Shown here: piece by piece, positions 1 to 64,000 of the stretch
Layout of the letters: each line of letters opens with the position of its first letter
How positions within the stretch are numbered: position 1 is the first letter of the stretch
Assembly (NCBI RefSeq): GCF_001908275.1
Contig: NZ_CP018620.1
Location: 6,014,001 to 6,078,000 of the forward strand
From: Paenibacillus xylanexedens
GTDB taxonomy: Bacteria > Bacillota > Bacilli > Paenibacillales > Paenibacillaceae
Direction of reading: 5' to 3'
Length of the DNA: 64,000 bases
Position numbers and translations under genes: made by a program
The notes under the pieces: model-generated
The model's input: the letters and a program-made list of their open reading frames with translations, nothing else
Database searches by the model: none
What the model was told of the DNA's origin: nothing

Positions 1-2340
1 TCCAGACAAGCTGTCTAACAAATGGCCACCTTCTATTGTTATACTACTTTTTTTAGCAGAGTTAGTTGGAAGATTAATCTCCTTTCTATATCTGTCCTCT
101 GCATGAACCTCCAAATATTCAATCAGCTTGTATGGATATGATAATTCGCTAAAAAGAAGGCTTAATTGCAAATCAAGATTAAACTCATCTTTAACCCCAT
201 TCATTAAGTGGACAAGTAAAATGGAGTCCATGCCCATCTCAAAAAAGTCGGTAAACACATCAATTTGATCCGGTTGTTTTCCAAGGATCTGTGATAGAAC
301 TTTTAGAAATCGCTCTTCTGTAAAATTATTCTTCTTAATATTTGATGATGGGCTGTTAGCTAACATGCTGCACTCCACCTTTGAGATACTTGTTAAGTTA
401 GCTGTCTCGTCAGATAATTCAAGCCAGTAATTCGATTGGTCAAACGAATATGCAGGCAGCGGAATCCATCTTTCGTTTTTGTTAAACAGGATATTCCAGT
501 CAGCGTCTGCCCCACTTAGATAAAGCGATATTGCCTCATTAGCCAGACTCTCGTCACGGGCGCCAGATTGAATGAACTCATTCAATTTCAGTACCAATTG
601 TTGGCTTAACTTCTGCTGTTCAACTAGCGTGATTTCTCCATTTGATCGGCAATCTTTATCCTCAGGCACTACTTTGAAATAACCTACGTTTGTTAAATTT
701 GGATTTAGCCGGTCTTTATCACCAAATGCATGTAGTTTCGAGTACAATTCCTCAGAATTTCTCACTGCAAATGCCATTCGATACGGGTAATGCTCTTTTC
801 TAACAGATGCGCTATAAGCTAGGTCTGCGATTCTGAATTCTCGATAACTTTTATTATGTTGATAATTTTTTAGTGTTTGCGTTAAAGATGAAAATGTTTT
901 AGCTGAAATCATGAAAATGTAATATTCACTTGCAGCATTTTGGGGCGCAGTTTCTGGTTCGAGCCATTCTTCCAACACAACATGACAGTTCGTTCCACTC
1001 ATTCCAAAGGAACTGACACCACACCTTCTCAAGTCCTCACCTACGACCTCCCAGTCCTGCAAATAATTATTCACATAAATTGGAGACTGGGCAAAATCTA
1101 TATTTGTATTTGGATAATGAAAATGCAAAGACTCAGGAATTTTCTTATGCTGCATAGCTAACACCGATTTAACAAGCCCTGCGATACCTGCAGCATTGCC
1201 TAAATGACCAACATTTGACTTTACAGAACCGATAGCACAAAATTGTTTTTTATCGGTGAATCTACTAAAAGCTCGCGATAGTCCATCTAGCTCAATTGGA
1301 TCCCCCAGCTTGGTTCCAGATCCGTGCGCTTCAATATATGAAATTGTCGACGGATCGATTCGGGCATCATTCCAAGCATCAATTAGAACCTCCTCTTGGG
1401 CGACCGGATTAGGTGCTGTGATTCCCATGGACTTCCCATCTTGATTGATTGCCGAACCTTTAATAACCGCATAAATATGATCTCTGTCTTTCAGCGCTTG
1501 TTTCAGTGGTTTTAACAACACTGATCCAACTCCCTCGCCGCTTCCAGAACCATCAGAGTCACGATCAAAGCTTCTCGTCCTACCGTTTGAAGATAGAATT
1601 CCAATATCAACATTTTGCAAGCGGGGAAGGACTAAGCGGACATCTATTCCACCTGCAATCGCCATATTACTTTCCCCCGAGCGGATGCTTTTGCATGCCA
1701 AATGAACTGCGACTAGAGATGAGCTACATGCCGTATCAACTACCATGCTAGGGCCTTTCAAGTCCAATAAGTAAGAAATTCGACTGGCCATAATAGACCT
1801 CAAATTGCCTTGTATCGAGCGCTCATACAGGTCTGGTGCAGCATGCATGATCAATGTTTTGTATTCTTCTCTAAAGTCACTGCCATAGCCTAAAAACACA
1901 CCCGTTCGAGTGCCCTTAATTTCTTTTGAATATCCCGCATCCTCAATCGTGTGCCACGCATTCTGTAAGAACAGTCGTTGTTGTGGATCCATTAATTTTG
2001 ACTCTGAAGGCAAAATATTAAAGAATTCATTATCAAATGAACTAATATTCTCTAAAAAGCCAGCTTCTTGTGCTAATGCCTCCTTGCTAACTGAGAGATT
2101 CAGTGTTTGATGTAAGCTCGTCATCTCTTTGTGACGATTAAGCGGTAACTCTCTAATCATATCTTTACCTTCGTGCAAAAATCCCCAAAATTGTTCTTTG
2201 TTTAAACTTTCTCCAAACATGCAACTCATTCCTACGATTGCGATATCTCTGTTAGAAATAGACGCCTGTTCCTGCACCTTTATACTTGAACTACTTAACG
2301 AATGTAGCTCCAAGCCTTTAATTGCTGAATTAAACTCCAT
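1..2340 (-). CDS. Trans-AT polyketide synthase, KS-(AT-less linker)-ACP, partial at the window edge
   Basis: The gene starts at ATG 2340 with an AAGGAG ribosome site, 30 bases after the preceding NRPS stop, and runs off the left edge; about 780 codons are visible. Residues ~30-455 are a ketosynthase with all three catalytic signatures: the DTACSSS cysteine (~residue 205), EAHGSGT and KSNVGH. There is no acyltransferase. The KS-AT linker runs straight into a post-AT-type linker ending in a PLPAYSFDQSNYW motif, which is the usual remnant of a trans-AT PKS. An ACP follows, with its phosphopantetheine serine in GMDSIL (~residue 706), and more sequence continues leftward. It should extend the chain from the upstream NRPS using the discrete acyltransferase at 9669-11018. 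Any ketoreductase or release domain would lie outside the window. Confidence 0.9.
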   Translation of the reverse strand, partial: MEFNSAIKGLELHSLSSSSIKVQEQASISNRDIAIVGMSCMFGESLNKEQFWGFLHEGKDMIRELPLNRHKEMTSLHQTLNLSVSKEALAQEAGFLENISSFDNEFFNILPSESKLMDPQQRLFLQNAWHTIEDAGYSKEIKGTRTGVFLGYGSDFREEYKTLIMHAAPDLYERSIQGNLRSIMASRISYLLDLKGPSMVVDTACSSSLVAVHLACKSIRSGESNMAIAGGIDVRLVLPRLQNVDIGILSSNGRTRSFDRDSDGSGSGEGVGSVLLKPLKQALKDRDHIYAVIKGSAINQDGKSMGITAPNPVAQEEVLIDAWNDARIDPSTISYIEAHGSGTKLGDPIELDGLSRAFSRFTDKKQFCAIGSVKSNVGHLGNAAGIAGLVKSVLAMQHKKIPESLHFHYPNTNIDFAQSPIYVNNYLQDWEVVGEDLRRCGVSSFGMSGTNCHVVLEEWLEPETAPQNAASEYYIFMISAKTFSSLTQTLKNYQHNKSYREFRIADLAYSASVRKEHYPYRMAFAVRNSEELYSKLHAFGDKDRLNPNLTNVGYFKVVPEDKDCRSNGEITLVEQQKLSQQLVLKLNEFIQSGARDESLANEAISLYLSGADADWNILFNKNERWIPLPAYSFDQSNYWLELSDETANLTSISKVECSMLANSPSSNIKKNNFTEERFLKVLSQILGKQPDQIDVFTDFFEMGMDSILLVHLMNGVKDEFNLDLQLSLLFSELSYPYKLIEYLEVHAEDRYRKEINLPTNSAKKSSITIEGGHLLDSLSG

Positions 2341-2370
2341 TCTAATCGGACTCCTTTCCTTTATATTGAA

Positions 2371-5300
2371 TTAATTATTTTTTGGTATAACCGCATTTTC
2401 CAATAGCCTTACATACATAAGCATGAGTTCTTTCATACTCTCACGGTTCAAGAAATTCTTGTCAAAATGACAATGTAAAGCGACCCTATCTTCCGTAAAC
2501 TCCCAATAACAGATGAAATCAAATATCCTTAACAGCATATGGATAGGAACCGACTCAAAGGTAAGAAGAGGGGTAGCCCCTTCATGTTGAAATCTATTAA
2601 ATGATTTATTCAGGTCACGCCATAAAATGTTTATAGCAGGTGGAGAATTTAATAATACATGAGAATACTGGAACAACTCTTCAATACTCATTATTTTAGA
2701 TAAATCATATTTTCTCCCAGAAAAACGCCCCTGTGTTTCAACTAGGTATAACCAAATAACACTCGTGGTTTGCAACTGGGAAAGCAAGTAAGAAAAAACC
2801 CCTGTAAAAATGACATTTTCATCGTATCCCACTGTTTTGCGAGCGTTAACAAGTTCGGTTACCATTTCCGAAGTTAGCTGAATAAAAAACGAATCATATT
2901 CTGATTTCCCTACAATATCGCGAACAAAATAATGCTCAGGCATCCTTACACTAACCAACTCAATTTTTTGCTCTGTATCCCCCTGTTTATCAATAAACAT
3001 TGAAATGTTTCTAATGGTCCTGTGAGTAAACAAATCCGCTACTGTTAGTTTAGCTGGATATTGTTGCTCAATCCTCTCTTTCATTTGGACAATCCTTAAT
3101 GAATTGCCGCCAAGATCAAAGAAGCTATCGTCTATTCCGATATTCGAGGAATACGGGAGAAGCTCTTGCCAGGTTCTCACCAGGAACAATTCCGTATCTG
3201 TTACTGGTTGTTCATACTTTTGAGATAAGCTATCTCGAGTGAATACTGGTTGAGGTAACATATTTCGATTTAATTTACCACTATCCATGAGGGGTAGACG
3301 CTCCATGATCGTTATTGAAAGAGGAACCATGTAAGCTGGCAACCTCTCTCTTAAATAATTCGTAAGCTCTACTGTAGAGAATTCTTCAGTTGATTCTACG
3401 TATGCAGCAAGATATGGATCGACTCCCTCTTCCTCACGAAGTGTAACAACTGCTTTTTTCACAATCTTGTATTGTTGAATGCAACTCTCAATTTCCTCCA
3501 ACTCGATTCGATAACCTCTTAGCTTCACTTGAGTGTCCATTCTACCCAAATATTCAATATGTCCAGAAGCAGTCCATCTAGCTAAATCACCTGTTCTATA
3601 CCACCTCCCTTTTCCATAGGGATTTTGGCTGAATTTTAGATCATCCAACTCAGGTCTCTTGATATATCCTCTTGCTACCCCCGCTCCACCTAGTATTAAT
3701 TCTCCGGGTACCCCAATTGGTTGGATTCGGTTGTTGGAATCAACAATATAAGCATAAATACTAGGAAACGGACGTCCAATCGGAATTTTATTAGTATTGA
3801 AATTTGCATAGCCCTTCAGTGAATAGTAAGTTGCATAGATAGTTGACTCAGTAGGACCATACACATTTTCTAAACAAACATCAGGGAATACTTGAGCAAA
3901 GACTTGCACGATATCAGATGTTAACGGTTCTCCTGCGGAGAACACATATTTCAAATTGTGTTGATTCAACTTGTTTGAGTTATTTTTTATCGATTCAACG
4001 AAAACTTTTAGCATTGAAGGTACAAAGTTTAAATGGGTAACCCGATGCTTTTCAATCATTTGATAAATGTAGTAGGGATCCTTTTCCCCATCCTCTTCCA
4101 GGATAACTAACCTACCTGAATCTCCTGAAAACCATCCGAACAATTCCATCACTGACACATCGAACGTGTATGTTGTCTTTAATAAATATGCGTCTTGAGC
4201 AGTAAGAGGATATAGATGATTCATTTCCTGCAGTATGTTCATTACATTTTGATGCTCTACTTGCACCCCTTTGGGAACACCAGTGGAACCGGATGTATAG
4301 ATCACATAAGCCAATTCCGTAGGATCCATTTTTATATTTAGATTGTGCGACAAATCTTCCTGATACGATTGTTCATAATTGGATACATTAATTACTTGGC
4401 ACAAACTATTGATAGTATCCACATAGTTTTCTTGAGTAATTATGAGTGTCAAACCACTATCCTTGACAATAAATTGAAGTCTGTCTTGTGGACAATCCGG
4501 TTGAATCGGTAAGTAAGCACAGCCCGATTTTAGTACAGCCATAATGGATATCCACATCAAAGGACTACGGTCTAGAATGATGCCCACGGTCTCTCCCTTA
4601 TTGACACCCTGATCTATAAAATGCCAAGCAAGTCGATTCGCGTAATGATTCAACTCTTTATAAGAATACGAAATATCATTGTAGGAAATCGCTATCGCGT
4701 CCGGTGTTTTTGCCGCTTTGCTTTCAAATTTTTCATGTATGCATACATTAGATATATCAGGAATGGCTGGACTCAAAAAATTTAATACAACCTCACGTTG
4801 TTCTGCTGGCACAAAGTCCAGCTCTTTTAAACTCACCTCATACTGATCGAGCATATTCCCTAACAGTTCGCGATAACACTCTGTGAAGCGAATAATAGAA
4901 TCCCGATTGAATAAATTAGTTCGGTATTCTAATAAGAAAGTTAGTCCCTTTTCCTGCTCAAGTACTTCCATTGCCAATTCAAACTTTGCAATTTTACTAT
5001 AATAAGGTTCTTTTTTGAGAGTTAATTCCTTAAGTGTTACAACCTCATAGTCGCTGTTTTGCATAACAAATAACGTATCGAAAAGCGGATGTCGATTCCT
5101 ATCAAACTGCAAATGGAGTTTGTCTATTAGCAGTTCCAATGGATATTGCTGATGTTCTAAAGCTGAAAAAATGCTTGTCTGAACCTCTCGGATATAATCA
5201 ATTACTTTAACCTTGTTGGAAAGATGGGAACGTACAGGCAAAGTGTTTACAAACATCCCTATCGTACTATCGAATTCAGTTGCTACCCTACCTGATACTG

Positions 5301-8300
5301 GCATACCAACTACGATATCCGACTGATCGGTATATTTATGCAGCAAAATTTTAAAAGCGCTTAGCAACAATGCATACAAGGTTACACGATGAGATTGTGA
5401 AAACCCGCTTAACCTCTTCTTATATAAATCGTCTATCGTAAAACTATAAGTTTCACCTTCATAATGTGGGCTTAGCGGTCTCTGCTCATCCGTGTACAAA
5501 TTTAAAACTGGAACTGACTTCTCAAATAATTTCAACCAGTATGATTCATCTTGTTGGAATTGATCGGATGACCAATATTCCTGCTGCTTTTGGTTGAAGA
5601 AACTAAAAGGAGTAGGAACGCTAGGCAGCCCCTTCCCCTGCAAAAGATCAATGAACTCCTTCATCAAAATGGAAATCGAAGTTCCATCTGCAATAATATG
5701 ATGAATTTCCAACATCAATCCATACTTATGATTACTAAAATTCAATAGCTTTGCTCTTAGAAGTCCCGGTACTTGTAAATCATAACTACTCTGAAAGGCA
5801 TGAAATAGTGACTCGAAATCACTTTCTTCTGCGTGCTCAGAATGTAATTTAAAAGGAACTTCATTGTGATATGTGGCATACACTTCACCATTTTCTATTT
5901 CAAACGAGGCTCTTAATGAATCATGTCGATTAATTAGGACTTTAATTGCATCTTCAATCAATTGATGATGAACAATTCCTTCTATAGAATAAGCAACTGA
6001 TAAGTTATATGCCGTTTGAAATTCCTCCATCTGATGTATAACGAACAATCTTTTTTGCGCAGGTGTTACAGAACGACTACGAACCTCTGGCCTTACTTGC
6101 AGAACCTGTTCTTCTACATCCTGAATCTTCTTTTGTTCCTGCAAGCGATAAATTTGGGTAGAGAGTTGAGAAATAGTTGGAAAGTTGAAAATATCCTGGA
6201 TCGGCACATGAATATGGAGTTCATTACGTAGTCGATTAGATAAAGCAGCTGCCTTTAACGAATGTCCGCCTAATCTCATAAAATCATCGTGAATGCCTAA
6301 ATATTCGCAATTTAAAATTTCTTTCCATAAATTTATTAGATTAACTTGAAGTACCGTCTCAGGTAAATCTATCTCATCAGACGTTGGCTTCGTCCATATT
6401 GTTTTAGGCAACCTACTTCTATCCACTTTCCCATTAAAATTAAGAGGTAGCTCATCCATCACAACTATTTTCTCGGGAATCATGTAGCCAGGCAAATAGT
6501 CCAACAACTGCTCGCGAATTGCCTCTTCAGTTTCTGCCCCCATAAGGTTCAGAGTAACGTAGGCACATAAGTATGTGTCACCGTCAATATTGATTTGATC
6601 CATAACGATTCCTTGCCGAATAGCTGAAATACGATTCAGCACTTTTTCTACTTCCATCAACTCAATACGATGACCACGGATTTTAACTTGCGAGTCTCTA
6701 CGTCCTAAAAACTCAATAGTGCCATCCACGTTGAGTCTGCCAAGATCTCCTGTTTTATACATACGTTTTCCTGGTTTAAAAGGACTGGTTACATAAGCCA
6801 GATTCGTTAAATCATCTCTATTGGCATAGCCTCTAGCTAAACCGGAACCTGTAATATAAATTTCTCCGATCATTCCAACTGGCTGTAAGGACCATTTATA
6901 GTCTGGGTGAAATACCATATAGGTCATATTATGAATCGGAGGCCCAATACAAACATCCCGCTCAGTAACATCCATGACAGATGACCAGACGGTTGTTTCA
7001 GTAGGTCCATAAATATTATAAATGCGTGCCATGGTGTTTGTTCGCAGAGTGTTTAATAGAGCTTGTGGGAAACTTTCCCCACCAATCAGAATCAGTTTAA
7101 CGTACTCAAGCGCTTTGGTTGATATACTACTTTCTAAGAATGAAATCATTCTTGAAGGGGTGGATTGAATAACCTCAATTTCGTACTTTACAATTAATTC
7201 ATTGACTAATTGTGGATCCGCACATTGTTCCTCCGTAGCCATAATTACAGTCATTCCCTGGGATAAAGGCAATAGCGTTTCTGTAATAAATGGATCAAAA
7301 GAAACATTAGTGATAGAAATAATCTTAAAATAATTATGGAATTGTACTTGTTCGCAAAATCCGGAAATAAAATTAGTTAAACTGTGATGTTCAATCAGAA
7401 TGCCCTTTGGCCTACCTGTTGAACCCGATGTAAAGAAAACATAAGCCAGTTGATTAGGATGAAAAGGCAAATCCAAATTCAAACTAGACTCCTTAATAAG
7501 TTCAGGTTCGAGAAATGGAGTTACTCTTCTCCCTGAAAAAGAAATCTCCTCAAAGTTGGAGAGTGAGGATATTAAAAACTTGGCACCGCTCTCATTTAAC
7601 ATAACCTCGATTCTTTTAACCGCTAACCTTGTATCTAATGTGAGAAAAGCCGCATTAGCTTTAATGACAGCGAGAATGTAAATCATAAGTTCTGAGGAAC
7701 GCTCCATATGAATGGCGATAATATCTTCTTTCCCTACCCCTTGTTGTCTAAGTAACGATGCCACTTTATTGGCTTTTGCATTTAACTGTGAGTAAGTTAA
7801 GCTAGACTCCTCACATACAAAAGCAATCTTATCTGGATATTTCGCGGCACAATTCTCTATCCATTTATGAACCCCATCTTGCAACATCTCAGGGATGAAT
7901 TTTTCAGCCAATTGTACATTAGTATCAGCTTCGGTATAATTCATCAGTGGAAGGTTGGCGACCTCATTGCGCGGTTGATAAATAACTTCTTCCAGTATGC
8001 AATTAAAATATTTGCTGATCAGCTCTATTGTATCATCGCAAAGCACAGAATTATCGTATAGAAATCTTATCTTCCATTGGTCAAAGGTGAGAATCTCTAC
8101 CATTATTTTCACATTGGTAGTTTCATGCATGTTGTATGAGACGACTTGCAACTCTTCTGTCTGCTGGACTTCTTCCATGAATAATGGGTAGTTTTCTATA
8201 ACAATAATTGATTCAAACAAAGGTTCCCCTTTGTCCGCATTTAACCATTTAGTCAATTCGTATAGAGGAGTGTTGGAGAAGGGCTCCCTTTCTTTCAACT

Positions 8301-9267
8301 GTTCTCCAACAGATTGAATAGTGCTATAAAACGGCATGCTACCTTCCGTTTTTATTCTCAACGGAAGTGTATTGATAAGCAAACCAGCGATTTCCTCAAC
8401 TTCATTTAGTGCGATATGACGACCTGATATCGTCGTACCAAAGATAACATCCTTTGTTCCAGCAAATCTTTGTAGCAATAGGCCCCAGACAGAATAAAAA
8501 ACTGCTGCAGGTGTAACATGATATTTCGTTGTTATCTTCTTTAATTGCTGGATAACGTGATCGGGGATGATCATTTCTAATTGAGATTTTCCCTTCCCCT
8601 TAGCTCCCTCATTTAAGTTAGGGAATGCCGCAGTACTGACATAATCATGTAAATAATTTTGCCAGTATTTTTTTTGCACTTCTTTTCCTATTAAATTATC
8701 ATTAGTTATATGTCGAATGTAACTACTAAACTGGGCCTTTATCACCGGTTGTGACAGTTGATTTTTATAGGCTTGAAGTAACTCATTAATAACAATGCCC
8801 GTACTCCAACCGTCTAAAATTATATGATGGAATGTAAAAATGACTTCAAAGACCGACTCATTTAATCGGTATACAGTCATGCGATGACATGACTTTGTTA
8901 TATCAATAGGAGTTTGAAGGTCCCTTCGCCGAATTTGCTCCAACTCAGATTGTTGATCAATTATGTGTTCTGACATAAGACTAATTTCTTGTATTAAAAT
9001 CTTGTTTTCTTTTAGTACGATTTGTATTGGACTTTTTAACTGCTCCCATCGGAACACAGTACGTAAAGCTTCATTATTTTGAATCACATAATTCCATGCC
9101 ACTTGAAAACGATTCAATTCGAGTTCGCCCTCAAAAGTAATTGATAGCTGTTCGATATAAAGATCCTCTTTATTTGTTAATTGCATTTCGTAAAGAATAC
9201 CGGCTTGCAATGGGGTAAGAGGTATAATATTGGTTACATTACTCGGATCCAGTTTACCTTCTATCAC
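2371..9267 (-). CDS. Two-module non-ribosomal peptide synthetase (C-A-T-C-A-T plus stunted C-like tail)
   Basis: 2298 residues from GTG 9267, with GAGGAG upstream. C1 (~10-430) opens with LTPLQAGIL, a style typical of D-L condensation domains, and has HHIILDG at ~147. A1 (~455-970) has TSGSTG at ~610 and specificity residues I read as D-P-T-Q-L-G-I-V-W-K, closest to glycine codes. T1 has its serine in LGGHSL (~1001). C2 (~1066-1490) has HHIIADG at ~1189. A2 (~1510-2010) reads D-V-M-N-F-A-V-I-Y-K, which I cannot assign. T2 has LGGNSL (~2053). The last ~200 residues resemble only the C-terminal half of a condensation domain and lack HHxxxDG. C1 should accept the D-configured donor made by the C-A-T-E protein at 15543-20051, and the chain then passes to the PKS immediately downstream. 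No thioesterase domain is present. Confidence 0.93.
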   Translation of the reverse strand: MIEGKLDPSNVTNIIPLTPLQAGILYEMQLTNKEDLYIEQLSITFEGELELNRFQVAWNYVIQNNEALRTVFRWEQLKSPIQIVLKENKILIQEISLMSEHIIDQQSELEQIRRRDLQTPIDITKSCHRMTVYRLNESVFEVIFTFHHIILDGWSTGIVINELLQAYKNQLSQPVIKAQFSSYIRHITNDNLIGKEVQKKYWQNYLHDYVSTAAFPNLNEGAKGKGKSQLEMIIPDHVIQQLKKITTKYHVTPAAVFYSVWGLLLQRFAGTKDVIFGTTISGRHIALNEVEEIAGLLINTLPLRIKTEGSMPFYSTIQSVGEQLKEREPFSNTPLYELTKWLNADKGEPLFESIIVIENYPLFMEEVQQTEELQVVSYNMHETTNVKIMVEILTFDQWKIRFLYDNSVLCDDTIELISKYFNCILEEVIYQPRNEVANLPLMNYTEADTNVQLAEKFIPEMLQDGVHKWIENCAAKYPDKIAFVCEESSLTYSQLNAKANKVASLLRQQGVGKEDIIAIHMERSSELMIYILAVIKANAAFLTLDTRLAVKRIEVMLNESGAKFLISSLSNFEEISFSGRRVTPFLEPELIKESSLNLDLPFHPNQLAYVFFTSGSTGRPKGILIEHHSLTNFISGFCEQVQFHNYFKIISITNVSFDPFITETLLPLSQGMTVIMATEEQCADPQLVNELIVKYEIEVIQSTPSRMISFLESSISTKALEYVKLILIGGESFPQALLNTLRTNTMARIYNIYGPTETTVWSSVMDVTERDVCIGPPIHNMTYMVFHPDYKWSLQPVGMIGEIYITGSGLARGYANRDDLTNLAYVTSPFKPGKRMYKTGDLGRLNVDGTIEFLGRRDSQVKIRGHRIELMEVEKVLNRISAIRQGIVMDQINIDGDTYLCAYVTLNLMGAETEEAIREQLLDYLPGYMIPEKIVVMDELPLNFNGKVDRSRLPKTIWTKPTSDEIDLPETVLQVNLINLWKEILNCEYLGIHDDFMRLGGHSLKAAALSNRLRNELHIHVPIQDIFNFPTISQLSTQIYRLQEQKKIQDVEEQVLQVRPEVRSRSVTPAQKRLFVIHQMEEFQTAYNLSVAYSIEGIVHHQLIEDAIKVLINRHDSLRASFEIENGEVYATYHNEVPFKLHSEHAEESDFESLFHAFQSSYDLQVPGLLRAKLLNFSNHKYGLMLEIHHIIADGTSISILMKEFIDLLQGKGLPSVPTPFSFFNQKQQEYWSSDQFQQDESYWLKLFEKSVPVLNLYTDEQRPLSPHYEGETYSFTIDDLYKKRLSGFSQSHRVTLYALLLSAFKILLHKYTDQSDIVVGMPVSGRVATEFDSTIGMFVNTLPVRSHLSNKVKVIDYIREVQTSIFSALEHQQYPLELLIDKLHLQFDRNRHPLFDTLFVMQNSDYEVVTLKELTLKKEPYYSKIAKFELAMEVLEQEKGLTFLLEYRTNLFNRDSIIRFTECYRELLGNMLDQYEVSLKELDFVPAEQREVVLNFLSPAIPDISNVCIHEKFESKAAKTPDAIAISYNDISYSYKELNHYANRLAWHFIDQGVNKGETVGIILDRSPLMWISIMAVLKSGCAYLPIQPDCPQDRLQFIVKDSGLTLIITQENYVDTINSLCQVINVSNYEQSYQEDLSHNLNIKMDPTELAYVIYTSGSTGVPKGVQVEHQNVMNILQEMNHLYPLTAQDAYLLKTTYTFDVSVMELFGWFSGDSGRLVILEEDGEKDPYYIYQMIEKHRVTHLNFVPSMLKVFVESIKNNSNKLNQHNLKYVFSAGEPLTSDIVQVFAQVFPDVCLENVYGPTESTIYATYYSLKGYANFNTNKIPIGRPFPSIYAYIVDSNNRIQPIGVPGELILGGAGVARGYIKRPELDDLKFSQNPYGKGRWYRTGDLARWTASGHIEYLGRMDTQVKLRGYRIELEEIESCIQQYKIVKKAVVTLREEEGVDPYLAAYVESTEEFSTVELTNYLRERLPAYMVPLSITIMERLPLMDSGKLNRNMLPQPVFTRDSLSQKYEQPVTDTELFLVRTWQELLPYSSNIGIDDSFFDLGGNSLRIVQMKERIEQQYPAKLTVADLFTHRTIRNISMFIDKQGDTEQKIELVSVRMPEHYFVRDIVGKSEYDSFFIQLTSEMVTELVNARKTVGYDENVIFTGVFSYLLSQLQTTSVIWLYLVETQGRFSGRKYDLSKIMSIEELFQYSHVLLNSPPAINILWRDLNKSFNRFQHEGATPLLTFESVPIHMLLRIFDFICYWEFTEDRVALHCHFDKNFLNRESMKELMLMYVRLLENAVIPKNN

Positions 9268-9310
9268 ATTGTGTCATCTCCTCATGACTAATAAAAACAA
9301 TAATATAATA

Positions 9311-9676
9311 TTATCTGGCAACAGCATCAACAATAGCTTTATTCTGATCATCCACTATAACCACTTTTGGCATGAAGTTGTCCAATTCACTATCATTGTA
9401 AATGCCAAATGAAATCACAATGACTTTATCATCAACTTGGGCCATCCTTGCAGCTGCTCCGTTGATACAAATAACACCGGATCCCCTTGGACCAGAAATT
9501 GTATATGTTTCAAATCTTAAACCATTATTAATGTTTACGACGAGTACTTTTTCATTTTCAACAATATTAGCTTGTTCCATTAGTTCTTCATCGATAGTAA
9601 TCGAACCAACGTAATGCAAACAAGCTTCGGTCACCGTCGCTCTATGAATTTTTGATTTATGCATAAGTCTAAACAT
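9311..9676 (-). CDS. panD: Aspartate 1-decarboxylase inside the biosynthetic cluster
   Basis: 121 residues, full length for PanD. It has the self-processing site H-Y-V-G24-S25, where cleavage creates the pyruvoyl cofactor, the conserved early lysine (K9) and the GAAAR motif. The enzyme decarboxylates L-aspartate to beta-alanine in the cytoplasm. Its start overlaps the end of the acyltransferase gene by 8 bases and it sits 43 bases before the large NRPS, so it is co-transcribed with the assembly line. No panB or panC lies nearby, so the gene probably serves the pathway, by supplying beta-alanine as a building block or possibly extra precursor for phosphopantetheine, rather than the housekeeping pantothenate route. 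The family call is secure; the role is inferred. Confidence 0.95.
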
Positions 9677-11018
9677 TATTAAATCTCTCCTCTAGTTGGT
9701 TATTGGATATATTTAGTATGATTTTGTTGAATAATTCATTATGTTCTGGAAGGCTTTTTTTCATAGCTTGTAGTCTAAACACCTGTTCCATAACGGGAAC
9801 TTTCTTATAGGACCAAATCTGCAAAACAAGCTTTAAAGCCTCATTGCCGCTATGTTTACCTTCTCCATTTTGTATGCAGCTTAACAACTGCTTTAACTTG
9901 TGCAGAGGCTCAATAATACATTCGTTGTAACTCTGAACATCTTCGTTTCTATTTTTAGTACATAGAGATTCCTTTACACATATTTCCAGAAAATTTCGAC
10001 TGGCAGAATCCGAACACTCGCTCTTTATAGGAAGTTTTCGATATTCAGAAGCCAAGGACTTGAGAATTGTCTGCTCCTCTTTCTCGTTATAAGCATAAAC
10101 TTCAATGCCCTTCCACTGTTTTTTGATTAAAGCTTTTAATATGCTTTTTGGTCCTAAATCTACGAACAAAACTTCTCCCTGTGCAATAATATATTCAATT
10201 GTTTCATTCCATCTGACAGGTTGAACCATATGCTCACAAAGAATATTTTTTATGTTATCGACAGTCGTATAAGGACTCGCATGTACATTGGAAATCACAG
10301 GCCATCGAGGAGAGGTAAATCTCGTCCGAGCCAATAGCTCACGTAAAGAGTCTGCCGCCTCGTTCATTAGGGAACAATGCATGGCTACACCCATGTACAA
10401 GGGGGTAATCACCCCACCATTAGATTTTATACTATTCTCGACACGTAAAACTGCCTCATTTTGCCCCGAAATAGCGAACTGCTTCAAACCGTTATAACAC
10501 GCTATGCTTACATCTTCGTGCGTAGTACTCTTCTGTTTACAGATTGCTTCAACCGTAGCAGAATCAATATTTTCTACTATTGTCATTGCACCTTTTTTTA
10601 TTAAATTTTGCTCAATAGCCCATTGACTTCTGTTTCTCACGATCCTGAGACTATCAGCAAATGATACGGCGCCGCTACATGTTAATGCGGAGAACTCCCC
10701 AAGACTGTGACCAGCTAAAAAATCAGGTTCCAGCCCTAGTTCTGATCGCCACACTTGAAAAGAAGCAACACTCGCTACAAATATCGAAGGTAACATAAAA
10801 TCCAATTGATTTAATTCACTTATAGGTCCTTCAAAACATAACTTCGCCAGATCGACTCCTAGTTCATCACTTGCCTCGTCATATAAATCTTTTACAAATG
10901 GATACGCTTCATAGAAGGTTCGTCCCATCCCAATGTACTGCGCACCCTGTCCCGGAAATAAAACAGCGATTTTCTTCAATCTTCTAGCCCCCTGTATGTT
11001 GCCTAAGGTTGAGACCAA
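9669..11018 (-). CDS. Discrete (trans-acting) malonyl-type acyltransferase
   Basis: 449 residues. An FabD-like acyltransferase occupies roughly residues 16-310: [10 protein letters not shown] near the N-terminus, the nucleophile S105 in GHSLGEF, an active-site arginine near R130, and the catalytic histidine H214 in MHCSLM. It transfers malonyl (or a related unit) from CoA or ACP to carrier proteins. The PKS at 1-2340 lacks its own AT, so this is its expected loading enzyme. About 130 extra C-terminal residues are not part of the canonical fold and have no motif I recognise. Its start overlaps the aminomutase stop by 16 bases and its end overlaps panD by 8, which indicates tight translational coupling. 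Confidence 0.93.
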
Positions 11019-12103
11019 TAGTCTTTGCTTCCTGGTAAATCATCAAACCATGAAGCATCATCGGGACATTCGAGAATCATGAGTTCCCCATACCTACTCT
11101 CACGAGACTGATGATATTTTAAGTACGCTTTTTTATCTTTTATAGCCAAAATTTCGATCTTTCCGGAAGAGTGGCTCATACACAAACGAACGCGCTTTCC
11201 TAAACCTGAAGTCTCTCTCTTAGCCGCTTCGACCAGTTCGTATACTTCACGCAAACTGCATACAAAACTTTTGTTACCAGCAACAGGACGATTGACAAAA
11301 AAGTAATAAGGCGTTATTCCTGCCCAAGACAACTGATCAAGTAGATCTTTTAAGACTGATGGATCGTTATTTATTCCTTTTAAAATTGGAGTTTGATTCA
11401 CCAGCACAACTCCAGCTTTAAGAAGTGAGTCTGTACATCTTTTGGCTTCATGTGTAAGTTCTCTTGGGTGGTTAAAATGGCACATCACATAAATTCTTTT
11501 TTCCATCTGTGAGTATTGTGCTAGCGCATTAAGAAGTACATCATCTTCATAAATTCTCATCGGATTAAATGCTGGAAACTTGGAACCAATGCGAATGATT
11601 TTTACATGCTCTATCGTTCTAAGCTCCTGAATAATCCGCACCAGTTTTGAAGTAGACAATGAAAATGCATCTCCACCGGTTAAGAGCACATTATTAATCT
11701 CAGGATGTTGTCGGATATAATCGATCCCGTGTTTGACGTCTAACATTGCTTCCTTAACGTCATTCCGGAACAGGCGCTTTCTAAAACAATACCGACAGTA
11801 TGCACCGCATACTTCAGATACAATAAGCAATGCAGTAGTAGCATATTTATGTTGGCACCCTGGTGCAACGTAATTCAATTCTTCATCGGAAGAATCCCAA
11901 CGTCCGTATTCTTGAAGTTCGTCTTCGGATGGAATTACTATTTTGCGGATTGGGTCATTTGGATCATTCCAGTCGATTAAATTCATATAATATTCGTTTA
12001 TTCTAAAAACAAATTTGTCCGTTACAGGATTTAGACTTTGTTTAATCTCAGTGCTCAATTGATTTATGTCGTTTATGCTTCTTATATATTTAGGCCCCTT
12101 CAT
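11003..12103 (-). CDS. Radical-SAM lysine 2,3-aminomutase family protein (KamA/EpmB-like)
   Basis: 366 residues. The radical-SAM cluster motif C99-x3-C103-x2-C106 (CGAYCRYC) is followed by FRKR and LTGGDAF, both typical of PLP-dependent 2,3-aminomutases. The C-terminal SSGKIEI segment holds the likely PLP lysine. Family members move an alpha-amino group to the beta carbon, for example lysine to beta-lysine. By my alignment to the Clostridium enzyme, the two aspartates that bind the lysine side chain (D293, D330) are an arginine and a serine/histidine here, so lysine is not assured as the substrate. It overlaps fkbH-like by 14 bases and the acyltransferase gene by 16. In this setting it probably supplies a beta-amino acid to the assembly line. 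Confidence 0.88.
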   Translation of the reverse strand: MKGPKYIRSINDINQLSTEIKQSLNPVTDKFVFRINEYYMNLIDWNDPNDPIRKIVIPSEDELQEYGRWDSSDEELNYVAPGCQHKYATTALLIVSEVCGAYCRYCFRKRLFRNDVKEAMLDVKHGIDYIRQHPEINNVLLTGGDAFSLSTSKLVRIIQELRTIEHVKIIRIGSKFPAFNPMRIYEDDVLLNALAQYSQMEKRIYVMCHFNHPRELTHEAKRCTDSLLKAGVVLVNQTPILKGINNDPSVLKDLLDQLSWAGITPYYFFVNRPVAGNKSFVCSLREVYELVEAAKRETSGLGKRVRLCMSHSSGKIEILAIKDKKAYLKYHQSRESRYGELMILECPDDASWFDDLPGSKDYWSQP

Positions 12104-13145
12104 GTTCCCCCCCTATCTGCTGGCAATCAATTTGGATGTAATCTGGAAGAGTAATATTAGTTACATTATTGTGTTCCAAGATTAGGATATCATCCACATA
12201 ATTCTTCTCACTAAAGCCTGCAAATTTATATGTTACATACATCATACGATTACGCCCTGTATCAACAAAGTCGGCTAGCAGATTAACTTGGCGAAGTTGT
12301 GCTTCTTGAATCAAAATTCGAATAATTATAGAACCGATGCCCCTAGACATCACACGACAAGACATCAGCATTAATCGAATTATCCATTTTCCTTCCTTCA
12401 CCTCAATCACGACAAGCCCTATTTTCCCGTAATCGCCAAATCTGTCACTTAAACCGATAATCAACGGAATAAATTTTTTTGAATTAATCATATCTTGGAG
12501 TTCTTCAAAGTCATACGTATTTCCAGTTGAATTTAACTGATTAGTGCGTATCGTCAGCTCTTCTGCCCGTTTCAAATCTTCGTTATTAAGTGGACCAATT
12601 GTCAATTTCATATTTAAGGATGACAAAAACTGTTCTTGTGGGCCATTCATTTCCTCTTCAAACTCGCGTCGTTTTCTATCATTCATATACATCAAACGAC
12701 GGTTTTTAGAATCTTCAGTTATATACTTTGGATTAAATGCTGATAAATTCGAGATTGTACCAACCTGATTTGCGTGAATACACATGACTTCCGGCAATGC
12801 ATAACGTACCTCCTCTAGCTCATAATCTTGATCATCAATAAAAGCGATAGCATCCAAGTTAATATTCAATTCACTGGCAATGATACGGATAGATTCTGAT
12901 TTACTGCCCCAATGAATTTGTGGATAAATGAAGTAGTCACTAAGGCCAAATTCTTTCAGTTTACGCATGGCTAAATCTTCATCATTTTTACTCGCTATAG
13001 ATATCAGGACACCTCTTTGATCCAAGTCTTTGATTAGGTCTACAGCTTTCTTAATCAGGTATACGGAAGTATCTTCTGCAAGAATCCCTTGCCATAAGGT
13101 GTTATCCAAATCCCATACTAAACATTTTATCTGCTTAGGTTTCAT
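12090..13145 (-). CDS. FkbH-like HAD-family protein (glyceryl-ACP formation)
   Basis: 351 residues with a strong GAGGAG site before ATG 13145. The N-terminal HAD domain has the DxDxT signature (D-L-D-N-T at residues 12-16). The C-terminal half has a GNAT-like fold segment (around GLVVIEV to RGIGSIIIRIL). FkbH homologues take 1,3-bisphosphoglycerate, dephosphorylate it and load the D-glyceryl unit on a dedicated ACP, the first step to hydroxymalonyl- or methoxymalonyl-ACP. The required partners lie directly upstream in the operon: an FkbJ-like ACP and an FkbK-like dehydrogenase. The family call is strong. The end product (hydroxymalonyl, methoxymalonyl or simply glyceryl) is not decided by this window. 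Confidence 0.92.
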   Translation of the reverse strand: MKPKQIKCLVWDLDNTLWQGILAEDTSVYLIKKAVDLIKDLDQRGVLISIASKNDEDLAMRKLKEFGLSDYFIYPQIHWGSKSESIRIIASELNINLDAIAFIDDQDYELEEVRYALPEVMCIHANQVGTISNLSAFNPKYITEDSKNRRLMYMNDRKRREFEEEMNGPQEQFLSSLNMKLTIGPLNNEDLKRAEELTIRTNQLNSTGNTYDFEELQDMINSKKFIPLIIGLSDRFGDYGKIGLVVIEVKEGKWIIRLMLMSCRVMSRGIGSIIIRILIQEAQLRQVNLLADFVDTGRNRMMYVTYKFAGFSEKNYVDDILILEHNNVTNITLPDYIQIDCQQIGGEHEGA

Positions 13146-13179
13146 AGATTCTCCTCATAAAATGACTTATCAAAATAAA

Positions 13180-13434
13180 TTAATTATTTGTATTCTTTGT
13201 TGTTAATTTAGAAAAAACAATGTTCGCGATTGCCTCAAGCGACTGGAAATTGGAGATATCTAGCTCCTGATTAGTAAAAATAATTTTATACTCCGATTCC
13301 AGAAAGTGTACCAATTGCATTGCAAATAACGAATTGACAATGTTAAGTTCAAATATGTTATCTGTATCTTTCAATTCGTTTGGTCCAACGAATCGCGTCA
13401 GAAAATTTCTAACTTTTAATTTGATTTCATTCAT
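13180..13434 (-). CDS. FkbJ-like acyl carrier protein
   Basis: 84 residues from ATG 13434, chosen because GAGGAG lies about 8 bases upstream; a longer in-frame start at 13473 would overlap the dehydrogenase stop. The phosphopantetheine serine is S35 in the NIVNSLFAMQL motif. The NSLFAMQLV pattern is characteristic of carrier proteins of the methoxymalonyl/hydroxymalonyl pathway rather than fatty-acid ACPs. It should carry the glyceryl unit from the FkbH-like protein through oxidation. It lies between the fkbK-like and fkbH-like genes, as in FK520- and zwittermicin-type sub-clusters. Confidence 0.9.
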   Translation of the reverse strand: MNEIKLKVRNFLTRFVGPNELKDTDNIFELNIVNSLFAMQLVHFLESEYKIIFTNQELDISNFQSLEAIANIVFSKLTTKNTNN

Positions 13435-13472
13435 GTTTTTATCTCCTCTACTTTTAATATATCGTTGGGACA

Positions 13473-14327
13473 TTAATAAGAGTAAAATCCTTGTCCGCTT
13501 TTTCTTCCATACAATCCGGCATCAACCATTTTCTTCAAGAGTGGAGCTGGCCTGTATTTGCTATCGTTGTAACTCTCGTAAAGTACTTTTATGGAAAAGA
13601 GGATTGTATCCAACCCGATTAAATCAGCTGTCTCAAGTGGTCCCATCTTATGTCCAAAACAACTTTTGAATATTTTATCGACCTCATCTACAGATGCCAC
13701 TTCGTCTTGTAGCAAGAAGACTGCCTCATTGATAGTGAGCATTAGAACGCGGTTAGAGACAAAACCCGGTAAGTCTTTTACGATGATCCAATCTTTGCCC
13801 ATTGCTCTGAGCAAAATTTCAGTCATATCGAGAGTCGTATCGGAGGTATGGTAACCTGGAATAACCTCAACCATCTCTTTCAGAGGCACCGGATTCATAA
13901 AATGGATCCCTATAATTTGAGAAGGTCTGGTTGTCTGCGAAGCGAGACGAGTAATGGAAATAGCAGAAGTGTTAGCCGCTATTATACAGTCTGGAGCACA
14001 TACACGATCCAATTCACGATAAACACCACTTTTCACTTCCCAGTTTTCGACAACATTTTCGATAACATAATCAGTATTTGCCAGTAACTCGTATCTTGTA
14101 GTAAAAGTAATACGTTGTATAAGGTCTTCAACTGGTACTGTGGGAACACTCGCTTCTTCTTTTCTGAAAAAAGTTTGAAAGCGGATATCCTGTATTATTT
14201 TCCGTCTTGCTTTCTCAAGAATTAATTCGGTGGTGTCGACGAGAACGACCTCAAAGCCCGACTGCACCAAATTCTGCGTCACCCCCACTCCCATGACCCC
14301 TGCTCCAACTACACCTATTCTTCTCAT
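13473..14327 (-). CDS. FkbK-like 3-hydroxyacyl-CoA/ACP dehydrogenase
   Basis: 284 residues, the usual length of 3-hydroxybutyryl-CoA dehydrogenase-type enzymes. The N-terminal Rossmann motif is GAGVMG (residues 8-13). [14 protein letters not shown] carries the catalytic histidine, and the C-terminal half is the helical 3HCDH domain ending in GRKSGQGFY. In FkbK/ZmaG-type pathways this enzyme oxidises the C3 hydroxyl of glyceryl-ACP with NAD(P). It overlaps the thioesterase stop by 4 bases (ATGA) and is followed by the dedicated ACP. The usual third enzyme, an FkbI-like acyl dehydrogenase giving the malonyl-level product, is not in the window. Confidence 0.92.
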
Positions 14328-15052
14328 AAATCCTCACCTACCAATTTATTAGTAACTTGCATAATCAATGACTCTAAATTCGATTGAATAAAAAAATGGC
14401 CTCCTGGAAATGAATGAATGTCTACACCCTTGGAAACAAGTTTACTCCAATTGCTCTCTTCAATTGCCCCAGACACCAGCGGATCTTTATTTCCAAAGAA
14501 AACTGTAAGACTGCAAGGCAGGGGTCTTCTATACGGATTAAACTTGTAAAGTTCATGAATTTTCAAATCATTACGTAAAATAGGTGTATATATCTTAGAC
14601 CACTCAGCATTTTCAAAAACCTCTTTTGAGGTACCCCCTAGGCTTGTAATATACTCACGGAATTGCTGATCTGGTAATAAGTGAATATATCTGTTCTTAT
14701 TGATGGCTGCTGGACTACCCACAGCTGCCATAAACAAATATTCTGGAGTAGCGTAACCTGCTTCCATCAATCGATGTGCTACTTCATATGCAACTGTTCC
14801 CCCAAAGCTATATCCAAAAAAAGAAAAGTTATCAATTGAATCCAGCGTTGGAGCAATCACTCCATATAAATAATCAACAAGTTCTTTCATCGTCACGCAT
14901 AAGGGAAGATTTGATTGCTGCCCATGACTAGGATAATCTAACGAAAAGATATCAATCGATTGGTGGATATGATTCTTCCAACTATAATAAGCCGCTGAGG
15001 ATCCACCGGCATGAGGAAAACAATATAATCGTGAACGCTTCAAATTTCTCAT
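14324..15052 (-). CDS. Type II thioesterase (editing)
   Basis: 242 residues, an alpha/beta hydrolase of the NRPS/PKS type II thioesterase family. It shows CFPHAGGS near the N-terminus, the nucleophile S82 in GYSFGG, an acidic residue in FFGNKDPLV, and the catalytic histidine in FPGGHFF. Such enzymes hydrolyse wrongly loaded or stalled acyl groups from carrier proteins. It is the first gene after a 490-base non-coding gap that follows the C-A-T-E NRPS, and it overlaps the dehydrogenase gene by 4 bases. Confidence 0.95.
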
Positions 15053-15542
15053 CTCCCTTATCTTACAAAGCGCTATAATTAGGGCGGATTATTTACCTTA
15101 TCACATCTTCCTTTTAGATTTTGAACATACTATCCTTTTACCTGAATGAACAGTTGCATGGATTCTTTATTAAAAAGGACAATATTAGGAATAAATCATA
15201 TGGCTCACCCGACTAAAGGATAAGAAACTCTTAACAGTTAGTAATAAATATCCCAAGCTTTATTACTCTTTTTGATGCTTTTACTTCTTTAAGCTGTAAT
15301 TTGCACTTTGATAATATATAGAATATTTAATATGAGTTAATATATTGTAAAAACTCTTCAATAACTAGCATACCTAACAAAAAAATATAATATCTCTGTT
15401 TCTTAAAGAGTTCATGCTCCCTGTATAACACCGGTATAAAATCTGATATTATCAAATCCTCTCGTTTTTTCTTTGAATTAATGCATTCAGTTGATTTTTC
15501 ACTCCACTAAGAAGTGTGCACTTTTAAAATACTAAAGATTTC
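15053..15542. other. Non-coding gap within the cluster
   Basis: 490 bases without a credible reading frame on either strand, in an otherwise tightly packed operon. The sequence is very AT-rich, with TATA-like stretches around 15310-15350. It could hold an internal promoter for the thioesterase-to-PKS half of the cluster; I see no clear terminator hairpin. Confidence 0.5.
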
Positions 15543-18500
15543 TTAAGTAAAAAGTTGATCTAAATCCCCTTGAGTCAAACTTACCAAGTCAAAGTCTGAG
15601 GGGGAAAACTGTGGCTCTTCCATTCCAAGACAATGATTAACCATTTGTTGAAGGTTTATAATATATTCACGTACAAATCGTTCCACACTTTCAATATAAA
15701 AAACTTTTCTGCTGAACGTGACAGCAACGCATAACTGCTTATTTTTTACTAATACTATAATTTCCAGCATTGCATCAAATTCGTTTTCTTCAGCCTGATC
15801 CTTGCCTGTGTTCAAGGTCGACAACTCGAAATTTGTTTTCTCCATACGATCGTCTATCTCTCCCAAGTAGTTAAACCGGATCGTTTTTTCGGTAAAAGTC
15901 GGCAGTTTGTTAGCAAGTACTAATGCTCCGTAACCAATACCATGATTGGGCACACTACGGAGATCTTCCTTAATACTTTTGATTTGTTTTCCGAGATCAG
16001 CTTCAGGCACGACTAAACGAAGCGGATACATAGATGTGAACCAGCCCACAGTACGTGATATATCTAAATCCGGAAAAACCGCCTCTCGGCCATGTGACTC
16101 CATCTCTATGACAAAACTACGCTTTCCGCTCATAGCATGGCAGGTAACTGCTAATGCTGCTACCAGTATCTCGTTTGGTCGAGTATTATACGCTCGATTC
16201 GCACTCGTGAATAGTTCTTTTGTAACTTCTACATCTAATTCAGCATGGATAGTTTCGGTATCGCCTACTTTAAGGGTTTCACATCTGAGATCAAAATTCA
16301 AAGGAGCTTGTTGGTCTTGCAGCATGTTAGACCAGTAAATAGTTTCATGTTCAATTTCATCATGATATCCTGAGAGTGCTTCAGACCAATTTCGATAAGA
16401 GTCCGAAGTAAGCAAAGTTGGAGCCTTCTGAACACCCGCTGAGGATTTAATGAGATGATCCAAATCTTCCAATAGAATGCGCCATGATACAGCGTCTACA
16501 ATCAAATGATGAGCCGTCAATAAGAGCAAATCTTCGCCGATGTGTCTTTGAAATAAAACACCTTTGAACAAAGGACCTCTCTCTATATGCAAACTCTGTT
16601 TACATATAAGCGATTGTTCAAGAACGACTCTTTCGATATCATATGGTGCACAGTTGTCAAGTGAGATGACCTCAAGTAGCTCCGGCTGATCAGAAAAATT
16701 AGAAAAATAACGTAACTTGGAGTTCGATTTATCAAACCTGAGTAAAAGTGTATCGTGCAGCTGAATAAGCTGTTTAAATGCATTTAGAATATGCTCGAAT
16801 GAGAAAGTAATTTTCAAATTTAACAAAATCGATTGATTGTAATAATGAGGATTTTGAAAGTTACTCTTGATAAAATAATCAATAATAGGCGTCAACTTCA
16901 CATATCCCTTAGAAGGTTCTCTAATAGCCCTCTTACTATTTTCTTCTTTCAGTGCATATACAAGCTCGCCGATGACTGGAAACGATAAAACATCACTAAC
17001 CTGAAGCTGAAAGCCTTCTATGTTAAGAAGCGTTTTTACCTGAATTGCTTTTATTGAATCTCCACCTAACGAGTAAAAATTATCTCTTAATGAAATTCCC
17101 TCTGATTGTAAAACCTCACTCATAACTTTTAAAACAATTTTTTTACGCTTATCTAATGCATCATTGGACATTGGAAGTCTGTTGTTTACGGCTGTCTGTG
17201 GAAGTGGTAGTGCTCCACGGTCGATTTTGCCATTCACTGTTACTGGGAGCGCATTCATAAAAACTAAGTATTGCGGAATCATAAAGGCAGGCATTATTTC
17301 CAGAAGGGCTTCTCGCACTTCAAATGAAGTCAAATCCTCCCGTTGGTAAACAAGATACGCCGCTAAAGCAGACTTGTTATTCTCATCACAGCAAGCAATC
17401 ACGACTGCTTCGCTAACTCCATCCACTCTCAAAAGCTGATTCTCAATTTCCCCCATCTCAATTCGGTATCCGTTCAACTTAATTTGTGAGTCTTTACGTC
17501 CTACGTACTCCAACTTCCCGTCAGGACGCCAGAATACCAGATCATCTGTCTTATACATCATACCTTTGTTTACAGAAAAACGATTGAACACAAATCGATT
17601 TTCCGTCATCTCGGACTGGCCTAAATAACCTATGGCCACCCCATCGCCAGCTATATATAGTTCTCCTACTTGTCCTCTCGGAACCAGTTGCATATTATCG
17701 TCCAGTAAATAAACCTGCGTATTTGCAATTGGGCGACCGATAGGAACTGAACCTTGATGATCCACCTCCGGATCAAATTGGTGAGTAATACATCCTACAA
17801 CAGTTTCTGTGGGGCCGTATTCATTTATTAATGTTACTCTCCTACCGAAGCTATTGTAGATTTCCATTGCTATTGCCGCCTTAAGATCCTCTCCACCCAC
17901 CACAAGAGTACGTACCGAAGACTCTGTGTTCTCACGTGTTCTGATCATAGACAAATGAGCAGGTGTTAATTTAAGAACCGTAACGATGTTATCAGCAAGG
18001 ATCTTACGAATAATAAACTCATCTTCGCTGGCTGGATATATTAAGATAGATTGCCCGTTAATGAGCGGCGGAAAAATAGCAGTAATCGTCAAATCGAAAG
18101 CTAGAGAAGAGTATAATGCAGAGACGTCATTCTCCTTTGTGTAATAAGTTTTTCCGGCCCACAAAGTATAGTTAAGTAAGCCCCGATGATTTATTACTAC
18201 CCCTTTTGGATTACCAGTGGAACCAGAAGTGTAAATAATATATACAGGGTCTTCTAACGAAATATAGATGGGCTCCAGGTTAGGAGACGAATCTACTCGT
18301 TCAAGAGTTAACCTGTTCACAAACATGATTTTCCCGTCAAACTTAATTCCACACGGAAAATCTACATTAGTTAGAACTAAGGAAACTTGGCTATCCTCCA
18401 AAATGTACTTGATTCGCTTTGCTGGATAAGCTAAATCCAAAGGTAAATAAGTCGCTCCAACTTTCATAACAGCTAAAATAGATATAAGAGTTTCAAAAGA

Positions 18501-20051
18501 ATGTGTGATTAGCAATGCTACAATATTCCCTTTTCTGACCCCTTCATTTTGGAGTTTGGCAGCCAACATATTGACATAATCAATCATAGACGCATACGTC
18601 ATTTGCTCATTTCCACATATAGCTGCGATCTTATTAGGCGTAGAAATTGCTCGCTCCTCTATTAGCGAATAAACAAGTTTATCACCTAAATATTCTACTT
18701 CAGTAGAATTCCATTTTTGTGTAAGTAGATAGCGCTCTTGTTTCGAAGTAATCCTCAAATCACCGATAGTTGAGACATCGAATGGATTTAGCACTTGCTC
18801 AATCAATAAAATTAACCGTTGGAACATATTTTCAATGTCTTCATCAGTATAATCGCCAGTTAAATAATCAATAACAATCTCTAATCGACCTGTACTATCC
18901 CATTCTTTAATAATGAATTGTAAAGAATTAAGTTGTTCGCCACAATACAGTTCCTCATATTCCATCGAGAAGTCATTCCAATAGTTGTTCAGTTTAGTGT
19001 TGTAATAATTTACGCTTATCTGTAAAAGTTGATCGTATCCTCTTTTCCTAAGTTCCAGTTCTTGAATTAACAAATCATAAGGATATCTTTGGTGATAATA
19101 ACACTCCTTCAACTCCTTATTCACTCGCTTTATAAAACTGGTGATCAGTTCACTGCCTTCCATTGAAGTGCGAAATGCTAATGTACTTGTAAACATACCA
19201 ATTATCTTCTTTTCTATTGCTCCCGATCTGTTTAATAATGGCGTCCCAATGATAAGATCACTTTTTTGTGTTAATTTGTGTTGGTAAATTAATATCATTG
19301 ACAAAAAAAATGTATTTATAGAAGAGGTATTTGTTTGCAAGTAACTCTTTATTTTGTTTGTAAGTGATCGATCAATCCAGAAACTTTTTCTTGTGCCACA
19401 TAGCTCAGTTGTTTTTGCTTCTAAATAATTATCAGGCAACGTTTTAAACTTGTTCATCCAGAAGAGTTTATTTTTTTCAAATCGTTTAGAGGATACATAT
19501 CTTTGTTCCTTAATAATAAAATCCTCGTAACCGTTATTATTCTGGATCTCAACATTCTCTTCGTGGATCAGTTTATTATAAATCTGATTAATCTCTTCGG
19601 TCATAATTTGGATACTCCATCCGTCACATACAATATGATGAATTTTTACAAAATAACCAAATCTCTCATCAGAAGTCTTTACAATAATAAATTCATATAA
19701 TTGCTGGTCAAGAAGTTTGAACGGCTTCGTAAATTGTGAAGTTGCCCATTCCTTAACTTTATTTTCTGAAAGATCGTAATTAGAGAAGTCCAGCATTGTC
19801 AGTGGAATTTGCTTATATGCCTCAAACTCTTGAAAGACTTTGTCTTCATTTTCTGTAATCTTAACTCTTAACCCTGAATGTTTCTCTATAAATATATTTA
19901 TAGCTTTTTCAAGGATTGCAACATCTACCCATCCTTTAATCCACACGATACCACCAATATTATGTAACGAATGATTTGGATATATTTTCTCGATATACCA
20001 AATCCTCTTTTGAGGATGACTTAAAGGAACTTTTTTTTGTTCTACTACCAT
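15543..20051 (-). CDS. Prodrug-initiating NRPS, C-A(Asn)-T-E
   Basis: 1502 residues from ATG 20051. The N-terminal condensation domain (~8-430) has HHIVCDGW at ~139 and no carrier domain before it, so it should act as a fatty-acyl starter condensation domain. The A domain (~455-960) has TSGSTG at ~609; its specificity residues read D-L-T-K-V-G-E-V-G-K, one position from the usual asparagine code DLTKLGEVGK. The T domain has LGGDSI (~997). The epimerisation domain (~1040-1490) has HHLIVDAVSW at ~1184 and a NYLGE-type motif. C-A(Asn)-T-E is the architecture of AmcA/XcnA/ClbN-type proteins, which make N-acyl-D-asparagine as a protective cap. The D-Asn-type peptidase at 20626-23703 fits this exactly. 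Confidence 0.94.
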   Translation of the reverse strand: MVVEQKKVPLSHPQKRIWYIEKIYPNHSLHNIGGIVWIKGWVDVAILEKAINIFIEKHSGLRVKITENEDKVFQEFEAYKQIPLTMLDFSNYDLSENKVKEWATSQFTKPFKLLDQQLYEFIIVKTSDERFGYFVKIHHIVCDGWSIQIMTEEINQIYNKLIHEENVEIQNNNGYEDFIIKEQRYVSSKRFEKNKLFWMNKFKTLPDNYLEAKTTELCGTRKSFWIDRSLTNKIKSYLQTNTSSINTFFLSMILIYQHKLTQKSDLIIGTPLLNRSGAIEKKIIGMFTSTLAFRTSMEGSELITSFIKRVNKELKECYYHQRYPYDLLIQELELRKRGYDQLLQISVNYYNTKLNNYWNDFSMEYEELYCGEQLNSLQFIIKEWDSTGRLEIVIDYLTGDYTDEDIENMFQRLILLIEQVLNPFDVSTIGDLRITSKQERYLLTQKWNSTEVEYLGDKLVYSLIEERAISTPNKIAAICGNEQMTYASMIDYVNMLAAKLQNEGVRKGNIVALLITHSFETLISILAVMKVGATYLPLDLAYPAKRIKYILEDSQVSLVLTNVDFPCGIKFDGKIMFVNRLTLERVDSSPNLEPIYISLEDPVYIIYTSGSTGNPKGVVINHRGLLNYTLWAGKTYYTKENDVSALYSSLAFDLTITAIFPPLINGQSILIYPASEDEFIIRKILADNIVTVLKLTPAHLSMIRTRENTESSVRTLVVGGEDLKAAIAMEIYNSFGRRVTLINEYGPTETVVGCITHQFDPEVDHQGSVPIGRPIANTQVYLLDDNMQLVPRGQVGELYIAGDGVAIGYLGQSEMTENRFVFNRFSVNKGMMYKTDDLVFWRPDGKLEYVGRKDSQIKLNGYRIEMGEIENQLLRVDGVSEAVVIACCDENNKSALAAYLVYQREDLTSFEVREALLEIMPAFMIPQYLVFMNALPVTVNGKIDRGALPLPQTAVNNRLPMSNDALDKRKKIVLKVMSEVLQSEGISLRDNFYSLGGDSIKAIQVKTLLNIEGFQLQVSDVLSFPVIGELVYALKEENSKRAIREPSKGYVKLTPIIDYFIKSNFQNPHYYNQSILLNLKITFSFEHILNAFKQLIQLHDTLLLRFDKSNSKLRYFSNFSDQPELLEVISLDNCAPYDIERVVLEQSLICKQSLHIERGPLFKGVLFQRHIGEDLLLLTAHHLIVDAVSWRILLEDLDHLIKSSAGVQKAPTLLTSDSYRNWSEALSGYHDEIEHETIYWSNMLQDQQAPLNFDLRCETLKVGDTETIHAELDVEVTKELFTSANRAYNTRPNEILVAALAVTCHAMSGKRSFVIEMESHGREAVFPDLDISRTVGWFTSMYPLRLVVPEADLGKQIKSIKEDLRSVPNHGIGYGALVLANKLPTFTEKTIRFNYLGEIDDRMEKTNFELSTLNTGKDQAEENEFDAMLEIIVLVKNKQLCVAVTFSRKVFYIESVERFVREYIINLQQMVNHCLGMEEPQFSPSDFDLVSLTQGDLDQLFT

Positions 20052-20107
20052 ATTTATTCCCCCAATCTACTGTTAAAGTTTATTGATAGTTGTTCTGACA
20101 AAAAATA

Positions 20108-20356
20108 TTACTCTCTAATACTCTCCCCTATTATTTCCTTTTCCACAAAAACAACTAACTCACTAATGGTCGAAAAATTCTCCATACTAAGAAATTCGTT
20201 TGGAACTTCAATTCCAAAACTTTCTTCTATACTAACAATAAGGCGAATAAAACTGATTGAATTTAATCCAATACCAACTAGATCATTTGTTAATAAAGTA
20301 TTATCAGGAAGATCTAGTATTTCAATAATAATATTTTTTATTTTCATTTCAATCAT
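20108..20356 (-). CDS. Stand-alone acyl/peptidyl carrier protein
   Basis: 82 residues with GGAGAG before ATG 20356. It has the four-helix carrier pattern with phosphopantetheine serine S33 in GIGLNSISF. It lies 56 bases upstream of the C-A-T-E NRPS. Candidate roles are donating the fatty acyl starter to the first condensation domain or carrying a tailored extender unit. It differs from the FkbJ-like ACP at 13180, lacking the NSLFAMQL signature, so the cluster has at least two free carriers with separate jobs. No partner ligase is visible next to it. Confidence 0.88.
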   Translation of the reverse strand: MIEMKIKNIIIEILDLPDNTLLTNDLVGIGLNSISFIRLIVSIEESFGIEVPNEFLSMENFSTISELVVFVEKEIIGESIRE

Positions 20357-20625
20357 CTTGTTATCTCTCCAATACTTTTATATTTGACGAGTTGTCAAGC
20401 CGAACATGTAGTCTACTCAAAAGTTAGGTTATGAATTTACGACCCCATCTATGGCTTTTGGGGTTAAATATCATTCTAGTGTTTAGTGCTAATTGTTTCC
20501 TTAGAAAATCCTTGACTTTTTTAGAGAATTAAAAATTGGAGCTCTCAGCAGAAGCTCATTTTCAGGATCTATAAACGAAATAGATGCATCCATTATTTTC
20601 TGAAGAAATTTACACTCTCTAAAAC
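20357..20625. other. Short non-coding spacer between exporter gene and carrier gene
   Basis: 269 bases with no reading frame or strong hairpin. It may contain a promoter for the carrier protein and C-A-T-E genes, but I see no unmistakable -35/-10 pair. Confidence 0.4.
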
Positions 20626-23600
20626 TCAGTTCACCAGTCTGCCTCTCTCCAGTTGAATTAAAAAGTCTGCACAGTGAAAGTACCTATCATCATGGGATAT
20701 AACAATTATGCATTTCCCCATAGATTTAAATTCAGGCAACAACTCATAGTAGAAATGTCGACGAAACTCAGGATCCTGATCAGCTGCCCATTCGTCAAAC
20801 AAACAAATTGGCTTGTCTTCCAAATAAGCAAGTAAAAGTGCCAATCTTTTCTTTTGCCCAGTGGAAAGAGATGTTGTTGAAAAATGGCCATTACGAATCG
20901 TCACTTTATCCTCAAGTTGTAAGCCATGAAGAAGTGTAGCAATCCGCTCCTCTTTCTGAGAACAATTAATTCCATACAAACGTTCAAATAAATAATAATC
21001 ACTGAAAATTGCCGAAAAATACTCACCCATATGCTCGGGAGCTACTATTTTTCCATTAATATAGATATCTCCGTATGTCGGTTTGTACAAACCTGTTATT
21101 AATTTAGCCAATGTCGTTTTACCACTGCCATTTCCACCAGTTATGAAAGTAACTGTTCCCGATTGGAATTTAAGATTGAATGGTCCAACTACAAATTGAC
21201 CACTTTCCTCCCCTCCATAGCTATAGCCAGTGTTTTGCATTAAGAGCTCTATCTTCATATCCGAAGCTATCTGCAAGTTTAATAATTCGCTCGAACTATC
21301 CTGGATCTGGGAAATTTCTGCGGATAGGTCTTGAATACGCCTCAATGATATGCGAATTTGCAATAACATAGGATATGCATTTAATATGCCGTTTACCGGG
21401 CCAGTTATATAAAGAAATACAAAAACGTAAGTCTGCACAGTTTTTGTTAGCAAATTTGGGAAGATGATTGGGAAAAAAAATGCCACAGTTCCAATAACAA
21501 CTGTAAATAAAAGTTCTCCCACTACATTTACATTTGCGAATCGGATATCACCTTCAGTCCTTTTAATACGATAAATATTTGAACTTTCATTTAGATGTTC
21601 TTTAAATTCTTGATTTTTCGCCCTACTAAGTCGTAGTTCCTTAAATCCGTGAAGCATGTCGCTGACTAATCTAAAAAAAACTGTTTGGATCTCACGTGTT
21701 TCGTCCCAAAGCTTTTCTGCCTTACTTCCCAGCCAAAAATATAATCCTACAACAACTAATATAACAATCATGGATAGTATCAATGCATAAATATTAAGCA
21801 GGGCAAGGTAAATAAAACAACATATAAGCGTTATAGAGGAAATCACACCTGAAACGACAACATTAACAGAACGACTTACGTTTTCTGTGTCATTGTTTAG
21901 CACAGTATATAGCCGTCCAGACTCTATTTTCTCCAACTTTTCGTATGGTGTTTTTAAAATCCTAGTTATCAATTCAGAACGTTTTTCATAGACTAAATTA
22001 TTGGTCAATGCCACTAGTCTAGTACTAATGTAACGTTGTCCATATACATACATTAAAATACCGAGTGCAAAATAAAAAAGAAGTCCGCTAGTTAAGTTGT
22101 CATCTTTACCAAACGTTTGGTTAATGACAAAAATAATATAAGCGTTTCCGAAACCACTTATCATGCCAAGCATAAGTAAGGTGATATAGGGTTTACCCCC
22201 TTTTTTTTGGAAAAGCAACATCAGAATATGGTAGATAGCATACACCACACCAAAGGTAGCTGCAGCGCCTATCGCAGGAACTAGTGTAAATGGTGCCCAT
22301 ATATTTAATGCACTCCACGGAAGTTTGAATAACAGTACTTTAGGCAAATAATATAACCCACTTAAGAAAGCAAACAAAAAAAATATAGCCCCGCTTATTT
22401 TTACTATTTGCCAGCGGTCAATGCCTGTCCAACAACGATCGCCATTGATGACTTCCTTAAGACAACGTATGATAAGATAAATTACAATCAGGATAACAAG
22501 ACCAATTATCACTAACAACACTGAGGAAATTTTATCCAGTTTACTGTATGTATCTGGAAGGGGTTCAACAGGAGTCCGTCCTCTCATTATAGACATAACC
22601 CCATTGGCAATTTCTGCAGTATAATCGGAATTTAAATTCCCCATGACAGCTACTCCCAACTTTTCATCCTTACGCATAACGATGAATGATGAGAAGTTAG
22701 GATTTGTCCCTCCATGCGAAATTTCCCCGCCTCCTGATTGATAAACCGACCAACCACTAGCGTAAGAAGAGCCGTCAGAATCAGGAGCGACGCTTCCATC
22801 AATTTGATGTGACTTTTTTATTAATTCCGGGTCAAATTCTATCGGCTCAACGGATCCAAGCTGTATATGCATCCATTTGGCAATATCAGCAGGTGATGAA
22901 TTCAAATAACCAGCGGGTACGTTTCCACGAAATCTCGGAGCGTTGTAGGCATGCTGTTTAAAGAAACCAAGCTTATAGCCCGTTGCAAGTCCATTTCTTA
23001 CGGCGTCGTCATGCTTCATATAAGTACTCTCAAGCCCAAGGGAATTAATAATATTTTCCTGCATGTATTCCTCAAAGGATAGGCCAGATACTTGTTGAAT
23101 GATTAAGCCGAGAATATCGTAATTTATTGTCGAATACATGAAATACTCGCCTGGTAGCATGTTTTTATTCTGCCACAGTTCTTTACCTACCAACATTCTA
23201 ACTGTCTGTTCCAGAGCATTGTCTGCAACTGAAACAGGTATCTCGCCGATCGTTTCTGGTGGAATTGATGAAGTATGATGTAGAAGTTGGTCAATGGTTA
23301 TTTCGAATTTCTTTCCTTTGTAATTCATATAAAACCAAGGCAAATACTTTTCAACCGGATCCGTCAATTTTATAAGCTTCTGTTTCTCCAATTGCAAAAT
23401 GGCCAGACCAGTGAATGCTTTCGTGTTTGAGCCCATTTCAAATAAAGTATTTCCAGTTACAAGAGTTTTAGTATCAATATCACTATAGCCTGAATAGTGT
23501 TGATACTTAATTTCATTTCCCTGTACGACAATGACCGCTATACCAGGTATTTTCGCAGCTTTTTGTTGTTTTCTTATATAATCACCAATTAACCCCTCTT

Positions 23601-23703
23601 TTTTATCAAGCGGGTTTGCTTGCACCGAAAGAATAAAAAACACATTGTAAATCATAAGCATCACTAGAACACATAATACCAACTTCCGTTTGTGTACCAC
23701 CAT
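20626..23703 (-). CDS. D-asparaginyl-type prodrug peptidase fused to ABC exporter (ClbP/ZmaM type II)
   Basis: 1025 residues from ATG 23703; an in-frame GTG at 23712 is the alternative start. In order it holds a signal segment (MVVHKRK plus hydrophobic core), a class-C beta-lactamase-like S12 peptidase domain (~35-380), three membrane helices, a six-helix ABC transmembrane domain of the cyclic-peptide-exporter type, and an ATP-binding domain. The catalytic S92-x-x-K95 (SNTK) and Y190 (YST) match the Ser-Lys-Tyr triad of ClbP. The NBD shows Walker A GGNGSGKT, signature SLSTGQ, Walker B ICLFDEW and the switch histidine VISHD. The peptidase faces outside and should cut N-acyl-D-Asn from the inactive precursor while the ABC part exports it, giving self-protection. 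It is the first gene of the cluster as transcribed. Confidence 0.94.
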   Translation of the reverse strand: MVVHKRKLVLCVLVMLMIYNVFFILSVQANPLDKKEGLIGDYIRKQQKAAKIPGIAVIVVQGNEIKYQHYSGYSDIDTKTLVTGNTLFEMGSNTKAFTGLAILQLEKQKLIKLTDPVEKYLPWFYMNYKGKKFEITIDQLLHHTSSIPPETIGEIPVSVADNALEQTVRMLVGKELWQNKNMLPGEYFMYSTINYDILGLIIQQVSGLSFEEYMQENIINSLGLESTYMKHDDAVRNGLATGYKLGFFKQHAYNAPRFRGNVPAGYLNSSPADIAKWMHIQLGSVEPIEFDPELIKKSHQIDGSVAPDSDGSSYASGWSVYQSGGGEISHGGTNPNFSSFIVMRKDEKLGVAVMGNLNSDYTAEIANGVMSIMRGRTPVEPLPDTYSKLDKISSVLLVIIGLVILIVIYLIIRCLKEVINGDRCWTGIDRWQIVKISGAIFFLFAFLSGLYYLPKVLLFKLPWSALNIWAPFTLVPAIGAAATFGVVYAIYHILMLLFQKKGGKPYITLLMLGMISGFGNAYIIFVINQTFGKDDNLTSGLLFYFALGILMYVYGQRYISTRLVALTNNLVYEKRSELITRILKTPYEKLEKIESGRLYTVLNNDTENVSRSVNVVVSGVISSITLICCFIYLALLNIYALILSMIVILVVVGLYFWLGSKAEKLWDETREIQTVFFRLVSDMLHGFKELRLSRAKNQEFKEHLNESSNIYRIKRTEGDIRFANVNVVGELLFTVVIGTVAFFFPIIFPNLLTKTVQTYVFVFLYITGPVNGILNAYPMLLQIRISLRRIQDLSAEISQIQDSSSELLNLQIASDMKIELLMQNTGYSYGGEESGQFVVGPFNLKFQSGTVTFITGGNGSGKTTLAKLITGLYKPTYGDIYINGKIVAPEHMGEYFSAIFSDYYLFERLYGINCSQKEERIATLLHGLQLEDKVTIRNGHFSTTSLSTGQKKRLALLLAYLEDKPICLFDEWAADQDPEFRRHFYYELLPEFKSMGKCIIVISHDDRYFHCADFLIQLERGRLVN

Positions 23704-24661
23704 TTTTCCCACTCTTTCATATATCTTAGTATTTTACTCACTCTGAACTCTCTTGAGAATTATTGTCATACTATCAGAGGCATTTAGGATTCATTTTCAA
23801 TCTGTATCATCATTAATTTCACGAATCATTGATAATTATTTATTCCTAGATTAGGTATTTCAAAGTTCAAAATTATTAATGTCGAAATAGAAAATTATAT
23901 ATAACACATTTATTTGGCAGTCCTAACCTCAAGAATTAAATGCCATTTCTGCTTCGTAACAAAACTTTATACCTAAAGGTATTAGCTTTCATCAAATACC
24001 CAAATCGCTAACTTGTCATTCAAGTTCGAGTCCCAGTATCTTCAAAGGAGTAATATGAAGGAAAACAAGAAAAATCACACTTAAATGCTCTAATTCAAAT
24101 AAAACAAATATCCGTTTCTTTTTTTAATCAAAAAAAGAAAAAAACATTTCATGTTCATCAGACAATGCTGATGAACATGAAATGTTTTTCATATATATAA
24201 AAATAGGGTTGTTTAGCTTTCAATTAAGACATAGCTTCGCCCATTCATGCTGAGTTTACTGCACTACTAGAAAATCTGGTTTAAGGCTAATCATTAATTA
24301 ACGTGCCGAAACATCGATTAATTAATTACGTTTAATAAGTAATCCCTTTACTTACAAACTTGATTAGTTTTTTAGAATCCTATCTTTTTACTTTATTACT
24401 TAATCTCATTAAAAAATACAATTTTATTATATAAAAGATAAACAAAAATGTATATATAAAATTCAAACAACCGATAATAGTGTTTTTTTTGAATTATTTT
24501 ACACTAATGGATTTTATAATTTATTTATATCTCTTTACTCACTTTCAGAATTAATTAAATGTGGTATCTTGCAATGACAGCTGAAAACATCGAACAACAA
24601 TAACATAATAGCAACAGGCTTTTTTACGGTGTACTAATTCAAGACGAATAGGTAAGTGAGC
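23704..24661. other. AT-rich intergenic region upstream of the biosynthetic cluster
   Basis: About 950 bases with no convincing gene on either strand. It should contain the main promoter of the minus-strand cluster, probably close to 23710-23900. It also holds the long perfect hairpin at 24140-24189, and its right end abuts the decayed IS3 element. Confidence 0.5.
24140..24189. terminator. Perfect 22-bp stem-loop, bidirectional terminator-like
   Basis: The arms 24140-24161 and 24168-24189 are exact reverse complements, with the 6-base loop ACAATG and A-rich/T-rich flanks on the two sides, so it could terminate either strand. No intact gene ends next to it. It probably insulates the cluster promoter from transcription from the right, or is left from a lost gene. 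Confidence 0.75.
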
Positions 24662-26202
24662 TGCTCCCCGTTAAGTAGACAGTAAAACAAAAAAATGGTT
24701 CGTTTAGATAACTTAGCTCGAATGAACGTGCTAAGTTATCTTTTGCGTTGCTCTGCGGTACTCATTCGGAGCCAGATCGTCCCACTCCGTATAACATCAG
24801 TGGTTATAGTATCTGATATCACGACGGACTGTCATGTACAGACTTTCATAACTATCATACTTCGTAAGCTAATAATTTTCTGACCTGTACGTAACCCAAA
24901 ATTGTTTGATCGGCTGGTTTTCCAAACAGCTGCTTTAACAAGAAATGCTCTTTGTAAATCCATACTTCTACTAGTATGTGGCATAGGCTTTTTTCAACGT
25001 ATCCATCACGAGTTTATTGTTGTTGAAAATGAACGATTACCCATGAAACAATTGAGTTATCTATTCATCAATAATGAAAATTAAATACGCTTTACGCCCG
25101 TTACCATAGTTCAGCTCTTTCACATCGGTACACCATTTGACATTCGGAGCAACGGTTCGAAGTTGAGGTTCATTTTATTTTCAGCCACATTGATTTCTGT
25201 ACAGAGCACGCATAACTCGGCAATAGCGCTTTTTGTTGTACTTCTGTTCAATTTTCGATTTAATTGGGTACGTATTTGACGATAGCCCAAATTTCCATAC
25301 TCTTGTCTATGATGGTTCACTTCTTTAGTCAGTATACGTACTTCACGTTCCCTCGCAGAAGCTTTCACACTCTGACCATCTGTAATAGACAGATCATACC
25401 TTTTCACGATGTAGTTCTTGCATTGCTTGATACCTTTCTACATGTCGAACAAGGTTTAAGGTAATTTTCATCGCCATATCTCTGCCAACTTTATTCTCCA
25501 TCTCCAGATATTCATTTTAGGCATACAGTTCCTTGATCAGCAACTTGAGTCGTTCATGTTCGCTCAGTCTTCTACATACTTATTACGCCCCGATGATCTA
25601 GGAGAGCCTCTTCTTGACCCGATTGATATTTCCCCTCCCATGCACATACTTGCGAATAAGTTATGTCATACTTCTCAGCCGCTTACTGATAGTCAAGTTC
25701 ACGTGTGAGGGTATATCTTATAATTTTGATTTGTTCCTCCAATGTGGTTTTACATCCTTTTTATGTGAGATCGTCCTCTACCATGAAGGATGTTTCTCCA
25801 TACTATCTCTTGATTATACTTAGAAATCCATCTCTATAAAACGCTTCGACTTGAAATAAGATAGGTCTGGATTGACTTTTCTATGGAGGAACACCCTTGC
25901 AATACTTCTTGTACCGTACCTTGTTAAGCGCTCATTGGGGTACACATGCTAAGCTCTAGATTCCACAAATCCGCGCAACCCCTCTCTTCTTTATATTTCC
26001 ATATTCATTGCCTAATTTTATACGGACTACATCTCCTAATTGCTTGGCTCCTGGTTTGAACTAGACACAAACGCAACGCAAGGCACTGCTTCACCGCATT
26101 GCGTAACTTCGCTTCGAGGGAAACCTGACTTCGTTTTGACACTCCTCCCTCTCAGTGTAGATTAAGTTTTGTTTTTTTCTACTGTCTACTATGAGGGGAG
26201 CA
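24662..26202 (-). mobile_element. Decayed IS3-family (IS150-like) insertion sequence, copy 1
   Basis: Imperfect terminal inverted repeats are visible: TGCTCCCC then AGTAGACAGTA at the left (from 24662) and the same pattern inverted at the right (to about 26202). Inside, on the minus strand, are broken pieces of both transposase frames. Around 25650-25770 an OrfA-like segment (LEEQIKIIRYTL ... AAEKYDITYSQVCAWEGKY) is interrupted by stops. Around 24880-25407 are OrfB-like pieces, including YGNLGYRQIRTQL. The element cannot encode a working transposase. Confidence 0.8.
25120..25407 (-). pseudogene. IS3 transposase OrfB fragment
   Basis: A 95-residue open stretch with the YGYR-like motif (HRQEYGNLGYRQIRTQLNRK) found in the N-terminal half of IS3-family OrfB, inside the decayed element. 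The catalytic DDE core is missing. It is a dead remnant, not a functional gene. Confidence 0.75.
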
Positions 26203-26750
26203 TGTCTAAGAATGGAGAATAGGCTTTTTATACACACAGGTATCAAAAAAAGTTAGCTATGACACTCTTGATATATTAGGAACACAGACAAAAGTCAAAG
26301 ATTTTCAATAATATACGCGTAACCAAATTACCCACCTAGTTCTTTCTCAGGAGAATTAAATTGTATATTCTTTTAGTTTAAAAGCTTGAATTGTAATATT
26401 AGTGGCTGAGTAGCCATCTTTAAACATCCTGTCAGAGTCACTCAAATCAGTAACAAAGATCGAAGCAAAAGTTTTATACCATGCCATCCTGTAAGTTAAT
26501 AATGATGCCAAGGCATACAATTAGTGATATAGAATGCTCCTAAACTTGAATTATTTGAATTAAAAGACTTTCAAATTAAATATAGGTTATCATACAAATT
26601 TTAATTTTCAATAAAAACATTTATACATAAAATTGTATATTATGATAATTATTTTATTTCGAGAACGTTTAATACAATGTTTAGAAAAATAAACTGATAG
26701 GAATGATCTCTCTTTCACTTTAATTACTGTATTGTAGAACACGTATCTCA
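26203..26750. other. AT-rich intergenic region right of IS copy 1
   Basis: About 550 bases. Apart from the small minus-strand reading frame at 26356-26487 I see nothing that supports a gene. Composition is low GC, like the cluster side. Confidence 0.45.
26356..26487 (-). pseudogene. Small protein fragment of unknown family
   Basis: A 43-residue frame from ATG 26487 to TAA 26356, with protein-like composition (MAWYKTFASIFVTDLSDSDR near the start, a lysine-rich C-terminus). There is no ribosome site in front of the ATG, and the frame stays open a further dozen codons upstream. That suggests the 3' end of an older gene cut off at its left side. I do not recognise the family. Confidence 0.3.
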
Positions 26751-26754
26751 AGTT

Positions 26755-27125
26755 AAGATTCACACCTAAGAAGAATTCGCTTATTTACGAAAAATTATGT
26801 TGGACTCTTCAGCGATGAATATAATATGCTGGATGCCATTCGTTTTAATAAAGGGATCATCTATTCTCAAGAAATACTGATAAGTGAAGCCCTCAGCCGT
26901 CCTTTGCCATCCTTGATTACGAAGCTGGACCTCCCCTTATATTTTGTTATGGGAGATTACGACTTCATGACTTCATCCCATGCCGCCAAGGTGTTTTTTG
27001 ATCACATTGAAGGAAGCCAAAAGGAATTCATTGCCTATAAAAACTCGGCTCACTACCCACATTATGAAGAGAAGCGTAGATTTTTGGATTGGATGGTAGA
27101 TACCTTTATTAAGCAAACACCTTAA
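26755..27125 (+). pseudogene. Alpha/beta hydrolase, C-terminal remnant
   Basis: Open from about 26755 to the stop at 27125; the longest ATG-initiated part is 26826-27125 (99 residues). It carries the C-terminal half of an alpha/beta hydrolase: a YFVMGDYDFMT segment with the catalytic acid and NSAHYPHYE with the catalytic histidine. The nucleophile elbow and the N-terminal half are missing, and a stop codon lies upstream in the same frame. The loss lies on the side facing the IS3 remnant, consistent with deletion linked to that element. Confidence 0.7.
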
Positions 27126-27715
27126 TCATTCAATCCTTTGCCCTCCAGGATCGGCTGCATATACTTCTCTATTCGTGACACTTTTGTCTTGGATTGCTTT
27201 GGTTGTGAGAAATAATAGAGATATGCCCGCTGACGTCCGGGTGTCAGTGCTTCAAATGCATCTCGGAAAGCAGGGTTCTCATCGAATTGCTGCTGAAGTT
27301 CCTCGGGAACGCTATATTCGGCAGTTTTTTTCATTTCCACTTGCAGTCCGGCTTGTTCCACCTCAATCGCTTGTTGGATGTAGGCTTTAATCCAAGCCTC
27401 CTGCTCCACAATCTGCTCCAGACTGGTGAAGCGAAGCTGGCGCTCTGCCTGTACATTCTCCGTTTGCTGGACCAAAATGCCGTGCGTATCCTTCAGCAGA
27501 GCACCTTTGAAAAATAGAATGGCTACGTACTCTTTGAACCCATGGATTAAAACGATGTTTTTCCCATCCAGCATGTAACAAGGATGCATCCACTTCATAT
27601 CCTCTGTCAGTTCAAAATCCCGAATAATCTCTCTCAGCTTCGTGGACTCTTCCTTCCACGTTTTGAGTTTCTTTAGATAGCCGTCAACTTTGCGATTCCC
27701 ACTTGTATCCGTCAT
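27122..27715 (-). CDS. YdeI/OmdA-family protein (DUF1801-like)
   Basis: 197 residues. The N-terminal part (~15-110) is a DUF1801/YdhG-like fold (MKWMHPCYMLDGKNIVLI, YVAILFFKGALL). The C-terminal part has the helical motif FEALTPGRQRAYLYYFSQPKQSKTRV-like that marks YdeI/OmdA-family proteins. It is cytoplasmic. The molecular role is not established; family members have been linked to stress or antimicrobial-peptide phenotypes. It converges with and just overlaps the hydrolase remnant at 27122-27125. Confidence 0.85.
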   Translation of the reverse strand: MTDTSGNRKVDGYLKKLKTWKEESTKLREIIRDFELTEDMKWMHPCYMLDGKNIVLIHGFKEYVAILFFKGALLKDTHGILVQQTENVQAERQLRFTSLEQIVEQEAWIKAYIQQAIEVEQAGLQVEMKKTAEYSVPEELQQQFDENPAFRDAFEALTPGRQRAYLYYFSQPKQSKTKVSRIEKYMQPILEGKGLND

Positions 27716-27976
27716 GGAGAAATACCTCTCTTTATCTCATGTTCTTATAGGTTCAATTGTACTGGTTTTCAGTGGATTGTACAGCGTTGCTTACAGAGCT
27801 TTTATTGACTTTTCTACTTGAATTTAAACCTTAATAGCAACAAAGACCATCCTGTTAGATGGCCTATCATTTAATCCAATCCCATCTAATAAGTTTCAAT
27901 CGACAGTTTACCATCCCCATAGTAAAATAATGGAATGTCTATTGCCATAATTCCAACATACGAAAGGAAGATTTAA

Positions 27977-28198
27977 ATGAGAGAGTACACAGTTGTTCCA
28001 GGTCCGAAAAATGTTCAAGTAAACCGAGGTGATACTCAGGCTGCTGTTAATTTATTTGCGGATATCATTAATCACAAAGCACAATCTGGATGGACCTATC
28101 AATCGATGGAGTCGCTATCCGTCACTGAGAAGCCCGGTTGTCTCCAGCAACCTGTTACAACGCATCATTATATGCTTATTTTCTACAGAGAGATTTAA
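27977..28198 (+). CDS. Small DUF4177-like protein
   Basis: 73 residues with GGAAG before the ATG. The pattern (REYTVVPGP ... VNLFADIINHKAQSGWTYQSMESL ... YMLIFYREI) resembles DUF4177 proteins, small cytoplasmic proteins of unknown function with a beta-alpha-beta layout. It lies 16 bases upstream of the YidD-like gene and may be co-transcribed with it. Confidence 0.65.
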   Translation: MREYTVVPGPKNVQVNRGDTQAAVNLFADIINHKAQSGWTYQSMESLSVTEKPGCLQQPVTTHHYMLIFYREI

Positions 28199-28214
28199 TA
28201 ATAGTACAACAATC

Positions 28215-28721
28215 ATGAGAAACTCAGAATCTGAGGAACTGATATTTAATAACATGCCATCCGAAGAAGAACTTATTAGACTCTTACATACACATCATGA
28301 AGAAAACGATCCTCGAAGCAGTTTCTATATAAGAACTCATGTTATTCCAGAAATCGATTGGTTGAAGTCTTTGCTTAACGTTACACTTGCATTATTCGCA
28401 GGTCTAATCATCTCTATGATATGTTTCTATCTCTTGAATCCATTCATTCCAGTATATGCTTTGCTGAGTGCCCAGATTGTTTTCATAGCAAGTATGTTAT
28501 TCATAGTTCTACGACGTGTTAGAGTGATCCTGATATGGAGTATTAGAATTTATCAACGTTTTGCCCCCATTGAGGTGAGGAACAAATGTCGTTTTGAACC
28601 AAGCTGTTCTGTGTATATGATTCAAGCTATTGAGAAATACGGGGCGATTAAAGGTCTATCCTTGGGCATCCAGCGTCTTCGCAAATGTAATATCAACGGT
28701 GGAGGATATGATTATCCTTAA
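28215..28721 (+). CDS. yidD: YidD-like membrane protein with N-terminal extension
   Basis: 168 residues from ATG 28215; an upstream in-frame ATG at 28029 would overlap the preceding gene. Residues ~45-95 form two membrane helices. The C-terminal ~60 residues carry the YidD signature: IRIYQRFAP, CRFEPSCSVYM, AIEKYGAIKG and a terminal RLRKCN..GGGYDYP. YidD assists membrane-protein insertion with YidC. Typical members are about 70-100 residues with no double-helix N-terminus, so this is an extended form. A terminator hairpin follows at 28727-28756. Confidence 0.8.
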   Translation: MRNSESEELIFNNMPSEEELIRLLHTHHEENDPRSSFYIRTHVIPEIDWLKSLLNVTLALFAGLIISMICFYLLNPFIPVYALLSAQIVFIASMLFIVLRRVRVILIWSIRIYQRFAPIEVRNKCRFEPSCSVYMIQAIEKYGAIKGLSLGIQRLRKCNINGGGYDYP

Positions 28722-28726
28722 AATTA

Positions 28727-28756
28727 AAAGGTCCATAGACAATCTATGGGCCTTTT
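28727..28756 (+). terminator. Rho-independent terminator after yidD-like gene
   Basis: Stem AAAGGtCCATAGA / TCTATGGgCCTTTT with a 3-base loop, followed by T-rich sequence, six bases after the yidD-like stop. Confidence 0.8.
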
Positions 28757-28763
28757 GCTTTGG

Positions 28764-29258
28764 TTAACATTTCTGGCTTAAGCTAATACCGAGCAGTGGC
28801 TGTATCTCTTCTTCCAACATGGAGGAAGCTATCATCATGAAGTCTTCAGCCCCAATTTCAAAATGACCTTTACGAAATGGAAACCCCCAATTGCGATTAC
28901 CGCGTGTAAAACTGAGTTGGTCTAACAACGTTGCGATCTTTACTTCTCGACACGGAAGATAACGCAGATCTCGGCGAAAGGGTATAAAGGATTCCGACAT
29001 CTGATATTGGTATATCCTGTCGTCGGTAATTTGACCAATAGCAGTAAAAGCCTGAAGTGGCTTTCCAGTTGATATGTCTGTGCGTGGAGAATAGTATATC
29101 AGCCAATCACCCGCGGACATTTGTCGCAACAGCGCTGACTTGCCATGGCACAACTGCGCAAACCCTCCCTCTACGGCTACATTTACATGAGAAGCAGATA
29201 CAACACCAATCCAATATCTACTGTCCTGATTTGGTTTCATGGATACATTCCATTCCAT
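28764..29258 (-). CDS. EVE-domain protein
   Basis: 164 residues. The whole protein matches the EVE (PUA-like) fold: RYWIGVVSASHV at the N-terminus, GDWLIYYSPRTD in the middle, LQAFTAIGQI, and the C-terminal RKGHFEIGAEDF. EVE domains bind modified bases in DNA or RNA. It lies 13 bases after the DinB gene stop and is probably co-transcribed with it. No methylase or restriction partner is nearby. ATG 29258 has GAAGGGAA in front; 29240 is a second possible start. Confidence 0.85.
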   Translation of the reverse strand: MEWNVSMKPNQDSRYWIGVVSASHVNVAVEGGFAQLCHGKSALLRQMSAGDWLIYYSPRTDISTGKPLQAFTAIGQITDDRIYQYQMSESFIPFRRDLRYLPCREVKIATLLDQLSFTRGNRNWGFPFRKGHFEIGAEDFMMIASSMLEEEIQPLLGISLSQKC

Positions 29259-29271
29259 TCCCTTCTCTCAT

Positions 29272-29808
29272 TTACATTTCCAGATTGGATTTCAATCGAT
29301 CCAATTGCAAAAAATGATGTCTGTAGTGCATCTCTATCAACAAAAACCACTCCTGAGCACTTAGAACGCCAAGCCTTGGATGACGTATTTTGTTGTTTAC
29401 GGACGCTTGGTGTAAAACAGATGCCGTGCTTCTCATCCGATCCACTACCTCGTGAAGCCCATCGATCAAGGACTCTATACTCTCGGGTGGTTGCGGGGTG
29501 TACTGCGGGGAAGCAGGGACTTTAACAGGCACGGGAGGGAATTGTCCTAATTCAAACACTTGCCTGCCCAGTTCTGTTTTTTCCTCACCCGAGTTTAATG
29601 TTGAATCCCCGCTGCTCAAACAGTGCTCAATATTATGCAGATGCAAGAAAAGCGCTGATTGAATCAAATGTACATACATCTGTCCAATGGACCATTCCTC
29701 TTCACTTTGTTTTTTATGTAAGCTCCCCATATCCAATTTGTTCAGTTCTGCCAAATATCGTTCTACTGCCGTTTCAAATGATTTCAATACTTCCGTTGTA
29801 CTTCTCAT
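29272..29808 (-). CDS. DinB-family four-helix protein
   Basis: 178 residues. DinB/YfiT-like pattern with metal-ligand histidines in the expected spots: MYVHLIQSA in helix 2 and MHYRHHFLQLDRLK in the last helix. Members include thiol-S-transferases (for example bacillithiol-dependent) and proteins of unknown activity. It lies upstream of the EVE gene in the same direction. The substrate cannot be deduced. Confidence 0.85.
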   Translation of the reverse strand: MRSTTEVLKSFETAVERYLAELNKLDMGSLHKKQSEEEWSIGQMYVHLIQSALFLHLHNIEHCLSSGDSTLNSGEEKTELGRQVFELGQFPPVPVKVPASPQYTPQPPESIESLIDGLHEVVDRMRSTASVLHQASVNNKIRHPRLGVLSAQEWFLLIEMHYRHHFLQLDRLKSNLEM

Positions 29809-29850
29809 CCTTCAACCCACTCCTCTTGATCTGTGATATATCAAAGTATA

Positions 29851-29888
29851 AAAAAACACTACTGACAGGTGTATGTCAGTAGTGTTTT
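29851..29888 (-). terminator. Terminator of the WYL regulator gene
   Basis: Read on the minus strand, the stem AACACTACTGAC / GTCAGTAGTGTT is followed by a run of seven T. The left arm overlaps the last codons and stop of the 29876-30823 gene. Confidence 0.85.
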
Positions 29889-30823
29889 AAGATGTTTTTG
29901 GCTACTTCCTGCATTCGGAAGCGTAAAGACTCCGGCTCCAAGACCTCGATATCTCCACCCCAGCCAAGTAAATAATGCAATATTTCTTCCGGGTAGCGGA
30001 CACGAAAATGAAAAATGAAACCTTCCTCTTGCTCCTCAAATGCATCCATATAAAAATGCAGGGCCTCCATAACTTTGTCAGTGATTTCAGGTTTAGCCCT
30101 AATTAATACTTGCTCGTTACGGTCGTCAGGAGGTCGATAACTGTTAAGATCAAAATCCGGTGGCAAAAGGAATTGATCCTCCAGCACGGAAAGTTCAGTC
30201 ATCCGTGACAAACGAAAATGACGAATGTCTTGTCGCATATCACAACGTGCAATTAACATCCAATTCTCCTGAACAAGTGAGAGGCCATAGGGTGAAACCT
30301 CTCGCATGTTATACCGATTTCCATCCGTTCCTGGCATTTTTTTCAGATACATAAAGCTGATTTTACGCTGATCCAGAATGGCATTACGTATCTGGTTAAG
30401 GTATGTTTTCACCCGTGCTCGGGTTAAAGGTTCAACCGTATGAAGCAGTCTCATCGTTTCCCGAACACGTGTTGATTCGTCACGAACGGATTCAGGTAAA
30501 ATCGCTTCAATTTTGCGTTGAGCCGACTTAGCCTCCATCGCGTATTCTGTATCCATTCTCTGTTCGATAAAATCAGCTCCCATGAGCAGGGATACGGCTT
30601 CTTCTGCGGTGAAGCTTACCGGGGGCAGAAAATATCCTTCCATGAGGGAATACCCATGACCCGGAGCTCCCATGATCGGAACACCAGCCTCACTTAATGC
30701 CTGAATATCTCGATATATCGTACGTACACTTGTCTCAAATTGAGAAGCTAAATCTTCTGCTCGTAACATCTTTCTTCGCTGCAATTCAAGCGTAATCGCA
30801 AGCTGCCGCTCTGTTTTGTTCAT
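29876..30823 (-). CDS. YafY-type transcriptional regulator (HTH_11 + WYL)
   Basis: 315 residues. The N-terminal winged helix (~1-60) shows LASQFETSVRTIYRDIQALSEAGVPI. The middle/C-terminal WYL domain (~135-225) has REVSPYGLSLVQENWMLIARC. A WCX-like C-terminal extension ends near EEILHYLLGWGGDIEVLEPES. YafY/WYL proteins are DNA-binding regulators that sense small ligands or DNA intermediates. The nearest co-directional genes are DinB and EVE, separated by a terminator, so the target is unclear. Confidence 0.92.
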   Translation of the reverse strand: MNKTERQLAITLELQRRKMLRAEDLASQFETSVRTIYRDIQALSEAGVPIMGAPGHGYSLMEGYFLPPVSFTAEEAVSLLMGADFIEQRMDTEYAMEAKSAQRKIEAILPESVRDESTRVRETMRLLHTVEPLTRARVKTYLNQIRNAILDQRKISFMYLKKMPGTDGNRYNMREVSPYGLSLVQENWMLIARCDMRQDIRHFRLSRMTELSVLEDQFLLPPDFDLNSYRPPDDRNEQVLIRAKPEITDKVMEALHFYMDAFEEQEEGFIFHFRVRYPEEILHYLLGWGGDIEVLEPESLRFRMQEVAKNILKHY

Positions 30824-30952
30824 TTTCTAGCCCCCACCGTTTCATCATCCAAACCTAACTCATTCTATCACAGTAACTTGCCCTTTCGTTTCGTGAATTA
30901 ATGCTATGGAACTTCTCAAATACCATCCAAGATGAGATAGTCTTAATCCCAA

Positions 30953-30986
30953 AAAAACTGATACCCCAAAAGGATATCAGTTTTTT
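30953..30986. terminator. Bidirectional terminator
   Basis: AAAAAAACTGATA / TATCAGTTTTTTT with a ~10-base loop, symmetric A and T runs. It lies between the WYL regulator and the SLH-protein remnant and could end the latter on the minus strand. Confidence 0.85.
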
Positions 30987-31035
30987 TATCTGCTTTATAT
31001 CTGCTTTATATACGGTTAATTATCTTCGTTACCTC

Positions 31036-32200
31036 TTACACGTACATGGCCAGCAACAAGTTATAGATCATCGTCGCAGCTTCCGCTCGAGTCGTTTCAC
31101 TTCCTGCACGAACCGTATGGTCTGTATATCCACTCACAATCTTGGCCTGCACCGCTGCATCCAGTGCTTCTTGTGCCCAAGATGGCGTCTGCGATGCATC
31201 AGTGAAACTTGGTTTAACGGAGGTATTACCGGACATTCCGGCTTGTGCATCTGAACTTACTTTCAGCGCATTCGCCATCATGACTGCCATCTCGGCACGG
31301 GTAATGGTCCGATCAGGCTTAAATGTGTTATCACCATAGCCTTTCACGATTCCGGCTTGCACGGCTGCGGCAATATCACCTTTTGCCCAGTCTGGCAGAC
31401 TACCTTGATCTGCAAATGTCAGATCCGACTCCACGGACTTCAATGCCAGCGCCTTACTGAGCAACGTAACAAACTCTGCCCGTGTGATCTTCTTCGATGG
31501 TTGGAATGTACCATCTGTGCAACCTTGAACTACGTTCATGCCCAACAAGCGATCTGCGTAGTCAGAAGCCCAGTGTCCATTCAGGTAAATAGATTCACTC
31601 GTGTGTAACTGGACACAACGAATGTACCCAGATGATTTACATTGGCTGTTATGCTTCCTGCTGCATTCGTCTTGCCACCGATAAATAGCCAGCTCTGGCG
31701 AGCTTCATTATAATAGTAGATTGCAGGTTGGGTACCATTCGGCAAATCTGCCGAAGCCACATTTATACTCAACTCCGCCTGATCATTCAACGTTCTTCCG
31801 CCACTGCGGCTAATCTGTACAGCTTGTCCCAGTACATTCAGGGAAGATGTATTCTGCAACTTATCCTTCGCAACCACAGATATTTGCAACGCATCCTTGG
31901 AACCAATGGCTCCCGATGGAACATTGAATTGCACGATGTCTTTCAAACCCGTTTGGACCGGCTGATTCGCTTCCACCTCAAGCGTCAGTAGCTTGCCCTC
32001 GTTATTCATTAGTTCCGGCTTGGAGCTGGACCAGCTGATGGTTGCTCCATGCTTCCCTTCAACAGGAAGGGTAAGATCGGAATGGACCGCGTTCAGATCG
32101 CCCAGATCGATTGCTTGAAATGTATCGGTTACCGCCTGTGCGTCACTGTAAGGTTTGGCACACTCACGAAGATTGGGTTTAAATGCCTCTATATATCAAA
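31036..32200 (-). pseudogene. S-layer-homology (SLH) cell-surface protein, truncated and frameshifted
   Basis: A coherent surface protein can be read in two frames. The upstream part (about 32200-31581) has an atypical Ig-like segment (DLNAVHSDLTLPVEGKHGAT, SWSSSKPEL) followed by a beta-rich region ending HLGTFVVSSY. The downstream part (to 31036) has at least two SLH repeats (HWASDYADRLLGMNVVQG, DWAKGDIAAAVQAGIVKGYG, a third at SWAQEALDAAVQAKIVSG). A one-base frameshift near 31585-31600 separates them, and everything upstream of ~32200, including the signal peptide, is gone. IS copy 2 starts ~240 bases further. SLH domains anchor proteins to pyruvylated secondary cell-wall polymer. Confidence 0.8.
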
Positions 32201-32439
32201 ACCATATGCCAATTTTCATCATTATACGAATAGGATCTAAACAAATTCTGATGGATTTTTAATTTTGAAATTATAAGAAGATACAAATATTAGTTGTATC
32301 TTCACAAGGGCATATATTTTATAAGAGGAATCGACTTTCTCAGAATCTATTTATTTAGATGAAAGTATGTTTTGGGCTGGAGAACACGTGTATTACACTC
32401 AGAAACAAATTAAATTTATTCTCATGACCCCTTTGGTCA

Positions 32440-33655
32440 TAGACCCGTGAAGTAGACAATAATAAAAGAGTTTTCTATTATGCGGCTACGTTATTCGGGA
32501 ATTCAATCGGGGAAACGTAGCCGAGTTTGTTCTGGATATGCTCCTCGGTATAAAACGAAATATAATTCGTAATTTTGCTCCGTGCTTCCCCCAGATTTTG
32601 AAGTTTCTCCAAATACAACTTTTCCATTTTTAGACGGGAAAAGAACGATTTAATAGAAGCGTTGTCGAAACAATTTCCACGGCGAGAATGGCTTCCTATC
32701 ATCTTTTTCATTTCAAGATGCTTGGCATATGTTTGGATGTTGTACTGAAATGCCTGATCTGAATGGAGCATTGGCCGCTTTTCAACTTCTCCACGTATTC
32801 GTCACGAGTTTTAAGTCATTTCGTTCGGAAAGTTCCCAAGCCATAATCTCATTGTTATACAACTCCATCACGACACAGAGATAAGCAAACTCATGTCCAA
32901 TTTGTACATACGTAATGTCAGTCACCAGATTCTGAGGAGGAGTGTTGGCCAAAAATTCCCGGTTTAAGATATTGTGGAACAGAACCGACCGTTTTCGGTC
33001 AGCAAACAGAGGCTTTTTTCGAATCACGGAACGAATGTGAAGTTCTCTTATCAAAAGACTCACCTTCTTGTGATTCACCACGAAACCTCTTTTTCCCAAG
33101 GCGATTCGCTACGTTTGTGACCGAAATACGGGCGGAGTCGGTGAGTCCCTAGAATGTGTGCTTTAAGATCCGCATCCCGTTCTGCTCGCTTCTCTCTACA
33201 GGCAGTGTTCTTCTTCCGCTTGTAGTAACTTCTTCACAGCCAAACTACGGGAGCCCACGTGCTTATTTCTCGAATGGACTGGCACCGGGCTTCGAAACCC
33301 AGCTTCCCTCCCCGTGCAAGTTTGGATTGAGCTTGTTTAGATAATCTACCTGTGCTTTCAAATAGGCATTTTCTTCTTAGGTACTGCTAAAATGCTTCTT
33401 CTCCAGCGTCCCCGCTAATCCTCAAAACCCTCTTCGTTTTGGCTTTTAAGCACACATGCGATAACCGAATTTTCCTTCTAAAACCAAAAATATCCATAAT
33501 TCGGCTGTACACCCAACTTTCCTCCACTCTTCGTTTCTCCACTGTATCCATTATAAGTCTGACCTTTCTTTGCTGGCATAGTAAAAATCACCTCCGGTTC
33601 TCAGTGTTGAGATCACTCTAACGTCATCCCTTTTTTTACTGACTATCTTGAGAGG
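32440..33655 (-). mobile_element. Decayed IS3-family (IS150-like) insertion sequence, copy 2
   Basis: Imperfect inverted ends (GTGAAGTAGACAATAATAAAAG from ~32447; related inverted sequence near 33632-33655). The minus strand carries a multiply broken OrfB. At 33130-33260 there is a piece reading YYKRKKNTACREKRAERDADLKAHILG-like. Then 33099-32782 holds the DITYVQIG and YLCVVMELYNNEIMAW block, and 32771-32478 holds LHSDQAFQY and a late catalytic region. The D, D and E regions lie in different frames, so the element is dead. Its end sequences resemble those of copy 1, but it is a different, less decayed element. Confidence 0.8.
32478..33099 (-). pseudogene. IS3 transposase OrfB, frameshifted
   Basis: Two adjacent open stretches (33099-32782 and 32771-32478) together make the rve integrase core of an IS150-type transposase. 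First Asp is in VTDITYVQIG, second Asp in LHSDQAF, with the C-terminal region NKLGYVSPIEF. A frameshift near 32775 separates the first two catalytic aspartates, and the N-terminal part lies in another frame further right. Confidence 0.85.
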
Positions 33656-34033
33656 ATAATACCACTTTCTTTACACTTCTACCTTTTAAATTTTTCACAA
33701 TTTCTGATACGCTTGTTTCGATTAAGATACTTTACTTGTGTTTAAAATCACATGATTTTGCGCTAACCATATTAACGTTGTTATAATTCGGACTGATTAT
33801 TCCTAGAGTTAAGTTTATAATTTTTATAGCAATACTTCGACCTAATTTATAGCTATTCAGATTTACTAAAGATAATATACTTAAGTTTAATCCAGTTTTA
33901 TATCCATCATGTTCGATGAGTATGAGCGTCCAACTCATATTTATTGAATATTCCAACAATCCAAATCCAATCTAAATCCCACGGAAAAGTACTATCTATA
34001 AAAATATGATTTGAGGTACAATATTAATAAAAT
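33656..34033. other. AT-rich intergenic region right of IS copy 2
   Basis: About 380 bases of low-GC sequence with no credible gene. The only longer open frame (75 codons, minus strand) has no ribosome site and unnatural composition. Confidence 0.5.
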
Positions 34034-34180
34034 ATGAGAAAGGAGAATATAAAATCTGAATCATTGAAATATATCTTAATCGGACTGAGTTTAAACTAAC
34101 TCCAGAAAATCTGGATTGTGCCAACACAGTCATGAACCGTCTTCTATACATTAGAGTTATCCAATTCTAGAATAACTATT
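34034..34180 (+). pseudogene. Possible acyl-carrier-protein remnant
   Basis: Starting at ATG 34034, one frame reads MRKENIKSESLKYIL. After a one-base shift the sequence continues LNRTEFKLTPENLDCANTVM, then NRLLYIRVIQF before a stop. The combined reading resembles the N-terminal half of a small carrier protein, with the motif GMNSL..IRLI expected where TVMNRLLYIRVI stands. The phosphopantetheine serine would be replaced by Arg (CGT, one base from a Ser AGT). This is pattern resemblance only. Confidence 0.3.
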
Positions 34181-34317
34181 TTACTTAAAGACTTTTTGTA
34201 ACTGCGTTTGATCCTTTTCCGTATAGTTTTATACATATAATCTTCTGAGGCTGGTTGATTAATCACTATTTACATTATCAATTAAAAAACACAAGGTTTT
34301 TAAAAGAGGAGATCACA

Positions 34318-35313
34318 ATGAATAAATTATTGCATATAGAAACGCCTATCATCACATCTTATCCTAGGAATGCAAATTTCATAGCAATGCTTAGTGGACA
34401 GCACCCTTATTTCGAGGATTGGCTTTTAATGAATCACATTCAATTGGCATCGACCATCGATGAGAAGCAAAATTTTTGGATTTATTTTTATGAACCGCTT
34501 TCAAGACAGTACCATCCATTATTAAATAAACAAGAATTACAAAAAGAAACTTTTGTTGAATTGAAAATTGATCTTATTAGCTTCTTGACCACTAACCTAG
34601 ACAAGAATTTTTATATTTATTTAAGTGTGGACACCTACTATATTTCAGCTTATTCCAATCCGACAGAACACTATGCCCATGATTTATTTATATATGGTTA
34701 TTCAATAACAGAAAATATATTTTATATTGCTGATTTTTTCGAGAATGGGAAGTATAGTTTTCGTTCAGCCAGCTTTAAAGAAATTGAAAATGCTTTTCAT
34801 AGTCAATATCCAGAGAAAAATGTTGAGTTTGATTCTATACAATTGCTATCTTTAAATTCCAGTAAAAAGTATATATTTGATGTCCCCTATTTTAAAAAAA
34901 TGATTGAAGATTATCTACACTCTAATAAAACATTTGATACCTATCGTTTAATAGATAGTTATGCTTTTGATCATACCTTCGGAATGAATGTTTATGATGT
35001 TTTAACAGAACAGTTAATTACTAGGCCATCTAATGCAAGTATGATAAAAGCACTTCATGTAGTTTCCGATCATAAAAAGTTAATGTTAAAGAGGATTCAA
35101 TATTTATACGAGCATAAAATTATCAATGATGAAAATTTGTATTATCTGTTTGAAAAAGTATATCGGTTGTCCCTTGTAATGAGAAACTCTTCTCTTAAAA
35201 ATTTAATCTCAGGACTTGATTTAAGCTCACAAATCAAATATGTAAAGGAATTAAAAGAACAAGAAACACACGCTTTATGTAATTTACTTGCAAGCATAAA
35301 ATTGTACAATTAA
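34318..35313 (+). CDS. BtrH-like hypothetical protein
   Basis: 331 residues from ATG 34318, chosen for the GAGGAG site 7 bases upstream; a longer in-frame start at 34255 has no such site. The middle region (SVDTYYISAYSN, HYAHDLFIYGYSI, FYIADFFENGKYSF) resembles the papain-like fold of butirosin BtrH N-terminal-like proteins, which often lie near NRPS or peptide clusters and have D-YY and H-D-GY motifs. I see no candidate Cys nucleophile near the N-terminus. The C-terminal ~120 residues are helical. The gene is much more AT-rich than the pst operon beside it, and the possible carrier-protein remnant lies just upstream. The function is unknown. Confidence 0.6.
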   Translation: MNKLLHIETPIITSYPRNANFIAMLSGQHPYFEDWLLMNHIQLASTIDEKQNFWIYFYEPLSRQYHPLLNKQELQKETFVELKIDLISFLTTNLDKNFYIYLSVDTYYISAYSNPTEHYAHDLFIYGYSITENIFYIADFFENGKYSFRSASFKEIENAFHSQYPEKNVEFDSIQLLSLNSSKKYIFDVPYFKKMIEDYLHSNKTFDTYRLIDSYAFDHTFGMNVYDVLTEQLITRPSNASMIKALHVVSDHKKLMLKRIQYLYEHKIINDENLYYLFEKVYRLSLVMRNSSLKNLISGLDLSSQIKYVKELKEQETHALCNLLASIKLYN

Positions 35314-35460
35314 GTAAGGCTATTGGGTATGATAAATTATCCTTTTAAAAAAGAATATTAAAAGTGATCCCTTTGCATAGGGATTGGCCATATTCCAGTA
35401 TTACTACTATAATTCCAGTAGGGATCATATCTCATACTTCACTCACTCTGTCAGTCGATG

Positions 35461-35495
35461 GACATTGAAAGCCTTTCAGATCATCTCTGGAAGGC
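35461..35495 (-). terminator. Hairpin downstream of pstB
   Basis: Read on the minus strand, AGCCTTcCAGA / TCTGaAAGGCT with a 5-base loop and a short T-rich tail, 30 bases after the pstB stop. The tail is weak, so termination may be partial. Confidence 0.5.
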
Positions 35496-35523
35496 TCACA
35501 TGTTTCCACGATCAACTCACTTC

Positions 35524-36279
35524 TCACCCAAATCTACCACTAATATAATCCTGTGTACGCACATCGACTGGCTCGGCGAACATGCTCTGGGTAGCGGAAT
35601 ATTCCACGACTTCGCCGTTCAGGAAAAAGACCGTCTGCTGGGATACGCGAGCGGCTTGCTGCATGTTATGCGTCACCATCACGATGGTATAACGCTCCTT
35701 CAATTCATGCGTCAGTTCCTCAATCTTGAAGGTAGACACAGGATCAAGTGAAGCGGTTGCCTCATCCATGAGCAGAATATCCGGCTCCACTGCCAGCGCA
35801 CGTGCGATGCAGAGACGTTGTTGTTGTCCACCGGACAGACTTAGTGCGGAGCGCTTTAGGTTGTCTTTTACCTCATCCCACAAGACAGCGGAACGCAGGC
35901 TCTGCTCCACAATCTCATCCAGCTTTTTCTTGCCATGGATACCGTGCTGTTTGGGACCGAATGCCACATTGTCATGGATGGATTTTGGAAAGGGGTTCGG
36001 TTGCTGAAAGACCATGCCGATCTTCTTGCGAAGGGTCTCCACATGAACTTCCCCATTGTAGATGTCGGTTCCCCCTACAGCCACTGTACCTTCTATCCGT
36101 GTGCCGGGTATCCGGTCATTCATGCGGTTGAGCGTACGTAGCAGGGTTGATTTGCCACAACCCGATGGTCCGATAAACGCAGTAATTGCCCGCTCAGGAA
36201 TTTCAATGGAAACATCCTTCAGCGCTTGAAACTGACCATAATACAAATTCAATTTGTTGATCTCAATAATAGGTTGCAC
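35524..36279 (-). CDS. pstB: Phosphate ABC transporter ATP-binding protein
   Basis: 251 residues from GTG 36279, chosen because GGAGGG lies just upstream and PstB proteins are about 250 residues long; an ATG at 36405 would add 42 non-conserved residues and overlap pstA. Walker A is GPSGCGKST, the signature SLSGGQQQR, Walker [13 protein letters not shown], and the switch His in [12 protein letters not shown]. It powers phosphate import by PstSCA. It is the last gene of the operon; no phoU follows in the window. Confidence 0.97.
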
Positions 36280-36374
36280 AAGGTGCCCTCCCGGGTTGAA
36301 TGGAATGATTTGCAGATTCAGCTTAGAAAATTGGCGTTGTTCCAGACGATACCGATTAGCGGTATCCTCTTTTA

Positions 36375-37286
36375 TCAGGCTTGATTTTTGCGTGCTTTCA
36401 ACCACAGGGGTACACGGAACAGAACATTAATGAGTAACGCTACAAAGATCAGCACCGCTGTGGTTTTCTGCGCAATTTCCTCGGCATCCGGCACAATGGC
36501 TTCCGATTGAACGTACCAGAGATGTACCGCAAGGGTTCCTCCCGGCGATAACAAATTAAAGTCCCACATTTCCCCGGATGTAGACACCCCAGCGGTCAGA
36601 ATAATGACAGCACTCTCACCAAATGCCCGGCCTGCGGTCAGGCAAATACCCGTCATGATCCCGTTGATAGCTACCGGCAACAACACTTGGCGGATCGTCT
36701 GAAGATGTGTTGAACCCAGTGCGAATGATCCATTGCGAAGTTCCACCGGAACCGCCCTGACGGATTCCTCTGTTACCCTGGTAAGCACAGGCAGGTTCAG
36801 GAAAGCAAGGCTGACGGCTGCGCCCAGAATGGTAAGACCAATTTCGAAAAACTCCACAAACAGAGCAATACCGAACAATCCAAAGATGATGGATGGCACA
36901 GAGGACAATCCCTCCACGCAAATACGAACGGTCTCGATTAACTTATTGTTTGGTGCAAACTCTGCCAGATATATGCCTGCCGCCATACCAATCGGGATGG
37001 AAATGAGCAGGGACAGAATTAACACATAGAACGAGTTGAACAGTGCCGGGCCGATCCCTCCGCCTTCTTCAATCTCACTCGGAACACCGTATAGGAAATC
37101 CCAGCTGAGCAGCGGCAATCCTTTGTTCAACAGCAAAAATAACAGTCCAACAATAAACAAAATGACGACAATACCAACGCCCCATACCATGCCGGTAAAG
37201 AGCCGATCCATCACCATCGATGAACTTCTCCGTTTGCCAAAAGAATAAGACGGGACGACAGCGTTCGCCTGCTTCTTCACACTCAT
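36375..37286 (-). CDS. pstA: Phosphate ABC transporter permease PstA
   Basis: 303 residues with six predicted membrane helices and the EAA-type cytoplasmic loop ([23 protein letters not shown]). The extracytoplasmic N-terminal portion contains [23 protein letters not shown], typical of PstA. It pairs with PstC to form the phosphate channel. The start overlaps the pstC stop by 4 bases. Confidence 0.96.
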
Positions 37287-38251
37287 ACGTTTCGGTCCCC
37301 TCTCTTCTGAAGCAATCTTACGATAACGATCATCAGGATCGAAATGGCGAGCAGGATAAAGCCCATCATGTACAGACCATGATTCCAGGTGGAGTCGAAT
37401 TCGACGCTAGAGATTTGCATGACGATATTACTGGTCAGTACAGCTGTTGGCGTGAACAGACTGTTGGCGAGCTGCGCTGTATTACCAATGACCATCACCA
37501 CCGCCATCGTCTCACCGATCGCACGAGTCATTCCAAGAATGACCGCGTACATGATCCCGCCTTTTGCAGCAGGTAAGACGACACGAGTCACAGTCTGGAA
37601 TCGGTTCGTGCCGAGTGCATAGGCAGCATCACGGTATTTGTTCGGAACAGCAGATATGGCATCATCACTGATCCGGCTAATCGTGGGAAGTACCATAATG
37701 GTCAATACAATGGACGCAGCGAGTAACCCGTCAGCCAGATCACGTCCACTAATATCCCTTAGCCATGGAATGAGGATCGTCAGTCCCAGGAAACCGTACA
37801 CCACAGAAGGAATACCCACCAGCAGATCCAATACAGGTCGTAGAATATGGCGAAGCCATTTGGGTGTCATTTCGGCCAGAAATACAGCAATGATGACAGA
37901 GAGTGGAATGGCAAACAACATGGTGAGACCCGTAAGAGCCAGTGTTCCGAGGATAAAGGTCAGTGCACCATAATGTTCATTTTCCGGGTCCCAGTTGGTG
38001 GAGAAAAAGAATTCACGCAGCGATACATCCGCAAAAGTAAGAACGCCCGTACGAAACATGAGAATTAAGATACATAAGAGAACCAGACATACAAAGATCG
38101 TACTGCCGATGCACACCATGCGAAACAGGTTATTGGACCACCTTAGACGCGCCTTACGGTTAAACCGCGTGCCCGATTCAGCGGCCTTACCAAGGCTCGT
38201 ACCAAGCTCACTCGGGGCGGGGCTGTTCGGGGATGGATTCAAATCGATCAT
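37283..38251 (-). CDS. pstC: Phosphate ABC transporter permease PstC
   Basis: 322 residues. A cytoplasmic N-terminal tail (~45 residues) precedes six membrane helices. The EAA loop reads YRDAAYALGTNRFQTVTRVVLP, and TNWDPENEHYGAL matches the PstC external loop. It follows pstS after a 105-base spacer that contains a strong hairpin. Confidence 0.96.
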   Translation of the reverse strand: MIDLNPSPNSPAPSELGTSLGKAAESGTRFNRKARLRWSNNLFRMVCIGSTIFVCLVLLCILILMFRTGVLTFADVSLREFFFSTNWDPENEHYGALTFILGTLALTGLTMLFAIPLSVIIAVFLAEMTPKWLRHILRPVLDLLVGIPSVVYGFLGLTILIPWLRDISGRDLADGLLAASIVLTIMVLPTISRISDDAISAVPNKYRDAAYALGTNRFQTVTRVVLPAAKGGIMYAVILGMTRAIGETMAVVMVIGNTAQLANSLFTPTAVLTSNIVMQISSVEFDSTWNHGLYMMGFILLAISILMIVIVRLLQKRGDRNV

Positions 38252-38277
38252 GAAGTGCTCTTCCTTTCACATAGAGA

Positions 38278-38312
38278 AGCCAGCTTGCGACCGTGCGCAG
38301 AAGCTGGCTATC
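38278..38312 (-). terminator. Hairpin between pstS and pstC
   Basis: Inverted repeat AGCCAGCTT / AAGCTGGCT around a GC-rich loop, in the pstS-pstC spacer and without a T-run. It fits an mRNA-stabilising or attenuating element that makes binding protein more abundant than permease. Confidence 0.65.
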
Positions 38313-38356
38313 CCTTTTCTTATGAAATGTGAGAATGACGAACGTTTGAAGCGCCG

Positions 38357-39220
38357 TTATTTTACAGCCGCAAGCGGAATGAATTTCAGCTTTTTCAGGG
38401 AACCGTTCTGGAACTTGCTGCTTTGGATGTACTCAATGAACGCTTTGGTTGCACCGGTAGGTTGACCTTTGGTCATGTAATATCCGATACCCCATACTTT
38501 GTAGGTTTTGTTCAGAACGTTTTTCTCAGTTGGTGCCACACCATTGATGGATACAGCCTTCATTTTGCTAGTTACATAAGGAAGGTCAATATAACCGATC
38601 GCATTGGGTGTGGTTTCAATGGTTGTTTTCATATCACCGCTGGAACCAACTTCTTTATAATTGTCACCTTTGCTCATGAAATCTTTACCGTCGAGCGCTT
38701 TTTGCTGGAAGTTGACCCGTGTGCCGGAACCAAACTTACGGTTAACAACAACGATGTTGGCATTCGCACCGCCAACGTCTTTCCAGTTGGTCACTTTGCC
38801 GGAGAAGATGTCCTGCAATTGTTTCGTGGTCAGGCTGCTTACACCCACATTCGTGTTAACAACAGCCGTGAATACCGTTACTGCTACTGGATTGGCTACC
38901 ATTCCATCAAATTTCTTGAAGCCGGGTACATCCTTGGATGCATCCCAGTCCACAGCACCAATGTCAGCAATCCCTTTACGTACGGATTGAGGACCTGTAA
39001 TGGAACCTGCGGCGGAAGCCGAGATTTTGACTTTTGGATTATCTTTCTTGAATTCACTTGCAGCCTGAAGAGTCAGTGGGAGCAATGCCGAGGAACCGTT
39101 AATGACAATTTTCCCTTTCTCCGTGCTCTTGGCAGCAGATGCCGTCGTTGCGCCTCCAAGTCCACCAATTAGGGATACTGCCATAAGCATTGCCGTGAAA
39201 GGTTTGATCCATTTTTTCAT
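38357..39220 (-). CDS. pstS: Phosphate-binding protein PstS
   Basis: 287 residues. A signal peptide with a Lys-rich start, hydrophobic core and A-S-A cleavage site ends near residue 29. The mature part is a PBP-like domain with phosphate-binding loops (INGSSALLPL, FGSGTRVNFQQ, IGAVDWD). It captures phosphate outside the membrane for PstCA. There is no cysteine lipobox, which is unusual for a Gram-positive PstS. It lies 72 bases after the stalk/propeller gene. Confidence 0.95.
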   Translation of the reverse strand: MKKWIKPFTAMLMAVSLIGGLGGATTASAAKSTEKGKIVINGSSALLPLTLQAASEFKKDNPKVKISASAAGSITGPQSVRKGIADIGAVDWDASKDVPGFKKFDGMVANPVAVTVFTAVVNTNVGVSSLTTKQLQDIFSGKVTNWKDVGGANANIVVVNRKFGSGTRVNFQQKALDGKDFMSKGDNYKEVGSSGDMKTTIETTPNAIGYIDLPYVTSKMKAVSINGVAPTEKNVLNKTYKVWGIGYYMTKGQPTGATKAFIEYIQSSKFQNGSLKKLKFIPLAAVK

Positions 39221-39292
39221 TTTTATAAACTCCTCTCGAATTATAAAATAGTTAATTGCGATTATGTGCTTATCACTCTTGGATCAAAAAAA

Positions 39293-40693
39293 TCACTTCG
39301 TAACGGCTCTCCAGCTGCCACCCGCTTGTACCAGAACTCGGTCGTCTTCAATCACGGCGATTTGTGATCCAGCAACGGTAATGGAGGATACATCGGAAGA
39401 TACGGTATATAACTTGGTTTGTTTTCCTGTCACTGTGTCGATGGAAATAATGACGCTGTTGCTGTCATCCTGTGCAGCCAATACATACAAGATGTCACCC
39501 GACAGAATCACTTGCTCTACATCGTACGCACCATACACCGTTGTTGCTTTCTGGGATGCATCCACAGATTGCAGCGAAGCATTGCCGTCCTCGGATGGTA
39601 CACTTACGTAGTAGGCTTTCTGCCCGTCAACGGACCATACAAACACTTTGTCATCCGTTGTAGTCGTTAACTGCGTCGCTTCCGCTTTTGTTATACCGTT
39701 GTTATACGAAAATATTTGCTGTTGATTGGCTGAAAAGTCGATAGACACGTTATCTTCATCTACATTGGTTGCATCGGAGGTTACCTTGCCAAGTGTCGTC
39801 ACTGTGTAGATAAATCTTTTGCCGTCCGCAGACACATTCAGGTTTTCTTTGTAATCCACTTTGTCTTCAACCAGTTTCTTAATTACGCCATCAGCCAGAT
39901 TAAGACTTGCAATCACCGACCCTTTATCTCCTTGCAGGAAATAAATGGCGCTTCCATCCGCAGACCATACCAATTCCGGTTTAATACTTGTGTCACTTGT
40001 GATTAATCTCGAAGCCTTTGTCTTCAGATCAATAACGTAGACGGAACCTTCCGCATTGGTATACGCAGCTTGATCACCACTCGGGGAAACAACCAGATCC
40101 GATCCGCCATCTGTCGTTAACAACAGCTCGTATTTACCACTCGTTGTATTCACGAGATAATCGGTTCGGCCATTATCATCACTCTTGGAAACGATCAGCT
40201 TATCCGCTCCGGCAAAACGGGGATTATCCGCACCTTCGAGCAATGCTACCGTGCTAACTTCCAGCGCTCCGCTTCTCTTGACGATTGTACCGCCAACGCT
40301 GGATACCAATGGTCGGAGCGCAACGTAGCTTGTACCTCCAATGATTGTAACCGGTTGATTCAAATTCACTTTGTTGCCATCCACCAGAAGTTGTTTCGCA
40401 TTGTTCTGGAGTGTCACCGTGTGACCATTTAGCTTGATTATGGTCGTTCCACGTTGTACTTCCGCTTGTGCGCCAATAGCCTTGATCACATCACGGAGCG
40501 ACACAAGGGTCTCACCATTCTTCACGATGGAACGAACGACGACGCTGTTTCCGTTTATTGTAAGCGTGGAGTTTTGCACCTGAGCTGTACTAGCTGCAGG
40601 TTTCACTGCAGGAGCAGCTGATACTGCACTAACCACAGAAGTTGTTAACGCTGTGGCTACCATGGACACTACTAACACCTTTTTCATTGACAT
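39293..40693 (-). CDS. Secreted stalk-domain plus beta-propeller protein, first gene of the pst operon
   Basis: 466 residues. Signal peptide (~1-27, ending S-A-A-P). Residues ~40-150 form a copper-amine-oxidase-N-like stalk domain (LTINGNSVVVRSIVKNGETL, VSLRDVIKAIGAQ, YVALRPLVSSVGG). Residues ~150-460 are TolB/PD40-like propeller blades (LVVSPSGDQAAYTN, LVWSADGSAIYFLQ, LNVSADGKRFIYTV, VFVWSVDGQKAYYV). It is extracellular or wall-associated. It is the first gene after the Pho box, so it should be induced by phosphate starvation with pstSCAB. The molecular role is unknown; a scaffold or partner of PstS at the cell surface is an inference. Confidence 0.85.
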   Translation of the reverse strand: MSMKKVLVVSMVATALTTSVVSAVSAAPAVKPAASTAQVQNSTLTINGNSVVVRSIVKNGETLVSLRDVIKAIGAQAEVQRGTTIIKLNGHTVTLQNNAKQLLVDGNKVNLNQPVTIIGGTSYVALRPLVSSVGGTIVKRSGALEVSTVALLEGADNPRFAGADKLIVSKSDDNGRTDYLVNTTSGKYELLLTTDGGSDLVVSPSGDQAAYTNAEGSVYVIDLKTKASRLITSDTSIKPELVWSADGSAIYFLQGDKGSVIASLNLADGVIKKLVEDKVDYKENLNVSADGKRFIYTVTTLGKVTSDATNVDEDNVSIDFSANQQQIFSYNNGITKAEATQLTTTTDDKVFVWSVDGQKAYYVSVPSEDGNASLQSVDASQKATTVYGAYDVEQVILSGDILYVLAAQDDSNSVIISIDTVTGKQTKLYTVSSDVSSITVAGSQIAVIEDDRVLVQAGGSWRAVTK

Positions 40694-40846
40694 TGGCTTT
40701 GGTCACCCTTCTTTTCTCCATATAATTTGCCTTGTATGCCGTGCCCTGTTGTCTGGTATGCTGCATGTATCATCAATATGAGAGCTTGTCCGCCTCATCC
40801 CCCCAAACTTCCACGTTCATAGTAAAAATGACCTATCACGTTTGTA

Positions 40847-40900
40847 ATTATAGGAGCGAATTGTAAACGGAAAATCTTGGAATTGTTAACGAATTGTCAA
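40847..40900 (-). promoter_or_regulatory. Pho box and -10 element of the phosphate operon
   Basis: On the minus strand four 6-mers recur with exact 11-base spacing: TTGACA (40900-40895), TTAACA (40889-40884), AAGATT (40878-40873), TTTACA (40867-40862). This is the TT(A/C/T)ACA direct-repeat layout bound by PhoP in Bacillus-type bacteria. A perfect TATAAT (40852-40847) follows 9 bases after the last repeat. The promoter points at the 40693 gene start. Confidence 0.88.
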
Positions 40901-40937
40901 TGTTTTCATATCAGCACATTCATATTGTTAAAACAAC

Positions 40938-40965
40938 AAAATGACCCATACAGAATGTATGGGCC
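40938..40965 (-). terminator. Terminator of the isomerase-like gene
   Basis: Minus-strand stem CCCATAC / GTATGGG with a 5-base loop followed by TCATTTTGTT, about 30 bases past the stop of the 40995-41822 gene. Confidence 0.75.
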
Positions 40966-40994
40966 CTTGCTCTCATTATATATTTTCTCACACA

Positions 40995-41822
40995 TTATAC
41001 TGTGACAAACACCTGATCGAAACCAGCCTTTGACTTGGCGAATAGTTCGTTCGTACTAAGATTCGATGCCGGTGCCAGTACTTCCTGAGCCACCACACCG
41101 TTGTAGCCAATCGCTTGCAAATTTCTCAGAAATCCACCCAGATTAATGACCCCTTCGCCGGGGTACAAGCGTTCTCCATCCTTCAATTCCTCGATTGGCA
41201 AATCATAAGCATCGTTGATATGCACATGAACAATCTGCTCTTTCTTCAGCTTCAACAGATCTTCCATCGGTAAACCATTTGTATGCCAGTGATAGGAATC
41301 CACCAACAAACCTACGTTAGGCGCATGGATCGTCTCGATCCAATCCAGCGTATCGTCCACACGCCAGATAAACGGATTCTTCCATTGCGTCCGCAAATGG
41401 TGGCATCCCACAAACTCCAGACCCAACTTAATCCCGTAAGCGTCCAAGATATCTGCGCAGAGTCTCAAGCGTTTCGTAGCCGCGACCATAAATTGCGCTG
41501 CCGGTTGATCCGTTGAGGGTAAAATATACGTGCAGCAGCTGTAACAGTCCAGCGAAGCAGAAGCTTCTGCCATAGCGACCAACGATTGCAATCCCTCACG
41601 GAATTGCTCATCTGTCGTCCGCCACTCCACCCTCAGCCCCGATGAACCGATAATCACCTGATTGCTTTCCAGCAGATGTTGTGCCTGTTCTTTGCCATAC
41701 GTTTCAATCAATGAGAGCGGATTCAAATCTACAGATCCGAATCCGTGCTTGGCCGCATCTATGATATATTGTTCATCAGACTCGATGTTGCCCAGTCCCG
41801 CATTCGTTAACCCTCTAATCAT
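40995..41822 (-). CDS. Sugar phosphate isomerase/epimerase-like TIM-barrel protein
   Basis: 275 residues with AGGAGGCG before ATG 41822. Xylose-isomerase-like TIM-barrel pattern with metal/acid residues on successive strands: LGLEFVGCHH, GLLVDSYHWHTNG, IVHVHINDAYD, GVVAQEVLAP. Family members isomerise or epimerise sugars and inositols, or act as 3-dehydroshikimate dehydratases. The neighbouring LLM monooxygenase is separated by a terminator, so no shared pathway is implied. The substrate is unknown. Confidence 0.85.
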   Translation of the reverse strand: MIRGLTNAGLGNIESDEQYIIDAAKHGFGSVDLNPLSLIETYGKEQAQHLLESNQVIIGSSGLRVEWRTTDEQFREGLQSLVAMAEASASLDCYSCCTYILPSTDQPAAQFMVAATKRLRLCADILDAYGIKLGLEFVGCHHLRTQWKNPFIWRVDDTLDWIETIHAPNVGLLVDSYHWHTNGLPMEDLLKLKKEQIVHVHINDAYDLPIEELKDGERLYPGEGVINLGGFLRNLQAIGYNGVVAQEVLAPASNLSTNELFAKSKAGFDQVFVTV

Positions 41823-41907
41823 CCCAATCGCCTCCTGTGACTCGTCTGGAATTGCAGCTTGTATATCATTTTATAATAGCAGTACTCTCCGAAAAAGAAA
41901 CCATTAA

Positions 41908-41952
41908 AAAGAGCGGCAACAACGTTAATTTAACGTCATTACCGCTCTATCT
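41908..41952 (-). terminator. Terminator of the flavin monooxygenase gene
   Basis: Minus-strand hairpin AGAGCGG ... CCGCTCT with an inner ACGTTA/TAACGT stem, followed by TTTTTA, directly after the stop at 41956. Confidence 0.85.
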
Positions 41953-41955
41953 TTT

Positions 41956-43278
41956 CTATCTCACACTCTCCAACGTATACCGATTACGTGGAATCTCAAG
42001 ACCCAGATTCTCCCTTAGCGTCTCATGTTCATACTCCGTACGGAACAGCCCTCGTTCTTGCAGAACCGGAACAACCAGCTCCACGAAATCTTCCAATCCA
42101 TTGGGCACCACGGTACGAACATTGAATCCGTCTGCCGCTTCGCCTTCAAACCATTCCTGAATCTGATCTGCGATCTGATCCGGTGTACCAATGAACGATG
42201 TACGTGGAGTGGATGCCAGCAACGCGACTTGGCGCAGGGTCAGCCCCTGTTCCCGTGCCTGCTGCTTAATCTTGTCTGTTGTACTGCGGAAGCTGTTGCT
42301 GCCGATCTCCCCAATCTCAGGGAAAGGTTCGTCCAGCGGGAACTGGGAGAAGTCGTAATGATCGAAGTAACGTCCCAGATAATTCAACGCCTGATCAATA
42401 CTCACCAGTTCGGCAATTTCCTGATATTTCTGCTCAGCCTCTTCCGCTGTTCTACCCACAATGGGGCCGATGCCCGGGAAGATCAGGATATCTTCTGCCT
42501 TGCGTCCATAAGCCACCACTCTTGCCTTCACATCCCGGTAGAACTCCCTTGCTTCCTCCAGCGTCTCATGTCCTGTGTAGACGGCATCTGCGGATCGGGC
42601 GGCCAGATCTTTACCAGATTCGGATGAGCCCGCCTGAAAAATCACCGGGTGACCCTGCTTCGAACGCCCCACATTAAGCGGACCCTGTACGGAGAAGTGC
42701 TTTCCCTTGTGATTCAGCGTATGTAGCTTGGCAGGGTCGAAGAATACGCCCTGTTCCTTGTCTCCGACAAAGGCATCATCCTCCCAGGAATCCCAAAGGC
42801 CTTTGACCACATTCAGATGTTCTTCCGCAATCTCGTAGCGCAGCGCATGGTTCGGATGTTCGCCTTTGCCAAAATTAAGTGCCGATCCTTCCAGAGGTGA
42901 AGTGACCACATTCCATCCGGCTCTCCCACCGCTTAATTGATCCAACGAAGCAAATTGCCTCGCAACCGTGAAGGGTTCACTATAGGAAGTAGACAATGTA
43001 GCAACCAGCCCGATATGGGAAGTTGCCCCGGCGAGTGCGGACAGAAGCGTGAGAGGTTCGAAGCGATTGAGAAAATGTGGATTGGACTTCTTGTTAATGA
43101 AGAGGCCATCTGCAATAAAGAGCAGATCAAATTTCCCTTTTTCCGCGATACGCACCTGCTTCTTGTAGAATTCCAGACTAACGCTCGCGTTAATTGGAAT
43201 ATCCGGGTGACGCCAAAAGGAAATGCTGTTACCCACTCCGTTCAGATTGGCTCCCAACTTCAATTGTCGTTGCGACAT
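41956..43278 (-). CDS. LLM-class flavin-dependent monooxygenase (NtaA/SnaA/DszA family)
   Basis: 440 residues with GGGAGGAAT before ATG 43278. Diagnostic blocks include the N-terminal [19 protein letters not shown], the FMN-site region [32 protein letters not shown], and a late [14 protein letters not shown]. These enzymes use FMNH2 from a partner reductase to oxidise sulfur or nitrogen compounds such as sulfonates, dibenzothiophene or nitrilotriacetate. No flavin reductase is adjacent. The MFS gene upstream is in the same direction (71 bases away) and might move the substrate or product. Confidence 0.92.
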
Positions 43279-43349
43279 ATATATTCCTCCCTATATTGTG
43301 GTGATGACCATTCAGTTCGAGTATCCTTTTATCTCTGAGAGTCGTTTCA

Positions 43350-44597
43350 TCATTTCTTTATGCTGTTTCCGCTAACTTCTGCTGTTGCCATGCCTAATCC
43401 CGGTTTATCCGCCTGTTTCACATCACTTACCCGGACTGCCCAAGCCGCTCCAAGCAATACAATCCCTGTAAATAGAAAAATATACGGAATGCCGATCCAT
43501 CCACCGAGAAAACCACCAATTAACGGTCCAAGCACAATACCGAACTGACTCGCCGTCTGACTCAGACTGACAGCCCTCCCACGAAAATCGTGATCAGCAT
43601 ATTTGATGATCAGGGCATTAAGCGCCGGATAGACCGCGGCAAAGAATAGACCATAAACAAATCGCAGGCTGCCAAAATAAATCAGATTCGTTGCTGTCAT
43701 TTGCAGCAGACTGCCAATCCCACCGCCGATCAGACCGATAAACAGGGTTTTCTCGTATCCGATCCTTCCACCAATCTTCCCCCATCGCGGCCCCATAATG
43801 ACGGTTGCCACACCAATCGCCGAGAAGACAATTCCTGCACTGAGTGTTGCACTGCCAACATCTCCGCCAATCTGGACCACATAGAGCGTCAGCACCGGTT
43901 CGATGATGAGCACGGAGGTCGAGACTAAGAGAATCAAACCGTAGATTCGCATCAAACCCGGCGTGGAAGCCGCTCTTTTCAAATCCCCTATGATCTTCGT
44001 TGGAACGATCGTACGAGTTTGTCGTGACTCCTTAACACCGAGGACCATCAGAGCCGCGAGCAATGTAATTACAGCGGATGCAATGAAACATCCCCGCAGT
44101 CCGATCCAGTGACTCAATACACCACCGACAAGAGGACCAAGAATTCCGCCCGCAGCGCTGGCCGTAGAGATCACGCCAAGTGCATAACCCACCTGTTTCT
44201 CCGGAGTATTGGTGCCGATCAGAGTAATCGAGGCGGGATGAAAACCAGCCATGAGTCCCTGAAAGACCCTCACCGCGATAAACGTATACGGATCATACAC
44301 AAAGAAGTTAGCCAGATGTGCAATGCCTAGCCCCACTCCGGAACGGACCAGCATCAGTTTGCTGCCATATTTATCAGCCAGTGATCCCCAGAAGGGTGCG
44401 CATAATCCGCTGATCAGAAAGCTGATGGAGATGGAGATACCCGACCAAGCTTCCAAGCCACTCTGGATACCGAGATCATTTTGCAGGAATATAGGAAAGA
44501 ACGGAACGGATAGCGAGTACGCCATATGATTGAAAAACAGGCCGAACCACAGAATATACAGATTTCTCTTCCATTGTGGCATCTTGGCATTCTCCAT
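43350..44597 (-). CDS. MFS multidrug-type efflux transporter
   Basis: 415 residues with 12 predicted membrane helices. The MFS signature lies between helices 2 and 3 (WGSLADKYGSKLMLVRSG), with drug/proton-antiporter-like motifs in helix 5 (GGILGPLVGGVLSHW). It resembles MdtG/YitG-type exporters. It is divergent from the ArsR-type regulator at 44837, with the palindrome at 44794-44811 between them, so that regulator may control it. The substrate is unknown. Confidence 0.88.
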   Translation of the reverse strand: MENAKMPQWKRNLYILWFGLFFNHMAYSLSVPFFPIFLQNDLGIQSGLEAWSGISISISFLISGLCAPFWGSLADKYGSKLMLVRSGVGLGIAHLANFFVYDPYTFIAVRVFQGLMAGFHPASITLIGTNTPEKQVGYALGVISTASAAGGILGPLVGGVLSHWIGLRGCFIASAVITLLAALMVLGVKESRQTRTIVPTKIIGDLKRAASTPGLMRIYGLILLVSTSVLIIEPVLTLYVVQIGGDVGSATLSAGIVFSAIGVATVIMGPRWGKIGGRIGYEKTLFIGLIGGGIGSLLQMTATNLIYFGSLRFVYGLFFAAVYPALNALIIKYADHDFRGRAVSLSQTASQFGIVLGPLIGGFLGGWIGIPYIFLFTGIVLLGAAWAVRVSDVKQADKPGLGMATAEVSGNSIKK

Positions 44598-44793
44598 ACT
44601 ATATAATTCCTATATAAAAAGTAGGTTATTATCCATATTAGGGTAACGTCATCAGAAAGTATAATAGAAAAGTTCAATAGACCCATTCAAGAATTAAATG
44701 AATGGGTTTTGTGGAAATAGGATGTTTGGTATGAACATGGAAAATTTATGTTGAAACAACAAATAAGTTCGTATAGTATAAAACTAATCACTT

Positions 44794-44811
44794 GTTCTAT
44801 AAATATAGAAC
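44794..44811. promoter_or_regulatory. Palindromic candidate operator of the ArsR-type regulator
   Basis: GTTCTATAAATATAGAAC is a perfect inverted repeat (8-2-8) located 26 bases before the regulator start, in the region shared with the divergent MFS gene. A related half-site GTTCGTATA occurs just to the left (44768-44776). Confidence 0.6.
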
Positions 44812-44836
44812 TAATCCAGAAAGGAATTATACTCTT

Positions 44837-45742
44837 ATGAACTACACAGTAGAAGTTGATTTTGCGCCAATTTATGAATGTGTAAGCACCCTGAGCGCTT
44901 TTATGAGTAAACAAAATCATACTAACCTGGATGCCGGGAAACGGTGGGTTCGTGATGTACAGGATCGATTCTCTCCAGCCAAACTTCAACAAATGCGAGA
45001 TACGATGAAAGCCACAGACAATTTCAGCCTTGCGCCATATATATGGAGCTGTTCAGGGGAACGTTCGGTGAATGGCTTTTTGAATTGGCTTGAAGAGTTG
45101 TCCTCAGGACAATTGTATGACATCGCCGCTCGCTTTAAGTTATCTGTCCCCTCCAATCTGTCCGAATTGCGCAGTCGGACATCCGAAGTGCTACGAGAAT
45201 GGGATACTCAGTATTTTGGGCACATCGATCCGGCAATTATTGAGGGACTCTTTTTGGAAGCTGAATCGAGACGTTCCAGTCTGAACGGGACGAATGACCA
45301 AGAGGTCTATGAACAAGCTACACAGGGCATGAGGATATATCCCAACCATACGCTAAAAAAAATAATCCTCATCCCTCAATATCATGCACGTCCATTTGTC
45401 ACCTCAGTGATCTTTGACGAGATGATCTTCACTAATTATTCTTGCGATATTCTTCCAACAGAACCGGGACGACCAGACCCTGGGTTACTGCGTCTAACCC
45501 GGGCACTGTCCGATGAAAACAGACTGTTCATTTTAAGACTACTGGCTGGTAAACAGCTGACCTTCACTGAAATTGTCCGTGAGGTTGGACTGTCCAAGAG
45601 CACGGTGCATTACCATCTAATAGCCTTGCGAGCAGCCGGGCTAATTATCGTGCATTATGATTACAAAAACACCGAATATAGCCTGCGCTTGGAAGCTCTA
45701 AACAACCTTCCACGGCAGATTGGAGCTTATATTGAAGGTTGA
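44837..45742 (+). CDS. ArsR/SmtB-type winged-helix regulator with long N-terminal domain
   Basis: 301 residues from ATG 44837, preceded by AGAAAGGAA; an in-frame ATG at 44792 would start inside the operator palindrome. The last ~95 residues are an ArsR-like winged helix (LTRALSDENRLFILRLLAGKQLT, VGLSKSTVHYHLIALRAAGL). The first ~200 residues form a mixed alpha/beta sensor region as in DUF5937-type regulators. It is followed by an MFS exporter gene 56 bases downstream and is divergent from another, so it probably controls efflux. Confidence 0.85.
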   Translation: MNYTVEVDFAPIYECVSTLSAFMSKQNHTNLDAGKRWVRDVQDRFSPAKLQQMRDTMKATDNFSLAPYIWSCSGERSVNGFLNWLEELSSGQLYDIAARFKLSVPSNLSELRSRTSEVLREWDTQYFGHIDPAIIEGLFLEAESRRSSLNGTNDQEVYEQATQGMRIYPNHTLKKIILIPQYHARPFVTSVIFDEMIFTNYSCDILPTEPGRPDPGLLRLTRALSDENRLFILRLLAGKQLTFTEIVREVGLSKSTVHYHLIALRAAGLIIVHYDYKNTEYSLRLEALNNLPRQIGAYIEG

Positions 45743-45798
45743 GTTCAAGCATTTCCTTCTCCACAAATTGCACTATTCTATCATATGGAGGAAACTTA

Positions 45799-47049
45799 AT
45801 GCTGAAGCGAAGTTACTACGGTTTATTGGCTACTGTTACTCTTAGTTCTCTAGGTGATGTGTTTGGTCTTTTGGCCATGGAATGGCTTGTTTATGAATTA
45901 ACTGCCTCTAAGCTAGCCATGGGTGCTATGGCACTAAGCTTCAGCATTCCTGAGGTAGTCTTCCGGCTACTTGGATCACCGCTGTCAGACCGACTGCATC
46001 GTGGACGGTTCATGGCCGGATTGGCTGCAGTACGACTGTTGGCTCTTTTGTTGCCACTGAGTATGGGTATTGCGGGCCAATTACAACTTTGGCACCTGTT
46101 TCTCGCCGCAGCACTCAGCGGAGCCTGCTCCGCCCTCTTCATGCCAACGGCCATGGCTACTGTACCAGGTGTAGCTGGCGAACACAAACTTCTGCGGGCA
46201 TTCGCAGTGATCGATGGTTGTCGAAATGCCGCTGCTTTGCTGGGACCTGCCATTGCCGGAGCTCTAACGGCTGCATCCGGAGCGTTACCAACACTTGGCA
46301 TCAACGCTATTTGCTACATTGCAGCCATCACCGCACTGCTCTATCTGCCCACAATGCAGAAACCAGCAGCTCAAGCATCTTTTTCTCTCAAATCTTATAT
46401 CCGAGATATTGGAGAGGGTTTCTCTTTTTATCGGCGATTCCCAGCCATGCTCTCGATTATGGTAATGGTTTCGATCAGCAATATGTCCTCCGTAGCCATC
46501 TGGACCATGATGATTCCTTTTGTCCGCGAAGTACTTCACCGGGATGCCGCCGCCATGGGCACTCTGACCACCGCTTCTGCATTTGGCACACTAGCAGGAC
46601 TAGCTATTATCTCGTGGATGGGTGAAATCAAGAGAAGACGCACGGTCATGCTGTGCAGTTTAGCTGTGATTGGGCTTTTCAACGCTTTGTTGGGACTATT
46701 TCCGAGTTACCCATTTGCACTTATTGCCTTATGTGCTGCAGGAGCAGCCGGACCTTTCTTCGGTTCTCTAAGCTCTTCGTTACATGGTACGCTTGTGCCC
46801 AGTTCTCTACAAGGCCGGGTTAATTCGATCCGTTTTCTGATTGGTGGAGGGTTACAACCCGTAGGCGCTTTTGCAGGTGCAACGGTTGCAGAAGTCTTTG
46901 GCCTTCCCTTCCTCTTTCTGTCTTTAGGTCTTCTTCCTTTCATCTGTTCGATAGCTGCTTCATTTCTCCCGAATCTGAAAGATTTGAATGGTGACCTCGA
47001 TACTCTACTACATAAGCCATCCAATAAAGTTTGTATTACCAGCAGTTAA
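45799..47049 (+). CDS. MFS transporter
   Basis: 416 residues from ATG 45799, chosen for GGAGG 8 bases upstream; an in-frame ATG at 45739 overlaps the regulator stop. There are about 12 membrane helices, an MFS loop GSPLSDRLHRGRFMAG, and an overall layout like the MFS_3/EntS-type exporters. It lies directly downstream of the ArsR-type regulator, so it is probably part of its operon. The substrate is unknown. Confidence 0.87.
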   Translation: MLKRSYYGLLATVTLSSLGDVFGLLAMEWLVYELTASKLAMGAMALSFSIPEVVFRLLGSPLSDRLHRGRFMAGLAAVRLLALLLPLSMGIAGQLQLWHLFLAAALSGACSALFMPTAMATVPGVAGEHKLLRAFAVIDGCRNAAALLGPAIAGALTAASGALPTLGINAICYIAAITALLYLPTMQKPAAQASFSLKSYIRDIGEGFSFYRRFPAMLSIMVMVSISNMSSVAIWTMMIPFVREVLHRDAAAMGTLTTASAFGTLAGLAIISWMGEIKRRRTVMLCSLAVIGLFNALLGLFPSYPFALIALCAAGAAGPFFGSLSSSLHGTLVPSSLQGRVNSIRFLIGGGLQPVGAFAGATVAEVFGLPFLFLSLGLLPFICSIAASFLPNLKDLNGDLDTLLHKPSNKVCITSS

Positions 47050-47056
47050 TAACAAC

Positions 47057-47092
47057 TAAAAGCGCCGTCCCTTTTTATTGGAACGACGCTTT
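47057..47092 (+). terminator. Terminator after the MFS gene
   Basis: AAAAGCGcCGTcCC / GGaACGaCGCTTTT hairpin, a few bases after the stop at 47049. Confidence 0.85.
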
Positions 47093-47291
47093 TGACGTGT
47101 GACAACGATAGCAGTTCACTTCAAACATGCCATGATACAACATCTATCCTCACTTTCCAAACATGCGGGATCGGTATCCCGACATAGGTAATTGTGAGAT
47201 AAAAGCCAACTCTTCGCTTCTTAATATTTTTTTCTATACTCTCCATTAACCTGTAAATATGAAGTGAACTTGATTACGTATGGTAATCATA

Positions 47292-47735
47292 CTATTCCGG
47301 CACTTGGACCGACATAAACACATCAACCTCGTCTTCACTATCCAACACAAATCCAAATCGTTCATACAATCGACGAGCAGGGCTTCCCTGCAAAACATTT
47401 AAAATAACACGTTTCCCCTGAACTTCATCCTGTTCCAGCAGCATGTTCAGTACCTGAGTTCCTATTCTCTGGCCTTGATAATCGGGATGTATGTAGAAAT
47501 GTTCCAATAGATATGCCTCAGACTTGGACTTCAACGCTACACAACCTACCATTGAACCCTCCACTTCAATAATCTGTGTCTGGGCAGGATTGAATGTATT
47601 CCGGAAACGTTCACGCACCTTCACATCATCGTACCTTCCCAGTCTGGTTAGATCATCGTATAATACCAAGGCTCGCAAATCAGCGAGTTGCTCTTGGTCT
47701 GCCTGTACAGCTTGACGCATTGTTATTGGGTTCAT
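47292..47735 (-). CDS. GNAT-family N-acetyltransferase
   Basis: 147 residues. Single GNAT domain: EHFYIHPDYQGQRIGTQVL contains the acetyl-CoA-binding Q-x-x-G-x-G/A motif, and the C-terminal RRLYERFGFV is typical. It acetylates an amine; the substrate is unknown. It stands alone on the minus strand. Confidence 0.88.
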   Translation of the reverse strand: MNPITMRQAVQADQEQLADLRALVLYDDLTRLGRYDDVKVRERFRNTFNPAQTQIIEVEGSMVGCVALKSKSEAYLLEHFYIHPDYQGQRIGTQVLNMLLEQDEVQGKRVILNVLQGSPARRLYERFGFVLDSEDEVDVFMSVQVPE

Positions 47736-47889
47736 TTGTTGAATTCCTTTCCATTAGAGACACGTTAATTTTTGAATGTCTTATCGCACTATAGAACACT
47801 AAAAATCATACCTTTGGCAACTCACTTGAGCAACACCGGATTTTAGAACGCACTATTTTTTTTCAAAACTATTGAACTCCTCAAAAAAA

Positions 47890-47965
47890 TAAAAAAGCCC
47901 AAAAAGGACGGTGCAGTCTTGCTTATACAAATAAGCGAATCCGCAACCGTCCCTTCTGGGATGAA
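47890..47965 (-). terminator. Long terminator hairpin after the ROK kinase
   Basis: On the minus strand GGGACGGT ... ACCGTCC closes a long imperfect stem with an inner GCTTATT/ATAAGC stem. The T-rich tail (TTTTTTATTTTTTT) ends it, downstream of the kinase stop at 47981. Confidence 0.75.
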
Positions 47966-47980
47966 GATTATTTAAGAAAA

Positions 47981-48880
47981 CTACGAAGCATGTGGCGCTT
48001 GTGCTGCATGCTGCAATGCTTCCAGACCCAATGCTAACGCACCACATAGGCCTGCATGCTGGCCCAATCCGGGCTGCACAATATATTGGTCGATATGTTG
48101 CGTGATTGGGGCTACATTTACATAACCATTGAGATTCCGCACTACCTGCTCCCGGATCATAGGAAACAGATGATCTTGCTGCATCACTCCACCGCCCAAG
48201 ATGATCTTCTGCGGCGAATGAAGCAAGATGGCCGTAGTAATCGACTCCGCAATGTAAAAGGATTCGATCTCCCACGCCGGATGATCTGCCGGCAGTTCAC
48301 TGCCAGGGATTTGCCAGCGAGCTTCAATGGCTGGTCCTGCAGCCATCCCCTCCAGGCAATCGCCATGATATGGGCATAATCCGGCAAAGTGATCGTCTGG
48401 ATGGCGTCTTGTCCGAATATGTCCGCCCTCGGGATGTAGCAATCCGTGGACTCGCTGGCCCCCTGCCACAAGTCCAACACCAACTCCTGTACCAATCGTG
48501 TAATATACACAGTTGTCCAGTCCTTGCGCCGCTCCCCACGTCGCTTCACCGAGCGCGGCAGCATTCACATCCGTATCCCATCCAAAAGGAACCGGAAATT
48601 CATGCTTCAAAGTTCCAACCACATTACAGTTTCCCCACCCAGGCTTAGGTGTGGTCGTAATATAACCATAGGTGGGACTATCCGGTTGCAGATCAATCGG
48701 ACCAAAGGAGCCGATCCCTATGGCTTCCACATCTTTATCCCTAAAATAGTCGATCACCTTGGCAAGGGTAGTCTCCGGATGTTCTGTTGGAAAGCTGATC
48801 CGATCTTCAATCTGTCCATGCTCATTACCTACACCACATACAAACTTTGTTCCGCCCGCTTCTATAGCTCCAATACGCAT
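47981..48880 (-). CDS. ROK-family fructokinase
   Basis: 299 residues from ATG 48880, with GGAAAGGGG upstream. ATP-binding motif GAIEAGGTKF at the N-terminus; sugar-binding/catalytic region IGIGSFGPIDL and GWDTDVNAA; zinc-binding stretch from HPEGGHIRTRR to CPYHGDCLEG, characteristic of ROK kinases. It phosphorylates free fructose (possibly mannose) to the 6-phosphate. It is the last gene of the operon, 28 bases after the GH32 hydrolase, so it handles the fructose that enzyme releases. Confidence 0.92.
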   Translation of the reverse strand: MRIGAIEAGGTKFVCGVGNEHGQIEDRISFPTEHPETTLAKVIDYFRDKDVEAIGIGSFGPIDLQPDSPTYGYITTTPKPGWGNCNVVGTLKHEFPVPFGWDTDVNAAALGEATWGAAQGLDNCVYYTIGTGVGVGLVAGGQRVHGLLHPEGGHIRTRRHPDDHFAGLCPYHGDCLEGMAAGPAIEARWQIPGSELPADHPAWEIESFYIAESITTAILLHSPQKIILGGGVMQQDHLFPMIREQVVRNLNGYVNVAPITQHIDQYIVQPGLGQHAGLCGALALGLEALQHAAQAPHAS

Positions 48881-48908
48881 CGTTTTGGGCCCCTTTCCTT
48901 CATTACAA

Positions 48909-50381
48909 TTAACCTGTAGCCTTGGTTGATGATATCTCATAGATATGAAGTGAAGAGAAAACCAGATCTGTATTTTCTGCATGAGCAAAGATGCCTTGGC
49001 AATCCGCATCCGGATAGATCAGATCCGTAATAACCGCCTGACCATCATTTGCAAATACCTCCACAGATGAATGATCTACAAAGATACGCAAACTTTGATT
49101 TCCGTTCACTTCTTTTAACTCAGCTGTATGACGGCTCAGGAAAAGTTCATGAAAATTGCCGATGCCCGATCGACTACGATCAACGTACACTTCACTTCGG
49201 ATCGAGTCTACACCAACGACCGTCTCGTGATCTGCGCTGCTTCTTAGTGCAAAATGGAACGACTGATCCTGAGTCCACTCTGCATGGATCTCATAGTTCA
49301 CGAGTTGCAAAGTGTTCAACTCCTCACTCACTTGCTGAATCGAAGCATCCTGCAGGGACAATACAAGCGTACGGGCTTGCTCAAGTTCACGTGCAGGACG
49401 TTGAATTAATATAACTTCTCCCGCTCTTGTCTCCAGTGTCAACTCCCGGGCAATGGTCATTGCTCCACGGTAGTTATTGGTTGGCGTCTGGTTGGCATAC
49501 ATCCAGTTGCTCATCCAGCCGATAATGAGGCGTCTTCCATCTTCCTCAGGAACGTCAGACCAACTAACTCCTGCGTAGTTATCCCGACCATAATCAATCC
49601 AGCGAACCGTATGGGATGCCTCGTCTGGGACAAATGTAGTTCCATCAAAATCTCCGGTAAAATATTGTGTTCTGGAGCCTTCAATAAAAGCAGGATCTGC
49701 ACCGATGCTAACGAGCATCACCCATTTCTCCTGCCCTGAATCGCCATCCACTGCAAGCGGGAACAGGTCGGGGCATTCCCATACGCCATCGTGTGAACCA
49801 ATCCCGGCGCCAAATTCACTTCCTAACTTCCAATCCTTCAGATTGGGAGAACGATACAGACATACCGTTTGACCACAAGCGATAATCATAACCCACTCCT
49901 TGCTCTGCTCATGCCAGAACACTTTGGGATCACGGAAATCAACAAAGGACTCATGCTTTAATACCGGATTACCCTCGTACTTAGTCCAGGTTCTGCCGCT
50001 GTCTTTGCTATATGCCAGACTCTGGGTTTGTATGGCATCTTGGTTTTTAACTTCAAGATGATGGGTGAAAATAGCAACCAATCCTGGCTCACCCTCAAAG
50101 AATCCGGTCGTATTATTCCAATCCACTACGGCGCTTCCCGAGAATATAGTGCCATTCTCATCGGGGAGTAAGGCTATCGGAAGTTCCTCCCAGGAGATCA
50201 GGTCCCGGCTCACTGCATGACCCCAATGCATGGGGCCCCATGTGGTTCCATGTGGGTGATGCTGATAGAACAAGTGATACTCCCCATTGAAAAACACCAT
50301 GCCGTTCGGGTCGTTCATCCACTTCTCTTTCGGTGAAAAATGGTATTCATTTCTGTAATCTTGTTTAAGAATTGTCGACAT
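48909..50381 (-). CDS. GH32 beta-fructosidase (sucrose/fructan hydrolase)
   Basis: 490 residues from ATG 50381 with GGAGGAG upstream. The catalytic triad of GH32 is visible: nucleophile in WMNDPNG near the N-terminus, transition-state Asp in FRDPKVF, acid/base Glu in WECPDLF. A C-terminal beta-sandwich region follows (ESRIF-type RIFVDHSSVEVFANDG). There is no signal peptide, so it works in the cytoplasm on an imported oligosaccharide. The ABC transporter (rather than a PTS) upstream means an unphosphorylated substrate such as sucrose or a short fructan. Confidence 0.94.
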   Translation of the reverse strand: MSTILKQDYRNEYHFSPKEKWMNDPNGMVFFNGEYHLFYQHHPHGTTWGPMHWGHAVSRDLISWEELPIALLPDENGTIFSGSAVVDWNNTTGFFEGEPGLVAIFTHHLEVKNQDAIQTQSLAYSKDSGRTWTKYEGNPVLKHESFVDFRDPKVFWHEQSKEWVMIIACGQTVCLYRSPNLKDWKLGSEFGAGIGSHDGVWECPDLFPLAVDGDSGQEKWVMLVSIGADPAFIEGSRTQYFTGDFDGTTFVPDEASHTVRWIDYGRDNYAGVSWSDVPEEDGRRLIIGWMSNWMYANQTPTNNYRGAMTIARELTLETRAGEVILIQRPARELEQARTLVLSLQDASIQQVSEELNTLQLVNYEIHAEWTQDQSFHFALRSSADHETVVGVDSIRSEVYVDRSRSGIGNFHELFLSRHTAELKEVNGNQSLRIFVDHSSVEVFANDGQAVITDLIYPDADCQGIFAHAENTDLVFSSLHIYEISSTKATG

Positions 50382-50406
50382 TATGGTTTCTCCTCCGTAC
50401 TTTTCT

Positions 50407-52017
50407 TTATTTGTTATTACGGTCATATCCCGCTTGTTTAATCTGTAGCCATTCTTGCAATCCAAGGCGATCCAGCTCTTTCAAGTAAGCATCCCACTCC
50501 TGATCTACTTTCCCGTTCTGATACCATTCTGTACGCAGACGTAACACGTAGGCGAAGAGATCGGTCTCAATTGTGGACAATCGATCCAGTTCATCAATGG
50601 AGAAGAACACACTTGGATATACGTTCTCCGCTTTCATATGCGGAACCATAACCTTGTCGAGAAGTTCCATGCGCCAAGCCGCATCTTCCGGTTTGGTTGT
50701 GTATTTGTCATAATAACTGTCGAGAATGGACAATGGTCCTGCGATACTGGTTTTTTGTCTGAGTTCCACAGGTGCAGATCCTTCCAGCGGAAGATGTTTC
50801 AGCATGCCTTTGGCTTCATCGAATTCAAAAATATTTTGCTGACTCTCGTCTCCATAGGTACCCCAGTTGTTCTGCACAGATTGGAGCGGATCGTACAATT
50901 GGTCTACCCACTTCGCTGTGGATTCCAGGTTCTTATTGCTGCTGGTAATGACCATGCGACCACGATCAAGTCCTATTCCGTTTGTTCTTGTGACATTGAC
51001 CTCTCCGTTAGGCCCGGCAACCGGAGGCAGAACATCATACGTATCATTCATGCCTGTAATGTTAGCCTTATCCCATGTGAAGTACATGCCGTACTTATTA
51101 TCCTTGCCTTTCGCCAGGTACGTGTTCCAATCCTGTTGGTACGATTCGACATCGATCAGCCCTTCCTTAACCAGCTCATGAATGTATTTAACCGCTTCCT
51201 TGTAGCCTTCATCAGCTGCCGTGAAGACCACTTTCCCATCATTGGTTACCACGGTATGATCCCAGTTCTCTCCGAGTCCAAATGCCGCAAAGAGAAATGT
51301 CAGATCTTCTCCGCCCGGTTTGTTAATGAAAGATAACGGAATTTCGTCGGCCTTACCGTTGCCATTTGGATCTTGAGTTTTGAACGCGATCAGTACTTCT
51401 TTCAGTTCTTCGGTTGTCGTTGGCATCTTCAGTCCAAGCTTGTTCAACCATTCCACATTAATCCAGGGTAAGTTATCCACTGCCTGAATCCGTTGTTTGC
51501 CACTTCCGAGTTCTTCAATCCATGGGAATGAATAAATATGTCCGTCTGGAGCCGTAATCATGCTCTTGTATTCGGGAGCTTCCTCCAGCACCTTTTTCAG
51601 ATTGGGCATGTGTTGTTCAATCATGTCCTCAAGTGGAATGATCGCCCCGTCCTTCGCCAGTTTCAGGAGATCATAATCCCCGTAACCTGCATCAAAAATG
51701 GCATCCGGCAAATCACCGCTGGCGACCGCCAGGTTTCTTTTTTCTGCAAACACATCACTCGTATAGTTCTTCCAGTTGATATGCACATTGGTTTTCTCTT
51801 CGAGTCGCTTGTTAATCAGCTTGTCGTTTGGATCAGCGGGAGCCAGCGGAGAGCTCTGTGTTATAAAATTCAATGTCACCTTGCCATCAGGGGATTGCGC
51901 CTCACTTGCCGCGCCGCCGCCTCCACCTCCGCCACAGGCGGTTAAAAAGAGCATTGCAGATAACATGGAAATGGATGCCGTTGTAACGGCTTTTCTGGAT
52001 TTGTTCACTTTTTTCAT
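50407..52017 (-). CDS. Lipoprotein solute-binding protein (LplA-like) of the sugar ABC transporter
   Basis: 536 residues from ATG 52017, chosen for GGAGG 10 bases upstream. Signal peptide with lipobox L-T-A-C followed by a run of glycines, so it is a membrane-anchored lipoprotein. The mature part is a large family-1 binding protein of the LplA type common in Paenibacillus (FITQSSPLAPADPNDK, EVNVTRTNGIGLDRGRMV). It captures the sugar for the two permeases upstream. No ATPase gene is present; such systems share a common MsmK-type ATPase. Confidence 0.92.
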   Translation of the reverse strand: MKKVNKSRKAVTTASISMLSAMLFLTACGGGGGGGAASEAQSPDGKVTLNFITQSSPLAPADPNDKLINKRLEEKTNVHINWKNYTSDVFAEKRNLAVASGDLPDAIFDAGYGDYDLLKLAKDGAIIPLEDMIEQHMPNLKKVLEEAPEYKSMITAPDGHIYSFPWIEELGSGKQRIQAVDNLPWINVEWLNKLGLKMPTTTEELKEVLIAFKTQDPNGNGKADEIPLSFINKPGGEDLTFLFAAFGLGENWDHTVVTNDGKVVFTAADEGYKEAVKYIHELVKEGLIDVESYQQDWNTYLAKGKDNKYGMYFTWDKANITGMNDTYDVLPPVAGPNGEVNVTRTNGIGLDRGRMVITSSNKNLESTAKWVDQLYDPLQSVQNNWGTYGDESQQNIFEFDEAKGMLKHLPLEGSAPVELRQKTSIAGPLSILDSYYDKYTTKPEDAAWRMELLDKVMVPHMKAENVYPSVFFSIDELDRLSTIETDLFAYVLRLRTEWYQNGKVDQEWDAYLKELDRLGLQEWLQIKQAGYDRNNK

Positions 52018-52072
52018 AATAATGACCTCCATGAGTTGGATTGGATCAACTTACTGTATCGCAGGCTGTTCA

Positions 52073-52954
52073 CTATTTGAGGGAACCGACCATGACACCT
52101 TTTTCGAAATACTTCTGGAAGAACGGATACATGATGATGAGTGGCAGACTCGAAATGACAATCGCTGAGTATTTAATCATCTCGGAGAGCCGTTTCAATT
52201 CAGCCATTGCTAATTGATCACTGATCATTCCCGGAGCAGCTTGATTCTGAATCAGAATCGAACGCAGAACGAGCTGTAACGGATGCAGGTTCGGATTATC
52301 GAGATAGATCATTGCATCAAAATAGGAATTCCATTGACCAACGAACGCATAGAGCGCGAGTACAAAAATGATCGGTTTCGACAATGGAATGACGATCTGG
52401 AAGAAAATCTTCATCTCAGAGGCGCCATCCACGTTTGCAGCTTCTTTCAGTTCTCGAGGGACTCCTTTGAAAAAGGTTCTGGAGAGAATGATGTTCCAGA
52501 CGTTAACGGCTCCAGGGATGATGATCGCCCACACCGTATCCAGCATGCCGAGATTACGTATGAGTAGATATGTAGGGATTAATCCCCCGCCGAAGAACAT
52601 TGTAATGATAAAGATAATCATGAAAAATCCACGTCCCGCGAGCCTATCATCCGACAATGCATAACCTGCAAATATGGATACGGTCACGGTGATCAGTGCA
52701 AAGGAAACCGAGTACAATACCGCATTTGCAAACCCCCGGATCATGGCTGGATTGGACAAAATCATCTGATATCCGTCCAGACTCCAGTCCGATACATTAA
52801 AGGACAGTCCACGATTCAGTAACACCGTGGGGTCCATGAATGAGGCGATAACAATATAAATCAGGGGAACAACCACAACCAGTACAGCACAGGTGAGAAA
52901 GATAGCATTGAGTGTGAGGATCAACCGATCCATTCCCGTGTGTTTAACAACCAT
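52073..52954 (-). CDS. Sugar ABC transporter permease (LplC-like)
   Basis: 293 residues from ATG 52954 with AAGGAG upstream; a longer frame to 52993 would overlap the previous gene. Six membrane helices and the EAA motif ELKEAANVDGASEMKIFFQIVIPLSKP. It forms the translocation channel with the LplB-like protein. It ends ~55 bases before the binding-protein gene. Confidence 0.95.
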   Translation of the reverse strand: MVVKHTGMDRLILTLNAIFLTCAVLVVVVPLIYIVIASFMDPTVLLNRGLSFNVSDWSLDGYQMILSNPAMIRGFANAVLYSVSFALITVTVSIFAGYALSDDRLAGRGFFMIIFIITMFFGGGLIPTYLLIRNLGMLDTVWAIIIPGAVNVWNIILSRTFFKGVPRELKEAANVDGASEMKIFFQIVIPLSKPIIFVLALYAFVGQWNSYFDAMIYLDNPNLHPLQLVLRSILIQNQAAPGMISDQLAMAELKRLSEMIKYSAIVISSLPLIIMYPFFQKYFEKGVMVGSLK

Positions 52955-52970
52955 GGATAATACTCCTTTC

Positions 52971-53969
52971 CTAATAGAGGCCTTCGCCTTCATTCAATTT
53001 CTTCACAATCAGATTCACCGTCACCAGCAAAATCACATTGATAACCGAGTTGAACAATCCAACTGCCGCAGAATAAGCGTAATCTCCAGACTGTAGTCCC
53101 ACCTTGTAGACATACGTGGCAATAATCTCGGAGGAAGGCAGGTTCATGGACGTCTGCATCAGATAGGCCTTCTCAAATCCAATGGACATAATCCCGCCAG
53201 CTGCAAGGATAAAGACGATAGCCATAATCGGACGAATCGTTGGAAGGTCAATGTGGCGAATACGCTGAAGGAGATTCGCTCCATCCAGATTAGCCGCATT
53301 GTGAAGCTCCGGATCAACATTGGCCAAGGCCGCGACGTATATAATGGAAGCCCAGCCTGCTCCAGTCCAGATATCGGACAAAATGTAGATCCAGCGGAAA
53401 TATTCCGGTTCAGACATGAACATAATCGGCTGACCTGTAATCCATGTGGCTAATTGATTAATCGGCCCTGTCGGTGAGAGGAAGATGAACAGCATACCCA
53501 CAACAACGACAACCGAGATGAAATTGGGTGCGTACAGAAACAATTGAATATTTTTCTTGATGCCAGCTTTGCGTACCTGATTCAGCATGAGTGCCAGTAA
53601 GATGGGCACCGGGAAACTGAATATCAATCCCAAAAAGCTGAGTTTAAGCGTATTCATTAAAATGATATCGAAATTGGGTGAAGCTATAAATTTCTCAAAA
53701 TGCTTCAGTCCCACCCAATCACTGCCCATGATGCCTTTGATCGGACTGAAATCCTTAAACGCAATGATGGCTCCGTACATCGGAATGTACTTGAAGATAA
53801 GAGTCAAAATTAAGGCTGGTGCAAGCAACATATATAAAAAGTAATTTTTTTTGAGCTGCTGTAACCTATGACCGCTTGTCGTCCTCACTTTCAGTACCCT
53901 TCCTCCGCCCTTTTTGCTGTCGGCTATGTTATCCAACACGATACCCCCGTTCATTCTAGAAGTTGACAA
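52971..53969 (-). CDS. Sugar ABC transporter permease (LplB-like)
   Basis: 332 residues. A cytoplasmic N-terminal tail of ~35 residues, then six membrane helices; the EAA motif is ELHNAANLDGANLLQRIRHIDLPTIRP. It is the first gene of the operon, divergent from the LacI-type regulator. The exact start is uncertain, since several Met and Val codons lie in the tail. Confidence 0.93.
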   Translation of the reverse strand: MSTSRMNGGIVLDNIADSKKGGGRVLKVRTTSGHRLQQLKKNYFLYMLLAPALILTLIFKYIPMYGAIIAFKDFSPIKGIMGSDWVGLKHFEKFIASPNFDIILMNTLKLSFLGLIFSFPVPILLALMLNQVRKAGIKKNIQLFLYAPNFISVVVVVGMLFIFLSPTGPINQLATWITGQPIMFMSEPEYFRWIYILSDIWTGAGWASIIYVAALANVDPELHNAANLDGANLLQRIRHIDLPTIRPIMAIVFILAAGGIMSIGFEKAYLMQTSMNLPSSEIIATYVYKVGLQSGDYAYSAAVGLFNSVINVILLVTVNLIVKKLNEGEGLY

Positions 53970-54370
53970 TTGTTTTCAGTAAGGGCTTTCAATATTTACA
54001 ATTGCCTATTTAATAATTTACAATTTATCAGGTTTCAACGGATTTAGTCAATACGTTTTGTAAAAAAATATTTGTGCATTTGATCATTTTATCTTTGCAT
54101 TAATGTAACTAAAGAGGATTGAATTTGCATATATACAGCACTGAATCGTTAATACCCGCATAGATATTTCTATATTATTACTGTAATGGATCATCATTGT
54201 TACACTAGTCAACGAAAATTCTGGAACATTATGAAAATAGAATTCGACTATCTAAATGTAAATACAATTGTGCATTTGTAAAACAGAGATTGCTATTTGT
54301 CCCGTTCTATTATACATTTGACTTAGAGAAGAATATGGATAACTATTGAGGATTAGAGGTGAAGCATTAG
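53970..54370. other. Divergent promoter region of the fructan operon
   Basis: About 400 bases between the permease and LacI genes, AT-rich, no gene. The 11-mer TTGTGCATTTG occurs twice (54072-54082 and 54269-54279). The right copy is embedded in an 18-base imperfect palindrome (54263-54280, TACAA...TTGTA), a fair LacI-type operator candidate. Confidence 0.55.
54263..54280. promoter_or_regulatory. Candidate LacI-type operator
   Basis: TACAATTGTGCATTTGTA, imperfect inverted repeat (14 of 18 positions symmetric), about 90 bases before the LacI gene. Its core 11-mer is repeated at 54072-54082 on the permease side, as expected for a looping repressor. Confidence 0.4.
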
Positions 54371-55447
54371 ATGGCAAAGGAAAAAGTCACGATACAAGAC
54401 ATTGCTGATGCTTTGGGGATCTCCAGGAATACGGCTTCCAAAGCATTAAATGATAGCGGAAACATCCCGGATGAGACCCGAAATCGTGTAATTAAAAAAG
54501 CAATTGAACTTAAATATAAACAGTTTGCCTATATGGACAATGAGCATGTTCTATCCAAGGCTCCGGGCAATATCGCCCTGTTAACTGAAAACCTGCCTAA
54601 TACATCTCACTTTGGTTCGTTGTTAATCAGTGGTTTGGAGAAAAGAATCAGTGCGGAGGGATACAATCTCTCGATTCATATCGTGCGTGAAGACGATCAA
54701 GATACACTTACACTTCCCAACAATTTTGATATAGCCAAAGTAGACGGCATCATTTGCATTGAATTATTTGATCTGGAATATACACAGCTGATTACCGATC
54801 TGGGCATTCCCACCATCTTTATCGATTGCGCTTCCAACATATGTTATCCCGAATTCCAAGCAGATCTGCTACTCATGGAGAATGAACATAGCATCTATCA
54901 GTTAACCACAAAATTAATTGAGAACGGCTACACAAGTATTGGATTCGTCGGAGATTACAATCACTGCAAGAGCTTTAATGAACGATGGGTTGGATATCAC
55001 CGTGCTATGCTGGAAGCGGGGTTGCAGGTCGACCTGTCCCATTGCATCCTAGATAATGATCGCCTTTGTTTCTCCAAGCCAGGATGGTTGAACCAGCGAG
55101 TGGCAGAGCTGGCATCCCTACCTTCCGCTTACGTATGCGCTAATGACTTCATTGCAGTCGATCTGATCAGGGCGTTAAAAGACAGAAATGTCGCTGTGCC
55201 GCAGGATATTGCGATATGCGGATTCGATAATGCACCCCAATCTCGAATTATTGAGCCAGCATTAACAACGGTTCATATTTATAGTAATGAGATGGGCATT
55301 AAGACTGCGGAGATGCTGTTATCCCGGATTAATAACCCGACACAGCCGTATCAGGTCTCCCACATTGTGACCAAACCCATTATCAGGGAGTCCACACCAG
55401 CAATCATGGCCGATCATTCTCAGATGGTTCATAGTTCTGCAAAATAA
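54371..55447 (+). CDS. LacI-family transcriptional regulator of the fructan operon
   Basis: 358 residues. The N-terminal LacI helix-turn-helix reads VTIQDIADALGISRNTASKALND, then the hinge region. The periplasmic-binding-protein-like effector domain includes GNIALLTENLPN, IGFVGDY, AYVCANDFIAVDLIRAL and CGFDNAPQSRIIEPALTTVHI. It probably represses the divergent transporter-hydrolase-kinase operon until the sugar is present. Confidence 0.93.
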   Translation: MAKEKVTIQDIADALGISRNTASKALNDSGNIPDETRNRVIKKAIELKYKQFAYMDNEHVLSKAPGNIALLTENLPNTSHFGSLLISGLEKRISAEGYNLSIHIVREDDQDTLTLPNNFDIAKVDGIICIELFDLEYTQLITDLGIPTIFIDCASNICYPEFQADLLLMENEHSIYQLTTKLIENGYTSIGFVGDYNHCKSFNERWVGYHRAMLEAGLQVDLSHCILDNDRLCFSKPGWLNQRVAELASLPSAYVCANDFIAVDLIRALKDRNVAVPQDIAICGFDNAPQSRIIEPALTTVHIYSNEMGIKTAEMLLSRINNPTQPYQVSHIVTKPIIRESTPAIMADHSQMVHSSAK

Positions 55448-55494
55448 AAAAAACGTATGTCTCACGAGTAACAGCTCGTGAAGCATACGTTTTT
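55447..55494 (+). terminator. Terminator after the LacI gene
   Basis: ACGTATG..CACGAG / CTCGTG..CATACGT stem with a 5-base loop and A-run/T-run flanks, directly after the stop. Confidence 0.9.
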
Positions 55495-55566
55495 TTGTGG
55501 TTTCGATTTGGTTGGATGAAAACTCTATCCTATCCATCGTGGCATAGATAAAAAATTATCTCGCGA

Positions 55567-56385
55567 TTAGATCTCTTTCAAGATGCCTTTTACAAGTCCT
55601 ATAAAGGTTGTTTTCACTTGCGCAGCCACTTCAATAACTTCATCATGACTTAACGGCTGATCCAGAATACCACAGGCCATGTTGGTCAGACAGGAAATGC
55701 CTAGTACTTTCATACCGCCATGAATGGCAACAATAGCTTCAGGTACTGTGGACATACCCACTGCATCCGCACCCATCGTACGAATCATGCGAATCTCCGC
55801 TGGTGTCTCATATGCCGGGCCACTCCACCATGCATAGACACCTTGCTGCAGGCCAACATTCTGCTCTTCTGCAACCTTAAGGGCAATGCTGCGCAGTTCG
55901 CGATTGTATACCTGTGATACGTCTGGGAAACGAACACCCAGTTCAGCATTATTCGGTCCCATCAATGGGTTATTGCCTACCAGGTTAATATGATCTGTAA
56001 TGAGCATTAGTTGACCCGGCTCAAAGCTTGTGTTGATGGCTCCGCATGCATTGGTGATAAGCAATTGCTCGACACCCAGCGCCTTCATGATCCGAACGGG
56101 GAAAGTCACTTCGTCCAATGTAAAACCTTCATAATAATGAAGGCGGCCTTTCATCGCTACAACCGTTTTGCCCATCAGTTCACCAATAACCAATTCATTG
56201 GCATGGCCGATAGCCTCCGATTGAGCGAAATACGGAATATCTGTATACGGAATAACGGTCGCATTTTCAATCTCGTCCGCGAGCGCTCCCAGTCCCGAAC
56301 CTAGAATCATGCCTACGGCAGGTTTGGTATGGATTCGGTTTAATATGTAATCTCTTGCTTCCTGAATATGTGCGGATTGATGCAT
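55567..56385 (-). CDS. pupG: Purine nucleoside phosphorylase (inosine/guanosine type)
   Basis: 272 residues with AGGAGGATATC before ATG 56385. Trimeric PNP signatures: GMILGSGLG (phosphate loop), MKGRLHYYEGF, LITNACGAIN, YAWWSGPAYETPAEIRMI and GADAVGMSTVPE. It cleaves inosine/guanosine with phosphate to free base and ribose-1-phosphate for purine salvage. It stands alone. Confidence 0.95.
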   Translation of the reverse strand: MHQSAHIQEARDYILNRIHTKPAVGMILGSGLGALADEIENATVIPYTDIPYFAQSEAIGHANELVIGELMGKTVVAMKGRLHYYEGFTLDEVTFPVRIMKALGVEQLLITNACGAINTSFEPGQLMLITDHINLVGNNPLMGPNNAELGVRFPDVSQVYNRELRSIALKVAEEQNVGLQQGVYAWWSGPAYETPAEIRMIRTMGADAVGMSTVPEAIVAIHGGMKVLGISCLTNMACGILDQPLSHDEVIEVAAQVKTTFIGLVKGILKEI

Positions 56386-56550
56386 AATGATATCCTCCTG
56401 ATGATCTGAATTGAGTTAACAAAAACTGAGTTAATGAGGTGTTACTCATCAAGTGTAATGAACAATGGTCATGATGTAAATGGAAGCTATTCTATATACA
56501 ATAAAAAAACGACCCTATGCTCCAGAATCGTTTAAAAACATGGACATACC

Positions 56551-56721
56551 CTAATCCAATGTATATTTGTTTCTACTTTTCATGTAATCGATTGTCATGA
56601 TCAGTAACAGCATCAATGTAGCAAACATCAGCGGTTTGGCAAAAGTACCTTCTTCAAAAATACAATACGCAGCGACCAAGTTTCCTGCAAATATTAACAG
56701 ATAATTGCGGGTGCGATCCAT
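56551..56721 (-). CDS. Small two-helix membrane protein
   Basis: 56 residues, ATG 56721 to TAG 56551. Two hydrophobic segments (YLLIFAGNLVAAYCIF and LMFATLMLLLIMTI) are separated by a short charged loop, with a positive C-terminus (KSRNKY). It has natural codon use and a weak purine-rich ribosome site. Tiny hypothetical membrane proteins of this form are common in Paenibacillus. The function is unknown. Confidence 0.6.
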   Translation of the reverse strand: MDRTRNYLLIFAGNLVAAYCIFEEGTFAKPLMFATLMLLLIMTIDYMKSRNKYTLD

Positions 56722-56878
56722 CTTCTCAACTCATTTCGGAAAAGAATATTGTTCGAGATTGCCTTTCTTTTACCCTATCATAAACTTCCATAAAAAACCA
56801 TATACTTATCATCCATACAAATCAACGCCTCTAATCATGCACGAGATAACCGCACTGTATAATCTATATTGACTACAG

Positions 56879-56906
56879 CAAAAAATCGGCCACATCGTGA
56901 CCGATT
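56879..56906 (-). terminator. Terminator of the xylanase gene
   Basis: Minus-strand stem AATCGGtCAC / GTGgCCGATT with a 3-base loop and a T-run, 20 bases after the stop. Confidence 0.8.
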
Positions 56907-56925
56907 CTCTCCACTTCCCTGATGT

Positions 56926-57927
56926 TCAGGACATAGGGTTAATGATACGCCAAAATGATTCCTTTGGCTGCAACTGCTGATCAAAAACAAAGGGCCAATT
57001 TTTGCGTCCGCGTACCGGGAAATGGTCTAACCAGGTATAATTGTCCGCTACTCCCCAGAACGTCACAGAGGTAATGGATGATTTATACTCACGGAACAAA
57101 TTAAAGATTTCTTCATATCGACGCTCCTGTAGCTCAGCCATCTCTGAAGTTGGCGCGGTGAGGTCCGTTCGACGATCCTCATGACGAAACACGGACATAT
57201 CCAGCTCCGTAACATGCAACTGCACATCCAGTGAAGCATAACGCTCAATAGCCATTCGGATCTCCTCAATCGAAGGACCATGAATATTCCAATGCCCCTG
57301 CAACCCAATCCCGTGTACAGGCGCTCCCTTGTCGAGCAAAGACCGAACCAGATTGTAGATCTTCTCCCGTTTGACCGGATCCGTCTCATTGTAGTCATTA
57401 TAGAAAAGAAGAGCATTTGGATCAGCTTCATGAGCCATACTGAACGCTTGTAGCAAATAATCTTCCCCCACCAGCTCTAACCACTTCGTGTCCCGCATGA
57501 ACAGGTCGGTCTTATCTTCAACAGCTTCATTAACGACATCCCACGCATATATTTGCCCCTTATACCGACCTACTACCGTATCAATATGTTGCTTCAAGCG
57601 AGATAATACCAGCTCTCTGGAAGCGGGAGCACCTGAGGTATCCTCAAAGACCCATTTCGATGTTTGATTATGCCAGACCAGAGTATGTCCGCGAACCCCA
57701 ATCCCTTGGGCAACAGCAAAATCAACAATTTTATCCGCCGCCTCAAAATCATAACGATTCTCTTCCGGGTGAATTTCTTCAAATTTCATCTGATTTTCAG
57801 CCGTGATACTATTGAAGTGTTTGGCGATGAAATCCCCTTCGGACTGCAACATTCTGGTATGTACAGCAGCACCTATTTTGAACGTATTAGCGTACGCAGC
57901 ATGTAGTGATGGAACTTCTGTTGGCAT
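56926..57927 (-). CDS. Intracellular GH10 endo-beta-1,4-xylanase
   Basis: 333 residues with GGGAGG before ATG 57927. One GH10 TIM barrel and nothing else. Acid/base E134 lies in WDVVNEAVED, the nucleophile E241 in LHVTELDMS, and GHTLVWHNQ is the conserved block before them. There is no signal peptide, so it hydrolyses imported xylo-oligosaccharides in the cytoplasm, as described for other single-domain GH10 enzymes of Paenibacillus/Geobacillus type. No xylan transporter is adjacent. Confidence 0.94.
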   Translation of the reverse strand: MPTEVPSLHAAYANTFKIGAAVHTRMLQSEGDFIAKHFNSITAENQMKFEEIHPEENRYDFEAADKIVDFAVAQGIGVRGHTLVWHNQTSKWVFEDTSGAPASRELVLSRLKQHIDTVVGRYKGQIYAWDVVNEAVEDKTDLFMRDTKWLELVGEDYLLQAFSMAHEADPNALLFYNDYNETDPVKREKIYNLVRSLLDKGAPVHGIGLQGHWNIHGPSIEEIRMAIERYASLDVQLHVTELDMSVFRHEDRRTDLTAPTSEMAELQERRYEEIFNLFREYKSSITSVTFWGVADNYTWLDHFPVRGRKNWPFVFDQQLQPKESFWRIINPMS

Positions 57928-58047
57928 TTACAATTCCTCCCTGCCAGTTTTTATCCATCATATCGTTTGTTGAATACGCTTACAATGAACAAATTATACT
58001 TCTTCCCCCTCATATTTAACTATTTATGATCCCGGGCCCTGTTCGCG

Positions 58048-58113
58048 CAACAAAAAACACCTCCACGTATGTTCCACTGCTCATCTAAACAGAACATTTC
58101 TCGGAAGGTGTTT
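58048..58113 (-). terminator. Terminator of the 58168-58515 gene
   Basis: Minus-strand AAAACACCTTC ... GgAGGTGTTTTTTG hairpin with an inner ATGTTC/GAACAT stem and a terminal T-run. Confidence 0.75.
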
Positions 58114-58167
58114 TGTGATCGGGCTGTTCAATTAAATTCAACTCATGTACAAAGAGGATATGAAGCC

Positions 58168-58515
58168 TTACAGCTTGTCCACCTGTAACAAGGTCACCTG
58201 TTTCACTGTGCATGCCGGGTTAATTTGTTCCTCGGACAGAATGTTCAGCTTGATCAGGCTTTTCAGCTTATGGCTGTCTACTTTGGACAACAATCGCCAG
58301 ATGTCCGGGTCTGGAAGAGAAGCATACAGCTTCTGATCATCGTATTCCTTCCGGTTCTGAAGCACTGTTTTCACGGTGTAACCACCAACCTGCGTCTCAT
58401 ACACCCCTTGTTCCGCACAATACGCGACAATCTCATCTCGTAGTACAGACAACTGCTGCTCAATATCTTTTTGCTGCTGTTTCAGTTCAAAGTAGGTTTG
58501 CACTTTCTGCTCCAT
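58168..58515 (-). CDS. Hypothetical protein with N-terminal coiled coil
   Basis: 115 residues from ATG 58515, where GAGGAG has proper spacing; the in-frame GTG at 58524 is too close to it. Residues ~3-32 (QKVQTYFELKQQQKDIEQQL) look like a coiled coil. The middle has a small beta segment (GGYTVKTVLQNRKEYDD) and the C-terminus is helical and charged. The layout resembles small phage- or host-derived proteins of unknown function. I do not recognise the family. Confidence 0.6.
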   Translation of the reverse strand: MEQKVQTYFELKQQQKDIEQQLSVLRDEIVAYCAEQGVYETQVGGYTVKTVLQNRKEYDDQKLYASLPDPDIWRLLSKVDSHKLKSLIKLNILSEEQINPACTVKQVTLLQVDKL

Positions 58516-58650
58516 ATCGATCACGCTCCTCTACTATCATAGGTATGCGAGGATCGCTAGTTTAGGACTGGTTGTTTATTTTATTCGAAAAAAGTGGTCT
58601 TTCTATTACTTAATCGTATATTGTCGTCATTGTGTATCCCCGTATTACGA

Positions 58651-59523
58651 TTACAGCAGATTTTCATTCAAATATGGATTATGGACAGTCATGCTGTGAG
58701 CCCGTTCAATTACATTTGGCCCCATGGGTACATTCCCAACACGCTTTAACAGAATCCAGCGCAGACAAGCTATCGCTTCAAAAACCTGCTCCTCTTCCAG
58801 CGTGTACGTATAACTTGCAGAACGTGCAAATTGAGCGTGATACATCTCGCCATAACTTTCCCCATTATAGACGGTGATCAGAAACACAGACCATGCCAGA
58901 TCGTACCTTGGATCACCATATTGCCCATTAGTCCAATCGATGATGGTGTAATCGTCGTCCATCTCAAGAACGTTTCCCAGATTATAATCGCCATGAATCA
59001 AGCGGTCCTGTCTGATCTGGACCTGCTGGATCAAGTTTGCCAGAAGATTATTTATATCGTCATGTAATTCAATTTGAGGAAAAAAGTATTGAACAAAATC
59101 GTACCTGAATATGTATTCTTCATCTTCTCCAGTACTCACTTCATTCACCGGATAACGATGGACCTCCTTTAATCGCTCAGCCAAATGTGCCAGTTTGGTT
59201 TGTGTTAATTGGGTAATCCGCTCTCCATCATAACTCGTTAACAGCACTTGATTCTCTTGCTCGTCTAATCCCCAACCGTAGGGTTTGGAAACACGAATTC
59301 CACTTTGATAAAGCTTGGACAATAGTCGATATTGTTTGGCGATATCCGGTTTAGAATCCTTGTCCCAAACTTTCAATACGTACCGCTGATCTTCCATTTC
59401 GATTCTCATCACAGTTGCTTCCAGTCCGGGTGGCAAGGGAATGATCTGATACTCCTGTTCCATCACCTGCTGAATACGTTCATCCAGTTCTACCCAATTA
59501 ACCTGGTTAAGTTGAATCGTCAT
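58651..59523 (-). CDS. Aminoglycoside phosphotransferase-fold kinase
   Basis: 290 residues with GGAGGAG upstream. APH/choline-kinase fold: catalytic loop LIHGDYNLGNVL, metal motif YTIIDWTNGQYGDPRYDLAW and an N-terminal nucleotide region (ATVMRIEMEDQRYVLKVWD). It phosphorylates a small hydroxyl or amine-bearing substrate. Resistance to a specific antibiotic cannot be claimed from the sequence alone. Confidence 0.88.
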   Translation of the reverse strand: MTIQLNQVNWVELDERIQQVMEQEYQIIPLPPGLEATVMRIEMEDQRYVLKVWDKDSKPDIAKQYRLLSKLYQSGIRVSKPYGWGLDEQENQVLLTSYDGERITQLTQTKLAHLAERLKEVHRYPVNEVSTGEDEEYIFRYDFVQYFFPQIELHDDINNLLANLIQQVQIRQDRLIHGDYNLGNVLEMDDDYTIIDWTNGQYGDPRYDLAWSVFLITVYNGESYGEMYHAQFARSASYTYTLEEEQVFEAIACLRWILLKRVGNVPMGPNVIERAHSMTVHNPYLNENLL

Positions 59524-59560
59524 CGTTCTCCTCCTTCCATGTTATGACAGCCTATCCCTG

Positions 59561-60040
59561 TTAATCAGGTATAATTAGGCCTTTGCCAATGACATTGGCG
59601 GATACTGGCTGCTTGCCTAGTTCTCTGGCCCATACCGACAGCTGTCCCATATGGTGAATCTCATGGGCGATCACATGTCGCATAACTTCTCCCCATGAAT
59701 CTGTAATGGCCTTGCCAGCTGAGCGATGATCAATAAAAGCTCTTTTTTCCATACTCGACTCCCATGCTGTAACAAATGCCTCCACATCAGGACGTAACTT
59801 GCGATCGAGTCGCCTTACTGCCTCAAGATTCTGGTAATTTGCAAAATCTTCCGCATCATCCGGTTTGCCCTGAAGCAACTGAAGCCAGCTCCACTCTACA
59901 TCAATGATATGAAATAATGTTTGTAATATGTTGCCTACTCCGCCCGTCCGAGGCCGAAGCAATTCTTCAAGCGGTACATCTTCACACCACACATACCATT
60001 GCTCACGCACCATCCAGTTATAACGAAAGAATGTTTCCAT
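59561..60040 (-). CDS. DinB-family protein
   Basis: 159 residues. DinB four-helix pattern with metal-ligand histidines: LFHIIDVEWSWLQLL and a late HVIAHEIHHMGQLSVWARELG. Substrate and activity are unknown. It has the same orientation as the flanking acetyltransferase and kinase genes. Confidence 0.88.
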   Translation of the reverse strand: METFFRYNWMVREQWYVWCEDVPLEELLRPRTGGVGNILQTLFHIIDVEWSWLQLLQGKPDDAEDFANYQNLEAVRRLDRKLRPDVEAFVTAWESSMEKRAFIDHRSAGKAITDSWGEVMRHVIAHEIHHMGQLSVWARELGKQPVSANVIGKGLIIPD

Positions 60041-60067
60041 TGGTATATTCCCCTTTATCGATGTTTT

Positions 60068-60604
60068 TCATAGAGATTTGATCAATTCTGTATGGGCAAA
60101 GGTATCCTCCGAATGTTCAAGATCACCATAAATTCTACTAATCTGATTGAATCCGGATTTGATCCAGAAGCGTAATGCAGTCCAATTTTTGAGCGCTACG
60201 TTGATTCGAATTTCCTTGTAACCAAGTTCGGAAAAGTGACGCGTCAACGCCTGAACTAATTCTTGTCCATATCCCTGCTTCTGGATCTCGCTCTGGATAT
60301 ATAGAAACTCGAGATAGATCGAATCCTCGGAGGGATACCCATGGTATACACTTAACAAACCAATATAGCGGTCATCCTCATTCGTGCGAATGGATTGAAT
60401 TCGATAATTCTCCAGCCTGCCTCCCGGCGGAAGGTGGCCTTCTTCAAAACATTCTTTCACATAGTTCCCATCATGCTCTTGTCCATCCCATTGATGCAAG
60501 TACCGACTGGTTTCATATATGGACTCAAGTTCAGGAATATCGGATTCTTCCACATTCGAGATAATAAGTCGGTCTGACTTCCATTCTACTGGAAGTTGTT
60601 TCAT
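60068..60604 (-). CDS. GNAT-family acetyltransferase (RimJ/RimL-like)
   Basis: 178 residues from ATG 60604, chosen because GGAG is correctly spaced. The acetyl-CoA motif is QSEIQKQGYGQELVQAL, followed by NVALKNWTALRFWIKSGF, typical of the family. The substrate is unknown. Confidence 0.85.
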   Translation of the reverse strand: MKQLPVEWKSDRLIISNVEESDIPELESIYETSRYLHQWDGQEHDGNYVKECFEEGHLPPGGRLENYRIQSIRTNEDDRYIGLLSVYHGYPSEDSIYLEFLYIQSEIQKQGYGQELVQALTRHFSELGYKEIRINVALKNWTALRFWIKSGFNQISRIYGDLEHSEDTFAHTELIKSL

Positions 60605-60613
60605 CGTAATCAC

Positions 60614-60851
60614 TCCATCTTGATATTCTATATAAATTAAACTATTGAATATTTACACTTACCACTCCGATGACAGAACAACCTTCCGATCGCTGTTATC
60701 CCCAGATTTTTTTGATTCATTTTATAATGGGAAACTCCGGGGATGAGCCTATGCTTCCGATGCAGCTTTCTTTCAGAAAGCTTTTAGGCGAACACTTCGC
60801 TTCTTCAGGTTTTTTCTGTCCTCTCCGTTTCGTGTAAATATTCTGTTGAAT
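60614..60851. other. Intergenic region with a small hairpin
   Basis: About 240 bases, no gene. AGCTTTC/GAAAGCT with TTTT near 60763-60785 is a possible plus-strand terminator with no gene attached. Confidence 0.4.
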
Positions 60852-61130
60852 TTATTTAGTTAATTTCTTTTTTATATACAAGATTACATGAATTCCTGCA
60901 TAAATAAACAGGACATTGAACAAATATAGAAGTACATTTAAATAGATGCCAGATATAAACCAGATTGTTCCCTCAGAATTAGCATAATGATAATCCGTAA
61001 AGAATCGGAGCGGGAAACCATACTCTGTTCGGAGCGGTCCATCTTCAGTATGTAAAGTTCCAGGAATACATATGATGGCTAATACAGCAAGCCAGGCTGA
61101 TAGATTCATTATTCTTTTGTTAATCGTCAA
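60852..61130 (-). CDS. Small membrane protein
   Basis: 92 residues. The start is TTG 61130, with a GGGGGAG site upstream. Two membrane helices (LSAWLAVLAIICIPG and IYLNVLLYLFNVLFIYAGIHVIL) flank a ~35-residue outside loop; a lysine-rich C-terminus ends inside. It lies 12 bases after the preceding gene and is probably in one operon with it. I do not recognise the family. Confidence 0.65.
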   Translation of the reverse strand: MTINKRIMNLSAWLAVLAIICIPGTLHTEDGPLRTEYGFPLRFFTDYHYANSEGTIWFISGIYLNVLLYLFNVLFIYAGIHVILYIKKKLTK

Positions 61131-61142
61131 TACATCTCCCCC

Positions 61143-61625
61143 TTATTCAACACTAACGGTATCTTCACCAAAATATGTCCCTTCCAACTTTTGATCCAAA
61201 AAGTCTCTGAAGTCCTTTTGATCAAGTATATATTTCGAATCTCTATTAAATCTGCTTTTTGTGGATACAATAATCTGTTTCCGATTGTATTGAATTTTAA
61301 TTTCAGCGTTATGCTTTAATCTCAAAGCAATTCCCGCACTAATGCTTCCTGTGACATCATCTACTGGTATTCTGTCTGATTCCGGGGCTGCATTCAGCCA
61401 GCCGACTATACGGCTAATGTCTTCTTTACTTAACGTAACATTGTCAATGCTAACGTGTGCTCCACCGTCGCCTGTCCTAGTGTACACGACTATGCTCATC
61501 TCTGTGCTTATCACTTGATTTCTTGAAATCGGTTTATTTGGATCAGGGTTACTCGTAAATAGAAAATACAGAAACATGATTGCCGCACCTATGAAAAACC
61601 AGAATCGCCTACGTTTTCCTAGCAT
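61143..61625 (-). CDS. Hypothetical membrane-anchored protein
   Basis: 160 residues. One N-terminal membrane helix (FWFFIGAAIMFLYFLF) after a basic KRRR segment, then an extracellular mixed alpha/beta domain (MSIVVYTRTGDGGAHVSI, EIKIQYNRKQIIVSTKSRF). There is no cysteine lipobox. The start overlaps the stop of the isochorismatase-like gene by one base (TAATG), so it is translationally coupled. The function is unknown. Confidence 0.7.
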   Translation of the reverse strand: MLGKRRRFWFFIGAAIMFLYFLFTSNPDPNKPISRNQVISTEMSIVVYTRTGDGGAHVSIDNVTLSKEDISRIVGWLNAAPESDRIPVDDVTGSISAGIALRLKHNAEIKIQYNRKQIIVSTKSRFNRDSKYILDQKDFRDFLDQKLEGTYFGEDTVSVE

Positions 61626-62146
61626 TACAGCGCATTCTCCGTATCCACCACGTTGGCAAACAGTCTCAGTACCGTATTGTGATGTTCAATAATCTGCTCC
61701 GCTTGAAGCGTCTTTGAATTCCATGTGCTGTGCGCATCTTGAACCAGATTGACGGTGTATCCCAGACTGTATGCTCTGCGGCATGTCGTGTCTACACATA
61801 CCTCGGTCTGCATTCCCGTAAGGACTAACTCCTTCACGCCATTATCTTGCAATTTCAGATGCAGATCGGTTTTGTGAAACGAATCCGGTGTCTCCTTTTC
61901 AATAACGAGGTCACCAGCTATAGGTGCAATGGATGGATGAATGGCCCACCCCGGAGTTCCTCGTTCCAGTGGACTGCCTGACCCTTCGCTGTGCTGGATA
62001 TATATGATGGCATGCCCTGCTTCACGGGCCCTGGCAATTAATACCTGGATCTTCTGAAGCAATCGTTCCCCCTGATATACGGGATCTGCTTCATCAAACA
62101 TCGCTACCTGTACGTCAATGATTAGAAGTGCACAATGCGTTGTCAT
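61625..62146 (-). CDS. Isochorismatase-like cysteine hydrolase
   Basis: 173 residues from ATG 62146, chosen for GGAGG 8 bases upstream. Triad: D in LLIIDVQVAMF, K in VIEKETPDSF, C in LTGMQTEVCVDTTCR. Members hydrolyse amides or related bonds (nicotinamidase/isochorismatase superfamily). The substrate is unknown. Confidence 0.9.
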   Translation of the reverse strand: MTTHCALLIIDVQVAMFDEADPVYQGERLLQKIQVLIARAREAGHAIIYIQHSEGSGSPLERGTPGWAIHPSIAPIAGDLVIEKETPDSFHKTDLHLKLQDNGVKELVLTGMQTEVCVDTTCRRAYSLGYTVNLVQDAHSTWNSKTLQAEQIIEHHNTVLRLFANVVDTENAL

Positions 62147-62176
62147 CTTGCTTTCCTCCTGACAATTCAATTTAAT

Positions 62177-62599
62177 TCAGCTCTTTCTTCTTTGCATCTT
62201 CGACAAAACTTCCAATCCCATATCGATCAGTACAAATAGGATAGCGGCAAGAACGCCAAATAAGGTCAGAACTAATGTCTCTTTGAAATCCAAGATTGCT
62301 TCTCCTGCGCCCATGACCAGATAATAGATGTACATGCCCAAAACTCCAGCACATGCATAGCCTAATATCCTCGTACTTAGATACAACACATGATTAGGGA
62401 ATTGTATTCGGCTGAGCAGATAGTCTAGCAATATCGATAAAGGTAGCCCGATCAACAGGATCAAGGGAGTCGCGTATACCAGATAAATAAGAATGTAAAA
62501 ATCAAAACTGTAGGATTCATTCATCGATATGAGACTTGCAGCCAAAGTAAAACAAATGATGGTTAGAACCGTTGTCATCAGCTTTCTTCCCATGTTCAT
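62177..62599 (-). CDS. Four-helix membrane protein, unknown
   Basis: 140 residues with four hydrophobic helices (FTLAASLI.., IYLVYATPLILLIGLPLSILL, LSTRILGYACAGVLGMYIYY, VLTLFGVLAAILFVLIDM). No motif of a known transporter or enzyme. GGAGTGATGAG precedes the ATG. The next gene starts 31 bases after its stop, in the same direction. Confidence 0.7.
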   Translation of the reverse strand: MNMGRKLMTTVLTIICFTLAASLISMNESYSFDFYILIYLVYATPLILLIGLPLSILLDYLLSRIQFPNHVLYLSTRILGYACAGVLGMYIYYLVMGAGEAILDFKETLVLTLFGVLAAILFVLIDMGLEVLSKMQRRKS

Positions 62600-62640
62600 C
62601 TCATCACTCCAAGTAAGTTATCTCTATTCATTGGATGTGC

Positions 62641-63186
62641 TCATGCATCAGATTTTGCCGGTTGCCATCCGATTTCTTGAGACCAACGATGTGCTCTCTC
62701 TAATATCCTCCACACCGTTGGCCCTTTTCCTTCAACATATTTGGGACGCTCAACTTTATACAGTGACATGAGTCTGTGCTTTTCTTCCGCATAGTTCAAA
62801 CAATCTTCTGGGTGCTCCCTTAAATAGTCTCTGAACAGCAAGGTCATCTGCTCGGAGAAACTGCCTACCTGTCTAACGTGTATATGTATCCTTCTGTTTC
62901 CGGGTTCTTCACGAAAGTAACGTTTAGTCTTATCTGGATTTTCTGCTCTGAATACAAATCTGACTGTTTCGATCTCATGTTTGTAGTCCAACAGATTTTC
63001 ATACTGGGAAACAGATATTTGTATATCTATGATGGGTTTCGCATCTATTCCCACAATTGAAGTGAACCCAACATGGTCAATCCGCACGGCCTTTTCTCCT
63101 AACGCTTCTCTTAATTTCGAACCCGTTTCGAGAAACAAATCACGCCATGCCGGGTCATATTTTGCGATTCTCCATTGATCCTCCAT
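62641..63186 (-). CDS. GrpB/UPF0157 nucleotidyltransferase-like protein
   Basis: 181 residues with GGAGGAG upstream. GrpB-family pattern: YDPAWRDLFLETGSKL, IDHVGFTSIVGIDAKPIIDI (nucleotidyltransferase-fold G-S/T and D-x-D like residues) and HIHVRQVGSFSEQMTLLFRDYL. The family has a nucleotidyltransferase-type fold with no defined activity. Confidence 0.88.
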   Translation of the reverse strand: MEDQWRIAKYDPAWRDLFLETGSKLREALGEKAVRIDHVGFTSIVGIDAKPIIDIQISVSQYENLLDYKHEIETVRFVFRAENPDKTKRYFREEPGNRRIHIHVRQVGSFSEQMTLLFRDYLREHPEDCLNYAEEKHRLMSLYKVERPKYVEGKGPTVWRILERAHRWSQEIGWQPAKSDA

Positions 63187-63392
63187 ACAACTCCTCCTTG
63201 GTTATCCAATCAAGCTTTATAATTAAATAACACGTTCTTTTAACCTTTTGTTACATGTAGATTATTTAGTGATGCCATATAAATAACAGGAGCTTTTTCC
63301 AAGTTTAGATCTTTATTCGCAATTATTAATATATCTATATTTTTACACAAATTAAAAAAAAGAGAAGGCCCGTTAGGGAGAGCACTGAAAAA
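63187..63392. other. Intergenic region, IS1182 left flank
   Basis: About 200 bases without a gene; the element boundary is probably near 63365-63390, where AGAGCACTGAAAAAG precedes the hairpin. Confidence 0.4.
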
Positions 63393-63429
63393 GTCTTGGC
63401 TTTGTTGCCTGAAGCAACAAAGCCAAGAC
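63393..63429. terminator. Long hairpin at the IS1182 end
   Basis: GTCTTGGCTTTGTTGC / GCAACAAAGCCAAGAC, a perfect 16-bp stem with a 5-base loop and T-runs on both sides, 43 bases after the transposase stop. It probably terminates the transposase transcript and shields it from outside reading. Confidence 0.8.
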
Positions 63430-63471
63430 TTTTTTGTCATCCATTGCTTTGCAGAGAACGGGGCTACCCAA

Positions 63472-64000
63472 CTATCGAGCCACTTTTGGGTTGGCCAGCT
63501 TCACCATTCGCTTCGCATTTACAGCAATCGCGGTCAGGACTGCTTGTATTCGCATGCCAAGAAGGCCTCGGCTATACTGTGAAATCGCCAGACCGTGATG
63601 GTTCTTTAGCTCATGGTTCTTCTGCTCAATCTTGTACCGCATCCGGTACCGTAGCTTGAAGGATTCAGATTCATGGTACTCCACCGCCTTTTGTTTAAAA
63701 TCGGGCACGATGGGAACCGAATATGTCTTGGAATCCGAACCTGTGTTGTAACAGCCTTTTTGAAGCGGACATGCCTTGCATTTCTCAACGTCAAAAAAGA
63801 ATGTCAACCTCTGGCATTCATTCCCGTTTTTACGTCCCATTTTCGCTTTGCGAATACTGTGATGCCCTCCCGGGCATTCGACCGATTCGCTATCTTTGTG
63901 GTAAACAAACTTCTCACGTTGCTCATCTTGATGCCCGTACAGCATCATTTCATTCAGCCGAATGGTAGGAATTATGTTTTCCTTCGCGAGAAGTTTGAGG
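63472..64000 (-). CDS. IS1182-family transposase, C-terminal part (cut by window edge)
   Basis: The frame is open from the right edge to the stop at 63472 (about 175 codons visible). The cysteine-rich block (CPGGHHSI, CKACPLQKGC) and the C-terminal RYRMRYKIEQKNHELKNHHGL region are typical of IS1182 transposases. Catalytic residues of the N-terminal half lie outside. No stop codon interrupts the visible part, so the copy may be intact. Confidence 0.88.
   Translation of the reverse strand, partial: LKLLAKENIIPTIRLNEMMLYGHQDEQREKFVYHKDSESVECPGGHHSIRKAKMGRKNGNECQRLTFFFDVEKCKACPLQKGCYNTGSDSKTYSVPIVPDFKQKAVEYHESESFKLRYRMRYKIEQKNHELKNHHGLAISQYSRGLLGMRIQAVLTAIAVNAKRMVKLANPKVAR

Follow-up and report, generated by a model that had tools for sequence, protein, structure and literature searches.

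A paenilamicin-related gene cluster of Paenibacillus xylanexedens may direct a capped, beta-alanine-bearing peptide-polyketide

What does the dense run of biosynthetic genes at the left edge of the window (i.e., the whole stretch of 64,000 nucleotides of Paenibacillus xylanexedens contig NZ_CP018620.1 analysed here) assemble, and does it represent a new kind of system? A preliminary description had placed a prodrug-type hybrid cluster at positions 1..23703. Pfam and NCBIfam scans recovered all of the parts it named, namely the non-ribosomal peptide synthetase (NRPS), a peptidase-ABC fusion, FkbH/ACP/FkbK genes, a KS module, PanD and an aminomutase, tightly packed on one strand. These parts indeed lie in that interval, but it holds only half of the cluster, which spans 45.7 kb and 19 genes from window position 23712 leftwards to -21981, so that the window cuts through it. 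Left of position 1 follow the rest of a KS-ACP-aminotransferase-C protein (g4), AsnB (g3), a luciferase-like monooxygenase (g2), three NRPS proteins (g1, h2 and h1), an acyl-CoA dehydrogenase (h0) and a GNAT protein. All named cluster genes in the window occupy the minus strand, and judging from their coordinates the gene pairs g9/g8, g8/g7 and g7/g6 share 14, 16 and 8 bases, respectively. All large frames of the cluster are open, and the catalytic motifs we looked for were found except in two cases in condensation domains. The GC content is mostly 0.36-0.40 in the cluster versus mostly 0.40-0.50 right of position 27000, and the low-GC island adjoins a broken transposase remnant.

To compare the cluster with a named system, we employed the paenilamicin (pam) cluster of Paenibacillus larvae (G139), located by two published pamA primers that matched exactly at one locus, together with a set of 21 relative stretches, eight of which are single stretches of 11-20 kb. 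Assembly would start at g13 (15543..20051, 1502 aa), an initiation NRPS with the Pfam domain order C-A-T-E. Its A domain carries the code DLTKVGEVG, which we take to be of the Asn type (pam counterpart, DLTKIGEVG), and its E domain shows the motifs HHLIVDAVSW, GWFTSMYP and FNYLGE. An Asn-coded C-A-T-E initiation module is typical of acyl-D-Asn prodrug clusters, and domains and code thus suggest that g13 makes an acyl-D-Asn cap. The matching peptidase is g15 (20626..23712, 1028 aa), in which a beta-lactamase-type peptidase (PF00144) is fused to an ABC transporter (Pfam) of the cyclic-peptide export type (TIGR01194, above cut-off in NCBIfam). Its frame opens at a GTG at 23712, with an in-frame ATG at 23703. 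It has the SxxK motif and tyrosine of ClbP/ZmaM-type membrane peptidases (S95-x-x-K98 and Y193) and a Walker A motif at 859. A peptidase was found in 12 of the 21 relative stretches, in the DNA taken, and not in the other nine; a plasmid search with the peptidase-ABC protein gave only partial matches, none of the 5000 records counted covering 80% of the query. A free-standing carrier protein (g14, 20108..20356, 82 aa, PF00550) and a type II thioesterase (g12, 14324..15052, PF00975, GYSFG) are likewise members of the cluster.

The polyketide part is accompanied by its own putative extender supply. The FkbK-type 3-hydroxyacyl dehydrogenase g11 (13473..14327, PF02737/PF00725) has matches of 49-59% identity in 13 of the 21 relative stretches. 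Next to it lies g10 (13180..13473), a probable carrier protein for the hydroxymalonyl unit; it gave weak NCBIfam and no Pfam matches as an ACP, and is placed between FkbK and FkbH, an order shared by several relatives. The FkbH protein g9 (12090..13145, TIGR01686 at 283.4 bits, cut-off 146.65) is predicted to form glyceryl-ACP. A free-standing acyltransferase, g7 (9669..11018, PF00698, fabD-type above cut-off, GHSLG), and a KS module without AT in g4 make up a trans-AT arrangement, and we take g7 to serve this module in trans. The window contains the first 780 of the 1730 residues of g4 (1..2340), which continues left of position 1. This KS-ACP-aminotransferase-C protein is the sole member of its 90% cluster, and its best-ranked other match among those listed, P0007 from Bacillus pseudomycoides, has the same build at 50% identity over 1710 columns. 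Our searches did not turn up a second instance of the complete gene set, which supports the earlier statement that the cluster could not be matched to a named product.

The residues added along the NRPS proteins were read from the A-domain codes, whereby the mapping of code positions and the substrate meanings of the Asn, Thr and Gly codes are our own assumptions and not the output of a predictor. The protein g5 (2371..9267, 2298 aa) is a C-A-T-C-A-T synthetase with the codes DPTQLGIVW (Gly-like) and DVMNFAVIY and a tail of ~190 residues. We had considered this tail to be conserved among relatives and withdrew this, as the tail by itself matches none of the 21 stretches at E 1e-5. Left of the window, g1 has the order A-T-C-A-T-C with DARHLVLLA as its first code, h2 starts with half a C domain followed by A(Thr)-T-E, and h1 consists of C-A(Gly)-T and a BtrH-like domain. 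Where g1 meets h2, the C domain has HHIISDR in place of HHxxxDG. Three of the seven A domains are without a substrate call, which counts against the main explanation given below. The other 119 proteins among the matches listed for g1 are at most 37% identical to it, although a homologue of similar length and 50% identity might rank below these, so that B. pseudomycoides may possess a counterpart.

A dedicated source of beta-alanine is provided by g6 (9311..9676), an aspartate 1-decarboxylase (PanD) that scores 156.1 bits against TIGR00223 (cut-off 106) and contains the Gly-Ser cleavage site. The genome holds one further PanD, 63% identical to g6, which we take to be the housekeeping copy. We rejected a recent duplication of this second PanD as the origin of g6, since a midpoint-rooted tree of 128 sequences places g6 in a group of 19 (support 0.92) together with the PanD of G284, a member of the same family but of another genus, and without the other own copy. 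Among the seven A domains only the second of g1 (g1_A2) lacks the amine-binding Asp235. Here, g1_A2 reads FVASIWQG, two domains of G284 read FVDSIWEI and FVDSICEI, and pam domains taken for diaminopropionate read FDISVWQF. The g1_A2 code, VAWELTADD, retains the W-E-x-T-A-D-D of the pam code DIWEVTADD, while the overall identity of g1_A2 to the pam domains (33-34%) barely exceeds that to the Gly domain of h1 (33%). The domain thus resembles both beta-alanine-type and paenilamicin diaminopropionate-type domains, which fits a dedicated PanD. The proposal that the cluster is of the prodrug type and has its own PanD was borne out. In contrast, the pairing of PanD with an acyl-D-Asn line, presented earlier as unfamiliar for such compounds, is not unique: G284 has both, with an AT-PanD pair and two beta-alanine-type A domains. 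PanD was found in none of the 19 relative stretches chosen without regard to it; the other two, G122 and G284, were chosen because of it, and in G122 it sits next to another NRPS, ~50 kb away from the prodrug genes. A PanD adjoining an AT, as in this cluster and G284, may mark beta-alanine-bearing prodrug lines.

The second candidate supplier of a beta-amino acid is the radical SAM protein g8 (11003..12103). It belongs to the KamA family (TIGR00238, 207.8 bits, cut-off 199.2) and keeps the CX3CX2C motif, and is thus a probable 2,3-aminomutase. Its best equivalog, glutamate 2,3-aminomutase, scores 239.8 bits, far under the cut-off of 650, and the lysine enzyme 214.8 bits, below 525.4. Arg272, Ser310 and Lys315 are identical in 80 of 80 relatives. 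Lys315 is presumably the PLP lysine, by comparison with lysine 2,3-aminomutase (LAM). Arg272 aligns with LAM Asp293, and Ser310, by reading of the unaligned tail, with LAM Asp330; we take these aspartates to be lysine-binding, and the residues at these sites of the glutamate enzyme to be Lys and Asn. As both aspartates appear replaced, we rejected lysine 2,3-aminomutase as the identity of g8. Were alanine its substrate, g8 would duplicate the role of PanD. Its product is probably another beta-amino acid and may be beta-glutamate. This product may feed the NRPS, as proposed earlier, but Asp235 is missing from just one of the seven A domains, and that domain is already accounted for by PanD-derived beta-alanine. 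No aminomutase match was found in the 21 relative stretches, an absence that is weak for the eight short ones, and a search of genome contigs yielded no sister cluster among 80 loci kept.

How might the chain be released? The last module, C-A(Gly)-T in h1 with the terminal Gly code DILQLGLIW, is followed by a BtrH-like domain with invariant Cys and His (BtrH_N 28.9 bits, just below the Pfam cut-off of 29.7). Cys37, Asp124, His139 and His142 are invariant in all nine aligned domains, these being the best matches to the h1 terminal domain; the weaker L151 and L159 and the x330-type relatives, which are without the Cys, were excluded. The h1 domain matches the pam ORF 52275-59774 with 169 bits (E 2.6e-50), and the last A domain of this ORF has the code DIFHMGMIW. 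This A domain is probably pam A7, for which the table of the pam paper lists Gly from one predictor and Hpg from two others (PMC4234257). Paenilamicin itself contains Gly and a C-terminal spermidine and undergoes a prodrug step, according to two reports (PMC9054821, PMC11581978). As the same BtrH-like domain sits on the pam NRPS assigned to the Gly-spermidine end, we predict a Gly-polyamine end also here, which offers a testable candidate for how this end of paenilamicin-type compounds forms. PDB searches with the h1 terminal domain matched no solved structure, and one with a 313-aa pam ORF returned nothing useful. When the h1 terminal domain was used to look for the edeine cluster in Brevibacillus, other clusters turned up instead.

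Taken together, we slightly favor (probability roughly 0.55) a cationic peptide-polyketide antibiotic that is assembled as an inert capped precursor, bears beta-alanine, ends in a polyamine and is uncapped on export. In this scheme, g13 would make the acyl-D-Asn, to which g5 would add two small residues. Hydroxymalonyl-ACP would come from FkbH, ACP, FkbK and the acyl-CoA dehydrogenase encoded farther away, g7 would pass this unit to the KS of g4, and the aminotransferase of g4, judging from the domains, would convert the beta-keto group into a beta-amine. Then g1 would add the DARHLVLLA residue and PanD-derived beta-alanine, h2 D-Thr and h1 Gly, whereupon the BtrH-like Cys/His domain, judging from its paenilamicin counterpart, might release the chain by transferring the Gly-thioester to a polyamine, with spermidine as the likeliest acceptor. 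Finally, g15 would export the precursor and remove the acyl-D-Asn outside the membrane, and the GNAT protein may acetylate stray product. No place in the chain is evident for the aminomutase product. More tentatively, the papain-fold BtrH-like domain could be the polyamine-joining release enzyme of a whole group including paenilamicin, and the beta-alanine module could stem from an A domain of the diaminopropionate type that lost its alpha-amine-holding Asp, while PanD and an aminomutase with a new specificity were recruited next to it. The outcome would be an antibiotic that is directed at the ribosome and contains two unusual beta-amino units.

Other readings of the same genes are less probable. 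The BtrH-like domain might hydrolyse or cyclise the chain or join an amino sugar, leaving no polyamine end. Varied clusters carry such domains (KS-ACP-BtrH proteins in Brevibacillus, free or ACP-fused copies in G570), and since they stand at the end of other assembly lines or alongside them, the acceptor may be something other than spermidine; BtrH is described as an acyl carrier protein:aminoglycoside acyltransferase (PMC10318531). We nevertheless consider this unlikely, since the same domain ends the NRPS of pam, whose product ends in Gly-spermidine, and the h1 module is also Gly-coded. Somewhat more doubtful still is that PanD and the aminomutase provide for the cell at large (coenzyme A, osmolytes) and merely travel with the cluster, with beta-alanine not incorporated. 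Relatives of g8 are common in Bacillales, and at none of five reference g8 loci was a neighbor gene shared by more than 8 of 80 loci, once frames antisense to the g8 gene itself were discounted. Moreover, six of seven PanD loci, hand-chosen among the first 20 rows of the match list with 12 other rows left out, lie beside lipopeptide-type lines without a beta-alanine code in the 2-3 internal A domains read per line, several of these lines being cut by the locus end. Against this stand the overlapping genes within the operon, the separate PanD elsewhere in the genome, the missing Asp235 in g1_A2 and the AT-PanD of G284 paired with two beta-Ala-type domains. Least probable of all appears a decaying or silent cluster without product, in which the DG to DR change (HHIISDR) in g1, the half C domain in h2 and a possibly degenerate g5 tail signify loss of function. 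The position of the low-GC island beside transposase debris would suit such decay, but the large frames are open and the other motifs looked for are intact.

We therefore return to the capped, polyamine-ended product and its relation to known systems. Zwittermicin, xenocoumacin, amicoumacin and colibactin had been named as relatives, a list that omits paenilamicin, the nearest named cluster that could be tested. The pam cluster shares the Asn C-A-T-E module (43%), the peptidase-ABC protein (44%), FkbK (50%), FkbH (49%) and the acyl-CoA dehydrogenase (54%), and likewise an NRPS ending in a BtrH-like domain. It differs in having more modules and other middle residues by code, matches the aminotransferase part of g4 only weakly (27%) and shows no PanD, aminomutase or monooxygenase match in the 120 kb searched. 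The pam code DIWEVTADD is absent among our A domains, the nearest, VAWELTADD, being without Asp235, which sets the cluster apart from that of paenilamicin itself. G138 (same family, other genus) is the top relative for the peptidase-ABC protein (65%) and the Asn module (55%) and also has FkbK, ACP, FkbH, AT, the acyl-CoA dehydrogenase and the aminotransferase part (60%), with no match to PanD, aminomutase, monooxygenase, AsnB or a catalytic BtrH-like domain in 102 kb searched. G284 shares the Asn module (37%), peptidase-ABC (45%), KS (43%) and the adjoining AT and PanD (37% and 66%); it differs in the VD form of its two beta-Ala-type domains and has no FkbH, FkbK, hydroxymalonyl ACP, acyl-CoA dehydrogenase or aminomutase match. 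Closthioamide (cta) follows another assembly logic and is not known to have a prodrug cap. Its in-cluster decarboxylase is one proposed beta-alanine source for a non-ribosomal product (PMC6772006). Edeine (ede, Brevibacillus) is reported to combine Gly and polyamine in the product with a ClbP homologue and an acyl-D-Asn precursor (PMC9641203, PMC9889270), and zwittermicin A (zma, Bacillus cereus) an acyl-D-Asn precursor and the ZmaM peptidase (PMC9889270) with the use of hydroxymalonyl-ACP (PMC4207774). The gene content points to an uncharacterised, capped and probably cationic antibiotic, and we infer that its cluster is a further relative within the paenilamicin/edeine/zwittermicin group, not a system of a separate type.

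The genes named in the preliminary description were each located, all on the minus strand, by coordinates and by Pfam and NCBIfam scans. The window (bases 6014001-6078000 of the 7.05-Mb host chromosome) cuts the cluster at its edge, and the leftward flank carries a same-strand continuation to window position -21981. Together, the flank genes and the genes from g15 to g5 make up a cluster of 19 genes and 45.7 kb. The continuation begins with g4 (KS-ACP-aminotransferase-C, 1730 aa; L025:9648-14840, minus strand), and the left flank, also on the minus strand, further encodes AsnB (g3, 620 aa), a luciferase-like monooxygenase (g2, 338 aa), the NRPSs g1 (A-T-C-A-T-C, 2109 aa), h2 (half-C-A-T-E, 1314 aa) and h1 (C-A-T-BtrH_N, 1392 aa), an acyl-CoA dehydrogenase (h0, 375 aa) and, reaching -21981, a GNAT protein (152 aa) that may serve in resistance. 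Just outside the left end, x330, another BtrH-like protein, is encoded on the opposite strand. GC content is mostly 0.36-0.40 across the cluster versus mostly 0.40-0.50 right of 27000. A low-GC transposase remnant with many stops (24700-26300, minus strand), of IS3 type judging by its motifs, adjoins the right end. The right flank is otherwise ordinary, with ABC transporter genes, a GH32 hydrolase, a solute-binding protein and a LacI-type sugar-binding regulator (35524-38251, 48909-52032, 54371-55447).

The frames of the cluster are long and open, and three gene pairs overlap (g9/g8 by 14 bases, g8/g7 by 16, g7/g6 by 8). By motif search, KS TACSSS, aminotransferase YGKV, AT GHSLG and TE GYSFG are in place, and the Gly-Ser of PanD and the carrier serines are kept. 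The exceptions are the C domain ending g1, which reads HHIISDR, and the C remnant at the start of h2, which lacks HHxxxDG. Between the last carrier domain of g5 and the KS protein lies a tail of ~190 aa (2371-2930) that by eye resembles the C-lobe of a condensation domain; as sole query it matched none of the 21 relative stretches, of which 8 are single 11-20 kb pieces where absence weighs little.

The Asn NRPS g13 combines a C domain, an A domain with the code DLTKVGEVG and an epimerisation domain, while g15 joins a peptidase to a cyclic-peptide exporter (Pfam/NCBIfam), with peptidase motifs (S95xxK98, Y193) and Walker A intact by motif search. This pairing is that of the acyl-D-Asn prodrug system, which is described for zwittermicin and edeine and has been proposed for paenilamicin (PMC9889270, PMC9054821, PMC11581978). 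Prodrug activation probably operates in the present strain.

The single KS module lacks an AT, and the best PDB matches of the separate free AT are malonyl transacylases. FkbH, ACP and FkbK are grouped together, and the penultimate gene, far to the left, supplies the acyl-CoA dehydrogenase that normally completes the four-enzyme hydroxymalonyl set. The polyketide step would then be a hydroxymalonyl extension followed by β-amination.

PanD (g6) scores above its NCBIfam cut-off and is one of two copies in the genome, the second lying 0.9 Mb away with 63% identity to g6. In the second A domain of g1, Val occupies the Asp235 position (FVASIWQG). The code, VAWELTADD, is otherwise like DIWEVTADD of the paenilamicin (pam) cluster, and pam domains were the closest within the set compared (33.1 and 33.5%; the domain of h1 itself, 32.8%). 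Such a diaminopropionate pocket without an α-amine anchor would suit β-alanine, which would tie PanD to a module, and β-alanine is probably built into the product.

In the NCBIfam scan g8, the probable aminomutase, was placed in the KamA family without reaching any equivalog cut-off. Asp293 of lysine 2,3-aminomutase (PDB 2a5h) corresponds to Arg272, and Asp330 to Ser310, the latter read by eye past the aligned part. Arg272, Ser310, Lys315 and, with slight internal variation, the cysteine motif are kept in all 80 relatives of g8. A basic residue at the Asp293 place would, we assume, suit an acidic substrate, e.g. glutamate. These relatives (67-71% identical) are spread over many Bacillales, and no widely shared neighbour gene surrounds them, as tested from five reference loci. 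The gene is single-copy in its own genome and was matched in one of 23 same-genus genomes (35%) and in none of the 21 relative stretches.

PanD occurs in 391 of 392 genomes of the order. NRPS genes adjoin it in all seven loci taken from the first 20 matches of the order-wide search, and the PanD-NRPS link is recurrent in the order. Six loci (L213, L214, L215, L217, L218, L219) are lipopeptide-type lines, in which PanD lies directly upstream of a large NRPS with internal codes such as DGFFLGVVF and DVWHFSLVD; the first domain read in L213 and L218 resembles a fatty-acyl-AMP ligase by its motif. The seventh, in genome G284 (L220, L221, L216, L222, L223), is a second acyl-D-Asn prodrug cluster, ordered NRPS-AT-PanD-KS, with a 45% identical peptidase-ABC protein. 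Its two A domains (FVDSIWEI, FVDSICEI; codes VDWTMSLAD, VDCTVSLAD) are of what we take to be β-alanine type. The pairing of PanD with an acyl-D-Asn line is therefore rare among the loci seen, but not unique.

At the chain end, the A-domain code of h1 (DILQLGLIW) is of Gly type, and a region of ~360 aa follows the carrier domain. For BtrH_N, h1 itself scores 28.9, just short of the 29.7 needed; all nine aligned relatives matched BtrH_N and C39_2 at E<1 (best 1.6e-9 and 1.7e-5). Cys37, Asp124, His139 and His142 are invariant in 9/9 aligned domains, and the Cys is absent from x330-type relatives and two weak matches. Because both pamA verification primers of PMC4234257 match the 4.29-Mb genome G139 exactly at a single locus, we placed the pam cluster there. 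A 2499-aa pam NRPS (ORF 52275-59774, joined stretches) carries the same C-terminal domain as h1 (169 bits, E 2.6e-50), preceded by the A codes DIWEVTADD and DIFHMGMIW. Paenilamicin contains N-methyl-diaminopropionate and Gly, and 4,3-spermidine forms its C-terminus (PMC9054821); the matching of pam modules to these residues is our own assignment. From the Gly code of h1 and the shared terminal domain, the product is predicted to end in a Gly-polyamine.

The BtrH-like domain, present in 7 of the 21 relative stretches, may instead have a role not tied to a polyamine end. Counting against our prediction in this way, Brevibacillus KS-ACP proteins also end in such a domain, and in genome G570 it is free or ACP-fused; the pam NRPS speaks for the polyamine. 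In the Brevibacillus proteins (L229, L230, L231) this release architecture recurs in PKS form, and similar weak matches occur in six further Brevibacillus genomes. The two G570 proteins, of which one is joined to a carrier domain and the other stands free (L240-L241, joined positions 50646-58470), belong to another KS-rich NRPS/PKS line. Should the Gly-polyamine prediction hold, joining by a BtrH-like domain would be another route than that of the glidonins, whose C-terminal putrescine is added by a condensation domain (PMC10587159). In the listed results of the literature searches, which did not include the original paenilamicin biosynthesis study (Mueller 2014), no statement on polyamine joining by a BtrH-like domain appeared.

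Searching 75 genomes of the genus with the peptidase-ABC protein (E 1e-100 or better) gave matches in nine, our own included, seven of which span peptidase and exporter. The highest matches to this protein (65%) and to the Asn module (55%) come from genome G138, with 60% for the aminotransferase part, but in the 102 kb examined there neither PanD nor the aminomutase was matched, nor was a BtrH-like domain of the catalytic kind. For g4, the best-ranked other protein is from B. pseudomycoides (50% over 1710 columns). The whole gene set is absent from the stretches examined. We infer the residue order in the product. The cluster is not that of paenilamicin, and it probably works like the paenilamicin, edeine and zwittermicin systems.
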